From contig NW_024533092.1 in NCBI RefSeq assembly GCF_016097555.1, forward strand, positions 1 through 64,000: a stretch of 64,000 nt of DNA, given 5' to 3'. This document shows positions 1 to 64,000 of the stretch, one piece after another. Each line of letters starts with the position of its first letter. Positions within the stretch are counted from its first letter, which is position 1. The stretch comes from Gigantopelta aegis. Its lineage: Eukaryota; Mollusca; Gastropoda; Neomphalida; Peltospiridae. Made by a program: the position numbers and the translations under genes. A model generated the notes under the pieces. It saw only the letters and a program-made list of their open reading frames with translations, did no database searches and was not told the DNA's origin.

Positions 1-340
1 TCTAGCTGTTCAATACTTAACTTCTTACCCACCTGCTTCGTAAACTAGCGTGAGGAGGTTGGTCAATACAGGCCTTCTTCTTTAAAGCTTGTTTCAGATA
101 TCTAACTTCTTTCCACCAGCTGTCGTAAAACCTAGTTGATGAGAGGCTGTGTCATACAGACCTTGCCTTCTTTTAAAGCTTTGTTCAGATATCTTACCTT
201 CGTTTTCCACCAGCTGTCGTAAACCTAGTTGATTAGGAGGTGTGATCAATACAGACCTTAGCTCTTTCTAAAAGCTTGTTCAGATAATTTTCACTTCTTT
301 TCCCCAGCTGTGCCGTAAAACCCCCAGGTTTCTGAAGAGG
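1..340. repeat. Imperfect tandem repeat, about four units of 80-95 bp
   Basis: A block containing 'ccaccagctgtcgtaaa' followed by 'acagacctt' and 'aaagcttgttcagata' recurs about four times with many small insertions and deletions. No reading frame runs through it. It begins at the window edge, so its full extent is unknown. Confidence 0.75.
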
Positions 341-2389
341 TCTTGGTCCATGTATTTCTTGGACTCACCTGGTATAGCATTTTCATGTACAGCTTGTGTT
401 AGTGTTACGTAATGCATTATCAAATATATGTGAGAACTGTCCCTAGCTGTGGATTCAAACCATTCATAGAAGTGGAGACAGGAGGTGTTGGTCACTGTGG
501 AAGTTTGGTGGGAGTTCTACTTCACATAAAGTATCAAGATTGTGATGAGATGATTATTTGGTACTGTAAGGGTCATTATCCCCTTTTTAGTACTAATAGA
601 AGGTATCTGAGTAAAACTGAGAAACCTCCTCCCAGTCAACATCCCGAGTAAACCCTCTTCCTCATCAACATTATTACTTCCACCTTGCTCCACTGTCAAG
701 TCACATGACCTAGGCTCCTCCTCCCCAACCATCAAACAATGACTTGGCTGATCTAATGCTTTCTTTGAAAATACTAGATCTTTACCAGAACCTGATTGAA
801 AACCACAAGAAACTCCACCCACTTTATTAATACCCACTATTGGGAATATGTCTTGTAGATATACTAGGGTTGAAGTGCAAGTTAGGGTTTAAATTAGATA
901 ATATACGATCACGTGACTTTGTTTCTTCTTCTACACACTGACTTCAGTTATTGGACAGGGGTGTTTGAAAGATGGGCGTGATCGACTCAAAGGAGTTTGA
1001 AATGTCTGGGTCTGTTCTCCTTTTGATAAAATAGGTGTGATTGCAGTGGGTGTGGTCTTGGTTTGTAGTTGTATTGGTGACATAGCAAGATCAGCAATTT
1101 TGGGGTTTTTAATTGACAGACTCTAGCCATTCCGGTGTCGTGGCCTTTTAAGGGGGGGTGGGGCTGTCTTCAATAATTGAGTATTTGTTGGATATGTGAA
1201 CTTTAAAGTCTCTTTACTTTGATTTACTGGGTGAATCCACGTTATTAAAGTGGGTGTGGTCTCCATCAACTATATTTAATGGACTACATGTAACTATGTC
1301 CTTTGTTATTTGGGTGTGGTCAACAATACTACCAATAGGGGAAACTTCCTATAAATGTACTTTTGTTTTCCATATCTGATGGATATCAGCTTATTGATTA
1401 AGTGGTGTGGTCATTACAGCTCTGACCATCTTCAAAAGCATCAAGTTGACTATTACTCATAACACTACATCAAGCGATAATGATAGTATTGTAGTAGCCA
1501 TTTTGTCTCCACCTACTGTTTGGAACTTGATTAATTTTGTTTGTTGCCATGGTTACAGGACTGACAAATAATTCCATATCATTGTGGGTAGGCTAGGTAA
1601 CGAGTCCCTTTGGACATCATTATATAGAGTCAATGTTTAATGGAGGGTCTATAGGTAAAGTGGCGTGGCTTTAGTAGGCATATCCATGAACACTAACGTC
1701 TTACTAAGGCTATAAAAAAGAAGATCCTACATTATATAGTAAAGATCTGTCCATTGTATAGTAATAGTCTGTCCATTGTTAGTATAGTCTGTCCATTTGT
1801 ATAGTAATAGTCTGTCCATTACATTTGTCATCAACAACTATCTGTCTATCTGGTATCAATTCAATCCATTTTCTATCCATCTAATCCATCCATCATTTAA
1901 TCCATTCATCTATATACCTCATTAAAAGATTGTCTGTATCTAAAACTTTTCCTTTCATTTTCCTCTCACATAGGTCATATGTTTACTATATCACTATCAT
2001 CATATGAGGTAGACCAGTTTGACACGTTTAGAAGAACTGCTTTTTACTACATCATTAGATATAGAAAGTCGGTGACCAAGGAGTGTGGCCATAGCTGGTG
2101 ACCACACCCTCTCATCAAGTCTACTTTAAGTAATAGTGGAGTTGATACCTTTGCATATAATGAGATAATTATATAGCATTATACAGGAGCATACTTTTCT
2201 AGTAGGTGTCTTAGCCACAACCCACTAATAATGGTAATTGGAGTGTTTTAAATTTAGGTACCGGGCTCTCAATAATGAGACCCTAAATCTGATTGACTGG
2301 AAAAACAGGTTTTTATTTAACATAGAATACTTACTCTTTTCTTCTTGGTCTACTTGACCTAATTCATTATCTTCATTAATAATATCATT
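341..2389. other. Non-coding stretch upstream of gene A
   Basis: I see no gene here; the ORFs are short and without recognisable protein. The phrase 'gtgtggtc' recurs at least five times between about 1020 and 1410, often near 'agtgggtgtggtc'. The stretch also contains the small tandem repeat at 1738-1822. Confidence 0.5.
1738..1822. repeat. Short tandem repeat (about 22 bp, four copies)
   Basis: The unit 'tctgtccattgtatagtaat' recurs four times with small gaps. It is simple minisatellite DNA. Confidence 0.7.
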
Positions 2390-2616
2390 ATTACAGGTGG
2401 CAGTCACGTGATTGGAGAGCATGTAGTAGACAGAATGTAGTTAATGTCTTTCCTATATAATACAATATTACTAATATCAGTATATTGTCTATATACCTTG
2501 TATTAATTTGGTGAATGGACCAGCTTCTTCATTACTCATGATTACACGTGGTTAAAGAGAGGGTTAAATTAACATATTAGGGTGAGTCAACTATTGAGCC
2601 CCACCCAATTTATCCA
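2390..2616 (+). promoter_or_regulatory. Shared upstream block of Death-first exons, copy 1
   Basis: This block ('gtagtagacagaatgtagt' ... 'tatataccttgtattaa' ... 'tgattacacgtggtt') precedes the ATG of the first Death exon in gene A. Related blocks precede the corresponding exon in C (12280-12486), D (21715-21945) and F (40690-40955). Four paralogous copies in the same position suggest a promoter that moves with this exon. In D and F it lies inside what would otherwise be a large intron. Confidence 0.45.
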
Positions 2617-5600
2617 ATGGCTGATAGTTGTTGGAACGAAAAACCAACTCTACACGAGTTATATGACATATCAAAGTTGATACTAAATGGTTGGTGTGCT
2701 ACTCAAGTTAAATACTAATAAGTTTAGGGATTGTTAGAAGATGAATGAAGACTGTGACCTCAAAACTATAAAATGTTACATTCCTACTGGAGAGCTATAC
2801 TCACCATATTGCTAAACTAACGAATAGTTAATTTTACAGCTACATATATAATGCTATAATCAAATAGTCTATATATTACATTTTTGATAAGAATACAATT
2901 GTTATTGTAACTGAATAACAAGTACTTTATATTCAAGATGTCAAAGAATATTAAAGAACACTGGCTACTAGCTTTAGTTATCCTCGAATCATGCAAGGAG
3001 CCATGATTTCTCAGTCATATACAAATGTATTGTTATGTAATCACTAAACAATGATATTATGCAAGCTGGTTTATTAAAGTTTTAAGGATTATTAACTGTT
3101 AACTTACAAAAAAGAGGAGTGGCTGACTAGCAAACCAGCTCGATAATCACCAACCATGCAACTCCATTTCAGAAGTTAGGTAAGGACTTTAACTGTACTA
3201 GATGGGTCAAAATATAGTCATAATATCTCTACAGATATTAGTTCATTTAGATGAAATACTACAAGTATTAAGAACTTGTAACTTCTCTCCACCAAATGGT
3301 ATACTCTTGGAGTAGATTTTAGGTCTACTAAAGCCAACACTAGATACTATTGAAGATGAATATCCACACAATGTCTCAAGATGTCTACTGGAGTGTATAT
3401 CTCAATGGTTGAAAAAAGCTGACAAAGTGATTAAGAAAGGAGAACCAACAGTGGACTCACTACTAGTGCTCTGAGGAATATTGGAGAAGTTGCTGCTGCA
3501 GAAAAGATTCTTGAATTGGTAAGTTTGTTTCATTGTGTAAATAATAATGTACATATGTATATAAACCTGCTTGTTTCAACAGAGAAGGAACTTTCTGTTC
3601 CAGCTTGTCGCGTATTTCAAGTTTGCAGTGGAAGTCTTCAACAAATCACACTTCCCAAGGAGTTTGATTCAGAGGTTATTATGGAAGGATTCATCTCAAA
3701 GGAAACATTACGAGAGTGAATACATCAGAAGGTTCGCCACTCTCTGGTAGTCTATTGAGATCATTATGTAGCACTTTGGCTAAATCCTAACAAGCTGAGA
3801 GCATTTGCGACAGTTTTAATACAATCAGAGGAAACACAAGACATTGGTAGAAATTATACTCAAGAAAGTGGTAAGTGGAACATGGCCTGTGTTAATTATA
3901 ATTATTTAACCTACCTTCTTGTTATAGAAGTAGCCCTTCTCCAACCTTATTCTCAGACTAATAACCTTTTTATGCACATTGAATTTAGGAGAAAAACCAG
4001 AGATGAGTTGAAGAAAACACTGAAGACATGCCAAGTTAAGAGAAAACTTATAAAGACTCATCCTCCTTAGCTGGCATTGTTTTATTTTAAAAGGCCTATG
4101 TGAGACTGATTAAGCAATGGCGTGGAACATTACCTCAAAAGGTTTGTTCACACACATCATGAGTAATATGATTTTATATTCTAAAGTAGATCATATTGAA
4201 AAGATCCAAATTATCTTTGAGCAGCTAAAAATGACAGTCACAGAAACTATAGTAGCTAAAGTCCCCACTAGATAAACTTAAAATTTATCTTCAATGGGGT
4301 TATAAAGAACTAAGACCTCAACTAGCTGCCGCAAAATCAGTCAAAGAAGTTTGCGTATTATTGAAGACAAGTACCACATTACTAATATCTATTGCTTAGA
4401 GATGATTGCTGAACGTTTCGTAATCAAAGAATTTGAAGATTGCATTCACTGCTTACAAAAAAGAGCTCAACCATTTTTGTGAGATAAAGATTAGTCAATA
4501 TTTAAATAAGAATTTTGGATCGATTTTATTTCCTGAACTTGCTATGTACTGATAAAATTTGTACTTGATTGGAAATCTGACCGGTGTACTTTTAATGATA
4601 TCAGAGATCTATTACACAGAGCTTATAAGAAATGGCCAATGATATCAATGTTAAGTTATAACAGAAGACAACTATATCACTGTAACTTGCTATGCTCCAC
4701 GACATATAATGGATGCTCTACTAATGGAAGCAGAGAAGAATCTTCATCTACTGAGGGAATTGGATTAATAAAACTAACTATTGGCTATCACACTATTTGG
4801 AATGAACATGCAAGAGATATGGTAAGAACCATACAATATGTATGTATGTATGTATGTATACACGCAGCAAACTAGACATCTCAATAGAGATACTGTTCAG
4901 TTTGAAGAGAGCAATAGAAAGCAAAGAAATATTAACAACTAGTGAGTATACTAGTGAATGACTGAATTTTATAAATATATTAGTAATATCTGGAATTAGA
5001 CAGAGTTAAGAGAAACAGAAATGCCCAAAGAAACAAAAGGTAAGATTGAATAATGTGAATTATAAAAAACAATACTTCCTCTTCTATTAATAGCTACTGG
5101 AGAACAAAATCAATCATCATTATTATCATCTGAATGTAATGAGACAATTATTAAGGAGGAGGTTTTTTCACAGAAAAACTCCTTAGCTGATACAGATCAG
5201 CTCATAATGGCGTTAATATCTCTTCTTGAAGGTGAGTATTTAGAGATCATTGTTTATATAAGCATACTGTTACACATTAGTTAGTTACCAGTGATGGCGA
5301 TGAACAGCAACAAGACCAACCATCAATTGACACTTTATCAGGTACATGTACATGTTATTAAAGTTATGACATTATTGGCATGTTGTGTGTAGCTATTATA
5401 ATCTATGTTTTATAATAGAACATACTGAAAGTGTTCAGTGGTATTTTGAATGTGTTGAACTTACTTCACCTACTAAGGACCAATGGGAACAAGTGATGAG
5501 TCGATTAAAAAGAAGTAGAATACACTGGAAAATTATTATTAAGTCATCATCTCCTGAGAGTGTACTACTAGTGTTCAGTAAAACTTGATGAATGCCCAGT

Positions 5601-5995
5601 CAAGGCACTTCATATAGTGAACACTCCTCTTAATAGCCGCTGTGTCACTAAATTATCTGATATATTAACTGAAAACAAAAAAAATGGAGGAACTACGTCT
5701 TTCCTATTCCTCCTCTCTCACCCTAACACTCTACAAATGATAACTAATGCTCTCTCAATAAAACACTACACTGAAATCATTATGGTTATTAAATGATGAT
5801 AACATTACAGACAATGATTTACCTCACATATGGTTATATTATATCCATTAACCAGAAAACTGAGAAGACTCTCTCTTGACTGTCCCAACATCACAGAATT
5901 TGGAGTACACCAAATCTCTAAAGTATTAGACAAAAATAATACACTAACTTATTTGTATGTCAATGGTAACAAGCTCCGTGGTGATAGGTTTTCTT
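2617..5995 (+). CDS. Gene A: Death/CARD-like adaptor with NLR-style LRR end
   Basis: A spliced gene on the + strand, more diverged than its neighbours. A first exon (ATG 2617, 'KPTLHELYDISKL') matches the N-terminal half of the Death exon of genes C and F. A second Death-type exon spans about 3233-3518 ('LGLLKPTLDTIEDEY', 'WLKKADKVIKKGEPT'). A CARD-like exon spans about 3580-3870. The recurrent alpha/beta domain spans about 4185-4822, with 'VTCYAPRHIM' and 'GLIKLTIGYHTIW'. Short coiled-coil exons run from 4880 to 5330. The end differs from the other genes: 5400-5995 reads as leucine-rich repeats ('LRRLSLDCPNITEFGVHQI', 'NNTLTYLYVNGNKLRGD'), the NLR-type LRR pattern, but no NACHT is visible. 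Frames break several times; at least some breaks look like 1-base consensus errors. It could instead be a decaying paralog. Function is inferred from domain types only. Confidence 0.55.
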
Positions 5996-6530
5996 GGAAT
6001 TGTTAAAATAACATGTACTATATAATCTTTATCATGTAATCACATATCAAAACAATGAAAAATTACCAATTGTTTAGTGGCACTATAGCAGTACTTAATA
6101 GTACTTGGGTTACATTGTCTTGAGTCTATTCATGTGTTTTCTACTGTGTAATGAAATAATGGTATATAGATATTTAAAAATGATCGTGGTAACACTAAAT
6201 GTTCCAAGAGGGCTAGTTTAAAAGTAAGAGCTAACACTCCAGCTATAGGATTACCTTCTCTTTAGACAAGGGTTACCAAGTCACATAAGTAGTCCTAGCT
6301 AGCAATAGCAGGGAATCCTGATACTAAGTAGAAGGACATATGTGGTGAAGTCAGTAGTCTTGTTTGGGCAACACAACACGAATTTTTAATTTTATAAATC
6401 TTGAATTGAATGTCCAGAAATCATAGAATATTTCAAGTCATTTTTGTTACATATGCATGTCATCTTGGCCTATAATATTTTTTAATTCTAAACAATGATA
6501 GAATGATAAGGTAATGTTGTAGAGTTCGGA
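5996..6530. other. Intergenic, with an old copy of a dispersed repeat
   Basis: I see no gene. Positions about 6215-6390 match, in opposite orientation and with much divergence, the GC-richer repeat at 36640-37150; shared words are 'agctagcaatagcaggga' and 'gtttgggcaacac'. This marks that sequence as a repeat family older than the local duplications. Confidence 0.6.
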
Positions 6531-7158
6531 GACCCTCTGCTTGAAATGAGGGATAAGTGATATTGCAAGAGGTATGAGCAAACTGTGAGAACACTAGTGC
6601 AGGCCAACATTAATGTAAAATACAGTGTTTACCTCAAGAATTATTTTTGATAGTTGTAAGGTGTGGCTGCATGGTGGTGCTTATAGAAAGGTGTCTATGA
6701 CAATGTTTATTACTGACATTTTCAAAATATTAATTTATTATTCTGCCTTACCAAATCAAAAGTGATAAAGTGTTAATGCAAAGACATTGCTGTTCTCATG
6801 ACAAGTGATAAAATCCTCTTCTCTGAAACCAAAGATTGTTGGTCTGTACTTTGTATAAACCATAACCTCTTGTTCCAATCTTTTTTCACTAAGTAAATTA
6901 TTGATCAAGCTTCTCTTTGTAGACAGCAAGTCTTTCCAATGGATTAATTAATTGTGATATGTCCCTTTCCAGAAATATTGTTGCTAATGTATCATAATTT
7001 TCCATTTATATGTTAAAATGAGTACAATATCATGTGATATACATTAGCTGGCTTATATTACTAAATTTAAAACTTATAATAACAATGTATATATAATATT
7101 ATAATTTTAATCTATGAAAATTATGATCTAGTCAACTATATATATATATATATATAAA

Positions 7159-7218
<60 letters not shown>

Positions 7219-7696
7219 ATATATATAATATATAGTTGACTAGATCAATGCTTCCATTTCTATATTATGTAACAATGACTTGACATGACATTCTCAAATA
7301 TATGTGTGTGTGTGAGATAATGTGTTATTATTGACATATATAATTATATATATGATATTTGTGAACTGTTGCACTCATAGCAGTAGTATAAATATCTGTG
7401 CTAATGTATTCATAGCAACAGAATTATTATAATATTCATATAAACATCACTGACTGTATTCTATTGTTATATGTCAATTAAAATATCATCAGTAAACAGA
7501 TGAAGTAATAATTTAATTATATAAAACTAATTGAACAATATATATTATGTATTTTATAAATTATAATTGAATGACTTTCATTATTTCCATTCTATCACTA
7601 GTTAGTATTTAAAAACAACTGATATCTGAATAATAATTGAAACATTGAATTACATTGAACTCTACATAACTACGGAACTATATAGATCACTTTATA

Positions 7697-7740
<44 letters not shown>
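6530..7740. repeat. Upstream duplicated block R2, copy 1 (before gene B)
   Basis: About 1.2 kb repeated at 18380-19790 (before D) and 27190-28654 (before E); only its last 230 bp survive before F (38531-38765). It holds 'gcaagaggtatgagcaaac', 'gtgcaggccaacatt' and a long TA tract flanked by inverted arms. It is a large low-copy duplication that travels with the N-terminal exon, not an obvious transposon. Confidence 0.8.
7122..7247. repeat. TA-rich palindrome with 16-bp inverted arms, copy 1
   Basis: The arm 'gatctagtcaactata' and its inverse 'tatagttgactagatc' enclose a long (TA)n core. The same arrangement with a different core length occurs at 19087-19147 and 27907-28001. It could extrude as a cruciform. 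The core was probably length-changed by slippage. Confidence 0.8.
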
Positions 7741-7744
<4 letters not shown>

Positions 7745-7915
7745 TATGTAGTAGGAGAATGACTGACCATAGAACAATGTAGGAAACTGAACTTCTCTCT
7801 CCGTTATAAAACCTACAAATGAGCTCCACCCTAATTTAATAAAATTCATAGACTTAATTGAGCATGCGCAGACTGATAATTTCAGGACCTAGCCTTCATA
7901 CAGCCTTTCTTTGTA
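7741..7915 (+). promoter_or_regulatory. Upstream region of gene B with GCATGCGC motif
   Basis: The motif TTGAGCATGCGCA lies at 7858-7870, about 45 bp before the ATG. Near-identical motifs precede the same exon in D (19891), E (29348) and F (38882), followed by 'ttgatagctttcagg' in three of the four. The core resembles the palindromic NRF1-type GCATGC site of animal promoters; that link is inference. Confidence 0.5.
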
Positions 7916-10900
7916 ATGGCTTCCAACACTGAAGCTGAGGATATTACAAGCTACAGACGAGCTGTTATTGATGTGTTCGTCTCATACTATAACAGAATTC
8001 ACTCTGTACTGAAGGGAAGTATGGAGGATTTTACTGGTAGAGCATATTCAGCACATTTTTATATCCTCACAAAATATGGAGTTTGCTAATATATTTGAAC
8101 AGTTCAAAACTGGTTTTGAGTCTTGTAGGAGTATTTTTAGAGATACAACAACGATATAAATGTTTTATTGATATTCTTCTTGACATTGGTGGACCAGTGA
8201 AAGTTGTTGGGAATGAAATTGAAGAAAAACTATCAAATTGACTGGTAAGTTGTGAGAATTACACAAAAGTATTAACAGAAAGTAAAGAGTTGCAATGAAT
8301 ATACCGTAGATCGGGAAACTTTCGCGTTACAAAAAGTTTCATGTAAAAAATGTGTTATTATGTTTTTAAAAAATTTCAAAACATAAGAGATGTGTACGAA
8401 ATTTATTAACCCTATTTATTTCAATGTGTAACGTTCGTGTAATTTTATTTTCGTACATCGTCCAATGTTCAAATTTTTTAACAAACAAAACTTTCCCGAT
8501 CTATGGTATTTTTACTACAAAAAATTTAATTATAACAGCAGCTCACAGCAACAAGAGCAGTCCAGTAAAGTACTCCAGAAATACTCTCCAAGGCTCTCAA
8601 GAGACAAGGTAAGAGATGATTAATGCTAGATATATGCGTGTGTATGTTGATATATAGGAGGTGAGAGAGCTTTGAAAAAGAAGTTGCTCTACTCAAAGAA
8701 AAGTTGAACTACAGTAAACAAGAAGAGGGAAAAGATATAGATGATGTTAAAGGTGAGTTGTATGTATCTTTGAATATAATAATATCACATTAAATAAAAG
8801 CTACTATGATAAAGAATTAGAACCTGTTAAAAATGAGAGAGAAGTAGAGGAAAAGAATACACCAAAAGAAGTGAAGGTACAATGAAGGAGTACAGAAATA
8901 ATATATATCATTTAAATGAAGATTAGTATAATTCTATATGTGTAATATAATATTTACTCTCTTCTACATACTGTAGTATCTAATAGTATGGGACAGACAT
9001 GATCTGCCATTAACTGATGAGTCTTTGTCAGGTAAATACAATATAAGTTATAATATAATTATATGTTACAGAGAAACTGAAACTATTGGAGAGAACGAGT
9101 AAGGCAAAGACATAGAGATAGAACTGTTGACCAGAGAGAAAGAAGGTGAGCTATAGTACTGTTAGTAGTACATACCATATATGGTTTGTTCTATGGCTAC
9201 TGATAAAGTATTAGTAGAGAAACAAGAAGAGATTGAGAAGTTGACTAGAGAGAAAGAAGGTAAGCTATAGTACTGTTTAGTAGTACATACCATATATGGT
9301 TATGTTCTATGGCTACTGATAAAGTATTAGTAGAGAAACAAGAAGAGATTGAGAAGTTGACTAGAGAGAAAGAAGGTAAGCTATAGTACTGTTAGTAGTA
9401 CATACCATATATGGTTATGTTCTATAGCTATTGATAAAGTATTAGTAGAGAAACAAGAAGTTGACCAGAGAGAAAGAAGGTAAGTTATAGTACTGTTAGT
9501 AGTACATACCATATATGGTTATGTTCTATAGCTACTGATAAAGTATTAGCAGAGATAAAGTTGCCTATTCAACAAAAGCTACATACATCATCAGTACTGA
9601 ACCAAAAACAATGGCAGTCTAACAAACTAGGTAATACTTTTGATTCATTTTCTGGTTATCAACACAGGATTATACTAAATTTGTTAATAAGATGTTTCTG
9701 TTTGCCAATGGTTTTAGTAATTTATATCACTACCTATTACATGAGCCAAGTCATTGTAACATACATTGTAAGACTCATGTAAACAAAACAAGAATATAGT
9801 TTACTACAGGAAGCTGAATTAAGTTTGATCTAATAAGACTAAAATTTTAATGTTAATGATTTCATCTAAGAATGTTTCCTCAACAATATTGGTCTAACTA
9901 AAATAATTACAAAACATTCATTGGACTTCCAACAATGCTTAATAATGATGAGCAAAAATTGTAATGGATTTAGTTAAAATATTAGAGATTCATTGTTCAC
10001 TTATTCACTACTCATAATTTTGTCCTCTTAGGTTCATATCTATCATTAAAGGACTTGAGTACAGAGTTACAAGATATACGTGTAACACTTGATGATGATG
10101 AGCAAAAACTTGAAGATCAGATTCAATCAACCATACAAACATTAAGAGAACAGATCAGTAAAATTTTAAAAAAAAAAAAAAGAAGAAGAATTAATTGAGC
10201 AATGTCGCGAGATTTTTTGAAAGTAAACGCAAAATTGTAAATGAACAGCAGTTACAATGTAATGAGTTAATTCATAAATGTTCAATATATCTGGAGGAGA
10301 AACAAGAAGATAAGTTGGCAGAGGTGGACCAAAACATTAAGGCTTCTTGTTTGGGCCTAAATAAAGATTTTTTGGCAACTAATGTAGGTGTGTCTTGTGA
10401 TAACAAAGATATCACAGAATGTATTCAACGTCAACTTTATAGAATACAGCTACACAATGAACAACAGTCAGACACCAGTCAAAATGACCACATTATCTCA
10501 TGTGTAGCTGGTTTTACTAAACAACTTGCACTACCCAAGGATATACCTCACGTAAACTGGAGATTTGAAGCTCAGCTTGAAGGGGAGCCTACTACTGTAT
10601 TTGAATTATCCTGTCAGTCTGATGGGACATGTACATTTACTCCTACTAATCCTGGTTGCTATAATTTGAAAGCCATTGCTGATGATTGTACTATTGTAAA
10701 ACATGTAGCTGTACGACCTTATGACAGACCATACAAACCATTACGTAATATTGTCAACCCAAGATCTCGGTATTGTTCTATACGTGGGAATGAATTATTT
10801 GTTTACCTGTCGAAGTAATCCCGATATGCATGTATATGACCTTGAAACCGGCAAGATGTTACGTACTCTATGTGGTGACTTCAAACGTGGGAGAGGTATT

Positions 10901-11503
10901 GTTCTAAGAAAAGACTGTCTTTATGTTAATGATGCTGGAAGAAGTCAATTTGCAAAGGTGTCCTATGATACTAAGATATCACCAGTATGGTATAGTCGAG
11001 AAGGAGAAGCTAAGGGAGAGTTAAAATGGCCACTGGGTATGGAAATGGATGACCAAGGCAGATTGTTTATTGCCAACATGGGTAATAAGAGAATTGAGAT
11101 ATTTAAGCCATCATATTCTCCTATTGATTGGGAACCAGATTACAACATTACACTAGATTACAAGCCTTATGACCTTGCTTTTGACAGTGATGACAATATT
11201 CATATTGCTTGTGGTGAAAAGAACGAAAAAGTTGATCGAATTTTTATCTACACAATTGATGGTCGTAAAATTGGAGAGTATGGTAATGGACTAATTTGTG
11301 GTCCAGGAGGAATTGCTATTGATAAATATGGCTATCGATATGTAACAGAGTATAGCTTTGAAGGACGGTTAGTGATATTTAACAGAGAAGGACAGGTTGT
11401 CTCGACAAGTGATCCATTAAACTATCCAATGGGTGTATGTATTGACACAGATGGATCTATCTATGTAGCTTGTAATCTTTCAAACCGAATCGTCCAGTTT
11501 TAA
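7916..11503 (+). CDS. Gene B: CARD-like N-terminus, coiled coil, filamin-Ig and NHL propeller
   Basis: Exon 1 (7916-8244) encodes the shared all-helical N-terminal domain ('SYRRAVIDVFVSYYNRI', 'LKGSMEDF'), with a frame break inside. Exon 2 (about 8541-8608) follows an intron carrying a MITE. Small coiled-coil exons follow: 'EEGKDIDDVK' near 8720-8753, then exons near 8803-8876 and 9073-9146, then heptad exons at 9197-9479 and one from 9532. The last large exon begins about 10032. It has a coiled coil ('LEDQIQSTIQTLREQISKI'), a filamin-like Ig segment ('CTFTPTNPGCYNLKA') at about 10560-10710, then NHL repeats at about 10820-11503 ('DDQGRLFIANMGNKRIEIF'). A 1-base break falls near the Ig/NHL join. 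The coil-filamin-NHL order is that of TRIM2/3/TRIM71-type proteins, but no RING or B-box is visible; the CARD-like domain takes their place. Unlike A and C-F, no Death, ankyrin or VTCYAP part is seen. Confidence 0.7.
8302..8508. mobile_element. MITE, 207 bp, in intron 1 of gene B
   Basis: Terminal inverted repeats of about 21 bp: left TACCGTAGATCGGGAAA..., right the inverse of TACCATAGATCGGGAAA..., with two mismatches. The interior is AT-rich and non-coding. The other N-terminal-exon genes lack it. The family was not identified. Confidence 0.75.
9197..9630 (+). repeat. Tandemly copied coiled-coil micro-exons of gene B
   Basis: Copies at 9197-9259, 9313-9375 and 9428-9479, and a diverged copy from 9532, are separated by near-identical introns of about 52 bp ('gctatagtactgttagtagt'). 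The first two copies are 63 nt, phase 1 at both ends, encoding TDKVLVEKQEEIEKLTREKE plus one split codon: 21 residues, three heptads. The acceptor before 9197 and before 9313 reads 'ctatgg' where the other copies have 'ctatag', so these two exons may be skipped or use an AG further in. Confidence 0.8.
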
Positions 11504-11635
11504 TGCTATTATTTTGACATTAAACAGTTTATATTTCATAGTTTGTTTATATTATTATTAAATATTTTTGTGTGATTTACATTGCTACATACTGCAAAAT
11601 GAATTGCAAATTGTGTATATGGTCTACTACACGTC
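11504..11635. other. 3' flank of gene B
   Basis: AT-rich sequence just after the gene B stop codon. I see no gene in it. Confidence 0.4.
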
Positions 11636-11890
11636 TGTATTAGATACTACATTATTAGATACTACATTATTATACTACATTATTAGATACTACATTATTA
11701 GATACTACATTATTAGGTACTACATTATTAGATACTACATTATTAGATACTACATTATTATACTACATTATTAGATACTACATTATTAGGTACTACATTA
11801 TTAGATACTACATTATTAGATACTACATTATTATACTACATTATTAGATACTACATTATTAGGTACTACATTATTAGGTACTACATTAGG
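11636..11890. repeat. Minisatellite of ATTAGATACTACATT units
   Basis: About 17 copies of a 13-15 bp unit (variants 'attatactacatt', 'attaggtactacatt') arranged in a higher-order pattern. The repetitive ORF through it is a by-product of the repeat. Confidence 0.9.
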
Positions 11891-12486
11891 TAGCCCATAA
11901 TGATATTAGGAATATAAATCATCCTCCCAATCAATAATTAACATATTAGGGTGGAGTCACTTAATAGTTTTGTCTAGAGTCTACTTACTGTTCTTTACTG
12001 TGTAATGAAATAATGGTATATAACTATTTAAAAATGATCCTGGTAACAGTAAATGTTCCATAAAGAGAATGGCTTTACTTAATGTCAAGAAGGTACAGCC
12101 ATAACTGATGACCAGTAATATTGTAGCAGAGATGTTAACACTAATACTGGTAATTCTGAATTGGCTCTAAAATAACAATATACTTAATTAAACCTGAGTG
12201 ATAGCTTATTATTTAACATAATACTTGCTTTCCTCGTTCTTGTTCTACTGTTGTTCAATTCATTATCTTCAATCACAGACAGTCATGTGATTGAAGAGTA
12301 TATAGTAAGCAGAATACAGTCAACGTCTGTCGTCTTCTCTGCATATTATTAGCACTACATGTATATATACCATAACTTCACGCATGGTTCAGCATGGTTT
12401 GGGGAAAGGGTTAAAATTAACTTGAGCTGCCGCCTGTCACGAAATTTGGACCAGTTTCCAAATTTTACGTCACACGCCCCTCTAAT
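11891..12486 (+). promoter_or_regulatory. Upstream region of gene C
   Basis: Contains the shared Death-exon upstream block ('gtaagcagaatacagtcaac', about 12280-12400). Close to the ATG there is an inverted pair 'gaaatttgga'/'tccaaatttt' and a CRE/ATF-like TTACGTCA at 12465-12472, about 15 bp before the ATG. The regulatory role is inferred from position and motif. Confidence 0.4.
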
Positions 12487-15471
12487 ATGGCAGTTGGAGG
12501 AAAATTAACGTATTTTGACGACTTTTTGAACGATAACCAACTCTGTCTGAGTTATGTGAACACGTCAAACTTGGTACTGAGTGGTACGTGTTTGGTGTAC
12601 TCCTCGAATTAGATAACACAAAGCTGGATGCTATCAAAGTAATGAATGAAGAGAGTCCATATTTCAAAGCTACAAAAATGTTTGAATTATGGCTGGATAC
12701 TAACCCAAACACTTCAAGAAAAGGAGATTTTAGAAACCCTGGAGAAACCTGCCATTGGTAAGAATGCAGTTGCTAAAGAATATAAGAAAGTAATAAAAGA
12801 AAGTAAGCATTCAGTCTGGTTATTTAAATTTATTGCAATGAAATATCATCATTAATAGCGGTGCAAAAAGCAACAATAAATCAAATATTACAGACACATT
12901 CTGAAAGTCTTTCACACTTGGTTCTTCCAACTGATGTGACTCAGACATTATATACAGAGGGAGTCATCTCTAAGGAGACGTTTGATGAAATCGAGACCTC
13001 AAGTGGATCTCTAGTTGGTGGTTCATTGAAAGCTTTGTCTAGTGATGCATCTGAAGATCCTAGCAAGTTGAGAACATTTGGTACTGTCTTATTACATTCA
13101 AGGGACACTGTAGATGTAGCAAAAGATATCCTCAAAGATTATGGTAAGTGTTCATGGTTATTGAATATGTATAATTGTTATAATCTTACATTTAGACAAA
13201 AAACTTTCCACAAGTATATGTACCTTCACCTCAAAAGCAACCAGGTATAATCATTTTACTGGGTTTTATTAAATATTGCAAAAACTAATAATCCTTCTTT
13301 TCTAGACACTACTGCTCTCGGCACTCCATTACAGAATACTGGTATGGCAATAACTAAAAGTTAGTGTTTTTGAGTCTTATGGATTGATCAATATAATATA
13401 CTATCAGGCAATGTAACAGAGGTCCATCTTGAACCTGAATATCAGTACAAACTTGATGAAATAAAAGGAAAATTGGGTAAACTTTTTCTTACTGTAACCA
13501 CATCTTATTGAATCTACTGTTGGATTTGAGCTCAAAGAGTTAAAAAGGTCTCTTCGATTGTCTTATCCAGAGTTAATACCTCAATTGTCTAAAGCTGAGT
13601 CAGTAGATGATGTTATGGACATAGTGCGTAAAAAATGTACCATCATCAATATTGCCTGTTTGGAGGCTATTATCAATCATTGCAATATTGAAAGCGCTGA
13701 ACAAAGTGCCACAGCTTACAAATCAGAAGTTGAAACATTCTGTGAGAAGGTCAAACTTAGTGTGTGTAAAAATGAGAACTTCATAACCAGTTCATCCTCT
13801 CTACTGAAATGTGAGACTATTGAGTTTACACTAGAATGGAATATAGATGAACACACGCTTAGTGAAATTAAAGAGCTGTTATGGAAAGCGTTTGGAAAAA
13901 TTACTAAGAGAGTCTTAGTTAAAGTAGTAAATGAAACCAACTCTATCTTTGTAACCTGCTATGCTCCACGACATATAATGGATATTCTACTGATGGAAGC
14001 AGAGAAGAATCTTGACGTACTGAGGGGAATTGGATTAATGAAATTAACTATCGGCTATTGTACTGTTTGGGACATAACCACTAAAGATAAAGTAAGAGAT
14101 AAATAGTGTATATCTTTATAGTATATCTTCATGTTGATGTGTTGTTATAGTATGTAAAAGATCTTGAAGAAATGGTTATTGCACAAAGAAAGACATTAGC
14201 TGAGAATGATCAACTAATAATTGGATTGAAATCTTCTCTTGAAGGTACATTTACTACTTTAGGATTTTTATAATAAAGGATGTATACTACTATCACTATT
14301 ATAATGTCTCTCTTTTAGTTACTACCACTATGGACAAAGAACAACAATATCAATCATCAATTGACACTTTATCAGGTACATGTACATTAATTGAGATATT
14401 ACTATGTACCTAATGTAAATAGAGAAAATAAAACTATTGGACAGAATGAATAAGGCAAAGACATTAGAGATAGAGACGTTAACCAAGAGAGAAAGAAGGT
14501 AAGCTATAGTACTGTTAGTAGTACATACCATATATGGTTATGTTCTATAGCTACTGATAAAGTATTAGTAGAGAAACAAGAAGTGATTGAGATACTTCAG
14601 AAAAAGATAACAAGTCTAAGTTTACAACAAATAGTGAAAGAAGGTAAGCTATAGTACTGTTAGTAGTACATACCATATATGGTTATGTTCTATAGCTACT
14701 GATAAAGTATTAGTAGAGAAACAAGAAGTGATTGAGATACTTCAGAAAAAGATAACAAGTCTAAGTTTACAACAAATAGTGAAAGAAGGTAAGCTATAGT
14801 ACTGTTAGTAGTACATACCATATATGGTTATGTTCTATAGCTACTGATAAAGTATTAGTAGAGAAACAAAACAATAATTGTTTTTGTAGTATCCTTATCC
14901 TTCTGATTAGTAAAGGTCAATTAATTTTATTAACTCTAATCATGAGTGCTATTACAATAGGTATGACTGATCGTGCTTGAAACAAACTTCTTGCTAGTGC
15001 AAGTTTATGTCTCTGCCTATTTTTCTAACATTTCATAGCTATAGTCTTTTACAGACACTGCTGCTAATTATACAATCTTTGTATATCCCTAGACAGTGTT
15101 TCACTGTTAAGTTAGTATATTCCAAAACAATTATAGGATGAATTATATTTTTGTTTTAAATATTAATTATAATATTCATTATGTAGGAAAATGGGAGATC
15201 ATAGTAGCCTTTTCAATGTGTATCCTACTATTGGCAATTGTTATTACTAGCTTCACTATTACTGATATAAAGGAAGGTAAGATGGCACTCTAGACCCTAA
15301 AATGTCTACACATAATGAATGTATGGACAGATAATGAGTGCATGCATGCATATGGAAGAATGTGATATAGGACTCTTAAGACATATTTCAGCCTGGCATA
15401 CACAATGTGCCGCAAGGTTCTAAGATTATTTTGATGGTTTTGACCATATATATATATGCATATATACATAC

Positions 15472-15505
<34 letters not shown>

Positions 15506-17785
15506 TACGTTCTCTAGCTACTGATAAAGTATTAGTAGAGAAACAAGAAGAGATAGAGATACTGTTGAAGAAGATAACAACTTTACAACTAAGAGAGAAA
15601 GAAAGTAAGCTATAATGCTGTTAGTAGTACATATCATATATGGTTATGTTCTATAGCTACTGATAAAGTATTAGTAGAGAACAAAAAAGAAATAGAGATA
15701 CTTCAAGAAAAGATAATAAGACTATATTTACAACAAATGGAGAAAGAAGGTAAGCTATAGTACTGTTAGTAGTGCATACCATATATGGTTATGTTCTATT
15801 AGTAGAGAAACAAGAAGAGATTGAGAAGTTGACCAAAGAGAAAGAAGGTAAGTTATAGTACTGTTAGTAGTACATACCACCATATATGGTTATGTTCTAA
15901 AGTATTAGTAAAGAAACAAGAAAAGATTGAAAGTGAATTATAGTATTTTTAGTATTACACTGTGTACAAAACATGTATTTATTTGTAACTACAGAACATA
16001 ACTATATCTAAAGTTATGTTCTGTAGCTCTAAAAAGTATGAAGAGATAAATGAGCTTACTAGACGTGAAGAAGGTACTCTTGTGGCACATATATCACTAG
16101 GCACACATACATGTTAGTGTGCCTAGTGAGTTATATCATTGAGATATCTACTGTTATTACTCCCATATTAGTTTGTCTTTAGACTGCCTGATATTTTTAT
16201 CATCCTTAACTCCTTTCTTCTCAAATTTCAGGGAGTGTAAGGTTGAAATTAGACTTAACTTAGACTATAATTCTATTACGTTAAGTGTATAGTAATGATA
16301 GAATATGAAAAGGTGTCTTGACTTTTTATGAATGATGCTTGTCTGTTGGTGAGTACTAGTTAACTCCATTGGTAAACAACATAAACAACAAAATAAGTCA
16401 ACTTAGCACTACAGTGATACTAATAACAAATATTCTGTGTTGCCAAATATCTGGCTCTTATAGAATTGCAGTCAACAAGTATGGAAGAGTTGGAAAAATT
16501 ACATGAGATAATAACTACTCGTACTTTGCAGCTAGAAGAGAGTGAACAAAAGAACAAGCATTTACTGAGAACTTAAAAGGTATTTATAATGTAATGTCTG
16601 CATTCTGTCTATTAGTTCTGTTAGGATTGAGATCTGGTGTATTAGAGGTAAGACAACTGCTTAAAGGCAGTCATCCACAGTTGAGTCTAAAACTTGGGGA
16701 GACACTGACATATAAACGTAAGTTTTCTAGCATGCAAAACAATAAAGAATCACATATTGTACTCAATGATGACATAACCATGTTGTTATTTTTTAAATAC
16801 ATAAACAGATGCTAACGTACCATTGCTACTAGACAATCAGAAAGTATTACAAAGTCCACCAGTTCAAACTGTTATGGCTAATTTTAACTATTGCATGAAA
16901 AATGAAGAAGAGTGGTATAGTCCTAGTTTCCTCTCTCATACTAATGCCTATATAATGTGTGTTCGTATAGCAGCTAATGGTGAAGATGAGGGACAAGGAA
17001 CACATATGAGTCTCTATATCCATCTAATGGCTGGTAAAAATGATGACCTCTTGTCATGGCCATTTCGAGGAGAAGTAAAAGTTCAGCTCATTAATCGTAA
17101 AGATGATCATGATCACTATGAACAGAATATAGTGTTTAATGATTCCTCTAATGTACAAGCTTGTAGTCGAGTTATTAATGGTATTCCAGTCAAAGCTGGT
17201 CTAACAAATAGAGTAGGTGAAGGTAAAGCTCTCTTTATTCATCATGAGAAAGTTCAACTTAGTACTTTCTGATGAACCTGAATATCTGAGATTTGATAGC
17301 ATTAAACTTTTCATCAAAGATGTTATTGTCTATTCTTCTGACTTAGTACCCACTCCACATATTGAATCTTTGTCTGTTATTCACGATTTGTAATCAAAAA
17401 CTTTTCAAAGTGTAAAACAATCTAATGAAGAATCCATCAGTGAGCCATTTTATTCTCATGAAAATGGTTACAAATTGTCTCTTCTGGTCTATCCCAATGG
17501 CAGAGATAAATGGATAAACAAATATATCTCCATGTTTGTTCATCTCATGAAAGGTGAAAATGACAACGACTTAACATTTACATTTCGTGGTGATATTCTT
17601 GTTCAAAATTGTCAACTGGAGAGAAAAAAAGAGTCATGCTGAACGACTTGTGGAATTTAATGAAAAGACTGACCCAAAAGGAGAGTATGGGGCTCGTGTA
17701 ACAGGACTGGTTGCGTATTGTCAGGAAGACAATATCGAGGATATGGATTTCCAAAATTTTTATCACACAAGTTTTTGAAGTTTGA
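12487..17785 (+). CDS. Gene C: Death, CARD-like, VTCYAP domain, coiled coil with TM exon, two MATH domains
   Basis: Starts directly with a Death exon (12487-12802; 'PTLSELCEHVKLGTEWY', 'MFELWLDTNP', then the final helices 'EILETLEKPAIG' after a 1-base break). The CARD-like exon spans about 12861-13142 ('LYTEGVISKETFDEIE'). The recurrent alpha/beta domain spans about 13420-14104 ('SIFVTCYAPRHIMDILLM', 'GLMKLTIGYCTVWD'). Coiled-coil exons follow at 14151-14880, including two identical 93-nt exons. A transmembrane exon lies at 15187-15276. More coil exons run to 16580. Two TRAF/MATH domains occupy 16810-17785 ('WPFRGEVKVQLINRKDD'; second copy 'GYKLSLLVYPNGRDKW'). It lacks the N-terminal CARD-like exon and the ankyrin/second Death exons of D-F. 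Likely a membrane-anchored version of the family. MATH domains bind receptor tails or peptides in known TRAFs; the ligand here is unknown. Frames break in the MATH region. Confidence 0.72.
14551..14880 (+). repeat. Tandem 145-bp exon-intron unit in gene C
   Basis: Exons 14551-14643 and 14696-14788 are identical 93-nt, phase 1-1 exons separated by a 52-nt intron. A third copy starts at 14841 and diverges after about 30 nt. Related exons recur at 15517, 15656 and about 15799. Near-identity of intron and exon points to very recent copying or conversion. Confidence 0.85.
15187..15276 (+). other. Symmetric transmembrane exon of gene C
   Basis: Flanked by 'atgtag' and 'gtaagatgg', this 90-nt exon (phase 1 at both ends) encodes KWE followed by the hydrophobic run IIVAFSMCILLLAIVITSF and then TDIKE. 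It is one membrane span placed between two coiled-coil stretches. D, E and F have no matching exon. Because it is symmetric, skipping it would keep the frame and give a soluble protein. Confidence 0.75.
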
Positions 17786-18379
17786 TAAATCACGTAATAC
17801 ACAGTATGTTAGTGATGATGATACTCTACATGTTAGGATAATGAAAATAACACTTACTACTTGACTAAAAGAGAATTTACATAACAATCAACATAAAATA
17901 ATGTCTATCACAATAACTTTTTCCTATTATATATTATATGGTTTTGTTATAGTTTTCTTATACTTATTAGTATTATAACAATTTTATTGAGACAGACATG
18001 TTCCATCAGTTAAGTATGACCTGTGCTATAACTCTACTTCATATACCACATCATCAGATCACAAGACTAAGACCATTAGTGCCTATATCAAGATCATATG
18101 ATATTCATAGTTCATACAAACCAGTCATTCAACTGTAATGATACTAGTCATATTGAAACATTTCATTGTAAATATTGCATTGAAACACTATATAGTCTTG
18201 TTAACCTTCTATACATATAATAACTAGTAATAGAACTAGTGATTATTACCTGTAATGTGTATGGTCTATTAAGACAAAACCATTGATATATAGTTAACAG
18301 TTCTTGATGTTGTATTTCAACATGAGAATACTACAGAGACAACAATGATAGGAGAGAGAGAGAGAGACACAATTATATA
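17786..18379. repeat. 3' flank block R3, copy after gene C
   Basis: Starts with 'acagtatgttagtgatgatg' and ends with a GA-rich run and 'acaattatataacaagtgat'. Copies follow gene D (26578-27190), gene E (34468-35081 and again about 35160-35880) and gene F (45417-46020). I see no coding content. Confidence 0.8.
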
Positions 18380-19790
18380 ACAAGTGATCATGTGACATAC
18401 TTGAGTACTTGATTCAACATTATTGTGTATATCAGTACATGTTCCTTTCCTACAGTAAGTGATCCATATAGTATGTGACACATTAGCAGGCTTACCAGTT
18501 TGTTCAACTTTAAAGTTTGTAATATAGTGTGTGACATTGCAAGAGGTGTGAGCAAACTGTGAAAAACACTAGTGCAGGCCAACCATTAATGTAAAAATAC
18601 AGTGATTTCCTCAAGAATTATTTTTGATAGTGTAAGGCGTGGCTGGTGGTGGTTATAGAAGGTGTCTATGACAATGTTTATTACTGATATTTTCAAAATA
18701 TTAATTTATTATTCTGTATTACCAAATCAAAAAGTGATAAGGTGTTAATGCAAGACATTGCTGTTCTCATGACAAGTGATAAACATCCTCTTCTCTGAAA
18801 CCAAAGATTGTTGTCTGTACTTTGTATAAAACCATAACCTCTTGTTCCAATCTTTTTTTCACTAAGTAAATTATTGATCAAGCTTCTCTTTGTATGACAG
18901 CAAGTCTTTTCCGATGGATTAATTAATGTGATATGTCCCTTTCCAGAAATATTGTTGCTAATGTATCATAATTTCCCATTTTTTGTTAAAATGAGTACAA
19001 TATCATGTGATATACATTAGCTTACTAAATTTAAAACTTATAATAACAATGTATATATAATATTATAATATTAATCTATGAAAATTATGATTTAGTCAAC
19101 TATATATATATATAAATTAATATATATATATATATAGTTGACTAGATCAATGCTCCCATTTCTATATTATGTAACAATGACCTTGACATGACATTCACAA
19201 ATATATGTGTGTGTATGTGAGATAAATATGTTATTATTGACATATATAACTATAATATATGATATTTGTGAACTGTTGCACTCATAGCATAGTATAAATT
19301 ATCTGTGCTAATGTATCATAGCAACAGAATATTATTGTATTCATAATAAACATCACTGACTGTATAAATTGTTATATGTCAAGTTAAAATATCATCAGTA
19401 AATAGATTAAGATAATGATTTAATAATTATAGAGCTAATTGAACAAAATATATTACGTATTTTATAAATTATAAGTGAGTCACTTTCATTATTTCCATTT
19501 CTATCACTAGTAGTAGTTTTAAATCATTGATATCTGAATAATAATTTAAACACTGAATTACATTATGATTATTGATACATCATATGTGGTATAGGGTAAA
19601 AACACAGAAGTATACCTATGAAAACTCTACGTCACTAATGTTGCTAGGTAACTGTTTTTGGTCGATAATGATGTTGTATGGAGTGACTCTCCTCTGTTGT
19701 ATCCATGTATAGACTGTTTGTAGTCCATGTATCATCTTGTTGAACTCCACATAACTACTGAGCTATATAGATCACTTTATATATATATAT
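18380..19790. repeat. Upstream duplicated block R2, copy 2 (before gene D)
   Basis: Same content as 6530-7740, including the inverted-arm TA palindrome at 19087-19147 with a much shorter core. I see no gene in it. Confidence 0.8.
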
Positions 19791-20016
19791 ATACTGTGCA
19801 GTAGGAGAATGGCTGACCTTACAACAACGTAGGAAACTGACTTCTCTCTCTGTAAAAACTGCAAATGAGCTCCACCCTAACTATTGGCTTACTGAGCATG
19901 CGCAAATTGATAGCTTTCAGGACCCCTCCCTATTTCTTTCACGCAGTTGAAGGTTGAAGATAGCCTAGCATTACTAAAAACCGAGATTCTAACGCCGAAT
20001 CGTTGAGTTTTTCTAC
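19791..20016 (+). promoter_or_regulatory. Upstream region of gene D
   Basis: ACTGAGCATGCGC at 19891-19903, followed by 'aaattgatagctttcagg', as in E and F. The ATG is about 115 bp downstream. Confidence 0.5.
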
Positions 20017-23000
20017 ATGGCCTCCAACACTGAAACTGCAGATACTAAAAGCTACAGGCGAGCTGTTGTTAATGTTTTCGTCTCATACTATGACAGAATT
20101 CGCCTCATACTGAAGGGAAATATGGAGGGTTTTGCTAGCAAAGCATATTCAGAGAGTCTTATATCCTCACAATTAATGAAATTTGCTAGTATATTTGATC
20201 AGTTCAAAACTGGTTTTGAGTCGTGTAGGAGTATTTTAGAGATACAACAACGATATGAACGTTTTATGATATTCTTCTAGACATTGGTGGACCAGTGGGA
20301 AGATGTTGGGAATGGAAAAAATTAAAGAGAAAATTAGCAAATTTAACTGGTAAATAGTTAATATGATATAACAATGTACATAATATTATAACTAATGTTA
20401 GTCCCTTGTCATTCTCTACAAGCACCTTCCATTGAACTACACCCTAATCAAGAGAACACTACTGATGATCAATGGCAACCTTATAACAGTATGTAACTTA
20501 TTATGATTTATATAATGTATGTGTGTTTTTAGCATTACTAAATGATAATAAATATTCCTTTCCTATAATAAGTGACAAGTACACATTAACTGGCTTACCA
20601 AATTTTAAGCTATAATATTATATAATATAATGAATATATAATATTATAACAGTACAGTTGACCAGAACAGAGTGCTCCCATTTCTATATATTATACAACT
20701 ATGACATGACATGACATTCACAAATATGCATGTGTGTGAGATAAATATGTTGTACACATGGCAGAATGTAATAGTATATGCTAATGTATCATAGCAAGAG
20801 AATAATGTATTAATAATAAATATCACTGACTGTATATATTCTATATTTTAAATGAGTAAGCTTAGAAGTTAAAATATTATCTGTTAATAATAGTTATGAA
20901 GAAAATAACTTTATAAATATTTGACATTAACCCAACAGATCATGTTGACAAAATAGAGTCTTTTCTAAAATGTGAACTAGTGATCTTTGTTATTTTGATT
21001 TTGTCTTAATAACTTTTGAATAATAAAAGTTAACTGAAAGATTTTATTAACATGAGAATATTGATAAGTCATACAATATGGTATAGTTTTAAACACAGAA
21101 GTATACTAATATATATGACTTGTCATGTAGTGTACTATATTTAGTAAACATTTCTCTAAAGTAATCTGTTACTAGTGTTAATAAAACAATTCATATGACT
21201 CAGTTGGGGTAATACTGAGAACATAATATTCATGAGATGTTACATTCCTGTGTATGGAGATAAAGTATATTTATATGATTGTTTTGCATAGCAATATTGT
21301 TTAATAGTTATACTTATATTCATTAAATAAAACAACATCATTGACACTATCCAATTGTTAAAGTCAACATGCTTTTTGGGCTATATGATTATTTACAAGT
21401 TAGATTTGTATAAGAAATCATAGTGGTAAGAAATTGCTGTACCATTTTGATTACCACAAAAAACAATACATAATTGACATGATGTTTGGTTATATATGAG
21501 GTCAAGAGCATGTTAAAAAATGGGAGAACAAGAACTTGAGATCTCTATAAATTATATAAGTAATAGAATTGAAGCTTGCCATTTACTATGTTAATATGTT
21601 CATATATACTCTAGACTACAGATTCCAGGATACAAGTCACCAAACAACAGAATACATCATAATAATTATGAACATATTGTTAACATAGTCATTGCCAGCA
21701 AGCTTCATTAGATTTAACTCTATTAAGTTATTAGAGATATGTAGTAAACAGAATGTAGTGAATGCTTCTCTATATAGTATATCAATATACTAGTACATTA
21801 GCTATATACCTTGTAATATCTTAGAAAATGGTCTGGTGATCATGGTTACACATGTATGAGGGCAGGGGCACTGTGTATGAATAAACTATAGATTGTATAG
21901 ACTACATTAGGTATCTAGTATACACCCCACCTGACTTCTTAAACAGATTTTGCAATAGCTGAACTAGTAGTGTTTGATGATATTTTAAAAAAAAGACACC
22001 TCTCTGAGTTATATGAACATATCAAGCGTGATACTAATAAGTGAAACAAGTTTGCATGAGTGTACTTCTTGAGAATAGATACTAATGAATTAGATAATAT
22101 CAAAGGAACAATACAATGAGAGGCCTCTAAAGATGTTCCATGCAATTGTATGGATTTGTGTTCATCCCCAACTGTTTCTTTTCTTTTATCATTGTATGCT
22201 TACATCTTCATTTTTGAAAAAATGTTTTATTTGCTTGTTTTTTTATACTATTATTTTATATTAGCTCCTCCTAGCACTCAATAAAAGGAAAAACAGAACA
22301 AGAAAGTGAAGGAAGGGAAAAAGTAGATCAAGTAACCGTAATGGATGTTGCTCGTATGCTGAAACAACTATCAAAGTTTTTTGAGCATATTGGATGGATA
22401 AAATGTGAACCGAAATTGGATAACAAAGTTGAGGGATATCAATGAAGACTTAGAAGAGCTTATTGATAAGCTTAGCTTTTTAGTTATGAACAGGAGTGAA
22501 ATTCGTAGGAAAATACATAATTATTCTACTGCAAAACCTAGTAAAATATGGACCCTTTACTTCCTTACAAGTCAATGAAATCCAGTTTGAGTACAATATC
22601 AATTCAGGTTCAGTTAGTATCAAGTGGGATTGTATTCGGATTGCCAAGCTGATCATCTCATAGCTTTTGTTAAAGGCAAATCACGGTTTATAACGTCTTG
22701 TTGGTATCTCTTATCTAGAAATTAATGGTGAAACCATTTTGAAAGAAGAAGAGAATGTTGTCTTTACCTTTGATTCTGCCTTATTTGAACGCAGCCAAAG
22801 TTGGTCATGTTGAAGCAACTCAGTTTCTACTTCAGTTAGGAGCTAACAGTGATGTTGCTCTTAATGAAGCAAAAAAAGTTGAGCACAACAATGCATTTGA
22901 ATTTCTTTCCAAATGGGAAAACCTAGAAACTCTAAATACTTGCTTGGTAAGATTTATATAGGTCCATTATCATTATTAATTTACACATTTTAGATATCAG

Positions 23001-26000
23001 CCAATTAGATGAGATACTACAAATACTGAAGAGAAGTAATTTCTTCACAAAAACTGGCTTCCTCTTGGAATAGTCTCAGTCTTCCAAAACCAACATTAGA
23101 TGCTATGAAGCAGAGCACAGTAAAAAAATCATCTCAATGTCTACAAGAGTGTTTATCTCAATGGTTTGAGTAAAGCTGATGAGGTTTAGTTTGGGGAGAG
23201 AATGAAAGACCAAAATTGGGACTTGTTAGCTAATGCTCTGAGAAGTATTGAAGAAGCTTGCTGCTGCAAAAAGCGTTGAAATCAGTAAGAATATATACTT
23301 TATAACATCTTTTTATTTTTCTTTGTATTAAACAGAACCTTTCCCCATCAAGCCTGTCAAATATTATTAAAACATGATTAAAGCTTATTAAAACTAGTTC
23401 TTCCTGTGGAGACATTATATACATAGGGAGTCATATCTAAGGAAATGTTTCATGAAATAAAGAGATCAGGAGGTGTATTAGTCATGATAAATTTTAAAGC
23501 ACTTCATTCTATGTGTCAAAGGACACTAAACTAAGAAAACTATTTGCTAGTGTCTTACTTCAATCAAAAGAGACAATACAATTAGCCTCAATTCATGCTC
23601 AAAAGAATATGGTAAATAATAAGTGAACGTAATAGATCAAAATATACTGTGTTTTGTAGATTCCTGTACTACACCACATTCATCTTCAAATAGCAGGTGA
23701 TGGTATCTTTTTTAAAATTCCAAAAGACAGAAAAAAGTCCCTCCATGGTAGTTGTTTTACTAGTACAACTATTTAAATTTAGTATGGTGAATATGTACAG
23801 GAACTACTTTGAACAAATGCGAATAGATTTGATATTCTTTTTAAACTATTGCTCGTCCCATTGAAAATAAAGTCCCTTCACTTGAAGACCTCAAAACCTA
23901 TCTTCAGAGATGTTATGATGAACTACAACCTCAATTAGAATTACACCCAAATCCTTCATAGAAATCTTGCTTATCATCAAAGACAAAGACACCATTTATC
24001 AATATCAACTGCCTACAACTGTTGTAAATTACTTTAATATTGAAGAAGCCAAAGATCATATAGTAACTTATCACTAACAAATGAAGAGTTTTCCAAAGAG
24101 ATTAGACTTAATGTTTGTTATAATGAGTGTTCAAATCAATTAATTCTTGTCTTCTCAAATGTGAGACAGTTGAGTTTTGTTCTAGAGTGTGAATGGAGAT
24201 GAACACTGTCTTAATGACATCAAAGTTTTTGTTACAAAAGCCTTTCAAGATATGGCTAAAGGGTCCAAGTTAGATACATCAAAGAAGACAATTCCCTCAT
24301 TGTAACCTGCTATGCTCCACGACATATAATGGACATTCTAAAGATGGAAGCAGAGAAGAATCTTGACCTATTGAGGAGGAATGGAGTAATGAAATTAACT
24401 ATAGGGGGGCTATCATATTGTTTATGATGTAAGCCCAAGAAATAAGGTAAGAGACGAGTAGTACTAGATAACATGGGTGTATTGATATATAGGAGGCGAG
24501 AGAACTTGCTCTACTCAAAGAAAAGTGAACTCCAGTACGAAGAAAAGACATAGATGATGTTAAAAGTGAGTTGAATGTGTCTTTGAATATAAGCAATGAA
24601 GGAGTACAGAAATAATAATTATTATTTATATCAAGATTAGTATAATTCTATATGTGTCATGTAATATTCCCTCTCTTCTACATACTATGTATATCTAGTA
24701 GTATGGACAGACATGACATGCCATCAACTGACGAGTCTTGTCAGGTAAATACAATATAAATTATAATATAATTATATATTAACTGTGTACAGAGAAGCTA
24801 AAAACTATTGAGACAATGAATAAGCAAAGACATTAGAGATTGAGAAGTTGTCCAGACATAAAGAAGGTAAGCTTATAGTACTATAGTAGTACATACCAGG
24901 TTGTTGTGATTTACAGGATATGATATATACTTTTTTAATTTCTCACAATACAAAGTTTTAGAGATTAAGAGCTTAAGAGAAGAGAAGAAATTATCAAATA
25001 TGTCTTATACCTAAATTATCATTCAAGACATTTAATTAATAGTTAATACAATGAATGAAGCACTGTTTATCTATATGTTGTTATATGATAAAGTGGATTT
25101 TGGAATTCCTTAGAATCTGAAACAAGTAATTAGAAAATTGTCTCTTGAAAAAACAACAACTTGAGGAAGCATTAAAACTTCAGAAGAAGAAAAAGGTATA
25201 CATTATGTCATTAATGCATAGTCACATAGAGGGTCAACAGTTCAGTTAGTGTTGATTAATTTGTAGCAGTATTATTATACTATATATATTTTAATTCTCA
25301 ATAAGATCGCCATCAAATGGAAAAAAAGATTCACAATACTAAACTGTTAGAGATTAAAAGCTTAAGAGAAGCGAAGAAATTATCAGGTATGTTTTATCAC
25401 ATAATATTATCATTCAATGCATTAAATTAATAATTAATATATGAATGAATTATTGTTCATATATACAGAGGACAAACTCAAGATGGAGCAGTTAAAAGTC
25501 AAAGAATGGAACAAAAAATGGGATATGATAATGGGTAAAAGAACACTTAATATTTGGCTTTAACGCCTAGCTCTAATAATACATTTCTGTGGTTACAGGT
25601 TCACGAGTACCATTACTATATGAAGGTTGGGAAAACAGAGGTTACAAAGTCCAACCAGTTCAGACGGTTATGTTTTTAATTTTAACAACTACAAGAAAAG
25701 TGATGAAGAGTGGTATAGTCCTAGTTCCTCTCTCATACTAATGGGATAAAGTGAGGTCTTCATATAGCAGCTAATGGTGAAGATGAAGGACGAGGAACAC
25801 ATCTGAGTCTCTATGTAAATCTAATGGCAGGTAAAAATGATGACAAATTTGCCATGGCATTTCGAGGAGAAGTAAAGGTTCAGCTCATCAATCCGTAGAG
25901 ATGATCGTGATCATTATGAACAGAATATAGTGTTGATATAATTCCTCTAATGTACAAGCTTGTAGTCGAGTTGTTAATGAATTCAGTTAAAGCTGGTCTA

Positions 26001-26577
26001 GCAAATAGAGTGGGTGAAGGTACTGCTCTCTTTTTATTGGTCAAGACATTCTTAGCAGTACATTTGACTTTCTAGCAGAGACAGCATTATAGTTGGTATT
26101 TAAAGAAGTCATTGTTATTCATCTACCATCTATAGTACCCTTCAACATCAAATGATCCCTTGCCTGTTATTCATGACTTTACAATCAATAACTTCCTCAA
26201 GCGTCAACGATCTAATGAAGAATGCATCAGTAATCCATTTATTCCCATGATAATGGTTACAAATTGTCTCTTCTTGTCTATCCAATGGCAGAGATAAATG
26301 AAAAACAAGTACATCTCCATGCTTTTGTTCATCTCCATGAAAGGTGAAAATGACAACAACTTAACATTTCCATTTCGTGGTGATACTATTCTTGTTCAAA
26401 TTGTCAACTGGAGAGAAAACAAGAGTCATGCTGAACGACTTGTGGAATTTAATGGACAAGACTGATCCAAAAGGAGAGTATGGGGCTCGTGTAACAGGAC
26501 TGACTGGGTCTTGTCAGGAAGACAGTATCGAGGATAGGGATTTCAAAATTTTTATCACACAAGTTTTTGAAGTTTGA
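20017..26577 (+). CDS. Gene D: CARD-like, Death, alpha/beta domain, ankyrin, Death, CARD-like, VTCYAP domain, coil, two MATH domains
   Basis: Exon 1 (20017-20349) is the helical N-terminal domain; exon 2 (about 20424-20490) ends 'ENTTDDQWQPYNS'. After a 1.4-kb intron with its own promoter-like block comes a Death exon (about 21945-22110). The first alpha/beta domain plus ankyrin stretch is at 22266-22946 ('KVGHVEATQFLLQLGANSD'). Death follows at 22995-23285, CARD-like at about 23335-23611, the VTCYAP domain at about 23807-24448, coils at 24494-25550, and two MATH domains at 25600-26577. It is the noisiest copy: frames break roughly every 100-200 bp relative to E and F. Whether it is a pseudogene or badly called consensus cannot be settled by reading. 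It sits 9.4 kb before the matching exon of E. Confidence 0.6.
20500..21714. other. Large intron of gene D, shared with gene F
   Basis: Matches 39480-40690 throughout ('cagagtgctcccatttc', 'tgttgacaaaatagagtct'). I see no exon. It contains an inverted-repeat element at 21571-21706. Confidence 0.6.
21571..21706. mobile_element. Hairpin element (MITE-like), copy in gene D intron
   Basis: Arms of about 35 bp: 'gaagcttgcc' ... 'actatgttaatatgttcata' and the inverse ending 'ccagcaagcttc', with a small gap. The corresponding copy in F is 40565-40692, so it predates that duplication. No clear target-site duplication was seen. Confidence 0.5.
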
Positions 26578-27190
26578 TAAATCACTTAATACACAGTATG
26601 TTAGTATGATGATAGAGACTACATATTAGAATAATGAAAATAACACTTACTACTTGAGTAAAGAGAATTTACATAACAATCAACATAAAACATAATGTCT
26701 ACACAATACTAACTTTTTCCTATTATATATTAATTGTTTTGTTATAGTGTTTTCCTTATTAGTATTATAACAACATTTATTGAGACAGACCAGGTTCCAT
26801 CAGTTAAGTATGACCTGTGCTGTAACTCTACTTGCATATACCACATCATCAGATCACAAGACTACGACCATTAGTGCCTATATCAAGATCATATTGATAT
26901 TCGTAGTTCATACAAACCAGTCATTCTACTGTAATGATACTAGTCATATTGAAACATGTCATTGTAAATATTGCATTGAAACACTATATAGTCTTGATTA
27001 ACCTTCTATACATATAATAACTAGTAATATACTAGTGATTATTACTGTAATGTGTATGGTCTATTAAGACAAAACCATTGATATATATTTAACAGTTCTT
27101 GATGTTGTATTTCAACATGAGGATTACTACAGAGACAACAATAATAGGAGAGAGAGAGAGAGACAATTATATAACAAGTGATCATGTGAC
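26578..27190. repeat. 3' flank block R3, copy after gene D
   Basis: Same sequence family as 17786-18379. No gene seen. Confidence 0.8.
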
Positions 27191-27937
27191 ATACTTGAGT
27201 ACTTGATTCAACATTATTGTTAATGTCTGATAAAAGTTATATTCAGTACATGTTCCTTTCCTACAGTAATTGATCATATAGTACGTGACACGTTAGCAGG
27301 CTTACCAGTTTGTTCAACTTTTAAAGTTTATAATATAGTGTGTGACATTGCAAGAGGTATGAGCAAACTGTGAGAACACTAGTGCAGGCCAACATTAATG
27401 TAAAATACAGTGATTTCCTCAAGAATTATTTTTGATAGTGTAAGGTGTGGCTGCTGGTGGTTATAGAAGGTGTCTATGACAATGTTATTACTGATATTTT
27501 CAAAATATTAATTTATTATTCTGTATTACCAAATCAAAAGTGATAAGTGTTTAATGCAAGACATTGCTGTTCTCATGACAAGTGATAACATCTTCTTCTC
27601 TGAGACCAAGGACTGTTGTCTCTACTTTGTTGTACAAACCATAGCCTCTCTTGTTCCAATCTTTTTTCACTCAAGTAAATTATTGATCAAGCTTCTCTTT
27701 GTATGACAGCAAGTCTTTTTCCAATGATTAATTAATGTGATATGTCCCTTTTCCAGAAAATATGTTGCTAATATATCATAATTTCCCATTTATGTTAAAA
27801 TGAGTACAATATCATGTGATATACATTAGCTGGCTTATATTACTAAATTTAAAACTTATAAAACAATGTATATATAATATTATAATCTTAATCTATGAAT
27901 ATTATGATCTAGTCAACTATATATATATATATATAAA

Positions 27938-27990
<53 letters not shown>

Positions 27991-28654
27991 GACTAGATCA
28001 ATGCTTCCATTTCTATATTATGTAACAATGATTTGACATGACATTCAGAAATATGTGTGTGTGTGTGTGTGAGATAATGTGTTATTATTGACATATATAA
28101 CTATAACATATGATATTTGTGAACTGTTGCACTCATAGCATAGTATAAATTATCTGTGCTAATGTATCATAGCAACAGAATATTATTATATTCATATAAT
28201 AAACATCACTGTCTGTATTCTATTGTTATATGTCAATTAAAATATCATCAGTAAACAGATGAAAGTAATAATTTAATTATATAAACTAATTGAACAATAT
28301 ATATTATGTATTTTATAATTATAATTGAATGACTTTATTATTTCCATTTCTATCACTAGTTAGTATTAAAAACAATTAATGTCTCATAATAATTGAAACA
28401 TTGAATTACATTGTCCATTATTGATATGATACATCATATATGGTATACGTGTTAAAACATAGAAGTACACTTATGAAAAGCCCACATCACTAGTGTTGCT
28501 AGGTAACTGTTTTTGGTCAATAATGATGTTGTATGGAGTGACTCTCCTCTGTTGTATCCATGTATAGACTGTTGTAGTCCATATATCATCTTGTTGAACT
28601 CCACATAACTACGAGCTATATAGATCACTTTATATATATATATATATATATATA
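27191..28654. repeat. Upstream duplicated block R2, copy 3 (before gene E)
   Basis: Same content as 6530-7740, with the inverted-arm TA palindrome at 27907-28001. Its 3' part from about 28390 is also present before gene F from 38531. Confidence 0.8.
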
Positions 28655-29261
28655 CAGTGGTGGAGAATAAGGGGGGGCAGGGGGGGCTGGAGCCCCCCAC
28701 TTTTGAAAGTGGGGGGCTCTGCCCCCTTACTGTTTGAATTTTGACTGTGTGATGATATAGAAGTATGCATGATGAATTCCACTCCTCACTAACAAACTGG
28801 GTGAAAAATAATTGATTAATCAAAACAATCAACCAGCTGTATAAGAATCAATGACATTCACGATTTGGTATGCTAAAGTTAATTGCTCAAAAGAAGCAAA
28901 GTGTGACAATTGTTAAGAGAGTATGACATTATTTAATAATTGGTCAAAGTGATCTCATGAATGAACATTACACTATACATTATAGCTGTATATGAGCAAA
29001 TGAGTGTAGCAATTCGTTGGGTAAATGACAGCTATGATATTCAAGAACATCCAGTGGGGTTGTTTAAAGTGCCGAACACGGCGGCAGAACCTTATTCACA
29101 ATAATCAAAGATATCCTCATTCGATGTAACTTGCCCTTATCACTATGTAGAGGACAAGCATATGATGAATTTTTTTTTAAAATAAGATTTTCATTTACAT
29201 CTATCTGATTCTTCACTAAGCATTTGGCCCCCCCACTTTTCAGTACCTGTCTCCACCCCTG
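28655..29261. mobile_element. Non-autonomous DNA transposon (607 bp) upstream of gene E
   Basis: Begins CAGTGGTGGAGA and ends TCTCCACCCCTG: inverted termini followed by G-rich/C-rich subterminal runs ('gggggggcaggggggg' side; 'ggcccccccactttt' side). A further G/C hairpin lies at about 28690-28730. It sits in a TA tract. The same site is unoccupied before B (about 7735), D (about 19785) and F (about 38770), where the TA tract runs straight into 'actgtg(t/c)agtaggag'. No transposase is seen. An exact TSD cannot be read because the flanks are TA repeats. Confidence 0.8.
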
Positions 29262-29405
29262 ATATATATATATACTGTGTAGTAGGAGAATGACTGACCT
29301 TAGAACTCATTGTGTCTCCAAATGAGCTCCACCCTAACTATTGTCTTACTGAGCATGCGCATATTGATAGCTTTCAAAAACCTCGCTCTCATACGCCCAT
29401 TGTAT
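29262..29405 (+). promoter_or_regulatory. Upstream region of gene E
   Basis: ACTGAGCATGCGC at 29348-29360, about 45 bp before the ATG. The transposon at 28655-29261 lies immediately upstream of the conserved promoter segment and has pushed block R2 away by about 600 bp. Confidence 0.5.
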
Positions 29406-32400
29406 ATGGCTGCCAACGCCGAAACTGAGGATATTAATGGCTACAGACGAGCTGTTATTGATGTTTTCGTCTCATACTATGACAGAATTCGCCTCGTACT
29501 GAAGGGAAGTATGGAGGATTTTGCTAGCAAAGCACTTTCAGCACATCTTATATCCTCACAAAATATGGAGTTTGCTAATATATTTGAACAGTTCAAAACT
29601 GGTTTTGAGTCGTGTAGGAGTATTTCAGACATACAACAACGATATAAATGTTTTATTGATATTCTTCTTGACATTGGTGGACCAGTGGGAGATACTGGGA
29701 AAGAAATTAAAGAAGAATTAACAAATTTAACTGGTAAATAGTTATGATACGATATGATAATATGTACATAATATTATAACTAATGTTAGTTCCTTGTCAT
29801 TCTCTACAAGAAGAAGCATGACCCACACACTACTCATGAGAATAGTTCTGATGATCAGTGGCAACCTTATAACAACAGTATGTGTATTTATGTTTAAACA
29901 TAAAATTATTAAATACACATACCATTATAAGGTTGCCAAAGAAACAAGAAACAAGGTAGGAATAAAATTTTATTCCAACCTTGTTTCTTTTCCTTTTTTA
30001 CACTGTCATCTTTACGCTGATCTTTCATTTTTTTGAAATGTTATTTATTACTCATTTTATTATACTATCACTCTATATAGTTCCTCCTTGTCCTCAGTCA
30101 AAGGTAAAAATAGAGCTAGAAAGTGAAGAGAAGGAAAAAGTAGTTCAAGATTCTTTAGTGAGATTACACCGAAATTTCAATAAGTTGATGGATGTTGTTG
30201 AATCAGGACTTGATCGTAAGCTGAAACATCAACAATTACAATTTGTTGAACTTACTAGATGGATAAAACGTGAACTGAAATTGACTAAAGAGTTGAGAGA
30301 TCTCAATGAATGTACTGATTTAGAAGACCTTTTCGATAAGCTTGATCCATATTTTGACTTTTTAGAATGTGATTTGATCGTGAACATGAGTGAAGAGTTT
30401 CTCAAAGATGAAAAATTGGGGAAGACAATATGCTTCACAGTGAACTCAAGAATCATATGAGTGAAGCTAACACCCTTCGTTGCTCATCTACAGTAAAAGA
30501 TCTCATAGCTCAATTAACAAACATATGTGACCAACATCATCCAAACGTGCCCAAGATTCACATAAAATTGCATATACACAATGAATGGTATAAAACTACC
30601 ATTGCAAAACTTCGTAAACTTATAGAGCATTTACTTCCTTACAACTCAGGGCAATCCATCTTGAAACATATCGATTTTGAACAAGGCTCGATTATCATCA
30701 AGTACAATGTACTCAAATCACAAGCTAATTGTTTCATAGCTTTTGCTCAAAGCAAACCACAGTTCATGTGTCTCATTGGTATCTTTCATCTAGAAATTAA
30801 TGATGTAACCATTTTGAAAGAAGAAGAGAATGTTGTCTTTACCTTTGATTCTGCCTTATTCGAATCAGCCAAAGTTGGTCATGTTGAAGCAACTCAGTTT
30901 TTACTTGAGTTAGGAGCTAACATTGATGTTGCTCTTAATGAAGCAAAAAAAAAAGCTAATCACAGCAATGCAGTTGAATTCCTTTCTAAATGGAGAAATC
31001 TACCAACTCCAAATACCTATATTGGTAAGATTTTATACAGTACATTATCATTATAATTTATACATATACATTGCTTTCTTTCTCTGAAACATAGATATTA
31101 GTCAATTACATGAGATGCTACAAATACTGAAAAGAAGTAATTTATCCCCACAAAGCTGGTTTCCTCTTGGACATCGTCTCAGTCTTCCAAAACCAACATT
31201 AAATTCTATTGAAGCAGAGCACAGTAAAAATGCATCTCAGTGTCTACAAGAGTGTTTATCTCAATGGTTGAGTAAAGCTGATGAGGTAGCTGAGAATGAA
31301 AGACCAACATGGGACTTTTTAGCTAGTGCTCTGAGAAGTATTGGAGAAGTTATTGCTGCAGAAACCATTGAAATCAGTAAGAAATATATAATTTATAATA
31401 TAGTTTAACTTTTCTTTGTATTAAACAGAAACAGAACTTTCCCATCAAGCCTGTCAAATATTATTAAAACATTATGAAAAGCTTATACAGCTGGTTCTTC
31501 CTGTGGAGATGTTATATACAGAGGGAGTCATTTCTAATAAGATGTTTCATGGAATAAAGAATCAGGAGGGGTACTAGTCAATGATCAATTTAAAGCACTA
31601 TGTTTCTATAGTGTCTGAGGACACTGAACAATTAAAATTATTTGCTAGTATCTTACTTCAATCAAAAGAAACAATACAAATAGCTCAGTTCATGCTCAGT
31701 GAATATGGTAAGTAATAAGTGAACTTAATAGATCACAATATGCTGTCTTTGTAGAATCATTTACTATACCACATCAAATATCAGCTGATGTATCTTTTTT
31801 AAATGACCAAAAGACAGAAAAAGACCCTCCAGGTTTGTATTACCTAATATAACTAATTAATATTTTATTATGTTGAATATACACAGGAATTACTTTTGAA
31901 CAAATGCGAATGGACTTTAATATTCTTTTGACACTATTGCTTGTCTCATTGAAAATAAAGTCCCTTCTTTTGAAGACCTCAAAACCTATCTTCAAATGTG
32001 TTATTATGAACTGAGGCTTCAATTGGAATATGCTGAATCCTTTGAAGAAATCATGCTTATCATGAAAGACAAAGATATCATTATCAATATCAACTGCCTA
32101 CAAACTGTTGTAAATCACTTTAATATTGAAGAAGCCAAAGATCATATAGTAGCTTATCAACTAACAATTGAAGAGTTTTCCAAAGAGATTAGACTTAATG
32201 TTTGTTATAATGAGTGTTTCAAATCAACTAACTCTTCTCTTCTCAAATGTGAGACAGTTGAGTTTGTTCTAGAGTGGAATGGAGATGAGCACTCACTTAA
32301 TGACTTCAAAGTTTTGTTACAAGAGGCCTTTCAAGATATGGCTAATAGAGTTCAAGTTAGATATGTCAAAGAAGACAACTCTATCATTGTAACCTGCTAT

Positions 32401-34467
32401 GCTCCACGACATATAATGGATATTCTACTGATGAAAGCTGAGAAGAATCTTGACCTACTGAGAGGAATGGAGTAATTAAATTAACTATTGGCTATCATAT
32501 TATTTATGATGTAAGCACAAGAGATAAGTAGTACTAGATAATATATGTGTGTTGATATATAGGAGGTGACAAAACTTGAGAAGGTACTCAAAGAAAAGTT
32601 GAACTCCAGTAAAGAAGAGAAAGAAAAAGACATAGATGATGTTAAAGGTAAGTTATAATACTATAACTTATCAGCTACTATTGGTAAAAAACTAGAGCCT
32701 GTTAAACACAAGAGAGAAGGAGAGAAAAAGAAATTATCTACACAAAAAGAAGAGGAAGGTGTGACAAAGGAATAGATAAATAATATAATTATATATTTTA
32801 TATCAAGATTAGTAATTCCATATGTGTAATGTTATATTTCCTCTCTTCTACATACTATAGTATCTAGTAGTATGGACAGAGATGACCTGACTGGAGAGTC
32901 TTTGTCAGGTAAATACAATATAAATTGCAATGTAATTATATATTAACTGTGCATAGGAAAACTGAAACTATTAGATAGAATGAATAAGGCAAAGATATTA
33001 GAGATAGAGAAGTTAACAAGACATAAAGAAGGTAAGCTATAGTACTGTTAGTAGTACATACCATATATGGTTATGTTCTATAGCTACTGATAAAGTATTA
33101 GTAGAGAAACAAGAAGAGATTGAGACACTTCAGAAAAAGATAACAAGTCTAAGTTTACAACTAATAGAGAAAAAAGGTGAGCTACAGTACTGTTAGTAGT
33201 GTTAGTATTACACTGTATACAAAACATGTATTTATTTGTAACTACAGAACATAACTATATATATAGTATGTTCAGTAGCTCTAAAACATTCATGAAGAGA
33301 TAAGTATAGACCTAAAGAAGATACTCTTTGTAGCACATATATCATCATCATCATGCACACATAATCATAGTGTGCCAACCATCATTGAAATATCCATTAC
33401 TGTTAGTCCCATATTAGTTTTGTCTTCAGTTTCCCTTATATTTGTTTTCTAGTATGTAAACAATAAAGAATAACATTTTACTCAATTTTGACATAAACCA
33501 TGTTATTTTTTATTACATTAACAGATGCTAATATATCATTACTACATTACAATCGAAAAGTATTACAAAGTCCACCAGTTCAAACTGTTATGTCTAATTT
33601 TAACAGTTACAAGAATAGTGAAGAAGAGTGGTATAGTCCTAGTTTTCTCTCTCGTTCTAATGGCTATGAAATGTGCTTCATATAGCAGCTAATGGTGAAG
33701 ATGAGGGACAAGGAACACATCTGAGTCTCTACATCCATCTAATGGCAGGTAAAAATGATGACCTCTTGTCATGGCCATTTCGAGGAGAAGTAAAAGTTCA
33801 GCTCATTAATCGTAGAGATGATCGTGATCACTATGAACAGAATATAGTATTTGATGATTCCTCTAATGTACAAGCTTGTAGTCAAGTTATTAATGGTATT
33901 CCAGTTAAAGCTGGTCTAGCAAATAGAGTGGGTGAAGGTAAAGCTCTCTTTATTGGTCAAGACAAACTTCAGACCAATACATCTGACTTTCTAGAAGATG
34001 ATAGCATTGTAATTTGTATTAAACAAGTAATCGTTCATTCATCACCATCTATAGTACCTTCAACATCAAGTGATCCCTTGCCTGTTCTTGACTTTATAAT
34101 TGAGAACTTTTCAAAGCGTAAACAATCTAATGAAGAATGCATTAGTAAGCCATTTCATTCTCATGAAAATGGTTACAAATTGTCTCTTTATGTTTATCCC
34201 AATGGCAGAGATAAATGGAAAAACAAATATGTCTCCATGTTTGTTCATCTTATGAAAGGTGATAATGACAACAACTTATCATTTCCATTTCGTGGTGATA
34301 TTCTTGTTCAAATTGTCAACTGGAGAGAGAACAAGAGTCATGCTGAACGACTTGTGGAATTTAATGAAAAGACTGACAGAGAATATGGGGCTCGTGTAAC
34401 AGGACTGGTTGGTTTTGGTCAGGGATACAGTATCGAGGATGTGGATTTCCAAACTTTTATCACATAA
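29406..34467 (+). CDS. Gene E: CARD-like, alpha/beta domain, ankyrin, Death, CARD-like, VTCYAP domain, coil, two MATH domains
   Basis: The best-preserved family member. Exon 1 (29406-29733) has 'SYYDRIRLVLKGSMEDF'. Exon 2 is about 29811-29878. A large exon, 30080 to about 31024, holds a helical region, a first alpha/beta domain ('GSIIIKYNVLKSQANCFIAF') and an ankyrin stretch ('KVGHVEATQFLLELGANID'). Death follows at 31095-31377, then CARD-like at about 31427-31708. A small exon lies at 31755-31832, the VTCYAP domain at about 31887-32525 ('IIVTCYAPRHIMDILLM'), and coil exons at 32563-33176. MATH-1 and MATH-2 share the last exon region, 33525-34467 ('WPFRGEVKVQLINRRDD'; 'FPFRGDILVQIVNWRENK'). 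It lacks the Death exon that D and F have after exon 2; the gap is bridged by two palindromes. Three 1-base breaks are apparent. Likely a cytosolic oligomeric adaptor; partners are unknown. Confidence 0.75.
29860..29937. repeat. Inverted repeat at the exon-2 end of gene E
   Basis: The arms GGCAACCTTATAA and GTATGTGTATTTA on the left are matched in inverse on the right, with a few unmatched bases between them and a 20-bp centre. The left arm is the end of exon 2 and its donor site; the right arm is an inverted copy of it. Confidence 0.85.
29947..29988. repeat. 21-bp-arm perfect-centre palindrome in gene E
   Basis: Left arm AGAAACAAGGTAGGAATAAAA; its inverse follows with no spacer and one mismatch. 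The right arm merges into 'cttgtttcttttc', which in gene F is the intron sequence just before the alpha/beta exon (41190-41215). Confidence 0.85.
33084..33176 (+). other. Single 93-nt heptad exon of gene E
   Basis: Phase 1-1 exon encoding 'TDKVLVEKQEEIETLQKKIT' and on to 'LIEKKG'. Gene F has the matching 93-nt exon at 44098-44190. Both genes carry one copy, where B and C carry several. Confidence 0.75.
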
Positions 34468-35880
34468 GTTTTTAAAGTTTGATGAATCACGTAATACTCA
34501 GTATGTTAGTGATGATGATACTCTACATGTTAGAATAATGAAAGTAACACTTACTACTTGAGTAAAAGACAATTTACATAATGATCAACATATAATGTCT
34601 AATACAATAACCAACTTTTTCCGTTTATATATTATATTGTTTAGTTATTTAGCTTGAATTTTCTTTTGTTTATTAGTGTTACAATTATAATTGTTTTATT
34701 AAGACAGACATGTTCCTTTAATCAAGTGCAATATAAGATATAACTCCACTTTATACACCATGTCATCAGATCACAAGACTGGGAGTCATTAGTGCCTATA
34801 TCAAAATCATATTGATATTCATAGTTCATACAAAGCAGTCATTCTACTGCATTACATTTTATTGTGTATATTGCATTGAAACACTAGTGTTGTTAACCTT
34901 CTATACATATACTAACTAGTAATATAACTAGTGATTATTATCTGTAATGTGTATGGTCTATTAAGACAAAACCATTGATATATAGTTAGCAGTTCTTGAT
35001 GTTGTATTTCAACATGAGAATTACTACAGAGACAACAATGATAGGAGAGAGAGAGAGAGAGACAATTATATAACAAGTGATAATAAAAGACTGACAGAGA
35101 GTATGGGGCTCGTGTAACAGGGACTAGTTGGGTTTTTGTCAGGGGTACAGTATCGAGGATGTGGATTTCGAACTTTTTATCACATAAGTTTTTAAAGTTT
35201 GATAAATCACAAAAATACACAGTATGTTAGTGATGATGATACTCTACATGTTAGAATAATGAAAATAACACTTACTATTTGAGTAAAAGAGAATTTCACA
35301 TAACAGTCAGCATAAAATAATGTCTATTACAATAACTAACTTTTTTCCTATTATATATTATATTGTTTTGTTATAGTTTTTCTTATGCTTATTAGTATTA
35401 TAACAATTTTATTGAGACAGACATGTGACAGCCCATACTGCCCTGATTGAAGCTACTTGTGATACAATAGCAATTGATGACCATTCTAGATGAATGACCT
35501 GTAGCCAGTCTCTGCCCATGAGGCAGGGGGTTCCATCAATCAAGTATGACTTGAGCTATAACTCTACTTCCTATATCACATCATCAGATCACAAGACTAA
35601 GATCAATCAGTGCCTTTATCAAGATTATATTGATATTCATAGTTCATACAAAGCAGTCATTCTACTGTAATACATTTTATTGTGAATATTGCTTTAAAAC
35701 ACTATAGTCTTCTATACATATAATAACTAGTAATATAACTAGTGATTATTATCTGTAATGTGTATGGTCTATTAAGACAAAACCATTGATATATAGTTAA
35801 CAGTTCTTGATGTTGTATTTCAACATGAGGATTACTACAGAGACAACAAGAGAGAGAGAGACAATTATATAACAACTGAT
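34468..35880. repeat. 3' flank block R3 after gene E, tandemly doubled with the gene's last codons
   Basis: The segment 34367-35081 (last MATH-2 codons plus 3' flank) is repeated at 35085-35880, so a scrap of MATH-2 coding sequence ('gggctcgtgtaacagg') reappears downstream of the real stop. Within the second copy a segment of about 110 bp at about 35427-35531 ('cccatactgccctgattgaa') is absent from all other R3 copies and may be an inserted element. Confidence 0.75.
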
Positions 35881-36309
35881 CATGTGACATACTTTGAGTA
35901 CTAGATTAGTAGAGCGCCAACAAGGTACATAATATTATAGCAGTAAATGATAATAACATTATCCTCACATAATAGCACACAACTAATGTTCAATGAGATT
36001 ATCAATAGTCATTGATCTCAGGTAATTATTTTATGTGATATTTATGATTTATTGTGTGTACTATATTATATATAATGTTCATTGTGTGGTTTACACATTA
36101 TCTCTTTGGATTTAAGAAAGGAAATAAAATAAGGAGTAAAAATGAAGTTTAGGGTGATCATGTTTCGCCATTTCTCCTTCCCAAAGGACAGAATTACTAT
36201 AAAGAGATTACCAGGCCTTGCAATAAAATTACAGAGTTGCTAAAAGTAATATGCAATACATTACTTTGAAATGTATATTTAAAAACATATTCAAGAGCAC
36301 TCATTCATT
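35881..36309. repeat. Duplicated RPL4 3'-flank sequence
   Basis: Matches sequence downstream of the RPL4 stop codon (about 47690-48110; also 37550-37960 and 46030-46440), for example 'ttctccttcccaaaggacag' and 'ttcaagagca'. Non-coding. Confidence 0.7.
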
Positions 36310-36511
36310 CATAATAGTTGAGATCTACTGAGTATCTTGTTTAGCTTTCTTCTCTTCCAATCGTTTCTGTTGTATCAGATATTGATGATGTTTAAATGTC
36401 TGCCTGTAAGGATTAAGACCAATCATGACTTGTGAATATCATATTGTTGTTGTATCGCTGAAATACTCCTACATGACTCAAAACCAGTTTTAAACAGTTC
36501 AAATATACCAT
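36310..36511 (-). pseudogene. Fused scraps: RPL4 last exon and CARD-like exon
   Basis: On the minus strand, 36310-36438 is a diverged part of the RPL4 last exon ('MIGLNPYRQTFKHHQYLIQQ' type). It is joined at about 36439 to a fragment of the family's N-terminal exon ('FKTGFESCRSIS' type; about 36439-36508). Neither piece has its gene context. The same fusion occurs at about 46445-46655, so it existed before the 10-kb duplication. Confidence 0.75.
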
Positions 36512-36639
36512 ACAACTTATGTTCTCTATGACAGACTGACTAGTTTTTTCCCAGTAAATAGATTTAAGATTTATAAAAATTAAAGAAAAGATGTTGTGTT
36601 GCCCAAATTCCCAGTAAATTTATAAAAAAATATAAAAAA

Positions 36640-37150
36640 TCAAAAAAAAAAACCCTTGTGTGTTGCCCAAACGATTCCTACTCGCTCACCCACTCAGGCT
36701 TCCACTTAGGCTCCAGGATTCCCTGCTATTGCTAGCTGGGACCGCCACCTGGCTTGGTAACCCTCGTCTTCGCGAGGTAATCCTGGCTGGAGCATCGCCC
36801 TAACTTAAAACCAGCCGTACGGGATTCCAGCTCTTAGGGAATGTCGCATTCAGGAACCGGGAACTACAAATACACCAGCCTCTTCTCGTTTAAAGGGAGA
36901 CTACCAGCCCTATCCTAGTCGGCCTTTCGGATACTCCGTAGAGTATGCTGGTAACCATCTCAGAGGTCTGATGCATTGCAGAACGCTGGCCCACAACACA
37001 CTGGCACTTATGACTGTTTCAGTTTCTTTATATATGTACGTCAGATTTTGTCTTCATGTTCTTGTGGGGCGCGTTGGTGTAGCGCTATGAATCTCATTAA
37101 CGATACTTGTGACTATGGTCATAAACGTTAATAAACTAAAGAGGTTGTTT
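36640..37150. repeat. GC-richer dispersed repeat, copy 1
   Basis: About 500 bp, clearly less AT-rich than its surroundings, starting after an A-run with 'cccttgtgtgttgcccaaac' and running to about 'cataaacgttaataaac'. It holds small stems such as 'cctcg tctt cgcgagg' and 'atactccgtagagtat'. A near-identical copy is at 46785-47290 and an old partial inverted copy at 6215-6390. No ORF. It could be a SINE-like or structured non-coding element; I found no convincing Pol III A/B box pair. Confidence 0.65.
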
Positions 37151-37967
37151 AAATAAATAACCATTTCAATAAATTACAACACTACTACTAATTATAATTA
37201 TAATTTTTTATTATTATTTAATTTTATAGACACCACAAAAAAGAAACAATCTCATTAATTGTAAGTTAAATTCTTTTAAAACTTTGAAATCCAACAAAAT
37301 CATTATCTGAGAAATTTCTAAGTTTATCAATGAGATTACTTAATGTACTATAAACATAACTATAATTGTATAAACCCTGAGGTATAATTGTTTATATATT
37401 GAATTATATATAACACATTTTTATGTTATAATAAGACAAAACAATAATACTGTTATTGATGTTGCATTTCAACATGAGGAATACTACAGAGACAACAATG
37501 ATAGGAGAGAGAGAGAGACAATTATATAACAAGTGATCATGTGACATACTTGATTACTTCATTAATATTAACATTAGAGCACTAACAAGGTACATAAGCA
37601 GTAAATGACAATAACATTATCCTCAGGTACACAACTAATGTTCAATGACATCATCAATATTGTCAATGATCACAGGTAATTATTAATGTGATATTTATGA
37701 TTTCTTGTGTGTACTATATACAATGTTCATTGTTTGGTTTATCCTTTGACTTGAGAGAAGAAATAAAATGAAAATAAGCAGTAAAAATGAAGTTTAGGGT
37801 AATCATGTCTCTGCCATTTCTCCTTCCAAAGGACAGAATTACTATGAGAGAATACCAGGCCTTGCAATAAAACTAGATTTGCTAAAAGTACTATGCAATA
37901 CATTACTCTGAAATGTATATTTAAAACATATTCAAGAGCATTCATTCATAACAGTTGAGGTCTACTA
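37151..37967. repeat. Duplicated flank between dispersed repeat and RPL4 fragment
   Basis: AT-rich, matching 47290-48135. It includes another GA-run block ('ggagagagagagagacaatt') and RPL4 downstream sequence. No gene seen. Confidence 0.6.
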
Positions 37968-38530
37968 TTAAAATTGAGTGTCCTGTTTAGCTTTCTTCTC
38001 TTTCAATCGTTTCTGTTGTATCAGATATTGATGACGTTTAAATGTCTGCCAGTAAGGATTAAGACGAATCATGACTTGTGAATTCTTTAGAGGGTTCTTC
38101 TTAATAGGAGCACGTCGAGATCGTCTGGGACTAGAGAGAAGAGAGTGAGTAAGCAAGTACAGTTATAAGAAATATTTACCCTTTACGTCTGAGCTGTTTC
38201 TGGACTTCTTCAGAGTTAATAATACGAGCTAAATCACTGTTTGTCATTGTGTGACGAGGTAACCTGTATAGGAGGAACAAAAAAGACAAAATATTATTAA
38301 TTATTAATATATAAAACAAAAAATTATGAACTAAACAATGGGTCCAGCATAACAATACTTACTTGTAATTTTTCTTGCATTTTGATAGCTTGTTAAATGT
38401 TCCATAAATTCGATCTAATTTCTCAAAGGCACTCTTTGTCCAAATACAAAATCGTCCCATGTGACCTCCAGGAGCAAGTCGTAACAAATTCACTTTATTC
38501 ACATTTAGCAGCTCCACTCCAAGAAGATTA
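37968..38530 (-). pseudogene. Truncated RPL4 copy (last two exons and part of exon 3)
   Basis: Minus strand: last exon 37968-38130 with an open frame ('[20 protein letters not shown]'), penultimate exon about 38183-38265, and the 3' part of exon 3 about 38370-38530 ('[20 protein letters not shown]'). It stops abruptly within exon 3 and runs into gene F's upstream DNA. There is no promoter or start, so no full ribosomal protein can be made from it. The true gene is at 48136-49602. Confidence 0.9.
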
Positions 38531-38540
38531 TTAGAAACAT
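38522..38540. other. Junction of the 10-kb tandem duplication
   Basis: To the left is RPL4 exon 3 ('ctccactcca agaagatta'; intact gene at about 48710-48727). To the right is the end of block R2 ('gaaacattgaattac'; matching about 28393). The unit 28393-38530 and its copy 38531-48720 are therefore head-to-tail. Any microhomology at the join is only a few bases. Confidence 0.8.
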
Positions 38541-38997
38541 TGAATTACTGTCATTATTGATACATCATATGTGATATAGGTTAAAACACAGAAGTATACC
38601 TATGAAAAGCCTATGTCGCTAGTGTTGCTAGGTACTGTTTTGGTCAATAATGATGTTGTATGGAGTGACTCTCCTCTGTTGTATCCATGTATAGACTGTT
38701 GTAGTCCATGTATCATCTTGTTGAACTCCACATAACTACTGAGCTATATAGATCACTTTATATATATATATATATATACTGTGTAGTAGGAGAATGACTG
38801 ACCTTAGAACAACGTAGGAAACTGACTTCACTCTCAATGTGTCTTTACTGCAAACGAGCTCTATCCTAATTATTTTGGCTTACTGAGCATGCGCAAATTG
38901 ATAGCTTTCAGGACCTCGCCCCTTATACACCCTTTCATTTCAGTTGACACATTCCTGGCCTCACATTCTACGTCATAGAGACTCCAAACGCTCCTAA
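38541..38997 (+). promoter_or_regulatory. Upstream region of gene F
   Basis: Remnant of block R2, then ACTGAGCATGCGC at 38882-38894 about 100 bp before the ATG. The distal part of R2 present before B, D and E is missing because of the duplication junction. Confidence 0.5.
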
Positions 38998-41900
38998 ATG
39001 GCTTTCAACACTGAAACTGAGGCTATCACAAGCTACAGACGAACTGTTAATGATGTTTTCGTCTCACAGTATCATAGAATCCGCTCTGTACTGAAGGGAA
39101 GCATGGAGGATTTTGCTAGCAGAGCACATTCAAAGCGGCTTACATCCTCACCAAATATGAAATTTGCTAGTATATTTAAACAGTTCAGAACTGGTTTTGA
39201 GTGGTGCAGGAGTATTTCAGAGATACAACAACGATATGAACGTTTTATTGATATTCTTCTAGACATTGGTGGACCAGTGGGAGATGCTGGGAAAGAAATT
39301 GAAGAAAAGCTATCAAGTTTAACTGGTAAATGTTTGTGATACAATAATGTACGTAATATTATAACTAATGTTAGTTCCTTGTCATTCTCTACAAGAAGGA
39401 GCGTCTTCCTTTGAACCACCCTAATCAAGAGAATACTTCTGATGATCAATGGCAACCTTATGACAGTATGTAACTTATTATGATTTATATAATATATGTG
39501 TGTTTTGTAGCATTACTAAATGATAATAAATGTTCCTTTCCTATAATAAGTGACCAGTACACATTAGCTGGCTTACCAAATGTTAAAGCTTATGATATCA
39601 ATGAATATATAATATTATAAGAGTACAGTTGACCAGAACAGAGTGTTCCCATTTCTATATATTATACAACTATGACATGACATGACATTCACAAATATGC
39701 ATGTGTGTGAGATAAATATGGTATTATTGACATGTATAACTGTAATATATGATATTTGTGAACTGTTGTACGCATGGCAGAATGTAATAGTATATGCTAA
39801 TGTATCATAGCAAGAGAATAATGTATTAATAATAAACATCACTGACTGTATATATTCTATATTTAAATGAGTAAGCTTAGAAGTTAAAATATTATCTGTT
39901 AATAACTAGTTATGAAGAAAATAACTTTATGAATATTTGACATTAACCAAACAGATCATGTTGACAAAATAGAGTCTTTTGTAAAATGTGAATTATTGAT
40001 CTTTGTTATTTTGATTTTGTCTTAACTTTTGAATAATAAAAGTTAACTGAAAGATTTTATTAACATGAGAATATTGATAAGTCATACAATATGGTATAGT
40101 TTAAACACAGAAGTATACTAATATATATGACTTGTCATGTAGTGTACTATATTAGTAAACATTTCTCTAAAGTAATCTGTTACTAGTGTTAATAAAATCA
40201 TTCATATGACTCAGTTTGGGGTAATACTGAGAACTTAGTATTCATGAGATGTTACATTCCTGTGTATGGAGATAAAGTATATTTATATGCTTTGTTTTGT
40301 ACAGCAATGTTGTTTTAATAGCTATACTTATATTCATTAAAATAAACAAACATCAATGACACTATCCAATTGTTAAAGTCAATATGATTTTTGCCATTTT
40401 TGGGTTGTTATTATTGACAAGTTATTGAAATTATTGTAGTGAGAAATTGCTGTATAATACTGATTCCCACAAAAACAATACATAATGACATGATATTTGG
40501 TTATATATGAGGTCAGGAGCATGTTAAAAATGGGAGAACAAGAACTTGAGATCTCTACTATAGGTGAAGCTTGCCATTGACTATGTTAATGTGTTCATAT
40601 ACTCTAGACTACAGATTGTGAAATACAAGTCACAAACAATAGAATACATAATAATTTATGAACACATTGTTAACATAGTCAATGCCAGCAAGATTTAACT
40701 CTATTAAGTGATTGTAGATATGTAATAAACAGAATGTAGTCAATCCCTTCTCTATATAATGTATCAATATACCAGTACATTAGCTATATACCTTGTAATG
40801 AGTTAGAAAATGGACCAATGATTGTGATCACACATGTATGAGGGCAGAGTCACTGTGTATGCATATAATTATAGATTGTATAGACAAGGTTATGTAATTT
40901 ATACAATCTATAATACAACTCTTCAAGCCCCACCTGACATAAACAGCTTTTTGCAATGACTGTTGGAGGAGATGTAGCATGTTTTGATGGTATTTTAAAT
41001 AAAAGACCAACTTTGGCTGAATTATGGGAAAATGTCAGAGTTGATGCTAATAAGTGGTACAAGTTTGGTGCACCTCTTGACCTAGGCACTAATAAGTTAG
41101 ATAATATCAAGCAACAATACAATGAGAGTGATATTTAATTTTAAAGATATTCCAATTGTGGTTTTTGCATGGACTTGTGTTTATCCCTAACTTGTTTCTT
41201 TTCTTTTTGTCATTGTCATGCTTACATCTTTCATTTTTTTAAAAATGTTTTATTACTTGTTTTATTATATTATCATTCCATATAGCTCACTCAAAGGAGA
41301 AAATAGAACAAGAAAGTGAAAAAAAGAAAAGAGTAGTTCAAACCCCTTTAAACTACGAATGTGATGACGACAAACTTCAACAATCACAATTAGTCGAGCT
41401 AACTGGATGTATAAACGTGATCTGAAATTGGCTATTGAGTCAATCATTCACAACAAATGCATTGATTTAAACAAGCTTTTCGATGAGCATAAAGTTTCGG
41501 TTATGAACACAAGTGAGAGGTTTCTCAAAAATGAACAAGTTGATCTCGAAACTCAATTGACAAATGTACATGACCAACATCATCTAAACATTCACATTAA
41601 GTTACGTATGCAGAAAAATTGTACTCCAAATCTTGTACAACGTAAACTTATAGAACATTTAGCTTTTTTTAGAGCTTTGTACAACAATATTGATCCAGGC
41701 TCAGATAGTGTCAAAATTGAATTGGAAGCTAATTATCTCATAGCTTTTGTTCAAGGCAAGCCACAGTTTCTGCACCTTGTCGGTATTTTTCATCTAGTAA
41801 TTAATGATGTAACCATTTTGAAAGAAAAAGAGAACATTAACTTTAGCTTTGATTCTGCCTTACTTGAAGCAGCTAAAGTTGGTCATATTGAAGCAACTCA

Positions 41901-44900
41901 AGTTTTACTTGAGTTTGGAGCTAACATTGATGTTGCTCTTAATGAAGCAAAAAAAGCTGAGAACAGCAGTGCAGTTGAATTTCTTTCTAAATGGGGAAAT
42001 CCACCAACTCCAAACACCTGTATTGGTAAGGTTTTACATAGCCATTGTGATTATAATTTATAATTTATACATAATACATTTAGATATCAGTCAATTAGAT
42101 GAGATACTGCAAATACTGAAAAAAAGTAATTTCTCTCCACAAAGCTGGTTTTCTCTTGGACTTAATCTCGGTCTTTCGAAACCAAGATTAAATTATATTG
42201 AAGCAGAGCACAATAAAAATGCATCTCAATGTCTACAAGAGTGCTTATCTCAATGGTTGAGTAAAGCTGACAAAGTGATTGAGAAAGGAGAACCAACATG
42301 GGACTCATTAGCTAGTGCTCTGAGGAATATTGGAGAAGTTGCTGCTGCTGAAAGCATTGAAATAAGTAAGAAGTTTATAATTTATAATATATTTTAACTT
42401 TTCTTTGTATTAAACAGAAATAGAACTTTCCCATCAAGCCTGTCAAATATTATTAAAACATTATGAAAAGCTTAGACAGCTTGTTCTTCCTGTGGAGATA
42501 TTATATACAGAGGAAGTCATATCTAAGGAGATATTTCATGAAATAAATAGATCAGGAGGTGTACTAGTCAATGATCAATTTAATGCACTATGTTCTATAG
42601 TGTCTGAGGACACTGAACAATTAAAACTATTTGCTAGTGTCTTACTTCAATCAAAAGAAACAACACCTGTAGCTGAGTTTATGCTCCATGAATTAAGTAA
42701 GTAATAAGTGAACTTCATAGATCAAAATATGTTATATTTTATAGAATTATTTACTATACTACATCAATCTCAAATATCAGATATGTCTTCTATAAATGAC
42801 CAAAAGACAGGAAAAGGTTTGTATTTACAACCTTTTAAAATTTTATTATGTTTAATAATACAGAAACTACTTTTGATCAAATGCGAAAATCTTTTGGTAT
42901 TCTTTTTAACACTATTGCTTGTCTCATTGAAGATAAAGTCCCTTCACTTAAGACCTCAAAACTTATCTTCACATGTATTATAATGAACTGAGGCTTCAAT
43001 TGGAATATGCTGAATCCTTTGAAGGAATCATGCTTATCATTAAAGACAAATGCACCATTATTGATATCGACTGCCTACAAACTGTTGTAAATCACTTTAA
43101 TATTGAAGAAGCCAAAGATCATATAACAGATTATCAACAAGCAATTGAAGAATTCTGTGAAGAGACTAAACTTAATGTTTGTTATAATGAGTGTTTCAAT
43201 TCAACTAATTCTTCTCTTCTCAAATGTGAGACAATTGAGTTTGTTCTAGAGTGGAATGGAGATGAACACTCACTTAATGACATCAAAGTTTTGTTACAAA
43301 GGCCTTTCAAGAGATGGCTAATAGAATTCAAGTTCGATACATCAAAGAAGGCATTATTGTAACCTGCTATGCTCCACAACATATAATGAATATTCTACTG
43401 ATGGAAACAGCGAAGATTCTTGACCAATTGAGGGGGAATGGATTAATGAAATTAACTATTGGCCATCATATTGTTTATGATGTCTATGCTAGAGATAAGG
43501 TAAGAAATGAGTAGTACTAGATAATATGTGTGTATGTTGATATATAGGAGGTGAGAGAGCTTGAGAAGGAAAATGCTCTACTCAAAGAAAAGTTGAACTC
43601 CAGTAAACAAGAAGAGGGAAAAGATGTAAATAATGTTTAAAGGTAAGTTGAATGTATCTTTGAATATAAGTAATAATATCACATTTAAAATAATAGTTAC
43701 TAGTGATGAAGAATTAGAACCTGTTAAATATAAGAGAAAGGAAGAGGAAAAGAATACACTAAAAGAAGTGGAAGGTAAAATAAAGGAGTACAGAAATAAT
43801 ATATATAATTTATATGATGATTAGTATAATTCCATATGTATAATGTAATATTTCCTCTCTTCTATGTACTATAGTATCTAGTAGTATGGACAGACATGAT
43901 CTGGTTGAGTCTTTGTCAGGTAAATACAGTGTGAATTATAATACAATCATATATTAACTGTGTACAGAGAAGCTAAAACTATTGGAGAGAATGAATAAGG
44001 CAAAGACCTTAGAGATTGAGAAGTTATCCAGACAGAATAAAGAAGGTAATCTATAATACTGTTAGTGGTACATACCATATATGGTTATGTTCTATAGCTA
44101 CTGATAAAGTATTAGTAGAGAAACAAGAAGAGATTGTGATACTTCAAGAAAAGATAACAAGACTAAATTTACAACTAATAGAGAAAAAAGGTGAGCTATA
44201 ATATTTTTATATTACACTATGTACAAAACATGTATTTATTTGTAACTACTGAACATACCATATATATGGTATGTTCAGTAGTTCTAAAACAAACACGATA
44301 AGATAAATAAGTTAATGAATAAATCACTATTGATATAAATAGAGGACAAACTTAAGATGAAGCAATTAAAAATCAGACAAATGAAACAAAAAATTGAGTA
44401 TTTGCTTTAACTGGTAGCTCTAATAATACATTTCTTTGTTACAGGTTCACGAGTACCATTACTGTATGATGGTTGGAAAGCAGAGTTACAGAGTCCACCA
44501 GTTCAAACTGTTATGTCTAATTTTAACTATTACAAGAATAGTGATGAAGAGTGGTATAGTCCTAGTTTTTCTCTCTCATAGTAATGGCTATCAAATGTGT
44601 GTTCGTATAGCAGCTAATGGTGAAGATGAGGGACAAGGAACACATCTGAGTCTCTATATCCATCTAATGGCAGGTAAAAATGATGACAAGTTGTCATGGC
44701 CATTTCGAGGAGAAGTAAACATTCAACTCATTAATCATAGGGATGATCATGATCACTATGAACAGAATATAGTGTTTGATGATTCCTCTAATGTACAAGC
44801 TTGTAGTCGAGTTATTAATGGTATTCCAGTCAAAGCTGGTCTAGCAAATAGAGTAGGTGAAGGTAAAGCTCTCTTTATTGGTCAAGACAAACTTCAGACC

Positions 44901-45416
44901 AGTACATCTGACTTTGTATGTGACAGTATTAAAATATGTATTAAACAAGTAATCGTTCATTCATCACCACCTACAGTACCTTCAACATTGACTGATCCCT
45001 TGCCTATTATTCATGACTTTGTAATTGAGAACTTTTCAAAGCGTAAACAATCTAATGAAGAATGCATCAGTGAATCATTTTATTCTGATGAGAATGGTTA
45101 TGAAATGTCTCTTTTAGTTTATCCCAATGGCAGAGATAAATGGAAAAACAAATATGTCTCCATGTTTGTTCATCTCATGAAAGGTGAAAATGACAACAAA
45201 CTAACCTTTCCATTTCGTGGTGATATTCTTGTTCAAATTGTAAACCTGAGGGAGAACAAGAGTCATATTGAACGACTTGTGGAATTTAATGAAAAGACTG
45301 ACCCAAGAGAAGTATATGGGGCTCGTGTAACAGGACTGGCTGCATTGTTGTCAGGGAGACAGTATCGAGGATATGGATTTCCAAGTTTTTTTATCTCACA
45401 AGTTTTTGGAGTTTGA
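38998..45416 (+). CDS. Gene F: CARD-like, Death, alpha/beta domain, ankyrin, Death, CARD-like, VTCYAP domain, coil, two MATH domains
   Basis: Exon 1 38998-39325; exon 2 about 39396-39465; Death exon from ATG-like 40956 ('RPTLAELWENVRVDANKWY', 'LGTNKLDNIKQQY'). The alpha/beta domain and ankyrin stretch ('KVGHIEATQVLLEFGANID') are at 41286-42025. Death follows at 42084-42365 ('SFSLGLNLGLSKPRLNYI'-like) and CARD-like at 42418-42696 ('LYTEEVISKEIFHEIN'). A small exon is at 42745-42815, the VTCYAP domain at about 42865-43500, and coil exons at 43549-44400 including the 93-nt exon 44098-44190. Two MATH domains lie at 44446-45416 ('WPFRGEVNIQLINHRDD'). It is the full-architecture version, paralogous to E through the 10-kb duplication, but keeps the Death exon and large intron that E lost and lacks E's transposon. 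Few frame breaks. Intron 2 holds a second promoter-like block, so a shorter Death-first transcript is possible. Confidence 0.75.
39480..40690. other. Large intron of gene F, shared with gene D
   Basis: Matches 20500-21714. It includes the hairpin element at 40565-40692. No exon seen. Confidence 0.6.
40565..40692. mobile_element. Hairpin element (MITE-like), copy in gene F intron
   Basis: Corresponds to 21571-21706: arms around 'actatgttaatgtgttcata' and its inverse 'aacacattgttaacatagtc'. Confidence 0.5.
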
Positions 45417-46439
45417 TAAATCACGTAATACACAGTATGTTAGTGATGATGATACTCTACATGTTAGGATAATGAAAATAACACTTACTACTTGAGTAAA
45501 AGACAATTCATATAACAGTCAACATATAATAACATCTAATACAGTAACTAACTTTTTCCTTTTATATATTCTATTGTTTAGTTATTTGGTTGAAGTTTTT
45601 CTTATGCTTATTAGTATTATATAATTGTTTTATTGAGATATAAATGTTTTATCAGTCAAACATGACCTGTGCTATAACTCTACTTCATATACCACATCAT
45701 CAGATCACAAGACTGAGACCATGAGTGCCTATGTCAAGATCACTTTGATATTCATAGTTCGTACAAAGCAGTCATTCCACTGTAATGATACTGGTCATAT
45801 TGAAACATTTTATTGTAAATATTGCATTGAAGCACTAGTGTTGTTAACCTTCTATACATATAATAACTAGTAATATAACTAGTGATTATTACCTGTAATG
45901 TGTATGGTCTATTAAGACAAAAAACCATTGATATATAGTTAACAGTTCTTGATGTTGTATTTCAACATGAGAATTACTACAGAGACAACAATGATAGGAG
46001 AGAGAGAGAGACAATTATATAACAACTGATCATGTGACACACTTTGAGTACTAGATTAGTAGAGCGCCAACAAGGTACATAAAGTTATATCAGTAAATGA
46101 CAATAACATCATCCTCACATATAGCACACAACTAATGTTCAATGAGATTATCAATATTCATTGATCTCAGGTAATTATTCTATGTGATATTTATGATTTA
46201 TTGTGTGTACTATATTATATATAATGTTCATTGTGTGGTTTATACATTATCCCTTTGGATTAAGAAAGGAAATAAAATAAGGAGTAAAAGTGAAGTTTAG
46301 GGTGATCATGTCTCCGCCATTTCTCCTTCCCAAAGGACAGAATTACTATAAAGAGAATACCAGGCCTTGCAATAAATTACAGAGTTGCTAAAGTATATGC
46401 AATACATTACTTTGAAATGTATATTTAAAAACATATTCA
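45417..46439. repeat. 3' flank block R3 and duplicated RPL4 flank after gene F
   Basis: 45417-46020 matches the flank after C, D and E, as one copy (E has two). 46020-46439 matches 35870-36309. No gene seen. Confidence 0.75.
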
Positions 46440-46660
46440 AGAGTATTCATTCATAACAGTTGAGATCTACTGAGTACCTTGTTTAGCTTTCTTCTCTTCC
46501 AATCATTTCTGTTGTATCAGATATTGATGATGTTTAAATGTCTGCCTGTAAGGATTAAGACCAATCATGACTTGTGAATATCATATCGTTGTTGTATCAC
46601 TGAAATACTCCTCCTACATGACTCAAAACCAGTTTTAAACAGTTCAAATATACCATACAA
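46440..46660 (-). pseudogene. Fused scraps: RPL4 last exon and CARD-like exon, copy 2
   Basis: Same fusion as at 36310-36511, carried by the 10-kb duplication. The RPL4 part is 46440-46582 and the CARD-like exon part about 46583-46655. Both are on the minus strand. Confidence 0.75.
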
Positions 46661-46784
46661 CTTATATGTTCTCTATGACAGACTGACTAGTTTTTACCAG
46701 TAAGTTAAATAGATTTAAGATTTATAAAAATTAAAGAAAAGATGTTGTGTTGCCCAAATTCCCAGTAAATTTATAAAAAATATT

Positions 46785-47290
46785 AAAAAATCAAAAAAAA
46801 AAAAACCCTTGTGTGTTGCCCAAACGATTCCTACTCGCTCACCCACTCAGGCTTCCACTTAGGCTCCAGGATTCCCTGCTATTGCTAGCTGGGACCGCCA
46901 CCTGGCTTGGTAACCCTCGTCTTCGCGAGGTAATCCTGGCTGGAGCGTCGCCCTAACTTAAAACCAGCCGTACGGGATTCCAGCTCTTAGGGAATGTCGC
47001 ATTCAGGAACCGGGAACCACAAATACACCAGCCTCATCTCGTTTAAAGGGAGACTACCAGCCCTATCCTAGTCGGCCTTTCGGATACTCCGTAGAGTATG
47101 CTGGTAACCATCTCAGAGGTCTGACGCATTGCAGAACGCTGGCCCACAACACACTGGCACTCATGACTGTTTCAGTTTCTTATATATGTACGTCAGATTT
47201 TGTCTTCATGTTCTTGTGGGGCGCGTTGGTGTAGCGCTATGAATCTCATTAATGATACTTGTGACTATGGTCATAAACGTTAATAAACTA
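46785..47290. repeat. GC-richer dispersed repeat, copy 2
   Basis: Nearly base-for-base the same as 36640-37150, with only scattered substitutions. This is the best yardstick for how recent the E/F duplication is. Confidence 0.8.
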
Positions 47291-48135
47291 AAGAGGTTGT
47301 TTAAATAACTAACCATTTCAACAAATTACAACACTACTACTAATTATTATTAACATTATTATTATTTAATTTTATAGACACCACAAAAAGAAACAATCTC
47401 ATTAATTGTAAGTTAAATTCTTTTAAAACTTTGAAATCCAACTAAACCATTATCTGAGAAATTTCTAAGTTTATCAATGAGATTACTTAATGTACTATGA
47501 ACATAATTATAATTGTATAAACACTAAGGTATAATTGTTTATATATTGAATTATATCATAAAATATAACGTGTTTTATGTTACAATAAGACAAAACAATT
47601 AATACTGTTATTGATGTTGTATTTCAACATGAGGAATACTACAGAGACAACATGATAGGAGAGAGAGACAATTATATAACAAGTGATCATGTGACATACT
47701 TGAATACTTCATTAATACTATCATTAGAGCACTAACAAGGTACATAAAAGCAGTAAATGGCAATAACATCATCCTCAGTAATAATAGCAAACAACTAATG
47801 TTCAATGACATCATCAATATTGTCAATGATCACAGCTAATTATTAATGTGATATTTATGATTTATTGTGTGTACTATACTATATACAATGTTTATTGTTT
47901 GGTTTATCCTTTGACTTGAGAGAAGAAATTAAATGAAAATAAGCAGTAAAAATGAAGTTTAGGGTAATCATGTCTCTGCCATTTCTCCTTCCCAAAGGAC
48001 AGAATTACTATGAAGAGAATACCAGGCCTTGCAATAAAACTAGATTTGCTAAAAGTACTATGCAATACATTACTCTGAAATGTATATTTAAAAACATATT
48101 CAAGAGCATTCATTCATAATAGTTGAGGTCTACTA
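47291..48135. other. Downstream flank of RPL4
   Basis: AT-rich sequence after the RPL4 stop, with a GA-run at about 47660. It is the source or sister of the copies at 35881-36309, 37151-37967 and 46020-46439. No gene seen. Confidence 0.5.
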
Positions 48136-49602
48136 TTAAGATTGAGTGTCCTGTTTAGCTTTCTTCTCTTTCAATCGTTTCTGTTGTATCAGATATTGAT
48201 GACGTTTAAATGTCTGCCAGTAAGATTAAGACGAATCATGACTTGTGAATTCTTTAGAGGGTTCTTCTTAATAGGGGCACGACGAGATCGTCTGGGACTA
48301 CAGAGAAGAGAGTGAGTAAACAAGTATAGTTATAAGAAATATTTACCCTTTACGTTTGAGCTGTTTCTGGACTTCTTCAGAGTTAATAATACGAGCTAAA
48401 TCACTATTTGTCATTGTGTGACGAGGTAACCTGTGTAGGAAGAACAAAAAAGACAAATTATTAATTATTATTAATATATAATAATAATAATACTATTATT
48501 AATAAATAAAACAAAAAATTATGAACTAAACAATGGGTCCAGCATAACAATACTTACTTGTAGTTTTTCTTGCATTTTGATAGCTTGTTAAATGTTCCAT
48601 AAATTCGATCTAATTTCTCAAAGGCACTCTTTGTCCAAATACAAAATCGACCCATGTGACCTCCAGGAGCAAGTCGTAACAAATTCAATTTATTCACATT
48701 TAACAGCTCCACTCCAGGAAGATTACGAAAAGCCTTCTTAATTCCACCATCTTTACTGTATATAACCAATGGTCCTTTCTTTTGAAGGTAACGACGATTC
48801 CTCATCTTACCCTTCCCAGGACGAATCCTCCTAGTCTGTTTGCTACGATCGACATCTTCATATGCTTTCAATGTCTTCAATAACTTAACAGCTTCCTTAG
48901 TTTTGTTCATGTTTTGTATAGAGTCAGTCACTACCAGTGGTATCTCTCCCACTTTACGAATACGATGACCTCGTGCTGTCACTAATGCTGGGAGTGCTGT
49001 AGCTGCTAGAGCAGAGCACATGGCGTAACGTCTTTGGTTAAGGTTGACTTTACGATGCCAACGTCGCCAGGTTTTTGTGGGTGCAAACATACGACCTTTA
49101 CGACACATCTAAAACTAAAGTTAAAGACTACAACAATACATTAATAACTTAGCATTCTATGAAAAACATACATAAACAGTTATCTAACCAGTTTATCTAA
49201 GTATGGATACATTTCCAAAAGCTGCTTGACCAGAACGATGAGTACCTCCTCCTCTCACACGAGGGATACGAGCCACAGCACGTCCAGTACCCCAAGACTC
49301 AGCACTTGTCTGATGCCCCGCCTTCCTAGATACTGCATAAGGTTGACGTTTGTTCTTAGACATATTGGTATGTACATATTGTAAAATGTCCTGGCGTATG
49401 GGGGCCTTGAAAACAGCAGGCATTCCCACCTGAGCACAGGATTTACCCTCCTCATCAAATACTGTAACTAAAGGTCTAGCAGACTAAAGAAAAACAAAAG
49501 TAATTTATTTAAATATATTTATAATAATATCCTTACATTAATAAAACAATATTGCTAATATTTTTATAATACAATATAATGTTTATTATTGTACGGTACC
49601 AT
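48136..49602 (-). CDS. RPL4: 60S ribosomal protein L4 (uL4)
   Basis: Structural protein of the large ribosomal subunit, cytosolic. Minus-strand exons: start codon alone at 49600-49602 with donor GTACCG; 49211-49483 ('[15 protein letters not shown]', '[17 protein letters not shown]', the conserved L4 loop region); 48558-49108 ('[20 protein letters not shown]', '[13 protein letters not shown]'); 48347-48430 ('[19 protein letters not shown]'); 48136-48297 (C-terminus, '[18 protein letters not shown]'). The start is set by the splice that joins ATG to TCTGCTAGACC, giving MSARPL. The lysine-rich tail is much shorter than in vertebrates. The last exon has a 1-base deletion near 48225 relative to the truncated copy at 37968-38530, probably a consensus error. 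Head-to-head with COMMD6. Confidence 0.96.
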
Positions 49603-49777
49603 ATTTCTACTCTATAAATTCCCTTCTATCCACCGATTGAAGAAGGTTCCTAAAAGTATATACCACTACCTCAAATAACACGAGGGAGACTACAATCGCG
49701 CATGCTCAGTAAGTAAACCTGCAGCAGAATAAAGGGGTGTGGCTATTATTATACAAATTTAATTCTAATAGGTCGTA
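49603..49777. promoter_or_regulatory. Bidirectional promoter between RPL4 and COMMD6
   Basis: Only 175 bp separate the two start codons. GCGCATGCTCAGT at 49698-49710 is the inverse of the ACTGAGCATGCGC found before genes D, E and F. No TATA box is evident. Confidence 0.6.
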
Positions 49778-50754
49778 ATGGGTATTCTTTCTAACGCTCC
49801 TCAAGGCTTTCCAGAAGCTGTCTCCATGTTGAATGCCTTACCTCAAGGGACTACTAGCAGAGATGGTAAGAATATTGTACTATATCTTAATTAGTGCATT
49901 TTGTCCCCTGTTTAGGCACAGGATGTCATTGCATTTCTTCAGTATCAAGTGGCTTCATGAATATTAATGATTATGAATTGGTATGCCACAACTGACCAAT
50001 CAAAACAACTGACGCACAAGCAGATCACATGACATTGTAAAGTCTTGTTGCTAGACTCCCTTGACATAGGAATGGGAGTCTGGGAATGAGACAAATATTG
50101 TACACACCCACTATTATATGAGTACATATTTTCTAGTCTGTCACTAGATTAGCTTCCAGTAATCCTATAAAGATCAAAGCTCAAACTTGTGTCAACGCAC
50201 TAACCATATCTTCAGTACACACCCCTTTTACCATAACAACCTCATAAATTATTCATGATACACAGATCTGCAGCTGCTGAAAATCTTACAGTTGATACAT
50301 TAGTAACTGAATTAAAGAGTTCATTATTATTTCAAGAGAGTTCTATAGCAGTATTGAGAGAAGTATGGAAAAATGAAGGACCATCTTTAATATCACTCCC
50401 AAAACAGACATTATCAGTAGGAGAGGTAACCTAGCAACCAAAATACATATCAAACCTTATGAATAATTCTTAGTTACTCTCTATGGATTGGAAGTGGGCA
50501 TGGCTAGGAGTTCTAGTGGATGTCGTTCACTTAACACACCACATGTTACATTACAATTACAAGTAACAGAATCACGTGGTATAGTCCAATATCATAACAT
50601 TGAAATGAGTCTACCAGAATTCCATGTGAGGACCTTCTTATCCTTTCATGTATTCATCCATTTTAATGTCCATTCAACTGTTTGTCCATTCTCCTTACTA
50701 TAGAATTTTGCTAGTCAGTTAAAAGAAATGTCTAATGCTTTAGAGACAGCTTAA
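49778..50754 (+). CDS. COMMD6: COMM domain-containing protein 6
   Basis: COMMD proteins form the decameric Commander complex, which recycles membrane proteins from endosomes; COMMD6 is its smallest member. Exons: 49778-49865 ('MGILSNAPQGFPEAV'), 50274-50425 ('ENLTVDTLVTELKSSLLF'), 50474-50625 and 50704-50754. The COMM domain is unmistakable: 'LLSMDWK', then 'GMARSSSGCRSLNTPHVTL', 'NIEMSLPEFH' and 'NFASQLKEMSNALETA', ending at a stop. Between WK and GMA the frame shifts by one base with no other damage, which I read as a missing base in the consensus. It is longer at the N-terminus than mammalian COMMD6, having an N-terminal helical part. Confidence 0.92.
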
Positions 50755-50881
50755 CAATGGACTACATACAATAATATAATGATTGTGATATAGTGTGTAT
50801 GTGTGTATAATGCTTGTTATTAATAGTTAATAAAAACATTTTACAAAACACAATATAAATATTAATATTATTATTTGCTAA

Positions 50882-52193
50882 CTAAATTCCTTCTTCATTT
50901 TCTAAGTCACCTAAATCTTGAAATAAAGACTCATCGACTTCAACATTATCTTCTAATGTAAAATTCCTCATCAACTAAAGAGCAAGAAATATAATTAATT
51001 AATTGACTTAATTTAAGGGGCATAGAGTATAATTCACAAATATTTTACCTTCAGTGAGAAATCTTGCATCAGAGAGAGCTAATGAAGCATCTCGTTCAAA
51101 CATTTGTTTCCCTATAATAATAAACAATATAGTTATAACCACACCCACTAACCTCAATCTAATTACAGTGTGTGGGCAGTCCATACATACCAGTTAATTT
51201 TACAGCAGTAGTTGTGGTTGTTCTCATCTCTCTTTCTCTTCCATAAACTGTTTCTTCCATGCCATAAAGGTTTCCATGGTAACAATTGTCCCTTTATATT
51301 TCTCTTCTTCCTTTCTCTTTGCCTCTTCTTCTTTCTCTCTCAATTCTCTCTCAGCTCTTGTTCAAAATCCTTCTAACACCTCTAATAACTTATCTTGCAC
51401 TGATGATGTTAATGTATAAATCATAGGAATACCAAGATGTCCTCAGCCTACCAAGAACAAAGAGATAACAACATGTTAATATACTTGTATATATATATAA
51501 TAATATATAATAAATGAAGTCATTGTTTTCAAGTAAGTTTAAAGTTCAGACTTCAACTCATCAAGTGATGACCTATTTCACTTCTAGTTCTAGAAATGAG
51601 GATGTCCCTTTATTTATTATTATAATTATTATACCATACATGTATACAGTACCTGTTCTTTGTTAATAGTTGTTGTATGCGGGTGGGGTCTATATTTGAT
51701 GAGTGTGATGAGAGAGTAATTATAGGGACAATATCAGGATATGATCAGGTAATTCAAACTGAATGACACAATGAGCTAATGGACAGATAGATATAAAAAT
51801 AGATGGATATAGCAACTACAAATAGATCAATAGTTAAAAATGGACAGCTGTTGGATAAGCATAATAGATATTATATTTATGTATAATTGCATGTAATAAT
51901 ACATGTAAGTTTAAAAACCTTTATTTCCATTCAGTTCGGAACTAACAGTTATTTCAAAGCTCCATGAGATGAGGAGAATTCTACAAAGAAACATTTCTAT
52001 AAATACTCTAATTAAACAAACATGAAAATAATTTTAAAATAAAGTACGAACAACTACTTCACCTTTAAATTCCTCCTCAGTATAAATTGATCGAAACAGC
52101 TTCTATCTCTCCATCTTGTTCTTCTTTATAATCTACAAAGAGAAAGAGAATTGTACATAATTTGTATTACACACTAAGTATGTATGTACCCAT
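50882..52193 (-). CDS. RWDD1: RWD domain-containing protein 1 (DFRP2-like)
   Basis: Partner of the translation GTPase DRG2 in known animals. Minus-strand exons: ATG+G at 52190-52193; 52063-52132 ('DYKEEQDGEIEA'); 51919-51980 ('SFEITVSSELNG'); about 51657-51752 ('YPDIVPIITLSSHSSNIDPT'); 51191-51447 ('LGIPMIYTLTSSVQDKLLEV', then 'GTIVTMETFMAWKKQF'); 51049-51111 ('GKQMFERDASLALSDARFL'); 50882-50974 ('NVEVDESLFQDLGDLENEEG', stop). The RWD domain is followed by a charged coiled coil and the acidic tail. Three 1-base frame breaks occur inside conserved protein, again consistent with consensus errors. Tail-to-tail with COMMD6, 127 bp between stop codons. Confidence 0.9.
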
Positions 52194-52280
52194 GCTGTCG
52201 GCCACGCCTACTAATTATTTCGAGATTTCAATATTTGTTTTAACTCCTTTAATAAGAAATCATTACGCCCATTTAATGGC
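52194..52280. promoter_or_regulatory. Bidirectional promoter between RWDD1 and WTAP
   Basis: 87 bp separate the two ATGs, so one compact region must serve both genes. No TATA box seen. Confidence 0.6.
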
Positions 52281-55200
52281 ATGGCGGAGAAGTTAGAGAA
52301 AGGTGAGGAACGATAGCTGTAAAATCAATAGTATAAACTCAAAATGAACGCACAGTATGTACCCAAACTATACAATATAAATATATTGTAATTTAACTAT
52401 ATAATGCAGTGTTTGGGTAGTGGGCATTATTTGGAAATACCCACCTTGATATAGATGATGTGATCTAGTGTTGTTTTGTTCTTTTCTTGTTACTAGGTAC
52501 CAAACGAGCCTTTCTCCGAGTGATCATGTCAAGACAAGAAAGAGGGTAGATTGAAATAACACAAGATACTTTGACAATAAAAAAACAAACACTATTTTAC
52601 AACAACCTAAACTAAACTAACACTATTAACTGTTAACTTTTTCTCATTACATATTCATTATTTTTTTCCACATATCGTACCAAATTTTTATCCGTATAAG
52701 TAGCAATGTTGTCATGGCAACAACTATGAATATATAATGAGAAACAGTTTCATTAAGTTTTATTAATTAAATTAATTAATTACAGGTGAAATTAAGTCCA
52801 GCTGATATTAAAGATATGAAACGTGACAAAATAATAGCAAGGTATTAATTATACTAGTTATATTAATAGTTATTAATAGTTATTAATAGTTGGAAACAAC
52901 AAGATGTTTATATTGATAGTCTCTTAACGCAACTTGAGAGTTCATCGGCTGAAGATGTAGCAAGGTATGAATGGATGGATGGATGGATCAATGGATGCAT
53001 AGTAGGGGTAAATGGATGCATGCTGAGATAAATGGATCTATGGAATATGTTGTTGATTTATGTTATGAATGTAATGGATACATTGTTTAATGGATGAGGA
53101 GTATGTGAATACATAGTGTTTTAATGGATATATAATTTGATTAATGGATATATGAGTTGATTAATGGATATATGAGTTGATTAATGGATATATGACTTGA
53201 TTAATGGATATATGACTTGATTAATGGATATATGACTTGATTAATGGATGTATAAGTTGATTAATGGATATATGAGTTGATTAATGGATATGTAAGTGAT
53301 AATGGATGTATAAGTTGATTAATGGATATATAATTTGATTAATGGATATATGAGTTGATTAATGGATATATGAGTTGATAATGGATATGTAAGTTGATTA
53401 ATGGATGTATAAGTTGATTAATGGATGTATAAGTTGATTAATGGATGAATATAAGTTGATTTTAGATGTATCAGTCACATAGAGAGAATTTTAGAACTAA
53501 AGTGGATCTAAACACACACACACCCTCTCTCACACCCACCCACACACACACACACACACCCACACACACACACACACACACCATACACACATACTCATGT
53601 ACAGGTTAAGAGAGTCAGAATCAAAGCTCCAATCACAGGTTCAAGAAACTACAAGACGAGAGAATGTACTAAATATGAGACTAGCTACTAAACAAGAAGA
53701 AATGAGAAAAACCTATTAGTCAGTAACCATAGCAACTACACTATACTATGAATTATCAAGCTATAATTAACTCTCCAATATTTATTTTATTACAGTATCA
53801 TGTTAAAATGGAATGTTATTCTAATGGTTAACTGGTTAAAATTGTATGTAGTTATATTGTACCTAATAGTGTATTATATATCACTACATTAGTATGTATA
53901 TGGACCTTGTAATCTTACTATATAGATGTCTTAAGTACAGTGGTTTGAATGATATACTGTAGTATTATTGGTATGGGATTAGAACAAGTGTCCTGAATAT
54001 AGAGTGTTCTTAATGAGATTTTCACTATATTTTATGCTATTATTGTTTGCTGTATATCTATTGTAGGCTCAATTCAAGATTTAAAAGAGTCCCAGAACTC
54101 AGAGAGTAGTAATCTTCATAATATGTTAGTTGATCGAAAAAAAAAGCTGTTAACTTAGTTTTCAACAAATGTCGACTGGGACTTAAAGAGTCACGAGATA
54201 AATTAGAGCAAGCTCAAAACGACTTGAGTGCATGGAAATTTACACCTGACAGGTGAGAGCTAGGACAATAGTTTGATAGTTGAGTCATCTTGTTTACTGT
54301 TAATTTATATGGCTTTATTGGTCTATTATGATCTGTTGCTATTGTTTTGTAAATATATACTATCTGTAATAGTGGCAGGTTAAAAACAGGGACCGTATTT
54401 GGGTAGATACAGTTATAATACTGTTTAAATATAATATATTGGTTATTTATGACATAATATTATGAATATTAATATAAGTGGAGGGTTTTTTTTCTAGTGT
54501 TACTGGGAAGAAAATTAATGTCAAAATGTCGTAGCTTGCTCCAGGAAAATCAAGACTCGCGGCAAGCAGATATCACAAGGTTATGGGTAGCCCAGCTGGA
54601 AGCCGAGGCATCGTTACATAAGAAACATTGCAAGAAATTAAAGGAAACATACGAGGTAAGACATGATTGTATTTGGTTCATAATAGTACTTAGTTCTTCT
54701 TAATTCCAATTATTATTAACATTGTATTACCTCATTTTGTTGGCTTTTGTTGGACGTTTGTTGTTGGCCTAATATCATATGTACCACAATGGATATTGGT
54801 CCCCTGTTTTATTAATATTTTTATATCCATTGACTGATACGGAACATTTCCTAAAAATATGATAAGACATAATTATAATGATATATAAATTCTAGGAGTT
54901 CCCTTGTTTATGATGTATACTATTTCATAATTGCTATATAATAGATTATACCTATTAGATATTTGTAATATCAAATAAAATTAAATTATAAGACCATCTT
55001 ATATAAACAAACACTATGTATGTAGTACAGTGACTTTTGATTGTCTTTTTGGTTCCTACAATGTAATAATAATATATCATTATACAAGTTATAATATGGC
55101 ATAAAAAAAATTGATCTTAAGTTCAAAAATTTAACATCAATTTTGTTCATTAATAAAGGGCTTACCCACATTATAACTCTATTTTTATAATACTTGTAGA

Positions 55201-55291
55201 GCTCACAGAGTGTGTGATTGCAACAAGATGAGAAGGAGAAGCTCTAATGGCCACCATTATTAGTTTACAACAGCAATTAAAAACAAGCTAA
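52281..55291 (+). CDS. WTAP: WTAP, regulatory subunit of the m6A mRNA methyltransferase
   Basis: WTAP holds METTL3-METTL14 in nuclear speckles and affects splicing. Exons: 52281-52302 (likely start, 'MAEKLEK'); about 52501-52547; 52787-52840 ('VKLSPADIKDMKRDKIIA'); 52890-52964 ('WKQQDVYIDSLLTQLESSS'); about 53606-53720 ('LRESESKLQSQ', 'RRENVLNMRLATKQEEM'); 54066-54251 ('DKLEQAQNDLSAWKFTPD'); about 54498-54655 ('CRSLLQENQDS', 'QLEAEASLHKKH'); about 55200-55291 ('EALMATIISLQQQLKTS'). This is the conserved N-terminal coiled-coil half. The low-complexity C-terminal half of vertebrate WTAP is not seen, and the stop at 55289-55291 may be its true end. Frame breaks occur in the second, seventh and last exons. 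One intron carries a large minisatellite. Confidence 0.9.
52640..52744. mobile_element. Inverted-repeat element in a WTAP intron
   Basis: Arms 'tttctcattacatattcat' (52640-52658) and its inverse with one mismatch (52726-52744), with a 67-bp non-coding centre. MITE-like hairpin; no family assigned. Confidence 0.5.
53090..53470. repeat. Minisatellite of 20-bp units in a WTAP intron
   Basis: About 19 copies of 'ttaatggatatatgagttga' with point variants ('gtataagttga', 'atatgacttga'). Directly repeated with no spacers. Confidence 0.95.
53514..53600. repeat. CA microsatellite
   Basis: Interrupted (CA)n run with 'ccctctctcacaccca', just upstream of a WTAP exon acceptor at about 53605. Confidence 0.9.
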
Positions 55292-58200
55292 AGATGTTCT
55301 GATAGATAAAGTGAAGGGGGCGTGGCTATCAATGAAAGGACGTCAAACAAGATTAATGGTCCTGTTTGGGTTCTGCCCATATCATATGGGCGGAGTTAAG
55401 TTAGAATCACCTCGGAGTCAGGGTAGGTTTAAATATAGTCATTTTTGTTATTTGTGATTCATGCTTTTTTGAGATTATCTGTAACACGCCATGTATGGGT
55501 GGTCTCTTCCATTGTCTTTTTGTATTACACATGTAATAGTTATTGTTATTGTAAATTAATTGTCTTATCTTTTATCTCTTCTCTATCTCTTTACCGAACT
55601 TGTTATTTGCAAATAATTAAATGCATCAGTTTTCCAACCATTTAAAAAATTTCAGTAACTAATGTTATTAAAATTTTATCCTAATTAAAATATTTGCGTT
55701 GTAAAACAAGTCTTTTAGATAGAACAATGAGTTAATTATATCTACATTAATATAATTAAGATAATGAAGGATGCTGTCATAGTTACTGTTATATACTGAC
55801 AGAATACTATGACATCCTCTTAAAATGTATGAAATTCGTAATACACACATTTATATAAATAATTATTTATAATATAATTAATACGAAATATAATTAATAT
55901 TTTCCACATATATCTAATAAAACTGTCTTATATAATGTAAACAATATTACAATATAAGATATGTTGACAGCTGCTCTATATATTTCACGCTATTGTTATA
56001 CAAGCCTTGTAACTGATCCTTTAATACATACAATGTACATTATATGTAATTCACTACCAATATATTTCCTATACTTAATGTACATGTCATTAATACATAT
56101 ATATAGGTTTATAGTAATTCATACCAATATATTTCTATACTTAATGTACATGTCATTAATACATTATATATAGGTTATATGTAATTCATTAAACAATACA
56201 TTTGTATACTTTAATGTACATGTTATTAACATATGTAATTTACATAAAAACATAAACCACATGTACACATGTACCTGTTACATAATAAAAAGTAGTCCCA
56301 ATAGAAGCCTTAATAATGAACTGTTGTCAATCATTTACCATCATAGTCTAGCCTTGTCTAAAAGATTCAACTGTATGATCAAATCGTTTAAATCATTGGT
56401 GTCACAGACTTTACATTTCTTAGAAATGTCTGAATATTTACTTAGTATGAGAGTTGTCTTAATATGAGTCACTACCCTATATGTGGACAGCTGGCTTATG
56501 ATTAACCTCAATTCAACTAGTAAACATCAATTTACTAATATAGTTTATATTATATGTAGCTAATGAGTTATTGTCTCACAATACTTGGTAATGGACAATA
56601 TGTAATCGTGGGGTATCTTGAATTTGGTAATGTTCTTGTGATACCAGATAAACTGCTGCTCTCTTAGAAACTTCCAATAACATTTTGACAATTTGCTATT
56701 AAGACTTTAGAGGACTTACTGAATTTTAGGCATGTTAGTGTTAGAATAGTAATTCAGTATTATTTATATCTCATATAGTACATTATCATGTCTATCAATA
56801 GACATTATGTAATTTTGGGAGATATTGGGGCCCTAGCATGGGGACTATTAGAACAATTCCTAATAATCATCAAATAAAGAGATGTGTACTATTTATAGCT
56901 GGATATGAGAATTGTCTAAACATTCAACAATTGATGATATCGGGAGTGGTGATGGTATAATAAATGTGTAATGTCACTTTGAACATCTTGGTCTTTTAAA
57001 AACAGTACATCATAAAATATAATTGTTCAAAAATAAATGAATAAATTGTAAAAATATAAAAGGACACGATACAATACATAATATGACTAAATATGGTCTA
57101 AATAATTTCACTTGATAAGAACGATATTGACCAATAGGTACCATTACTGGGAATCATTACGTTGCAAATAACACTTACATTAGTTTCTTGTGATGATCAG
57201 TAAACAGGTCACGCACACACAATAAAAATAAAATTATGACCAATACAAACTGACACAGTAACTAGTTGGAATAAAATTACAAGAATGAATTTAATATACT
57301 TGACAATACAAACCTCTCAACTTTAACCCAGACATGTACTATAATATCTAACTATGTACTATTGTCCTTCTAATTGAATTATCTCCAGACAAACCCAGAC
57401 ACTTCACAATTATCTCACTATTTATTGGACTTTCATTTGTCAAACACATTGAGATAACACCGACAACCACTATGACCTGTGTTCAAGTACCTCAAGCAAC
57501 ATTACAATATAATTGTGGTATTCTTTGGTTGTGGTTTGTTAATTCTTAATCATCCTATGCCCAATGCTTGGAAACTGCATGTATACATAATACTATATAG
57601 TATTATGTGAATGGGAATTATTAGCCATTCAAAGAATTATGTCTTAAATTTGTCACTTATAATAGTATTGGATATTTTAAATAGTATGAATTCTATTGTG
57701 GATGTGGTAAATAGATAAGTTTGCTATGGTAACTAATGACATTTATTAGTCTAGAGCTTCTTGATGTAGATATTCAAAGTTGCCCATGATAGTATTGATG
57801 TTCATTATAGTCTAGAGATAGCTATCTTAGGTGACTGTGTTAAGTACTGATTTAGAACTACTAATGGTAGACATCTAAAAACACCATGTAAAGTATTCAT
57901 GTTATTATCTAGACTTGCATTATATTATGATAGTGATTTCATAGATGTCACTATTAGATGTTATATAATGTTGATGTATTCTATCTCATTAAACATCAAA
58001 TGTATTGATCATTTAAATGTACTCAACATGACCTAACAACAACGTGGTGATAATTATACATATGAAAAGACACTATACATTGTTTGTAAAAATAACATAG
58101 GTGTCTTACTCTATAGAAGGTAATCCAAGGAAGGTCAGGGGAAGGTATACCCTTCTAAGAAATCACTTTCCATCACAATAGCTAGATGAGGAGTAACTTT

Positions 58201-61020
58201 TAAATTCACTTCTTAGTAAGTGTAAGTTAGATTCAATGGTAACCTATACATCTTTGATCTCTAGGTTATAGTACAATCAATTATTACTTTCCTCTAGAGC
58301 TATATATACCATAGATTCTTATAGATTAAATAGTTGTTGCCATGGTAAACATACTTACAGGGACAGTTATGTTTACTTCAACCACATGTACAAACATTCA
58401 ATTTGTCTGATGTCATAGTTTCTGAATTTGTATTGTTTGTAATATTTATAATAAAATTGGATTTTCTGGTATTGTCTACTATCCACATAAGCTAATTAAC
58501 TTCCTAGTACCACACTAACCTGTGACTTTACGGTCAAGGTCAGGTCCATATAGTACTACTCGATTGTTCTAGGGAACAACTACATTTCATTAGACATACC
58601 TACCTACCAGTTTTAGGTAATAGAGGTTATAGTTAACCACAACAAGTCGATATCATCTCCCATATACTATCTAATTTGTTCACAATAGAATATCTTTATT
58701 AGTGAAACATGTAAGTGGGTAGACAGTCTGTAGCCATATATATCATACTTTTTACTTTATAAACTCACTAACTAAGTATAGTCTATTATACTATAACCTA
58801 ATTATGTGGACAGTTCACATGCATTTCCAAGAATTCACTGTTATGTGTTACAATGACCATATTCATTGTATCTACAACAGTACAAAATTTTAAATAACAG
58901 GCTTTGTTTGTTTACGATATTATTATATATTATTATTTGATTGTTTTTCTCATTAATAAATGACTTGTCTGATTCCAAGAAATCTTGTCTAATATCAGCA
59001 AATAAGGGTAATGAATAAATTACACTTCCTCTTTGATATTATTCATAACTAAGCTGACACATGCTTTATTATCAGCAAACCTTATTTCCAAATAGAGGTT
59101 CTCTTCATGACATCCGTTGTTGTGATGTTAATGCTTTCTTGTAATGGTGCATTAATACACATATCACAAGAAAAAGTACAGTTTTGATGACATCCTAAGA
59201 TTCACTTTAATTGAATAGATATTTTAACACCATATAACTTCACTAGAATTGAGAACATAACCACATTATTAAGACTAAGTACTTTCTAAAATATATGAAG
59301 GCAGATCATTTCATTAGAAATGACATTTGAAATAGGACACTATAGATGATAAGGAAAGATAAAAGATTAAGTAATACCCATATAAATATGAAAATACTAT
59401 GAATGTAATTGAGAATATACTAGAACAATCAATATTGGGTGAGAATACATGACAGTTATCATGACATATTTTAAAGGTGACATAATGATAGTGAATAGTG
59501 ACATATAGTAAATTTAATTGTTGGTATTAGTACGGTTAAGTTAAAAATCATGTTTTTATATTATTATGATTGAAATATATACTGTTAACAATCATACATT
59601 TAGTAAGAAACTAGTTAGTTCCCAATAGTTGTCATTTTGAGAAAACTTTTCTGATAAGATTAGATACAATATGACAATCACTTCTCATACAATCAACTGC
59701 AAATAGTCCAGAAAATCATGATTCATTCAGGCTTGAATGTTGTAACAAGCTATGCAATGTAATATGATCAGAATACTAAGAAACTGTTCAATCATCTGTT
59801 ACAAACATGTTCCACATTGTTGTTATCTTGTAGAGAAAAGTTCCATTTAATGATAATGCTAGTACCAGGATATATGTGTGAATCGTTAATGACATATACA
59901 TACCAATATCATCACCGTGAATGTGGTCATCTGATACAACAACAGCAAGTCATTTTGTCAATTGAACTGTACCAGGAATATGTACATAGCAACATATGTT
60001 GTCCATAAGTAGTTATCTTGTATGAACAGTTTTATACTCAGTTTATATCTGTAAGTAGAGATCAGTTGAGATAACTTGTTTAGTATCTATAATTTATCTT
60101 TAAAATTAATCATTCTATATGATATATTATTAAGTATGTAATAAAATTTTTAATATTTCAGTAAAGGTCAGTTTAAGTAGACTGTGGTCTTTTCGTTAAA
60201 ATTATATAATTGTTTAATTTTACAATTACTTTCATACCATTTTATCACAATGTGTATTTAACCTCTTCATATAACCAAGTGTGTGTGCCAATCATAACAT
60301 TGTTTCTAAGAATTATCTATGGTATACTGTTCGTTGGTATAGGCCCATTATTAATAAAAAATATGCTTGCGATTATTTGATAAAGATCTTATCCATTCCA
60401 TTCAGTTTAAAGTTTGTGTGTACTTTAGGGGCTATCTGTCTTTACTAATGTTACTTTAGTACATTTGAGAACTCTGTTAAAGGAATTAATCTCCTTCTTT
60501 TTAATAGATTAAAAAGAATAATACTTACTGAGTCAACTTTCTAGGTGTAATGTGTCATAGACAAAGGAAATCATCATTGATATTAAGTAGTAGTCTGTAA
60601 AGTATACATTTCAAAGTCAAGGTAAGATATCGGTCCTCTAGCTAGACTTAATTATTTAATTATTATTATATTTAGATATTATGTATGTGTTTTAAAATTT
60701 GGTCATTTTAAACGAGTACATCAAATGATGTTAATTCATCAAAAAATCATGTTGAAATTGAATATTGCTTTAATTTAACGCTAACAATACATCATTCGTT
60801 GTTCCAAGTAGATTACTACAGCAATATGATGGGAGTCAAAGGGGATGAGATTTATTTCTTAACATATTGCAGTGTTTAGTGCTTTCCCATAGCAACATTG
60901 TTGGCATTTAACAGTGAAATAGTACTGCTGTCATTACAAGAGCAAATTCAACTGAAGCCAGCGTGGTTTCCTCTCAACAAATTATAGTAACATATTCATT
61001 GCTTCCTAGTCAATTAATAT
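55292..61020. other. Long AT-rich non-coding interval
   Basis: I found no convincing exon here. ORFs are short, lack known protein patterns and are rich in I, Y, S and L codons as expected from AT-rich DNA. It includes the tandem repeat at 56030-56245 and a perfect 22-bp palindrome CATAATACTATATAGTATTATG-type at about 57585-57606. Isolated exons or non-coding RNAs cannot be excluded. Confidence 0.5.
56030..56245. repeat. Tandem repeat, about three units of 70-75 bp
   Basis: Unit containing 'accaatatatt', 'tatacttaatgtacatgt' and 'cattaatacat', repeated with small changes. Confidence 0.8.
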
Positions 61021-62409
61021 CTTCAATGGAATTCACTAATGTGGTGCGGATTAGCGTGCCAGCACGAGATGGTTATAAATAAAAGAGCACTCAGTGCATT
61101 AGCAGTTACTATTTGCGACAGAGAAAGACAGGTTTTTAAAAAGTGTCTTAAAAATGCCTTCAGACGTCATTTTGCTTTTCGTGTCCTCGTCGGTGAAGTG
61201 CCTTACCGGATTAACACACGAAGAGTCGTGGCTATGTTGAAAGCAAAACCTGTGGACGGCCTTTGCCAGTACCACAAGAAGTACTGGGGAGTATGTAAAC
61301 GGCGAGAAAGAGGTCCAAAAGTTTCCAGTGACTCCTTACCAATTGTTGCTAAGATTGGGCAGACATGCGAGACATCTGCGTTCTTTATTTACGTCGATGG
61401 TACTTTTACAAAACACTCTGGAGAAAGGGAAAACAAGGTAGGACAAAAAAAATGATAAATAATAACAATATTAATGTGATTATTAAAAATCTTTTTTGAT
61501 GTTTTAAAATATATTATGTTGTTTTAAAGACAAAATTATTGCCACTTTTTATTTCTGTTATAGATTGATACGGGGTTTTCAAGATAGAGGTGGAACGAAA
61601 GAATTTCCTCTTTGCTCTACCCAGATTTGCTCGTAACGAGGTCAGTACAATAGATTAACAATGTGATCAATCTGATAAGAACGTGAAATTAAAGTAATAC
61701 ACCCTCCTTGTTCAAAACCTTGACACATATTAAAAGGAGAACTTGATATACTATCAAGTATTTATACATTATATAAAGTAAAGACACTGAGTATACAACA
61801 GGTGTCCTTAATAAGATGCTTCAAAGACTGAATTATAATTAAGCAAATAGCATCTTTTTCTCCCTTGACATTAATTAAAAAACATTTGCTGAGGTTTCAA
61901 TAGTGATCTTTTCAATATATTTTAGCACATATTTCCTCTATACTAGTACTCACAGTATACATTAACATCCACTCTATCTAACTCTAATTAACTTTTCTCT
62001 CTTTTAACTTTTAGACAGACAGACTTGAACCTTCAAGGAAGAAGAAGTTGGCTGTATTACTTTTGTCAGAAAAAGTGGAAAATTTGTCAAAGAGGAATAC
62101 CGGCCCATTAGGATACATCAGTTCTGTCAAGCTAACAAGAAAGATGCTGTTAGGTAACTAGTGGCTCCTATACAATGTCAACAACGAAGAAAGGACGATA
62201 TTTAAATAGAACGTCGTCCATATGATGTGAAATTGAAGAAATTGTGGGCAAATTGATGAAGAACGTGGACGTGTTATGTCCATTATCGTATGGGACATAC
62301 ACTAGAGGAAAATGGGAATACAATTTTAAAATCTATTGACTGGACGAAACAAACCGAGTTCTAGAAACATCAAGCATAGGCATGAAAGTTCTGAAGCAGC
62401 TGAGGGTAA
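61021..62409 (+). CDS. Unrecognised spliced gene
   Basis: A 138-codon open frame at 61039-61455 is basic and cysteine-containing ('VFKKCLKNAFRRHFAFRVL', 'CETSAFFIYVDGTFTKHSG'). It meets a donor-like site 'aacaag|gtagga' at about 61437. Further on, 62036-62152 reads 'GCITFVRKSGKFVKEEY' and 'IHQFCQANKKDAV' up to 'g|gtaact', and 62240-62405 reads 'NVDVLCPLSYGTYTRGKWEY'. Base composition is less AT-rich than its surroundings, which supports real coding. I do not recognise the family. The basic stretch followed by beta-strand-like text would fit a DNA-binding protein, but that is only a guess. The start is uncertain: another ATG at 61026 opens a different frame ('MEFTNVVRISVPARDGYK') that stops soon after. 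Confidence 0.5.
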
Positions 62410-64000
62410 GCCCCTCTAGTTTATGTTCTGATACTCAATCTCTCATTCTTTAACGACAAAACGTAGACATCATTAACAACAGCCTATAGAAGCGAAGATA
62501 ATCTTCTACTGAATGCAAGTTGACACACCCATATACAGTCATAATTTGTCGCCAGTACTCATACAAGAGTCACCAACCAAATAGAGGCTCTATAAATCAC
62601 AGGCAGTTGGTCTGTATGTTAGATCCACCATTATATTCACATGTATTACCTGGCTCACTTAAGACTTTTGTAACAATTATTTTTCCATCTTTGATATTGT
62701 TCTTGTCCTTTTCTTACTCTCAGTGTTGTAAAAGACTAAAGTTTAAGTTTCTTCTCTATCATTGTGTTATCTTTTTTGAAATATTAAAAGTTATTTTATT
62801 AAAGAAGTTTTCTCTGTTATCCTTTCATATTTCCCTACATATAGTCTCAACAACACACTACTTTGTGTTACAAAGATTATATTGATAGCAATAATAATAT
62901 TTAACAAAATATATTAAAAACTCACTATAATATATTTGAAGTGAAACACAGTCATTTAAAATAGAAAATTACCTAGAAGATATTGAAAGTATGTGCTGTT
63001 AAATATTATCTGGATAGGTTACAAATACTGATTCATATGTGGTATTGATCATTCAAGATATTGTAAGGAGAGTCATGTAACTCTACACGATATTTCTGTT
63101 GTACAAAAGCCATATAATTGTGATACAAAAACAACAATCTATGGCAACTAGGTAAACACATTGACATACCATATTACCAAGTGAAATAGGTTAGGTGGGA
63201 TAAGACTGAGGGCAATCAGATTGTATTCACAAGGAACTAATTAGATATGTGCTCCTCATGAACCAATATTGAGTTGAGCGGGGGGATTTTACCTCCCTTG
63301 TTCTTACTCTACTAACATATCACTAATGGTCATCTTGAACAGTTATTATATTAGTCTAGCCATTTCTTATCAATTATGATAACTTCAAGTATATTACTTA
63401 CTCTATTGTATACCTTTTTTTATTAATATTATATTATTAAAAATTATATTTGTTTGGATACATAACAACTCATATAATTCTAAGAAGTTATATACATTTG
63501 AGGGTTCTGAAACCTATATAGTATAACCTTGAATTGTTATTCAGTTGCTATGGAAAGAATGTACCACAGTACTAATGTTCTGGGAAAGGATATCCTATAA
63601 ATAGATATACTGATATTCATAGTATGACCATATATGGATTGTTATACTTAGCGGTATGGGGAATAATCCATGTGTTCTCACTTTACAGATAAACAGCCCT
63701 GATTTGTATTTAGATTACATCTACTAAGAAAGACTCCATCCATTTGTTATCAATCAAGTCAAAATCAACATGTCTAGATAGACATACCACTTACTAATAA
63801 ACCCACTAATGACAATACTTAAAATACATATGTATAAATGATATATATATATATCCCCAAATTACATTGATATTGCTGGCCCTTGACACAAACACACTTA
63901 ACAACTATACTACTCCTATTCTGACTATACTTGTAGTTTGTAATATAAACATATAAACAACAACAAATACACTCTATATATATAACTGTATTGAAAGGCA
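62410..64000. other. Non-coding AT-rich end of the window
   Basis: I see no supportable gene. The open frame at 62520-62885 has no recognisable protein pattern and becomes very F/L/S-rich. Confidence 0.4.

Follow-up and report, generated by a model that had tools for sequence, protein, structure and literature searches.

The 64,000-nt window analyzed here (the whole stretch of DNA that was studied, on the 98-kb contig C929 of a 1.15-Gb assembly with 5216 contigs) contains what is probably a cluster of tandem duplicates, decayed in part, from a sponge lineage-specific Death-fold/TRADD-N family, with ends that are exchangeable via a coiled coil. Paralogous exons recur in the same order on the + strand between approximately 3.2 and 45.5 kb, as seen in the ORF self-comparison, exon alignments, and tblastn searches per module, and they form the copies A–F (Table 1). 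The repeated, ordered modules agree with the six-gene array of the original prediction, but each copy contains frame breaks or stops.

Table 1. Copies, modules, and landmarks of the array
Feature	Position	Strand	Modules and remarks
Copy A, remnant	3234..6005	+	Death-2 3238-3509; CARD 3588-3851; DED-TRADD-N 4265-4828
Copy A, end	5421-6005	+	Coiled-coil pieces and LRR tail; stops and breaks all along copy A
Copy B	7916..11503	+	First exon 7916-8243; coiled-coil exons 8652-9555 (tandem units 9114-9555)
Copy B, end	10031-11503	+	Coiled coil and NHL exon; without Death, CARD, DED, TRADD-N, and ankyrin exons
Copy C	12489..17862	+	Death-1 12489-12801 (broken); CARD 12858-13142
Copy C, DED-TRADD-N exon	13498-14103	+	Open; TRADD-N about 13777-14090
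Switch zone in C	14107..14421	+	Left, old divergent front block; right, young coiled-coil/MATH end
Copy C, end		+	Coiled-coil units 14150-15940; two MATH 16809-17862 (broken)
Copy D	20017..26660	+	First exon 20017-20351; ankyrin exon 22275-22954; Death-2 22994-23285
Copy D, rest		+	CARD 23335-23614; DED-TRADD-N 23801-24450; MATH 25597-26660; many breaks
Copy E	29406..34563	+	First exon 29406-29735; ankyrin exon 30083-31026; Death-2 31094-31378; CARD 31427-31708
Copy E, rest		+	DED-TRADD-N 31886-32530; coiled coil 32563-33175; two MATH 33524-34563
RPL4 exon fragment	38362..38529	-	56 aa, 96% identical; between E and F
Copy F	38998..45495	+	First exon 38998-39328; half Death-1 40956-41126; ankyrin exon 41285-42028; Death-2 42083-42366
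Copy F, rest		+	CARD 42418-42698; DED-TRADD-N 42864-43499; coiled coil 43547-44412; two MATH 44446-45495

The modules are unevenly distributed among the copies (tblastn at 1e-3). The CARD and DED-TRADD-N exons are present in A, C, D, E, and F, Death-2 in A, D, E, and F, and Death-1 in C and, by half, in F; DNA alignment also reveals a half Death-1 in D (73% over 165 nt). The first exon is found only in B, D, E, and F and the ankyrin exon only in D, E, and F, copies A and C having neither, and the MATH exons occur in C–F and the NHL exon in B. At the same threshold, the Death-1 exon was not found in E, and a Death-1 piece of A at 2617, read by eye, has no match. The fullest copy is F, which was read manually through its introns and breaks. 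A tblastn search at 1e-3 with the 71 family proteins gave no match in copy B. Given the absence of the block from B and the uneven spread of the modules, the kit is not common to all six genes, as had been proposed; B is a relative of the array via the first exon and the coiled coil only and not a Death-domain gene. Family queries gave no match in contigs C1059 and C631 (8 and 7 kb, both with Death hits) or in the 5 kb beyond the window.

The identification of the front block as Death-CARD-DED-TRADD-N is supported by homology and by a fold model. Read through the breaks, the Death domain of F scores 30.4 bits against the Pfam cut-off of 22.6, and the N-terminal Death domain of C scores 26.7 bits (6.1e-06), which bears out the Death domains reported originally. 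In the model of P0003, an Amphimedon relative, the Death, CARD, and DED folds are matched, with death-fold proteins at all ranks from 1 to 17, and there is also an RRM-like match with the beta-alpha-beta-beta-alpha-beta fold. The exon with the VTCYAP motif, first read as an alpha/beta domain, is real and encodes a DED and an RRM-like domain, the latter most likely TRADD-N, its best fit. The TRADD-N profile PF13820 matches 7 of the 41 family members below threshold (best value 0.013) and is the top match of the family consensus (0.022; 15 bits vs 22.5); the window exons alone have no PF13820 match in Pfam. The serine at the beta2-beta3 turn is found in 35 of the 39 rows that have a letter there, copies C and E of the window being among the rows; F has lost the N-S at the turn and thus the serine. 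A profile search for TRADD-N among solved structures did not find it, and the TRADD-N crystal structure is absent among the fold matches listed. A further exon, missed in the original prediction, is modeled as a CARD distinct from the first exon.

The first exon itself had been called CARD-like, a call that found no support: it has no Pfam match and a single, meaningless sequence match in PDB at 0.75, and its model (pLDDT 75) shows no death fold in the best 50 rows (Foldseek, VIA), although the missing fold is no proof against a CARD in a model built from 4 rows only. The exon is helical and without a recognizable domain. Ankyrin, placed in the common kit by the original prediction, is confined to three copies, and its Pfam match in F is sub-threshold. 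The possibility that the ankyrin exon is a repeat of the TRADD-N exon was rejected, as the two aligned at no more than 29% over 51 aa in a one-sequence comparison (E 0.025).

Among the C-terminal ends, the double MATH of C–F was read correctly from the start: two TRAF-type MATH domains are recognized by Pfam in the E ORF (4.3e-38) and in F read through (7.5e-45), and tblastn places MATH in all four copies. The nearest solved proteins of the pair are TRAF1, 5, 4, 2, and 3 (7.8e-17 for TRAF1; 5e-09 for TRAF2 in the TRADD complex 1f3v_B). The filamin-NHL end ascribed to B retains its NHL (Pfam, 9.1e-11) but not its filamin, for which there is no match at E<=10. The best matches of this NHL among solved proteins are designed propellers and then the bacterial PknD (1.5e-20), followed by TRIM71 (7.4e-18), Thin, TRIM3 (4.7e-13), TRIM2, and Brat (3.5e-09). 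The LRR end of A is sub-threshold within the window, but its tail matches Amphimedon LRR tails, for instance that of the family protein P0015 (42% over 45 aa, 5e-07, against long proteins only). The coiled coils were read from the sequence by eye. On the whole, HMM profiles recover Death, MATH, and NHL, with LRR and ankyrin below threshold and no match for Filamin or the first exon. Copy F, read through, has no RING, zinc-finger, or NACHT match at E<=0.1 (Pfam). Membership in the TRAF family was rejected, since the N-terminal RING and zinc fingers are missing beside the coiled coil and TRAF-type MATH, and so was membership in the NLR family, for lack of NACHT.

Residues 1–860 of F retrieved one protein, Amphimedon queenslandica LOC109584611 (P0001), and residues 1–470 of the latter retrieved 11 proteins including itself, all from Amphimedon (this search scored just the 7992 candidates sharing most words, and P0011 covers 26% of the query). 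These proteins carry the block before SH3, tyrosine kinase, LRR, or other ends, or before none (P0003 and P0004, without an end domain). SH3 is over the cut-off in P0005, P0006, P0007, P0009, and P0010 and below it in P0002 and P0011; P0006 also contains SH2 and a tyrosine kinase, and COR-A in P0008 and LRR in P0001 and P0002 are below the cut-off. The block of F is collinear with those of P0006 (LOC100638399; 38% over 447 aa, 3.5e-84, against a small set) and P0001 (34% over 450 aa), the range for the nearest Amphimedon proteins being 30–38% over about 400–450 aa. A profile search yielded 61 proteins, 5 named ones from Amphimedon and 56 unnamed, of which P0016–P0069 are ORFs of 232–469 aa and P0070 and P0071 are weak NACHT-LRR matches. 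Contig C913 of the same assembly holds a sister array with all exons open, in the order Death (4.2e-10), CARD (tblastn 7.6e-07), DED-TRADD-N (tblastn 2.5e-43), SH3 (3.4e-11), and an LRR-like exon; its CARD and DED-TRADD-N exons have no Pfam match, and the LRR-like exon has no LRR match (0.001 for the neighboring exon).

By sequence comparison, the array appears to represent a family of a kind described before, in a genome that is not that of Amphimedon. Kaur, Iyer, Burroughs, and Aravind (eLife 2021, PMC8195603) reported that Amphimedon has 357 proteins with TRADD-N, which also contain Death-like domains and differ in their ends, LRR and MATH being among these. In their NCOA6-clade TRADD-N proteins of A. 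queenslandica, one to three Death-like domains and TRADD-N precede a variable C-terminus, named examples of which are ankyrin, SH3 plus LRR, kinases, SH2, and MATH. The class is therefore in print, and the original statement that no described gene family has this combination is not supported. The term NHL has no occurrence in the main text of that paper, and NHL behind a Death-CARD-DED-TRADD-N block was not found in the literature searched, which included PMC12909245, PMC10055258, and the main text of PMC8195603. The array thus has an NHL-ended relative that this main text leaves unnamed, and its DNA evidence for the exchange of ends is unusually clear. The label "sponge" is used because all named relatives are from Amphimedon. 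Composition hints at sponge sequence inside another animal's assembly: contigs C929, C913, C1043, and C722 have GC of 0.30–0.32 and CpG ratios of 0.21–0.47, and the CpG ratio in stretches is 0.70–0.91 for C1, C2, C4, and C9 but 0.37 for C8 and 0.45 for C13.

It is improbable that the exons of the front block and those of the LRR, NHL, or MATH ends are on different transcripts. In F, non-coding DNA of about 1.5 kb separates the first exon and its short second exon from the next module, but splice-site motifs are in place from Death to MATH (19 of 19, a count that confirms positions only, as the motifs had been taken from the sequence itself), gene models of Amphimedon connect the block with SH3, kinase, and LRR ends, and MATH ends are listed by Kaur et al. 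(PMC8195603).

For the exchange of ends in the array, suggested originally as module exchange, support comes from the mosaic ages of the DNA, from a 70-row tree, and from genes of Amphimedon and of the same assembly that carry the same block before other ends. Compared with D, E, and F, copy C has dS of 0.75–0.81 in the DED-TRADD-N exon and 0.20–0.25 in MATH, and its identity to F is 71% over 13633-14107, 88% over 14421-14670, and 87% over 16847-18414. In the tree of the DED-TRADD-N exon, C clusters with P0021 (100/99), and P0031 is the partner of E and F (100/94), so the front blocks come from different subfamilies. The switch in C sits just before the repeated coiled-coil exons. Positions 8600-9238 of B are 85% identical to 43491-44139 of F, and since this stretch begins where the TRADD-N exon of F ends, B misses just the intervening block. 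A 61-bp piece of coiled-coil exon and intron occurs seven times with at most one mismatch (two copies in B, three in C, and one each in E and F), against 0.00 expected from shuffles. Such repeated units, 98–100% identical in places, are where assemblers fail, and reads of different copies joined at near-identical coiled-coil units could have produced an artefactual mosaic. This is highly improbable, as the young zone of C continues for 1.6 kb through MATH and the 3' flank at 87%, not 98–100%, and is thus no copy of E or F, and as the 661-bp block that B shares with the array is 85% identical.

Copies E and F arose by segmental duplication on the RPL4 side, and the spacer between them keeps the RPL4 fragment. 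The distal spacers of the two copies show 96% identity across 2640 columns, and homologous exons are 78–93% identical; some introns and spacers (96–98%) are more alike than exons, as gene conversion would also produce. Pairwise dN/dS per module (0.40–1.17) does not demonstrate diversifying selection. A stronger reading, which we consider rather doubtful, is that of an end-swapping locus, where the coiled-coil exon-intron unit, near-unchanged in B, C, E, and F, would be the recombination site giving one block LRR, NHL, or TRAF-MATH ends, and TRADD-N and MATH in C–F would form a built-in cis switch. Based on lists of proteins, Kaur et al. inferred that ends are exchanged quickly, and they proposed that at least one source is retrotransposition (PMC8195603). 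At the DNA level, the array represents a second route, namely recombination among tandem copies, and its switch points in the coiled-coil exons can be dated.

In their present state, the copies resemble partly decayed genes more than a set of six working receptors. In the assembly, every copy has breaks or stops and none keeps an intact frame, D being badly broken. Copy-specific frame-shifting indels in the MATH exon number 4 in C, 18 in D, 1 in E, and 4 in F. For the DED-TRADD-N exon the counts are 12 in D, 2 in E, and 2 in F in a three-row alignment and 0 in C, 10 in D, 1 in E, and 1 in F in a four-row one; for Death-2, 8 in D, none in E and F, and, in a separate run, 2 in A; for CARD, 2 in D, 2 in E, and 0 in F; for the first exon, 2 in B, 3 in D, and 0 in E and F; and for the ankyrin exon, 10 in D, 4 in E, and 3 in F. 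The consensus used for these counts kept stops (10 in the three-row and 3 in the four-row DED-TRADD-N alignment, 8 in ankyrin, 4 in the MATH end, and a terminal one in CARD), so that labels of synonymous and nonsynonymous changes there are unreliable.

If all six copies were pseudogenes, remnants of tandem duplications next to RPL4 whose differing ends are accidental joins with no product, this would account for the frame-shifting indels in each copy, for the lost N-S turn of F, and for the indel-to-substitution ratios of E and F, which are alike in MATH and DED-TRADD-N (0.06–0.13) and in the 3' flank (0.12–0.14). This is unlikely, however, in view of dN/dS of 0.43–0.49 in the C comparisons of DED-TRADD-N, reflecting its older history, and of 0.66 for E–F overall (codons with gaps or stops left out; MATH taken as the first 320 codons), values which indicate that selection acted over most of the history. 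Long exons are also open, for instance the 202-aa DED-TRADD-N ORF of C and the Death and CARD exons of F, as are the family exons on C913. We likewise doubt that the genes are intact and that their breaks stem from errors in the consensus of a small contig with perhaps low coverage. Many breaks are of 1 bp, some of them in homopolymers, the contig is a small part of the assembly, and the indel excess of D continues into its 3' flank (9 indels, 15 substitutions), which makes decay and poor consensus indistinguishable; but the contig also carries two RPL4 exons that are open, the C913 exons are open as well, and the lost residues of F and the half Death-1 of D and F are no simple base errors. 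A partly decayed cluster with exchanged ends thus remains the preferred reading.

In this cluster, the front block is linked to its exchangeable end through a coiled coil built from small exons, which in places are repeated in tandem. The mosaic DNA supports a history in which duplications and recombination events, switching in or next to the coiled-coil exons, placed new ends behind old front blocks. We suggest that the ends bind a partner or ligand, that the coiled coil oligomerizes, and that Death, CARD, and DED then nucleate a signaling complex. In vertebrates, TRADD-N binds the MATH domain of TRAF2. Copies C–F could work as single chains that combine TRADD with a TRAF tail and have neither RING nor zinc fingers, and the presence of both partner domains on the same chain makes a cis interaction testable. 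Kaur et al. proposed that TRADD-N keeps its neighbors inactive until a signal arrives (PMC8195603). Amphimedon FADD was reported to be supersaturable, its receptor and effector partners not (PMC10055258), which offers a precedent for nucleated assembly by sponge Death-fold adaptors. An immune or cell-death function may be supposed at the level of the family, as it was by Kaur et al. (PMC8195603).

Among known systems, copy B resembles the TRIM-NHL proteins in its coiled coil followed by an NHL propeller and differs from them in its first exon, which is the helical exon of the array, in the absence of a Filamin match, and in PknD being the best natural match. The vertebrate TRADD/TRAF system is similar in the TRADD-N-like and Death domains, the coiled coil, and the TRAF-type MATH, whereas in the window all of these are in one chain, MATH occurs twice, and F has no RING or zinc-finger match. 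Amphimedon P0006 shares the front block of F but ends in SH3-SH2-tyrosine kinase, and P0001 shares it and ends in a coiled coil and a sub-threshold LRR. Compared with the NCOA6-clade TRADD-N proteins, the copies of the window form an array at the level of a locus and come from another genome; they differ further in the doubled MATH, the additional first exon, the frame breaks, and an NHL end. Common to both are the N-terminal Death-like domains, a probable TRADD-N, and a variable end, which is MATH in C–F and an LRR tail in A.

In copies B, C, E and F of the Death-TRADD-N gene array, the tandem-repeat unit is a coiled-coil exon together with its intron. The 56-aa fragment of ribosomal protein L4 marks a duplicated unit. 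The features are listed in the table.

Coiled-coil repeat units and ribosomal protein L4 sequences in the window
Feature	Coordinates	Strand	Location or remark
Coiled-coil exon and intron unit, several copies	9114-9555		copy B
Coiled-coil exon and intron unit, several copies	14466-15934		copy C
Coiled-coil exon and intron unit, once	33000-33125		copy E
Coiled-coil exon and intron unit, once	44011-44139		copy F
Ribosomal protein L4 fragment, 56 aa	38362-38529	-	between copies E and F
Ribosomal protein L4 exons	48557-49483	-	open; right edge of the array

In the TRADD-N domain of copy F, two residues, N-S, are missing from the conserved turn (about 43346-43360), a loss that is in-frame with copy E as the reference. 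Downstream of copy E, the MATH C-terminus and 3' flank occur a second time, in part, at 35087-35276.

Elsewhere in the window, a tandem repeat with a unit of 20 bp (about 17 copies) occupies 53121-53461, and a 145-aa ORF is open at 61018-61455, for which a Pfam scan at 0.1 gave no match. The second array of the family, on contig C913, contains a 201-aa ORF (L014:3185-3787), also open, with a DED match of 1e-05, below the cut-off.

The assembly may hold two organisms, since the family-bearing contigs, including the whole contig C929 that holds the window, differ in GC content and CpG ratio from most sampled chromosome-size contigs.
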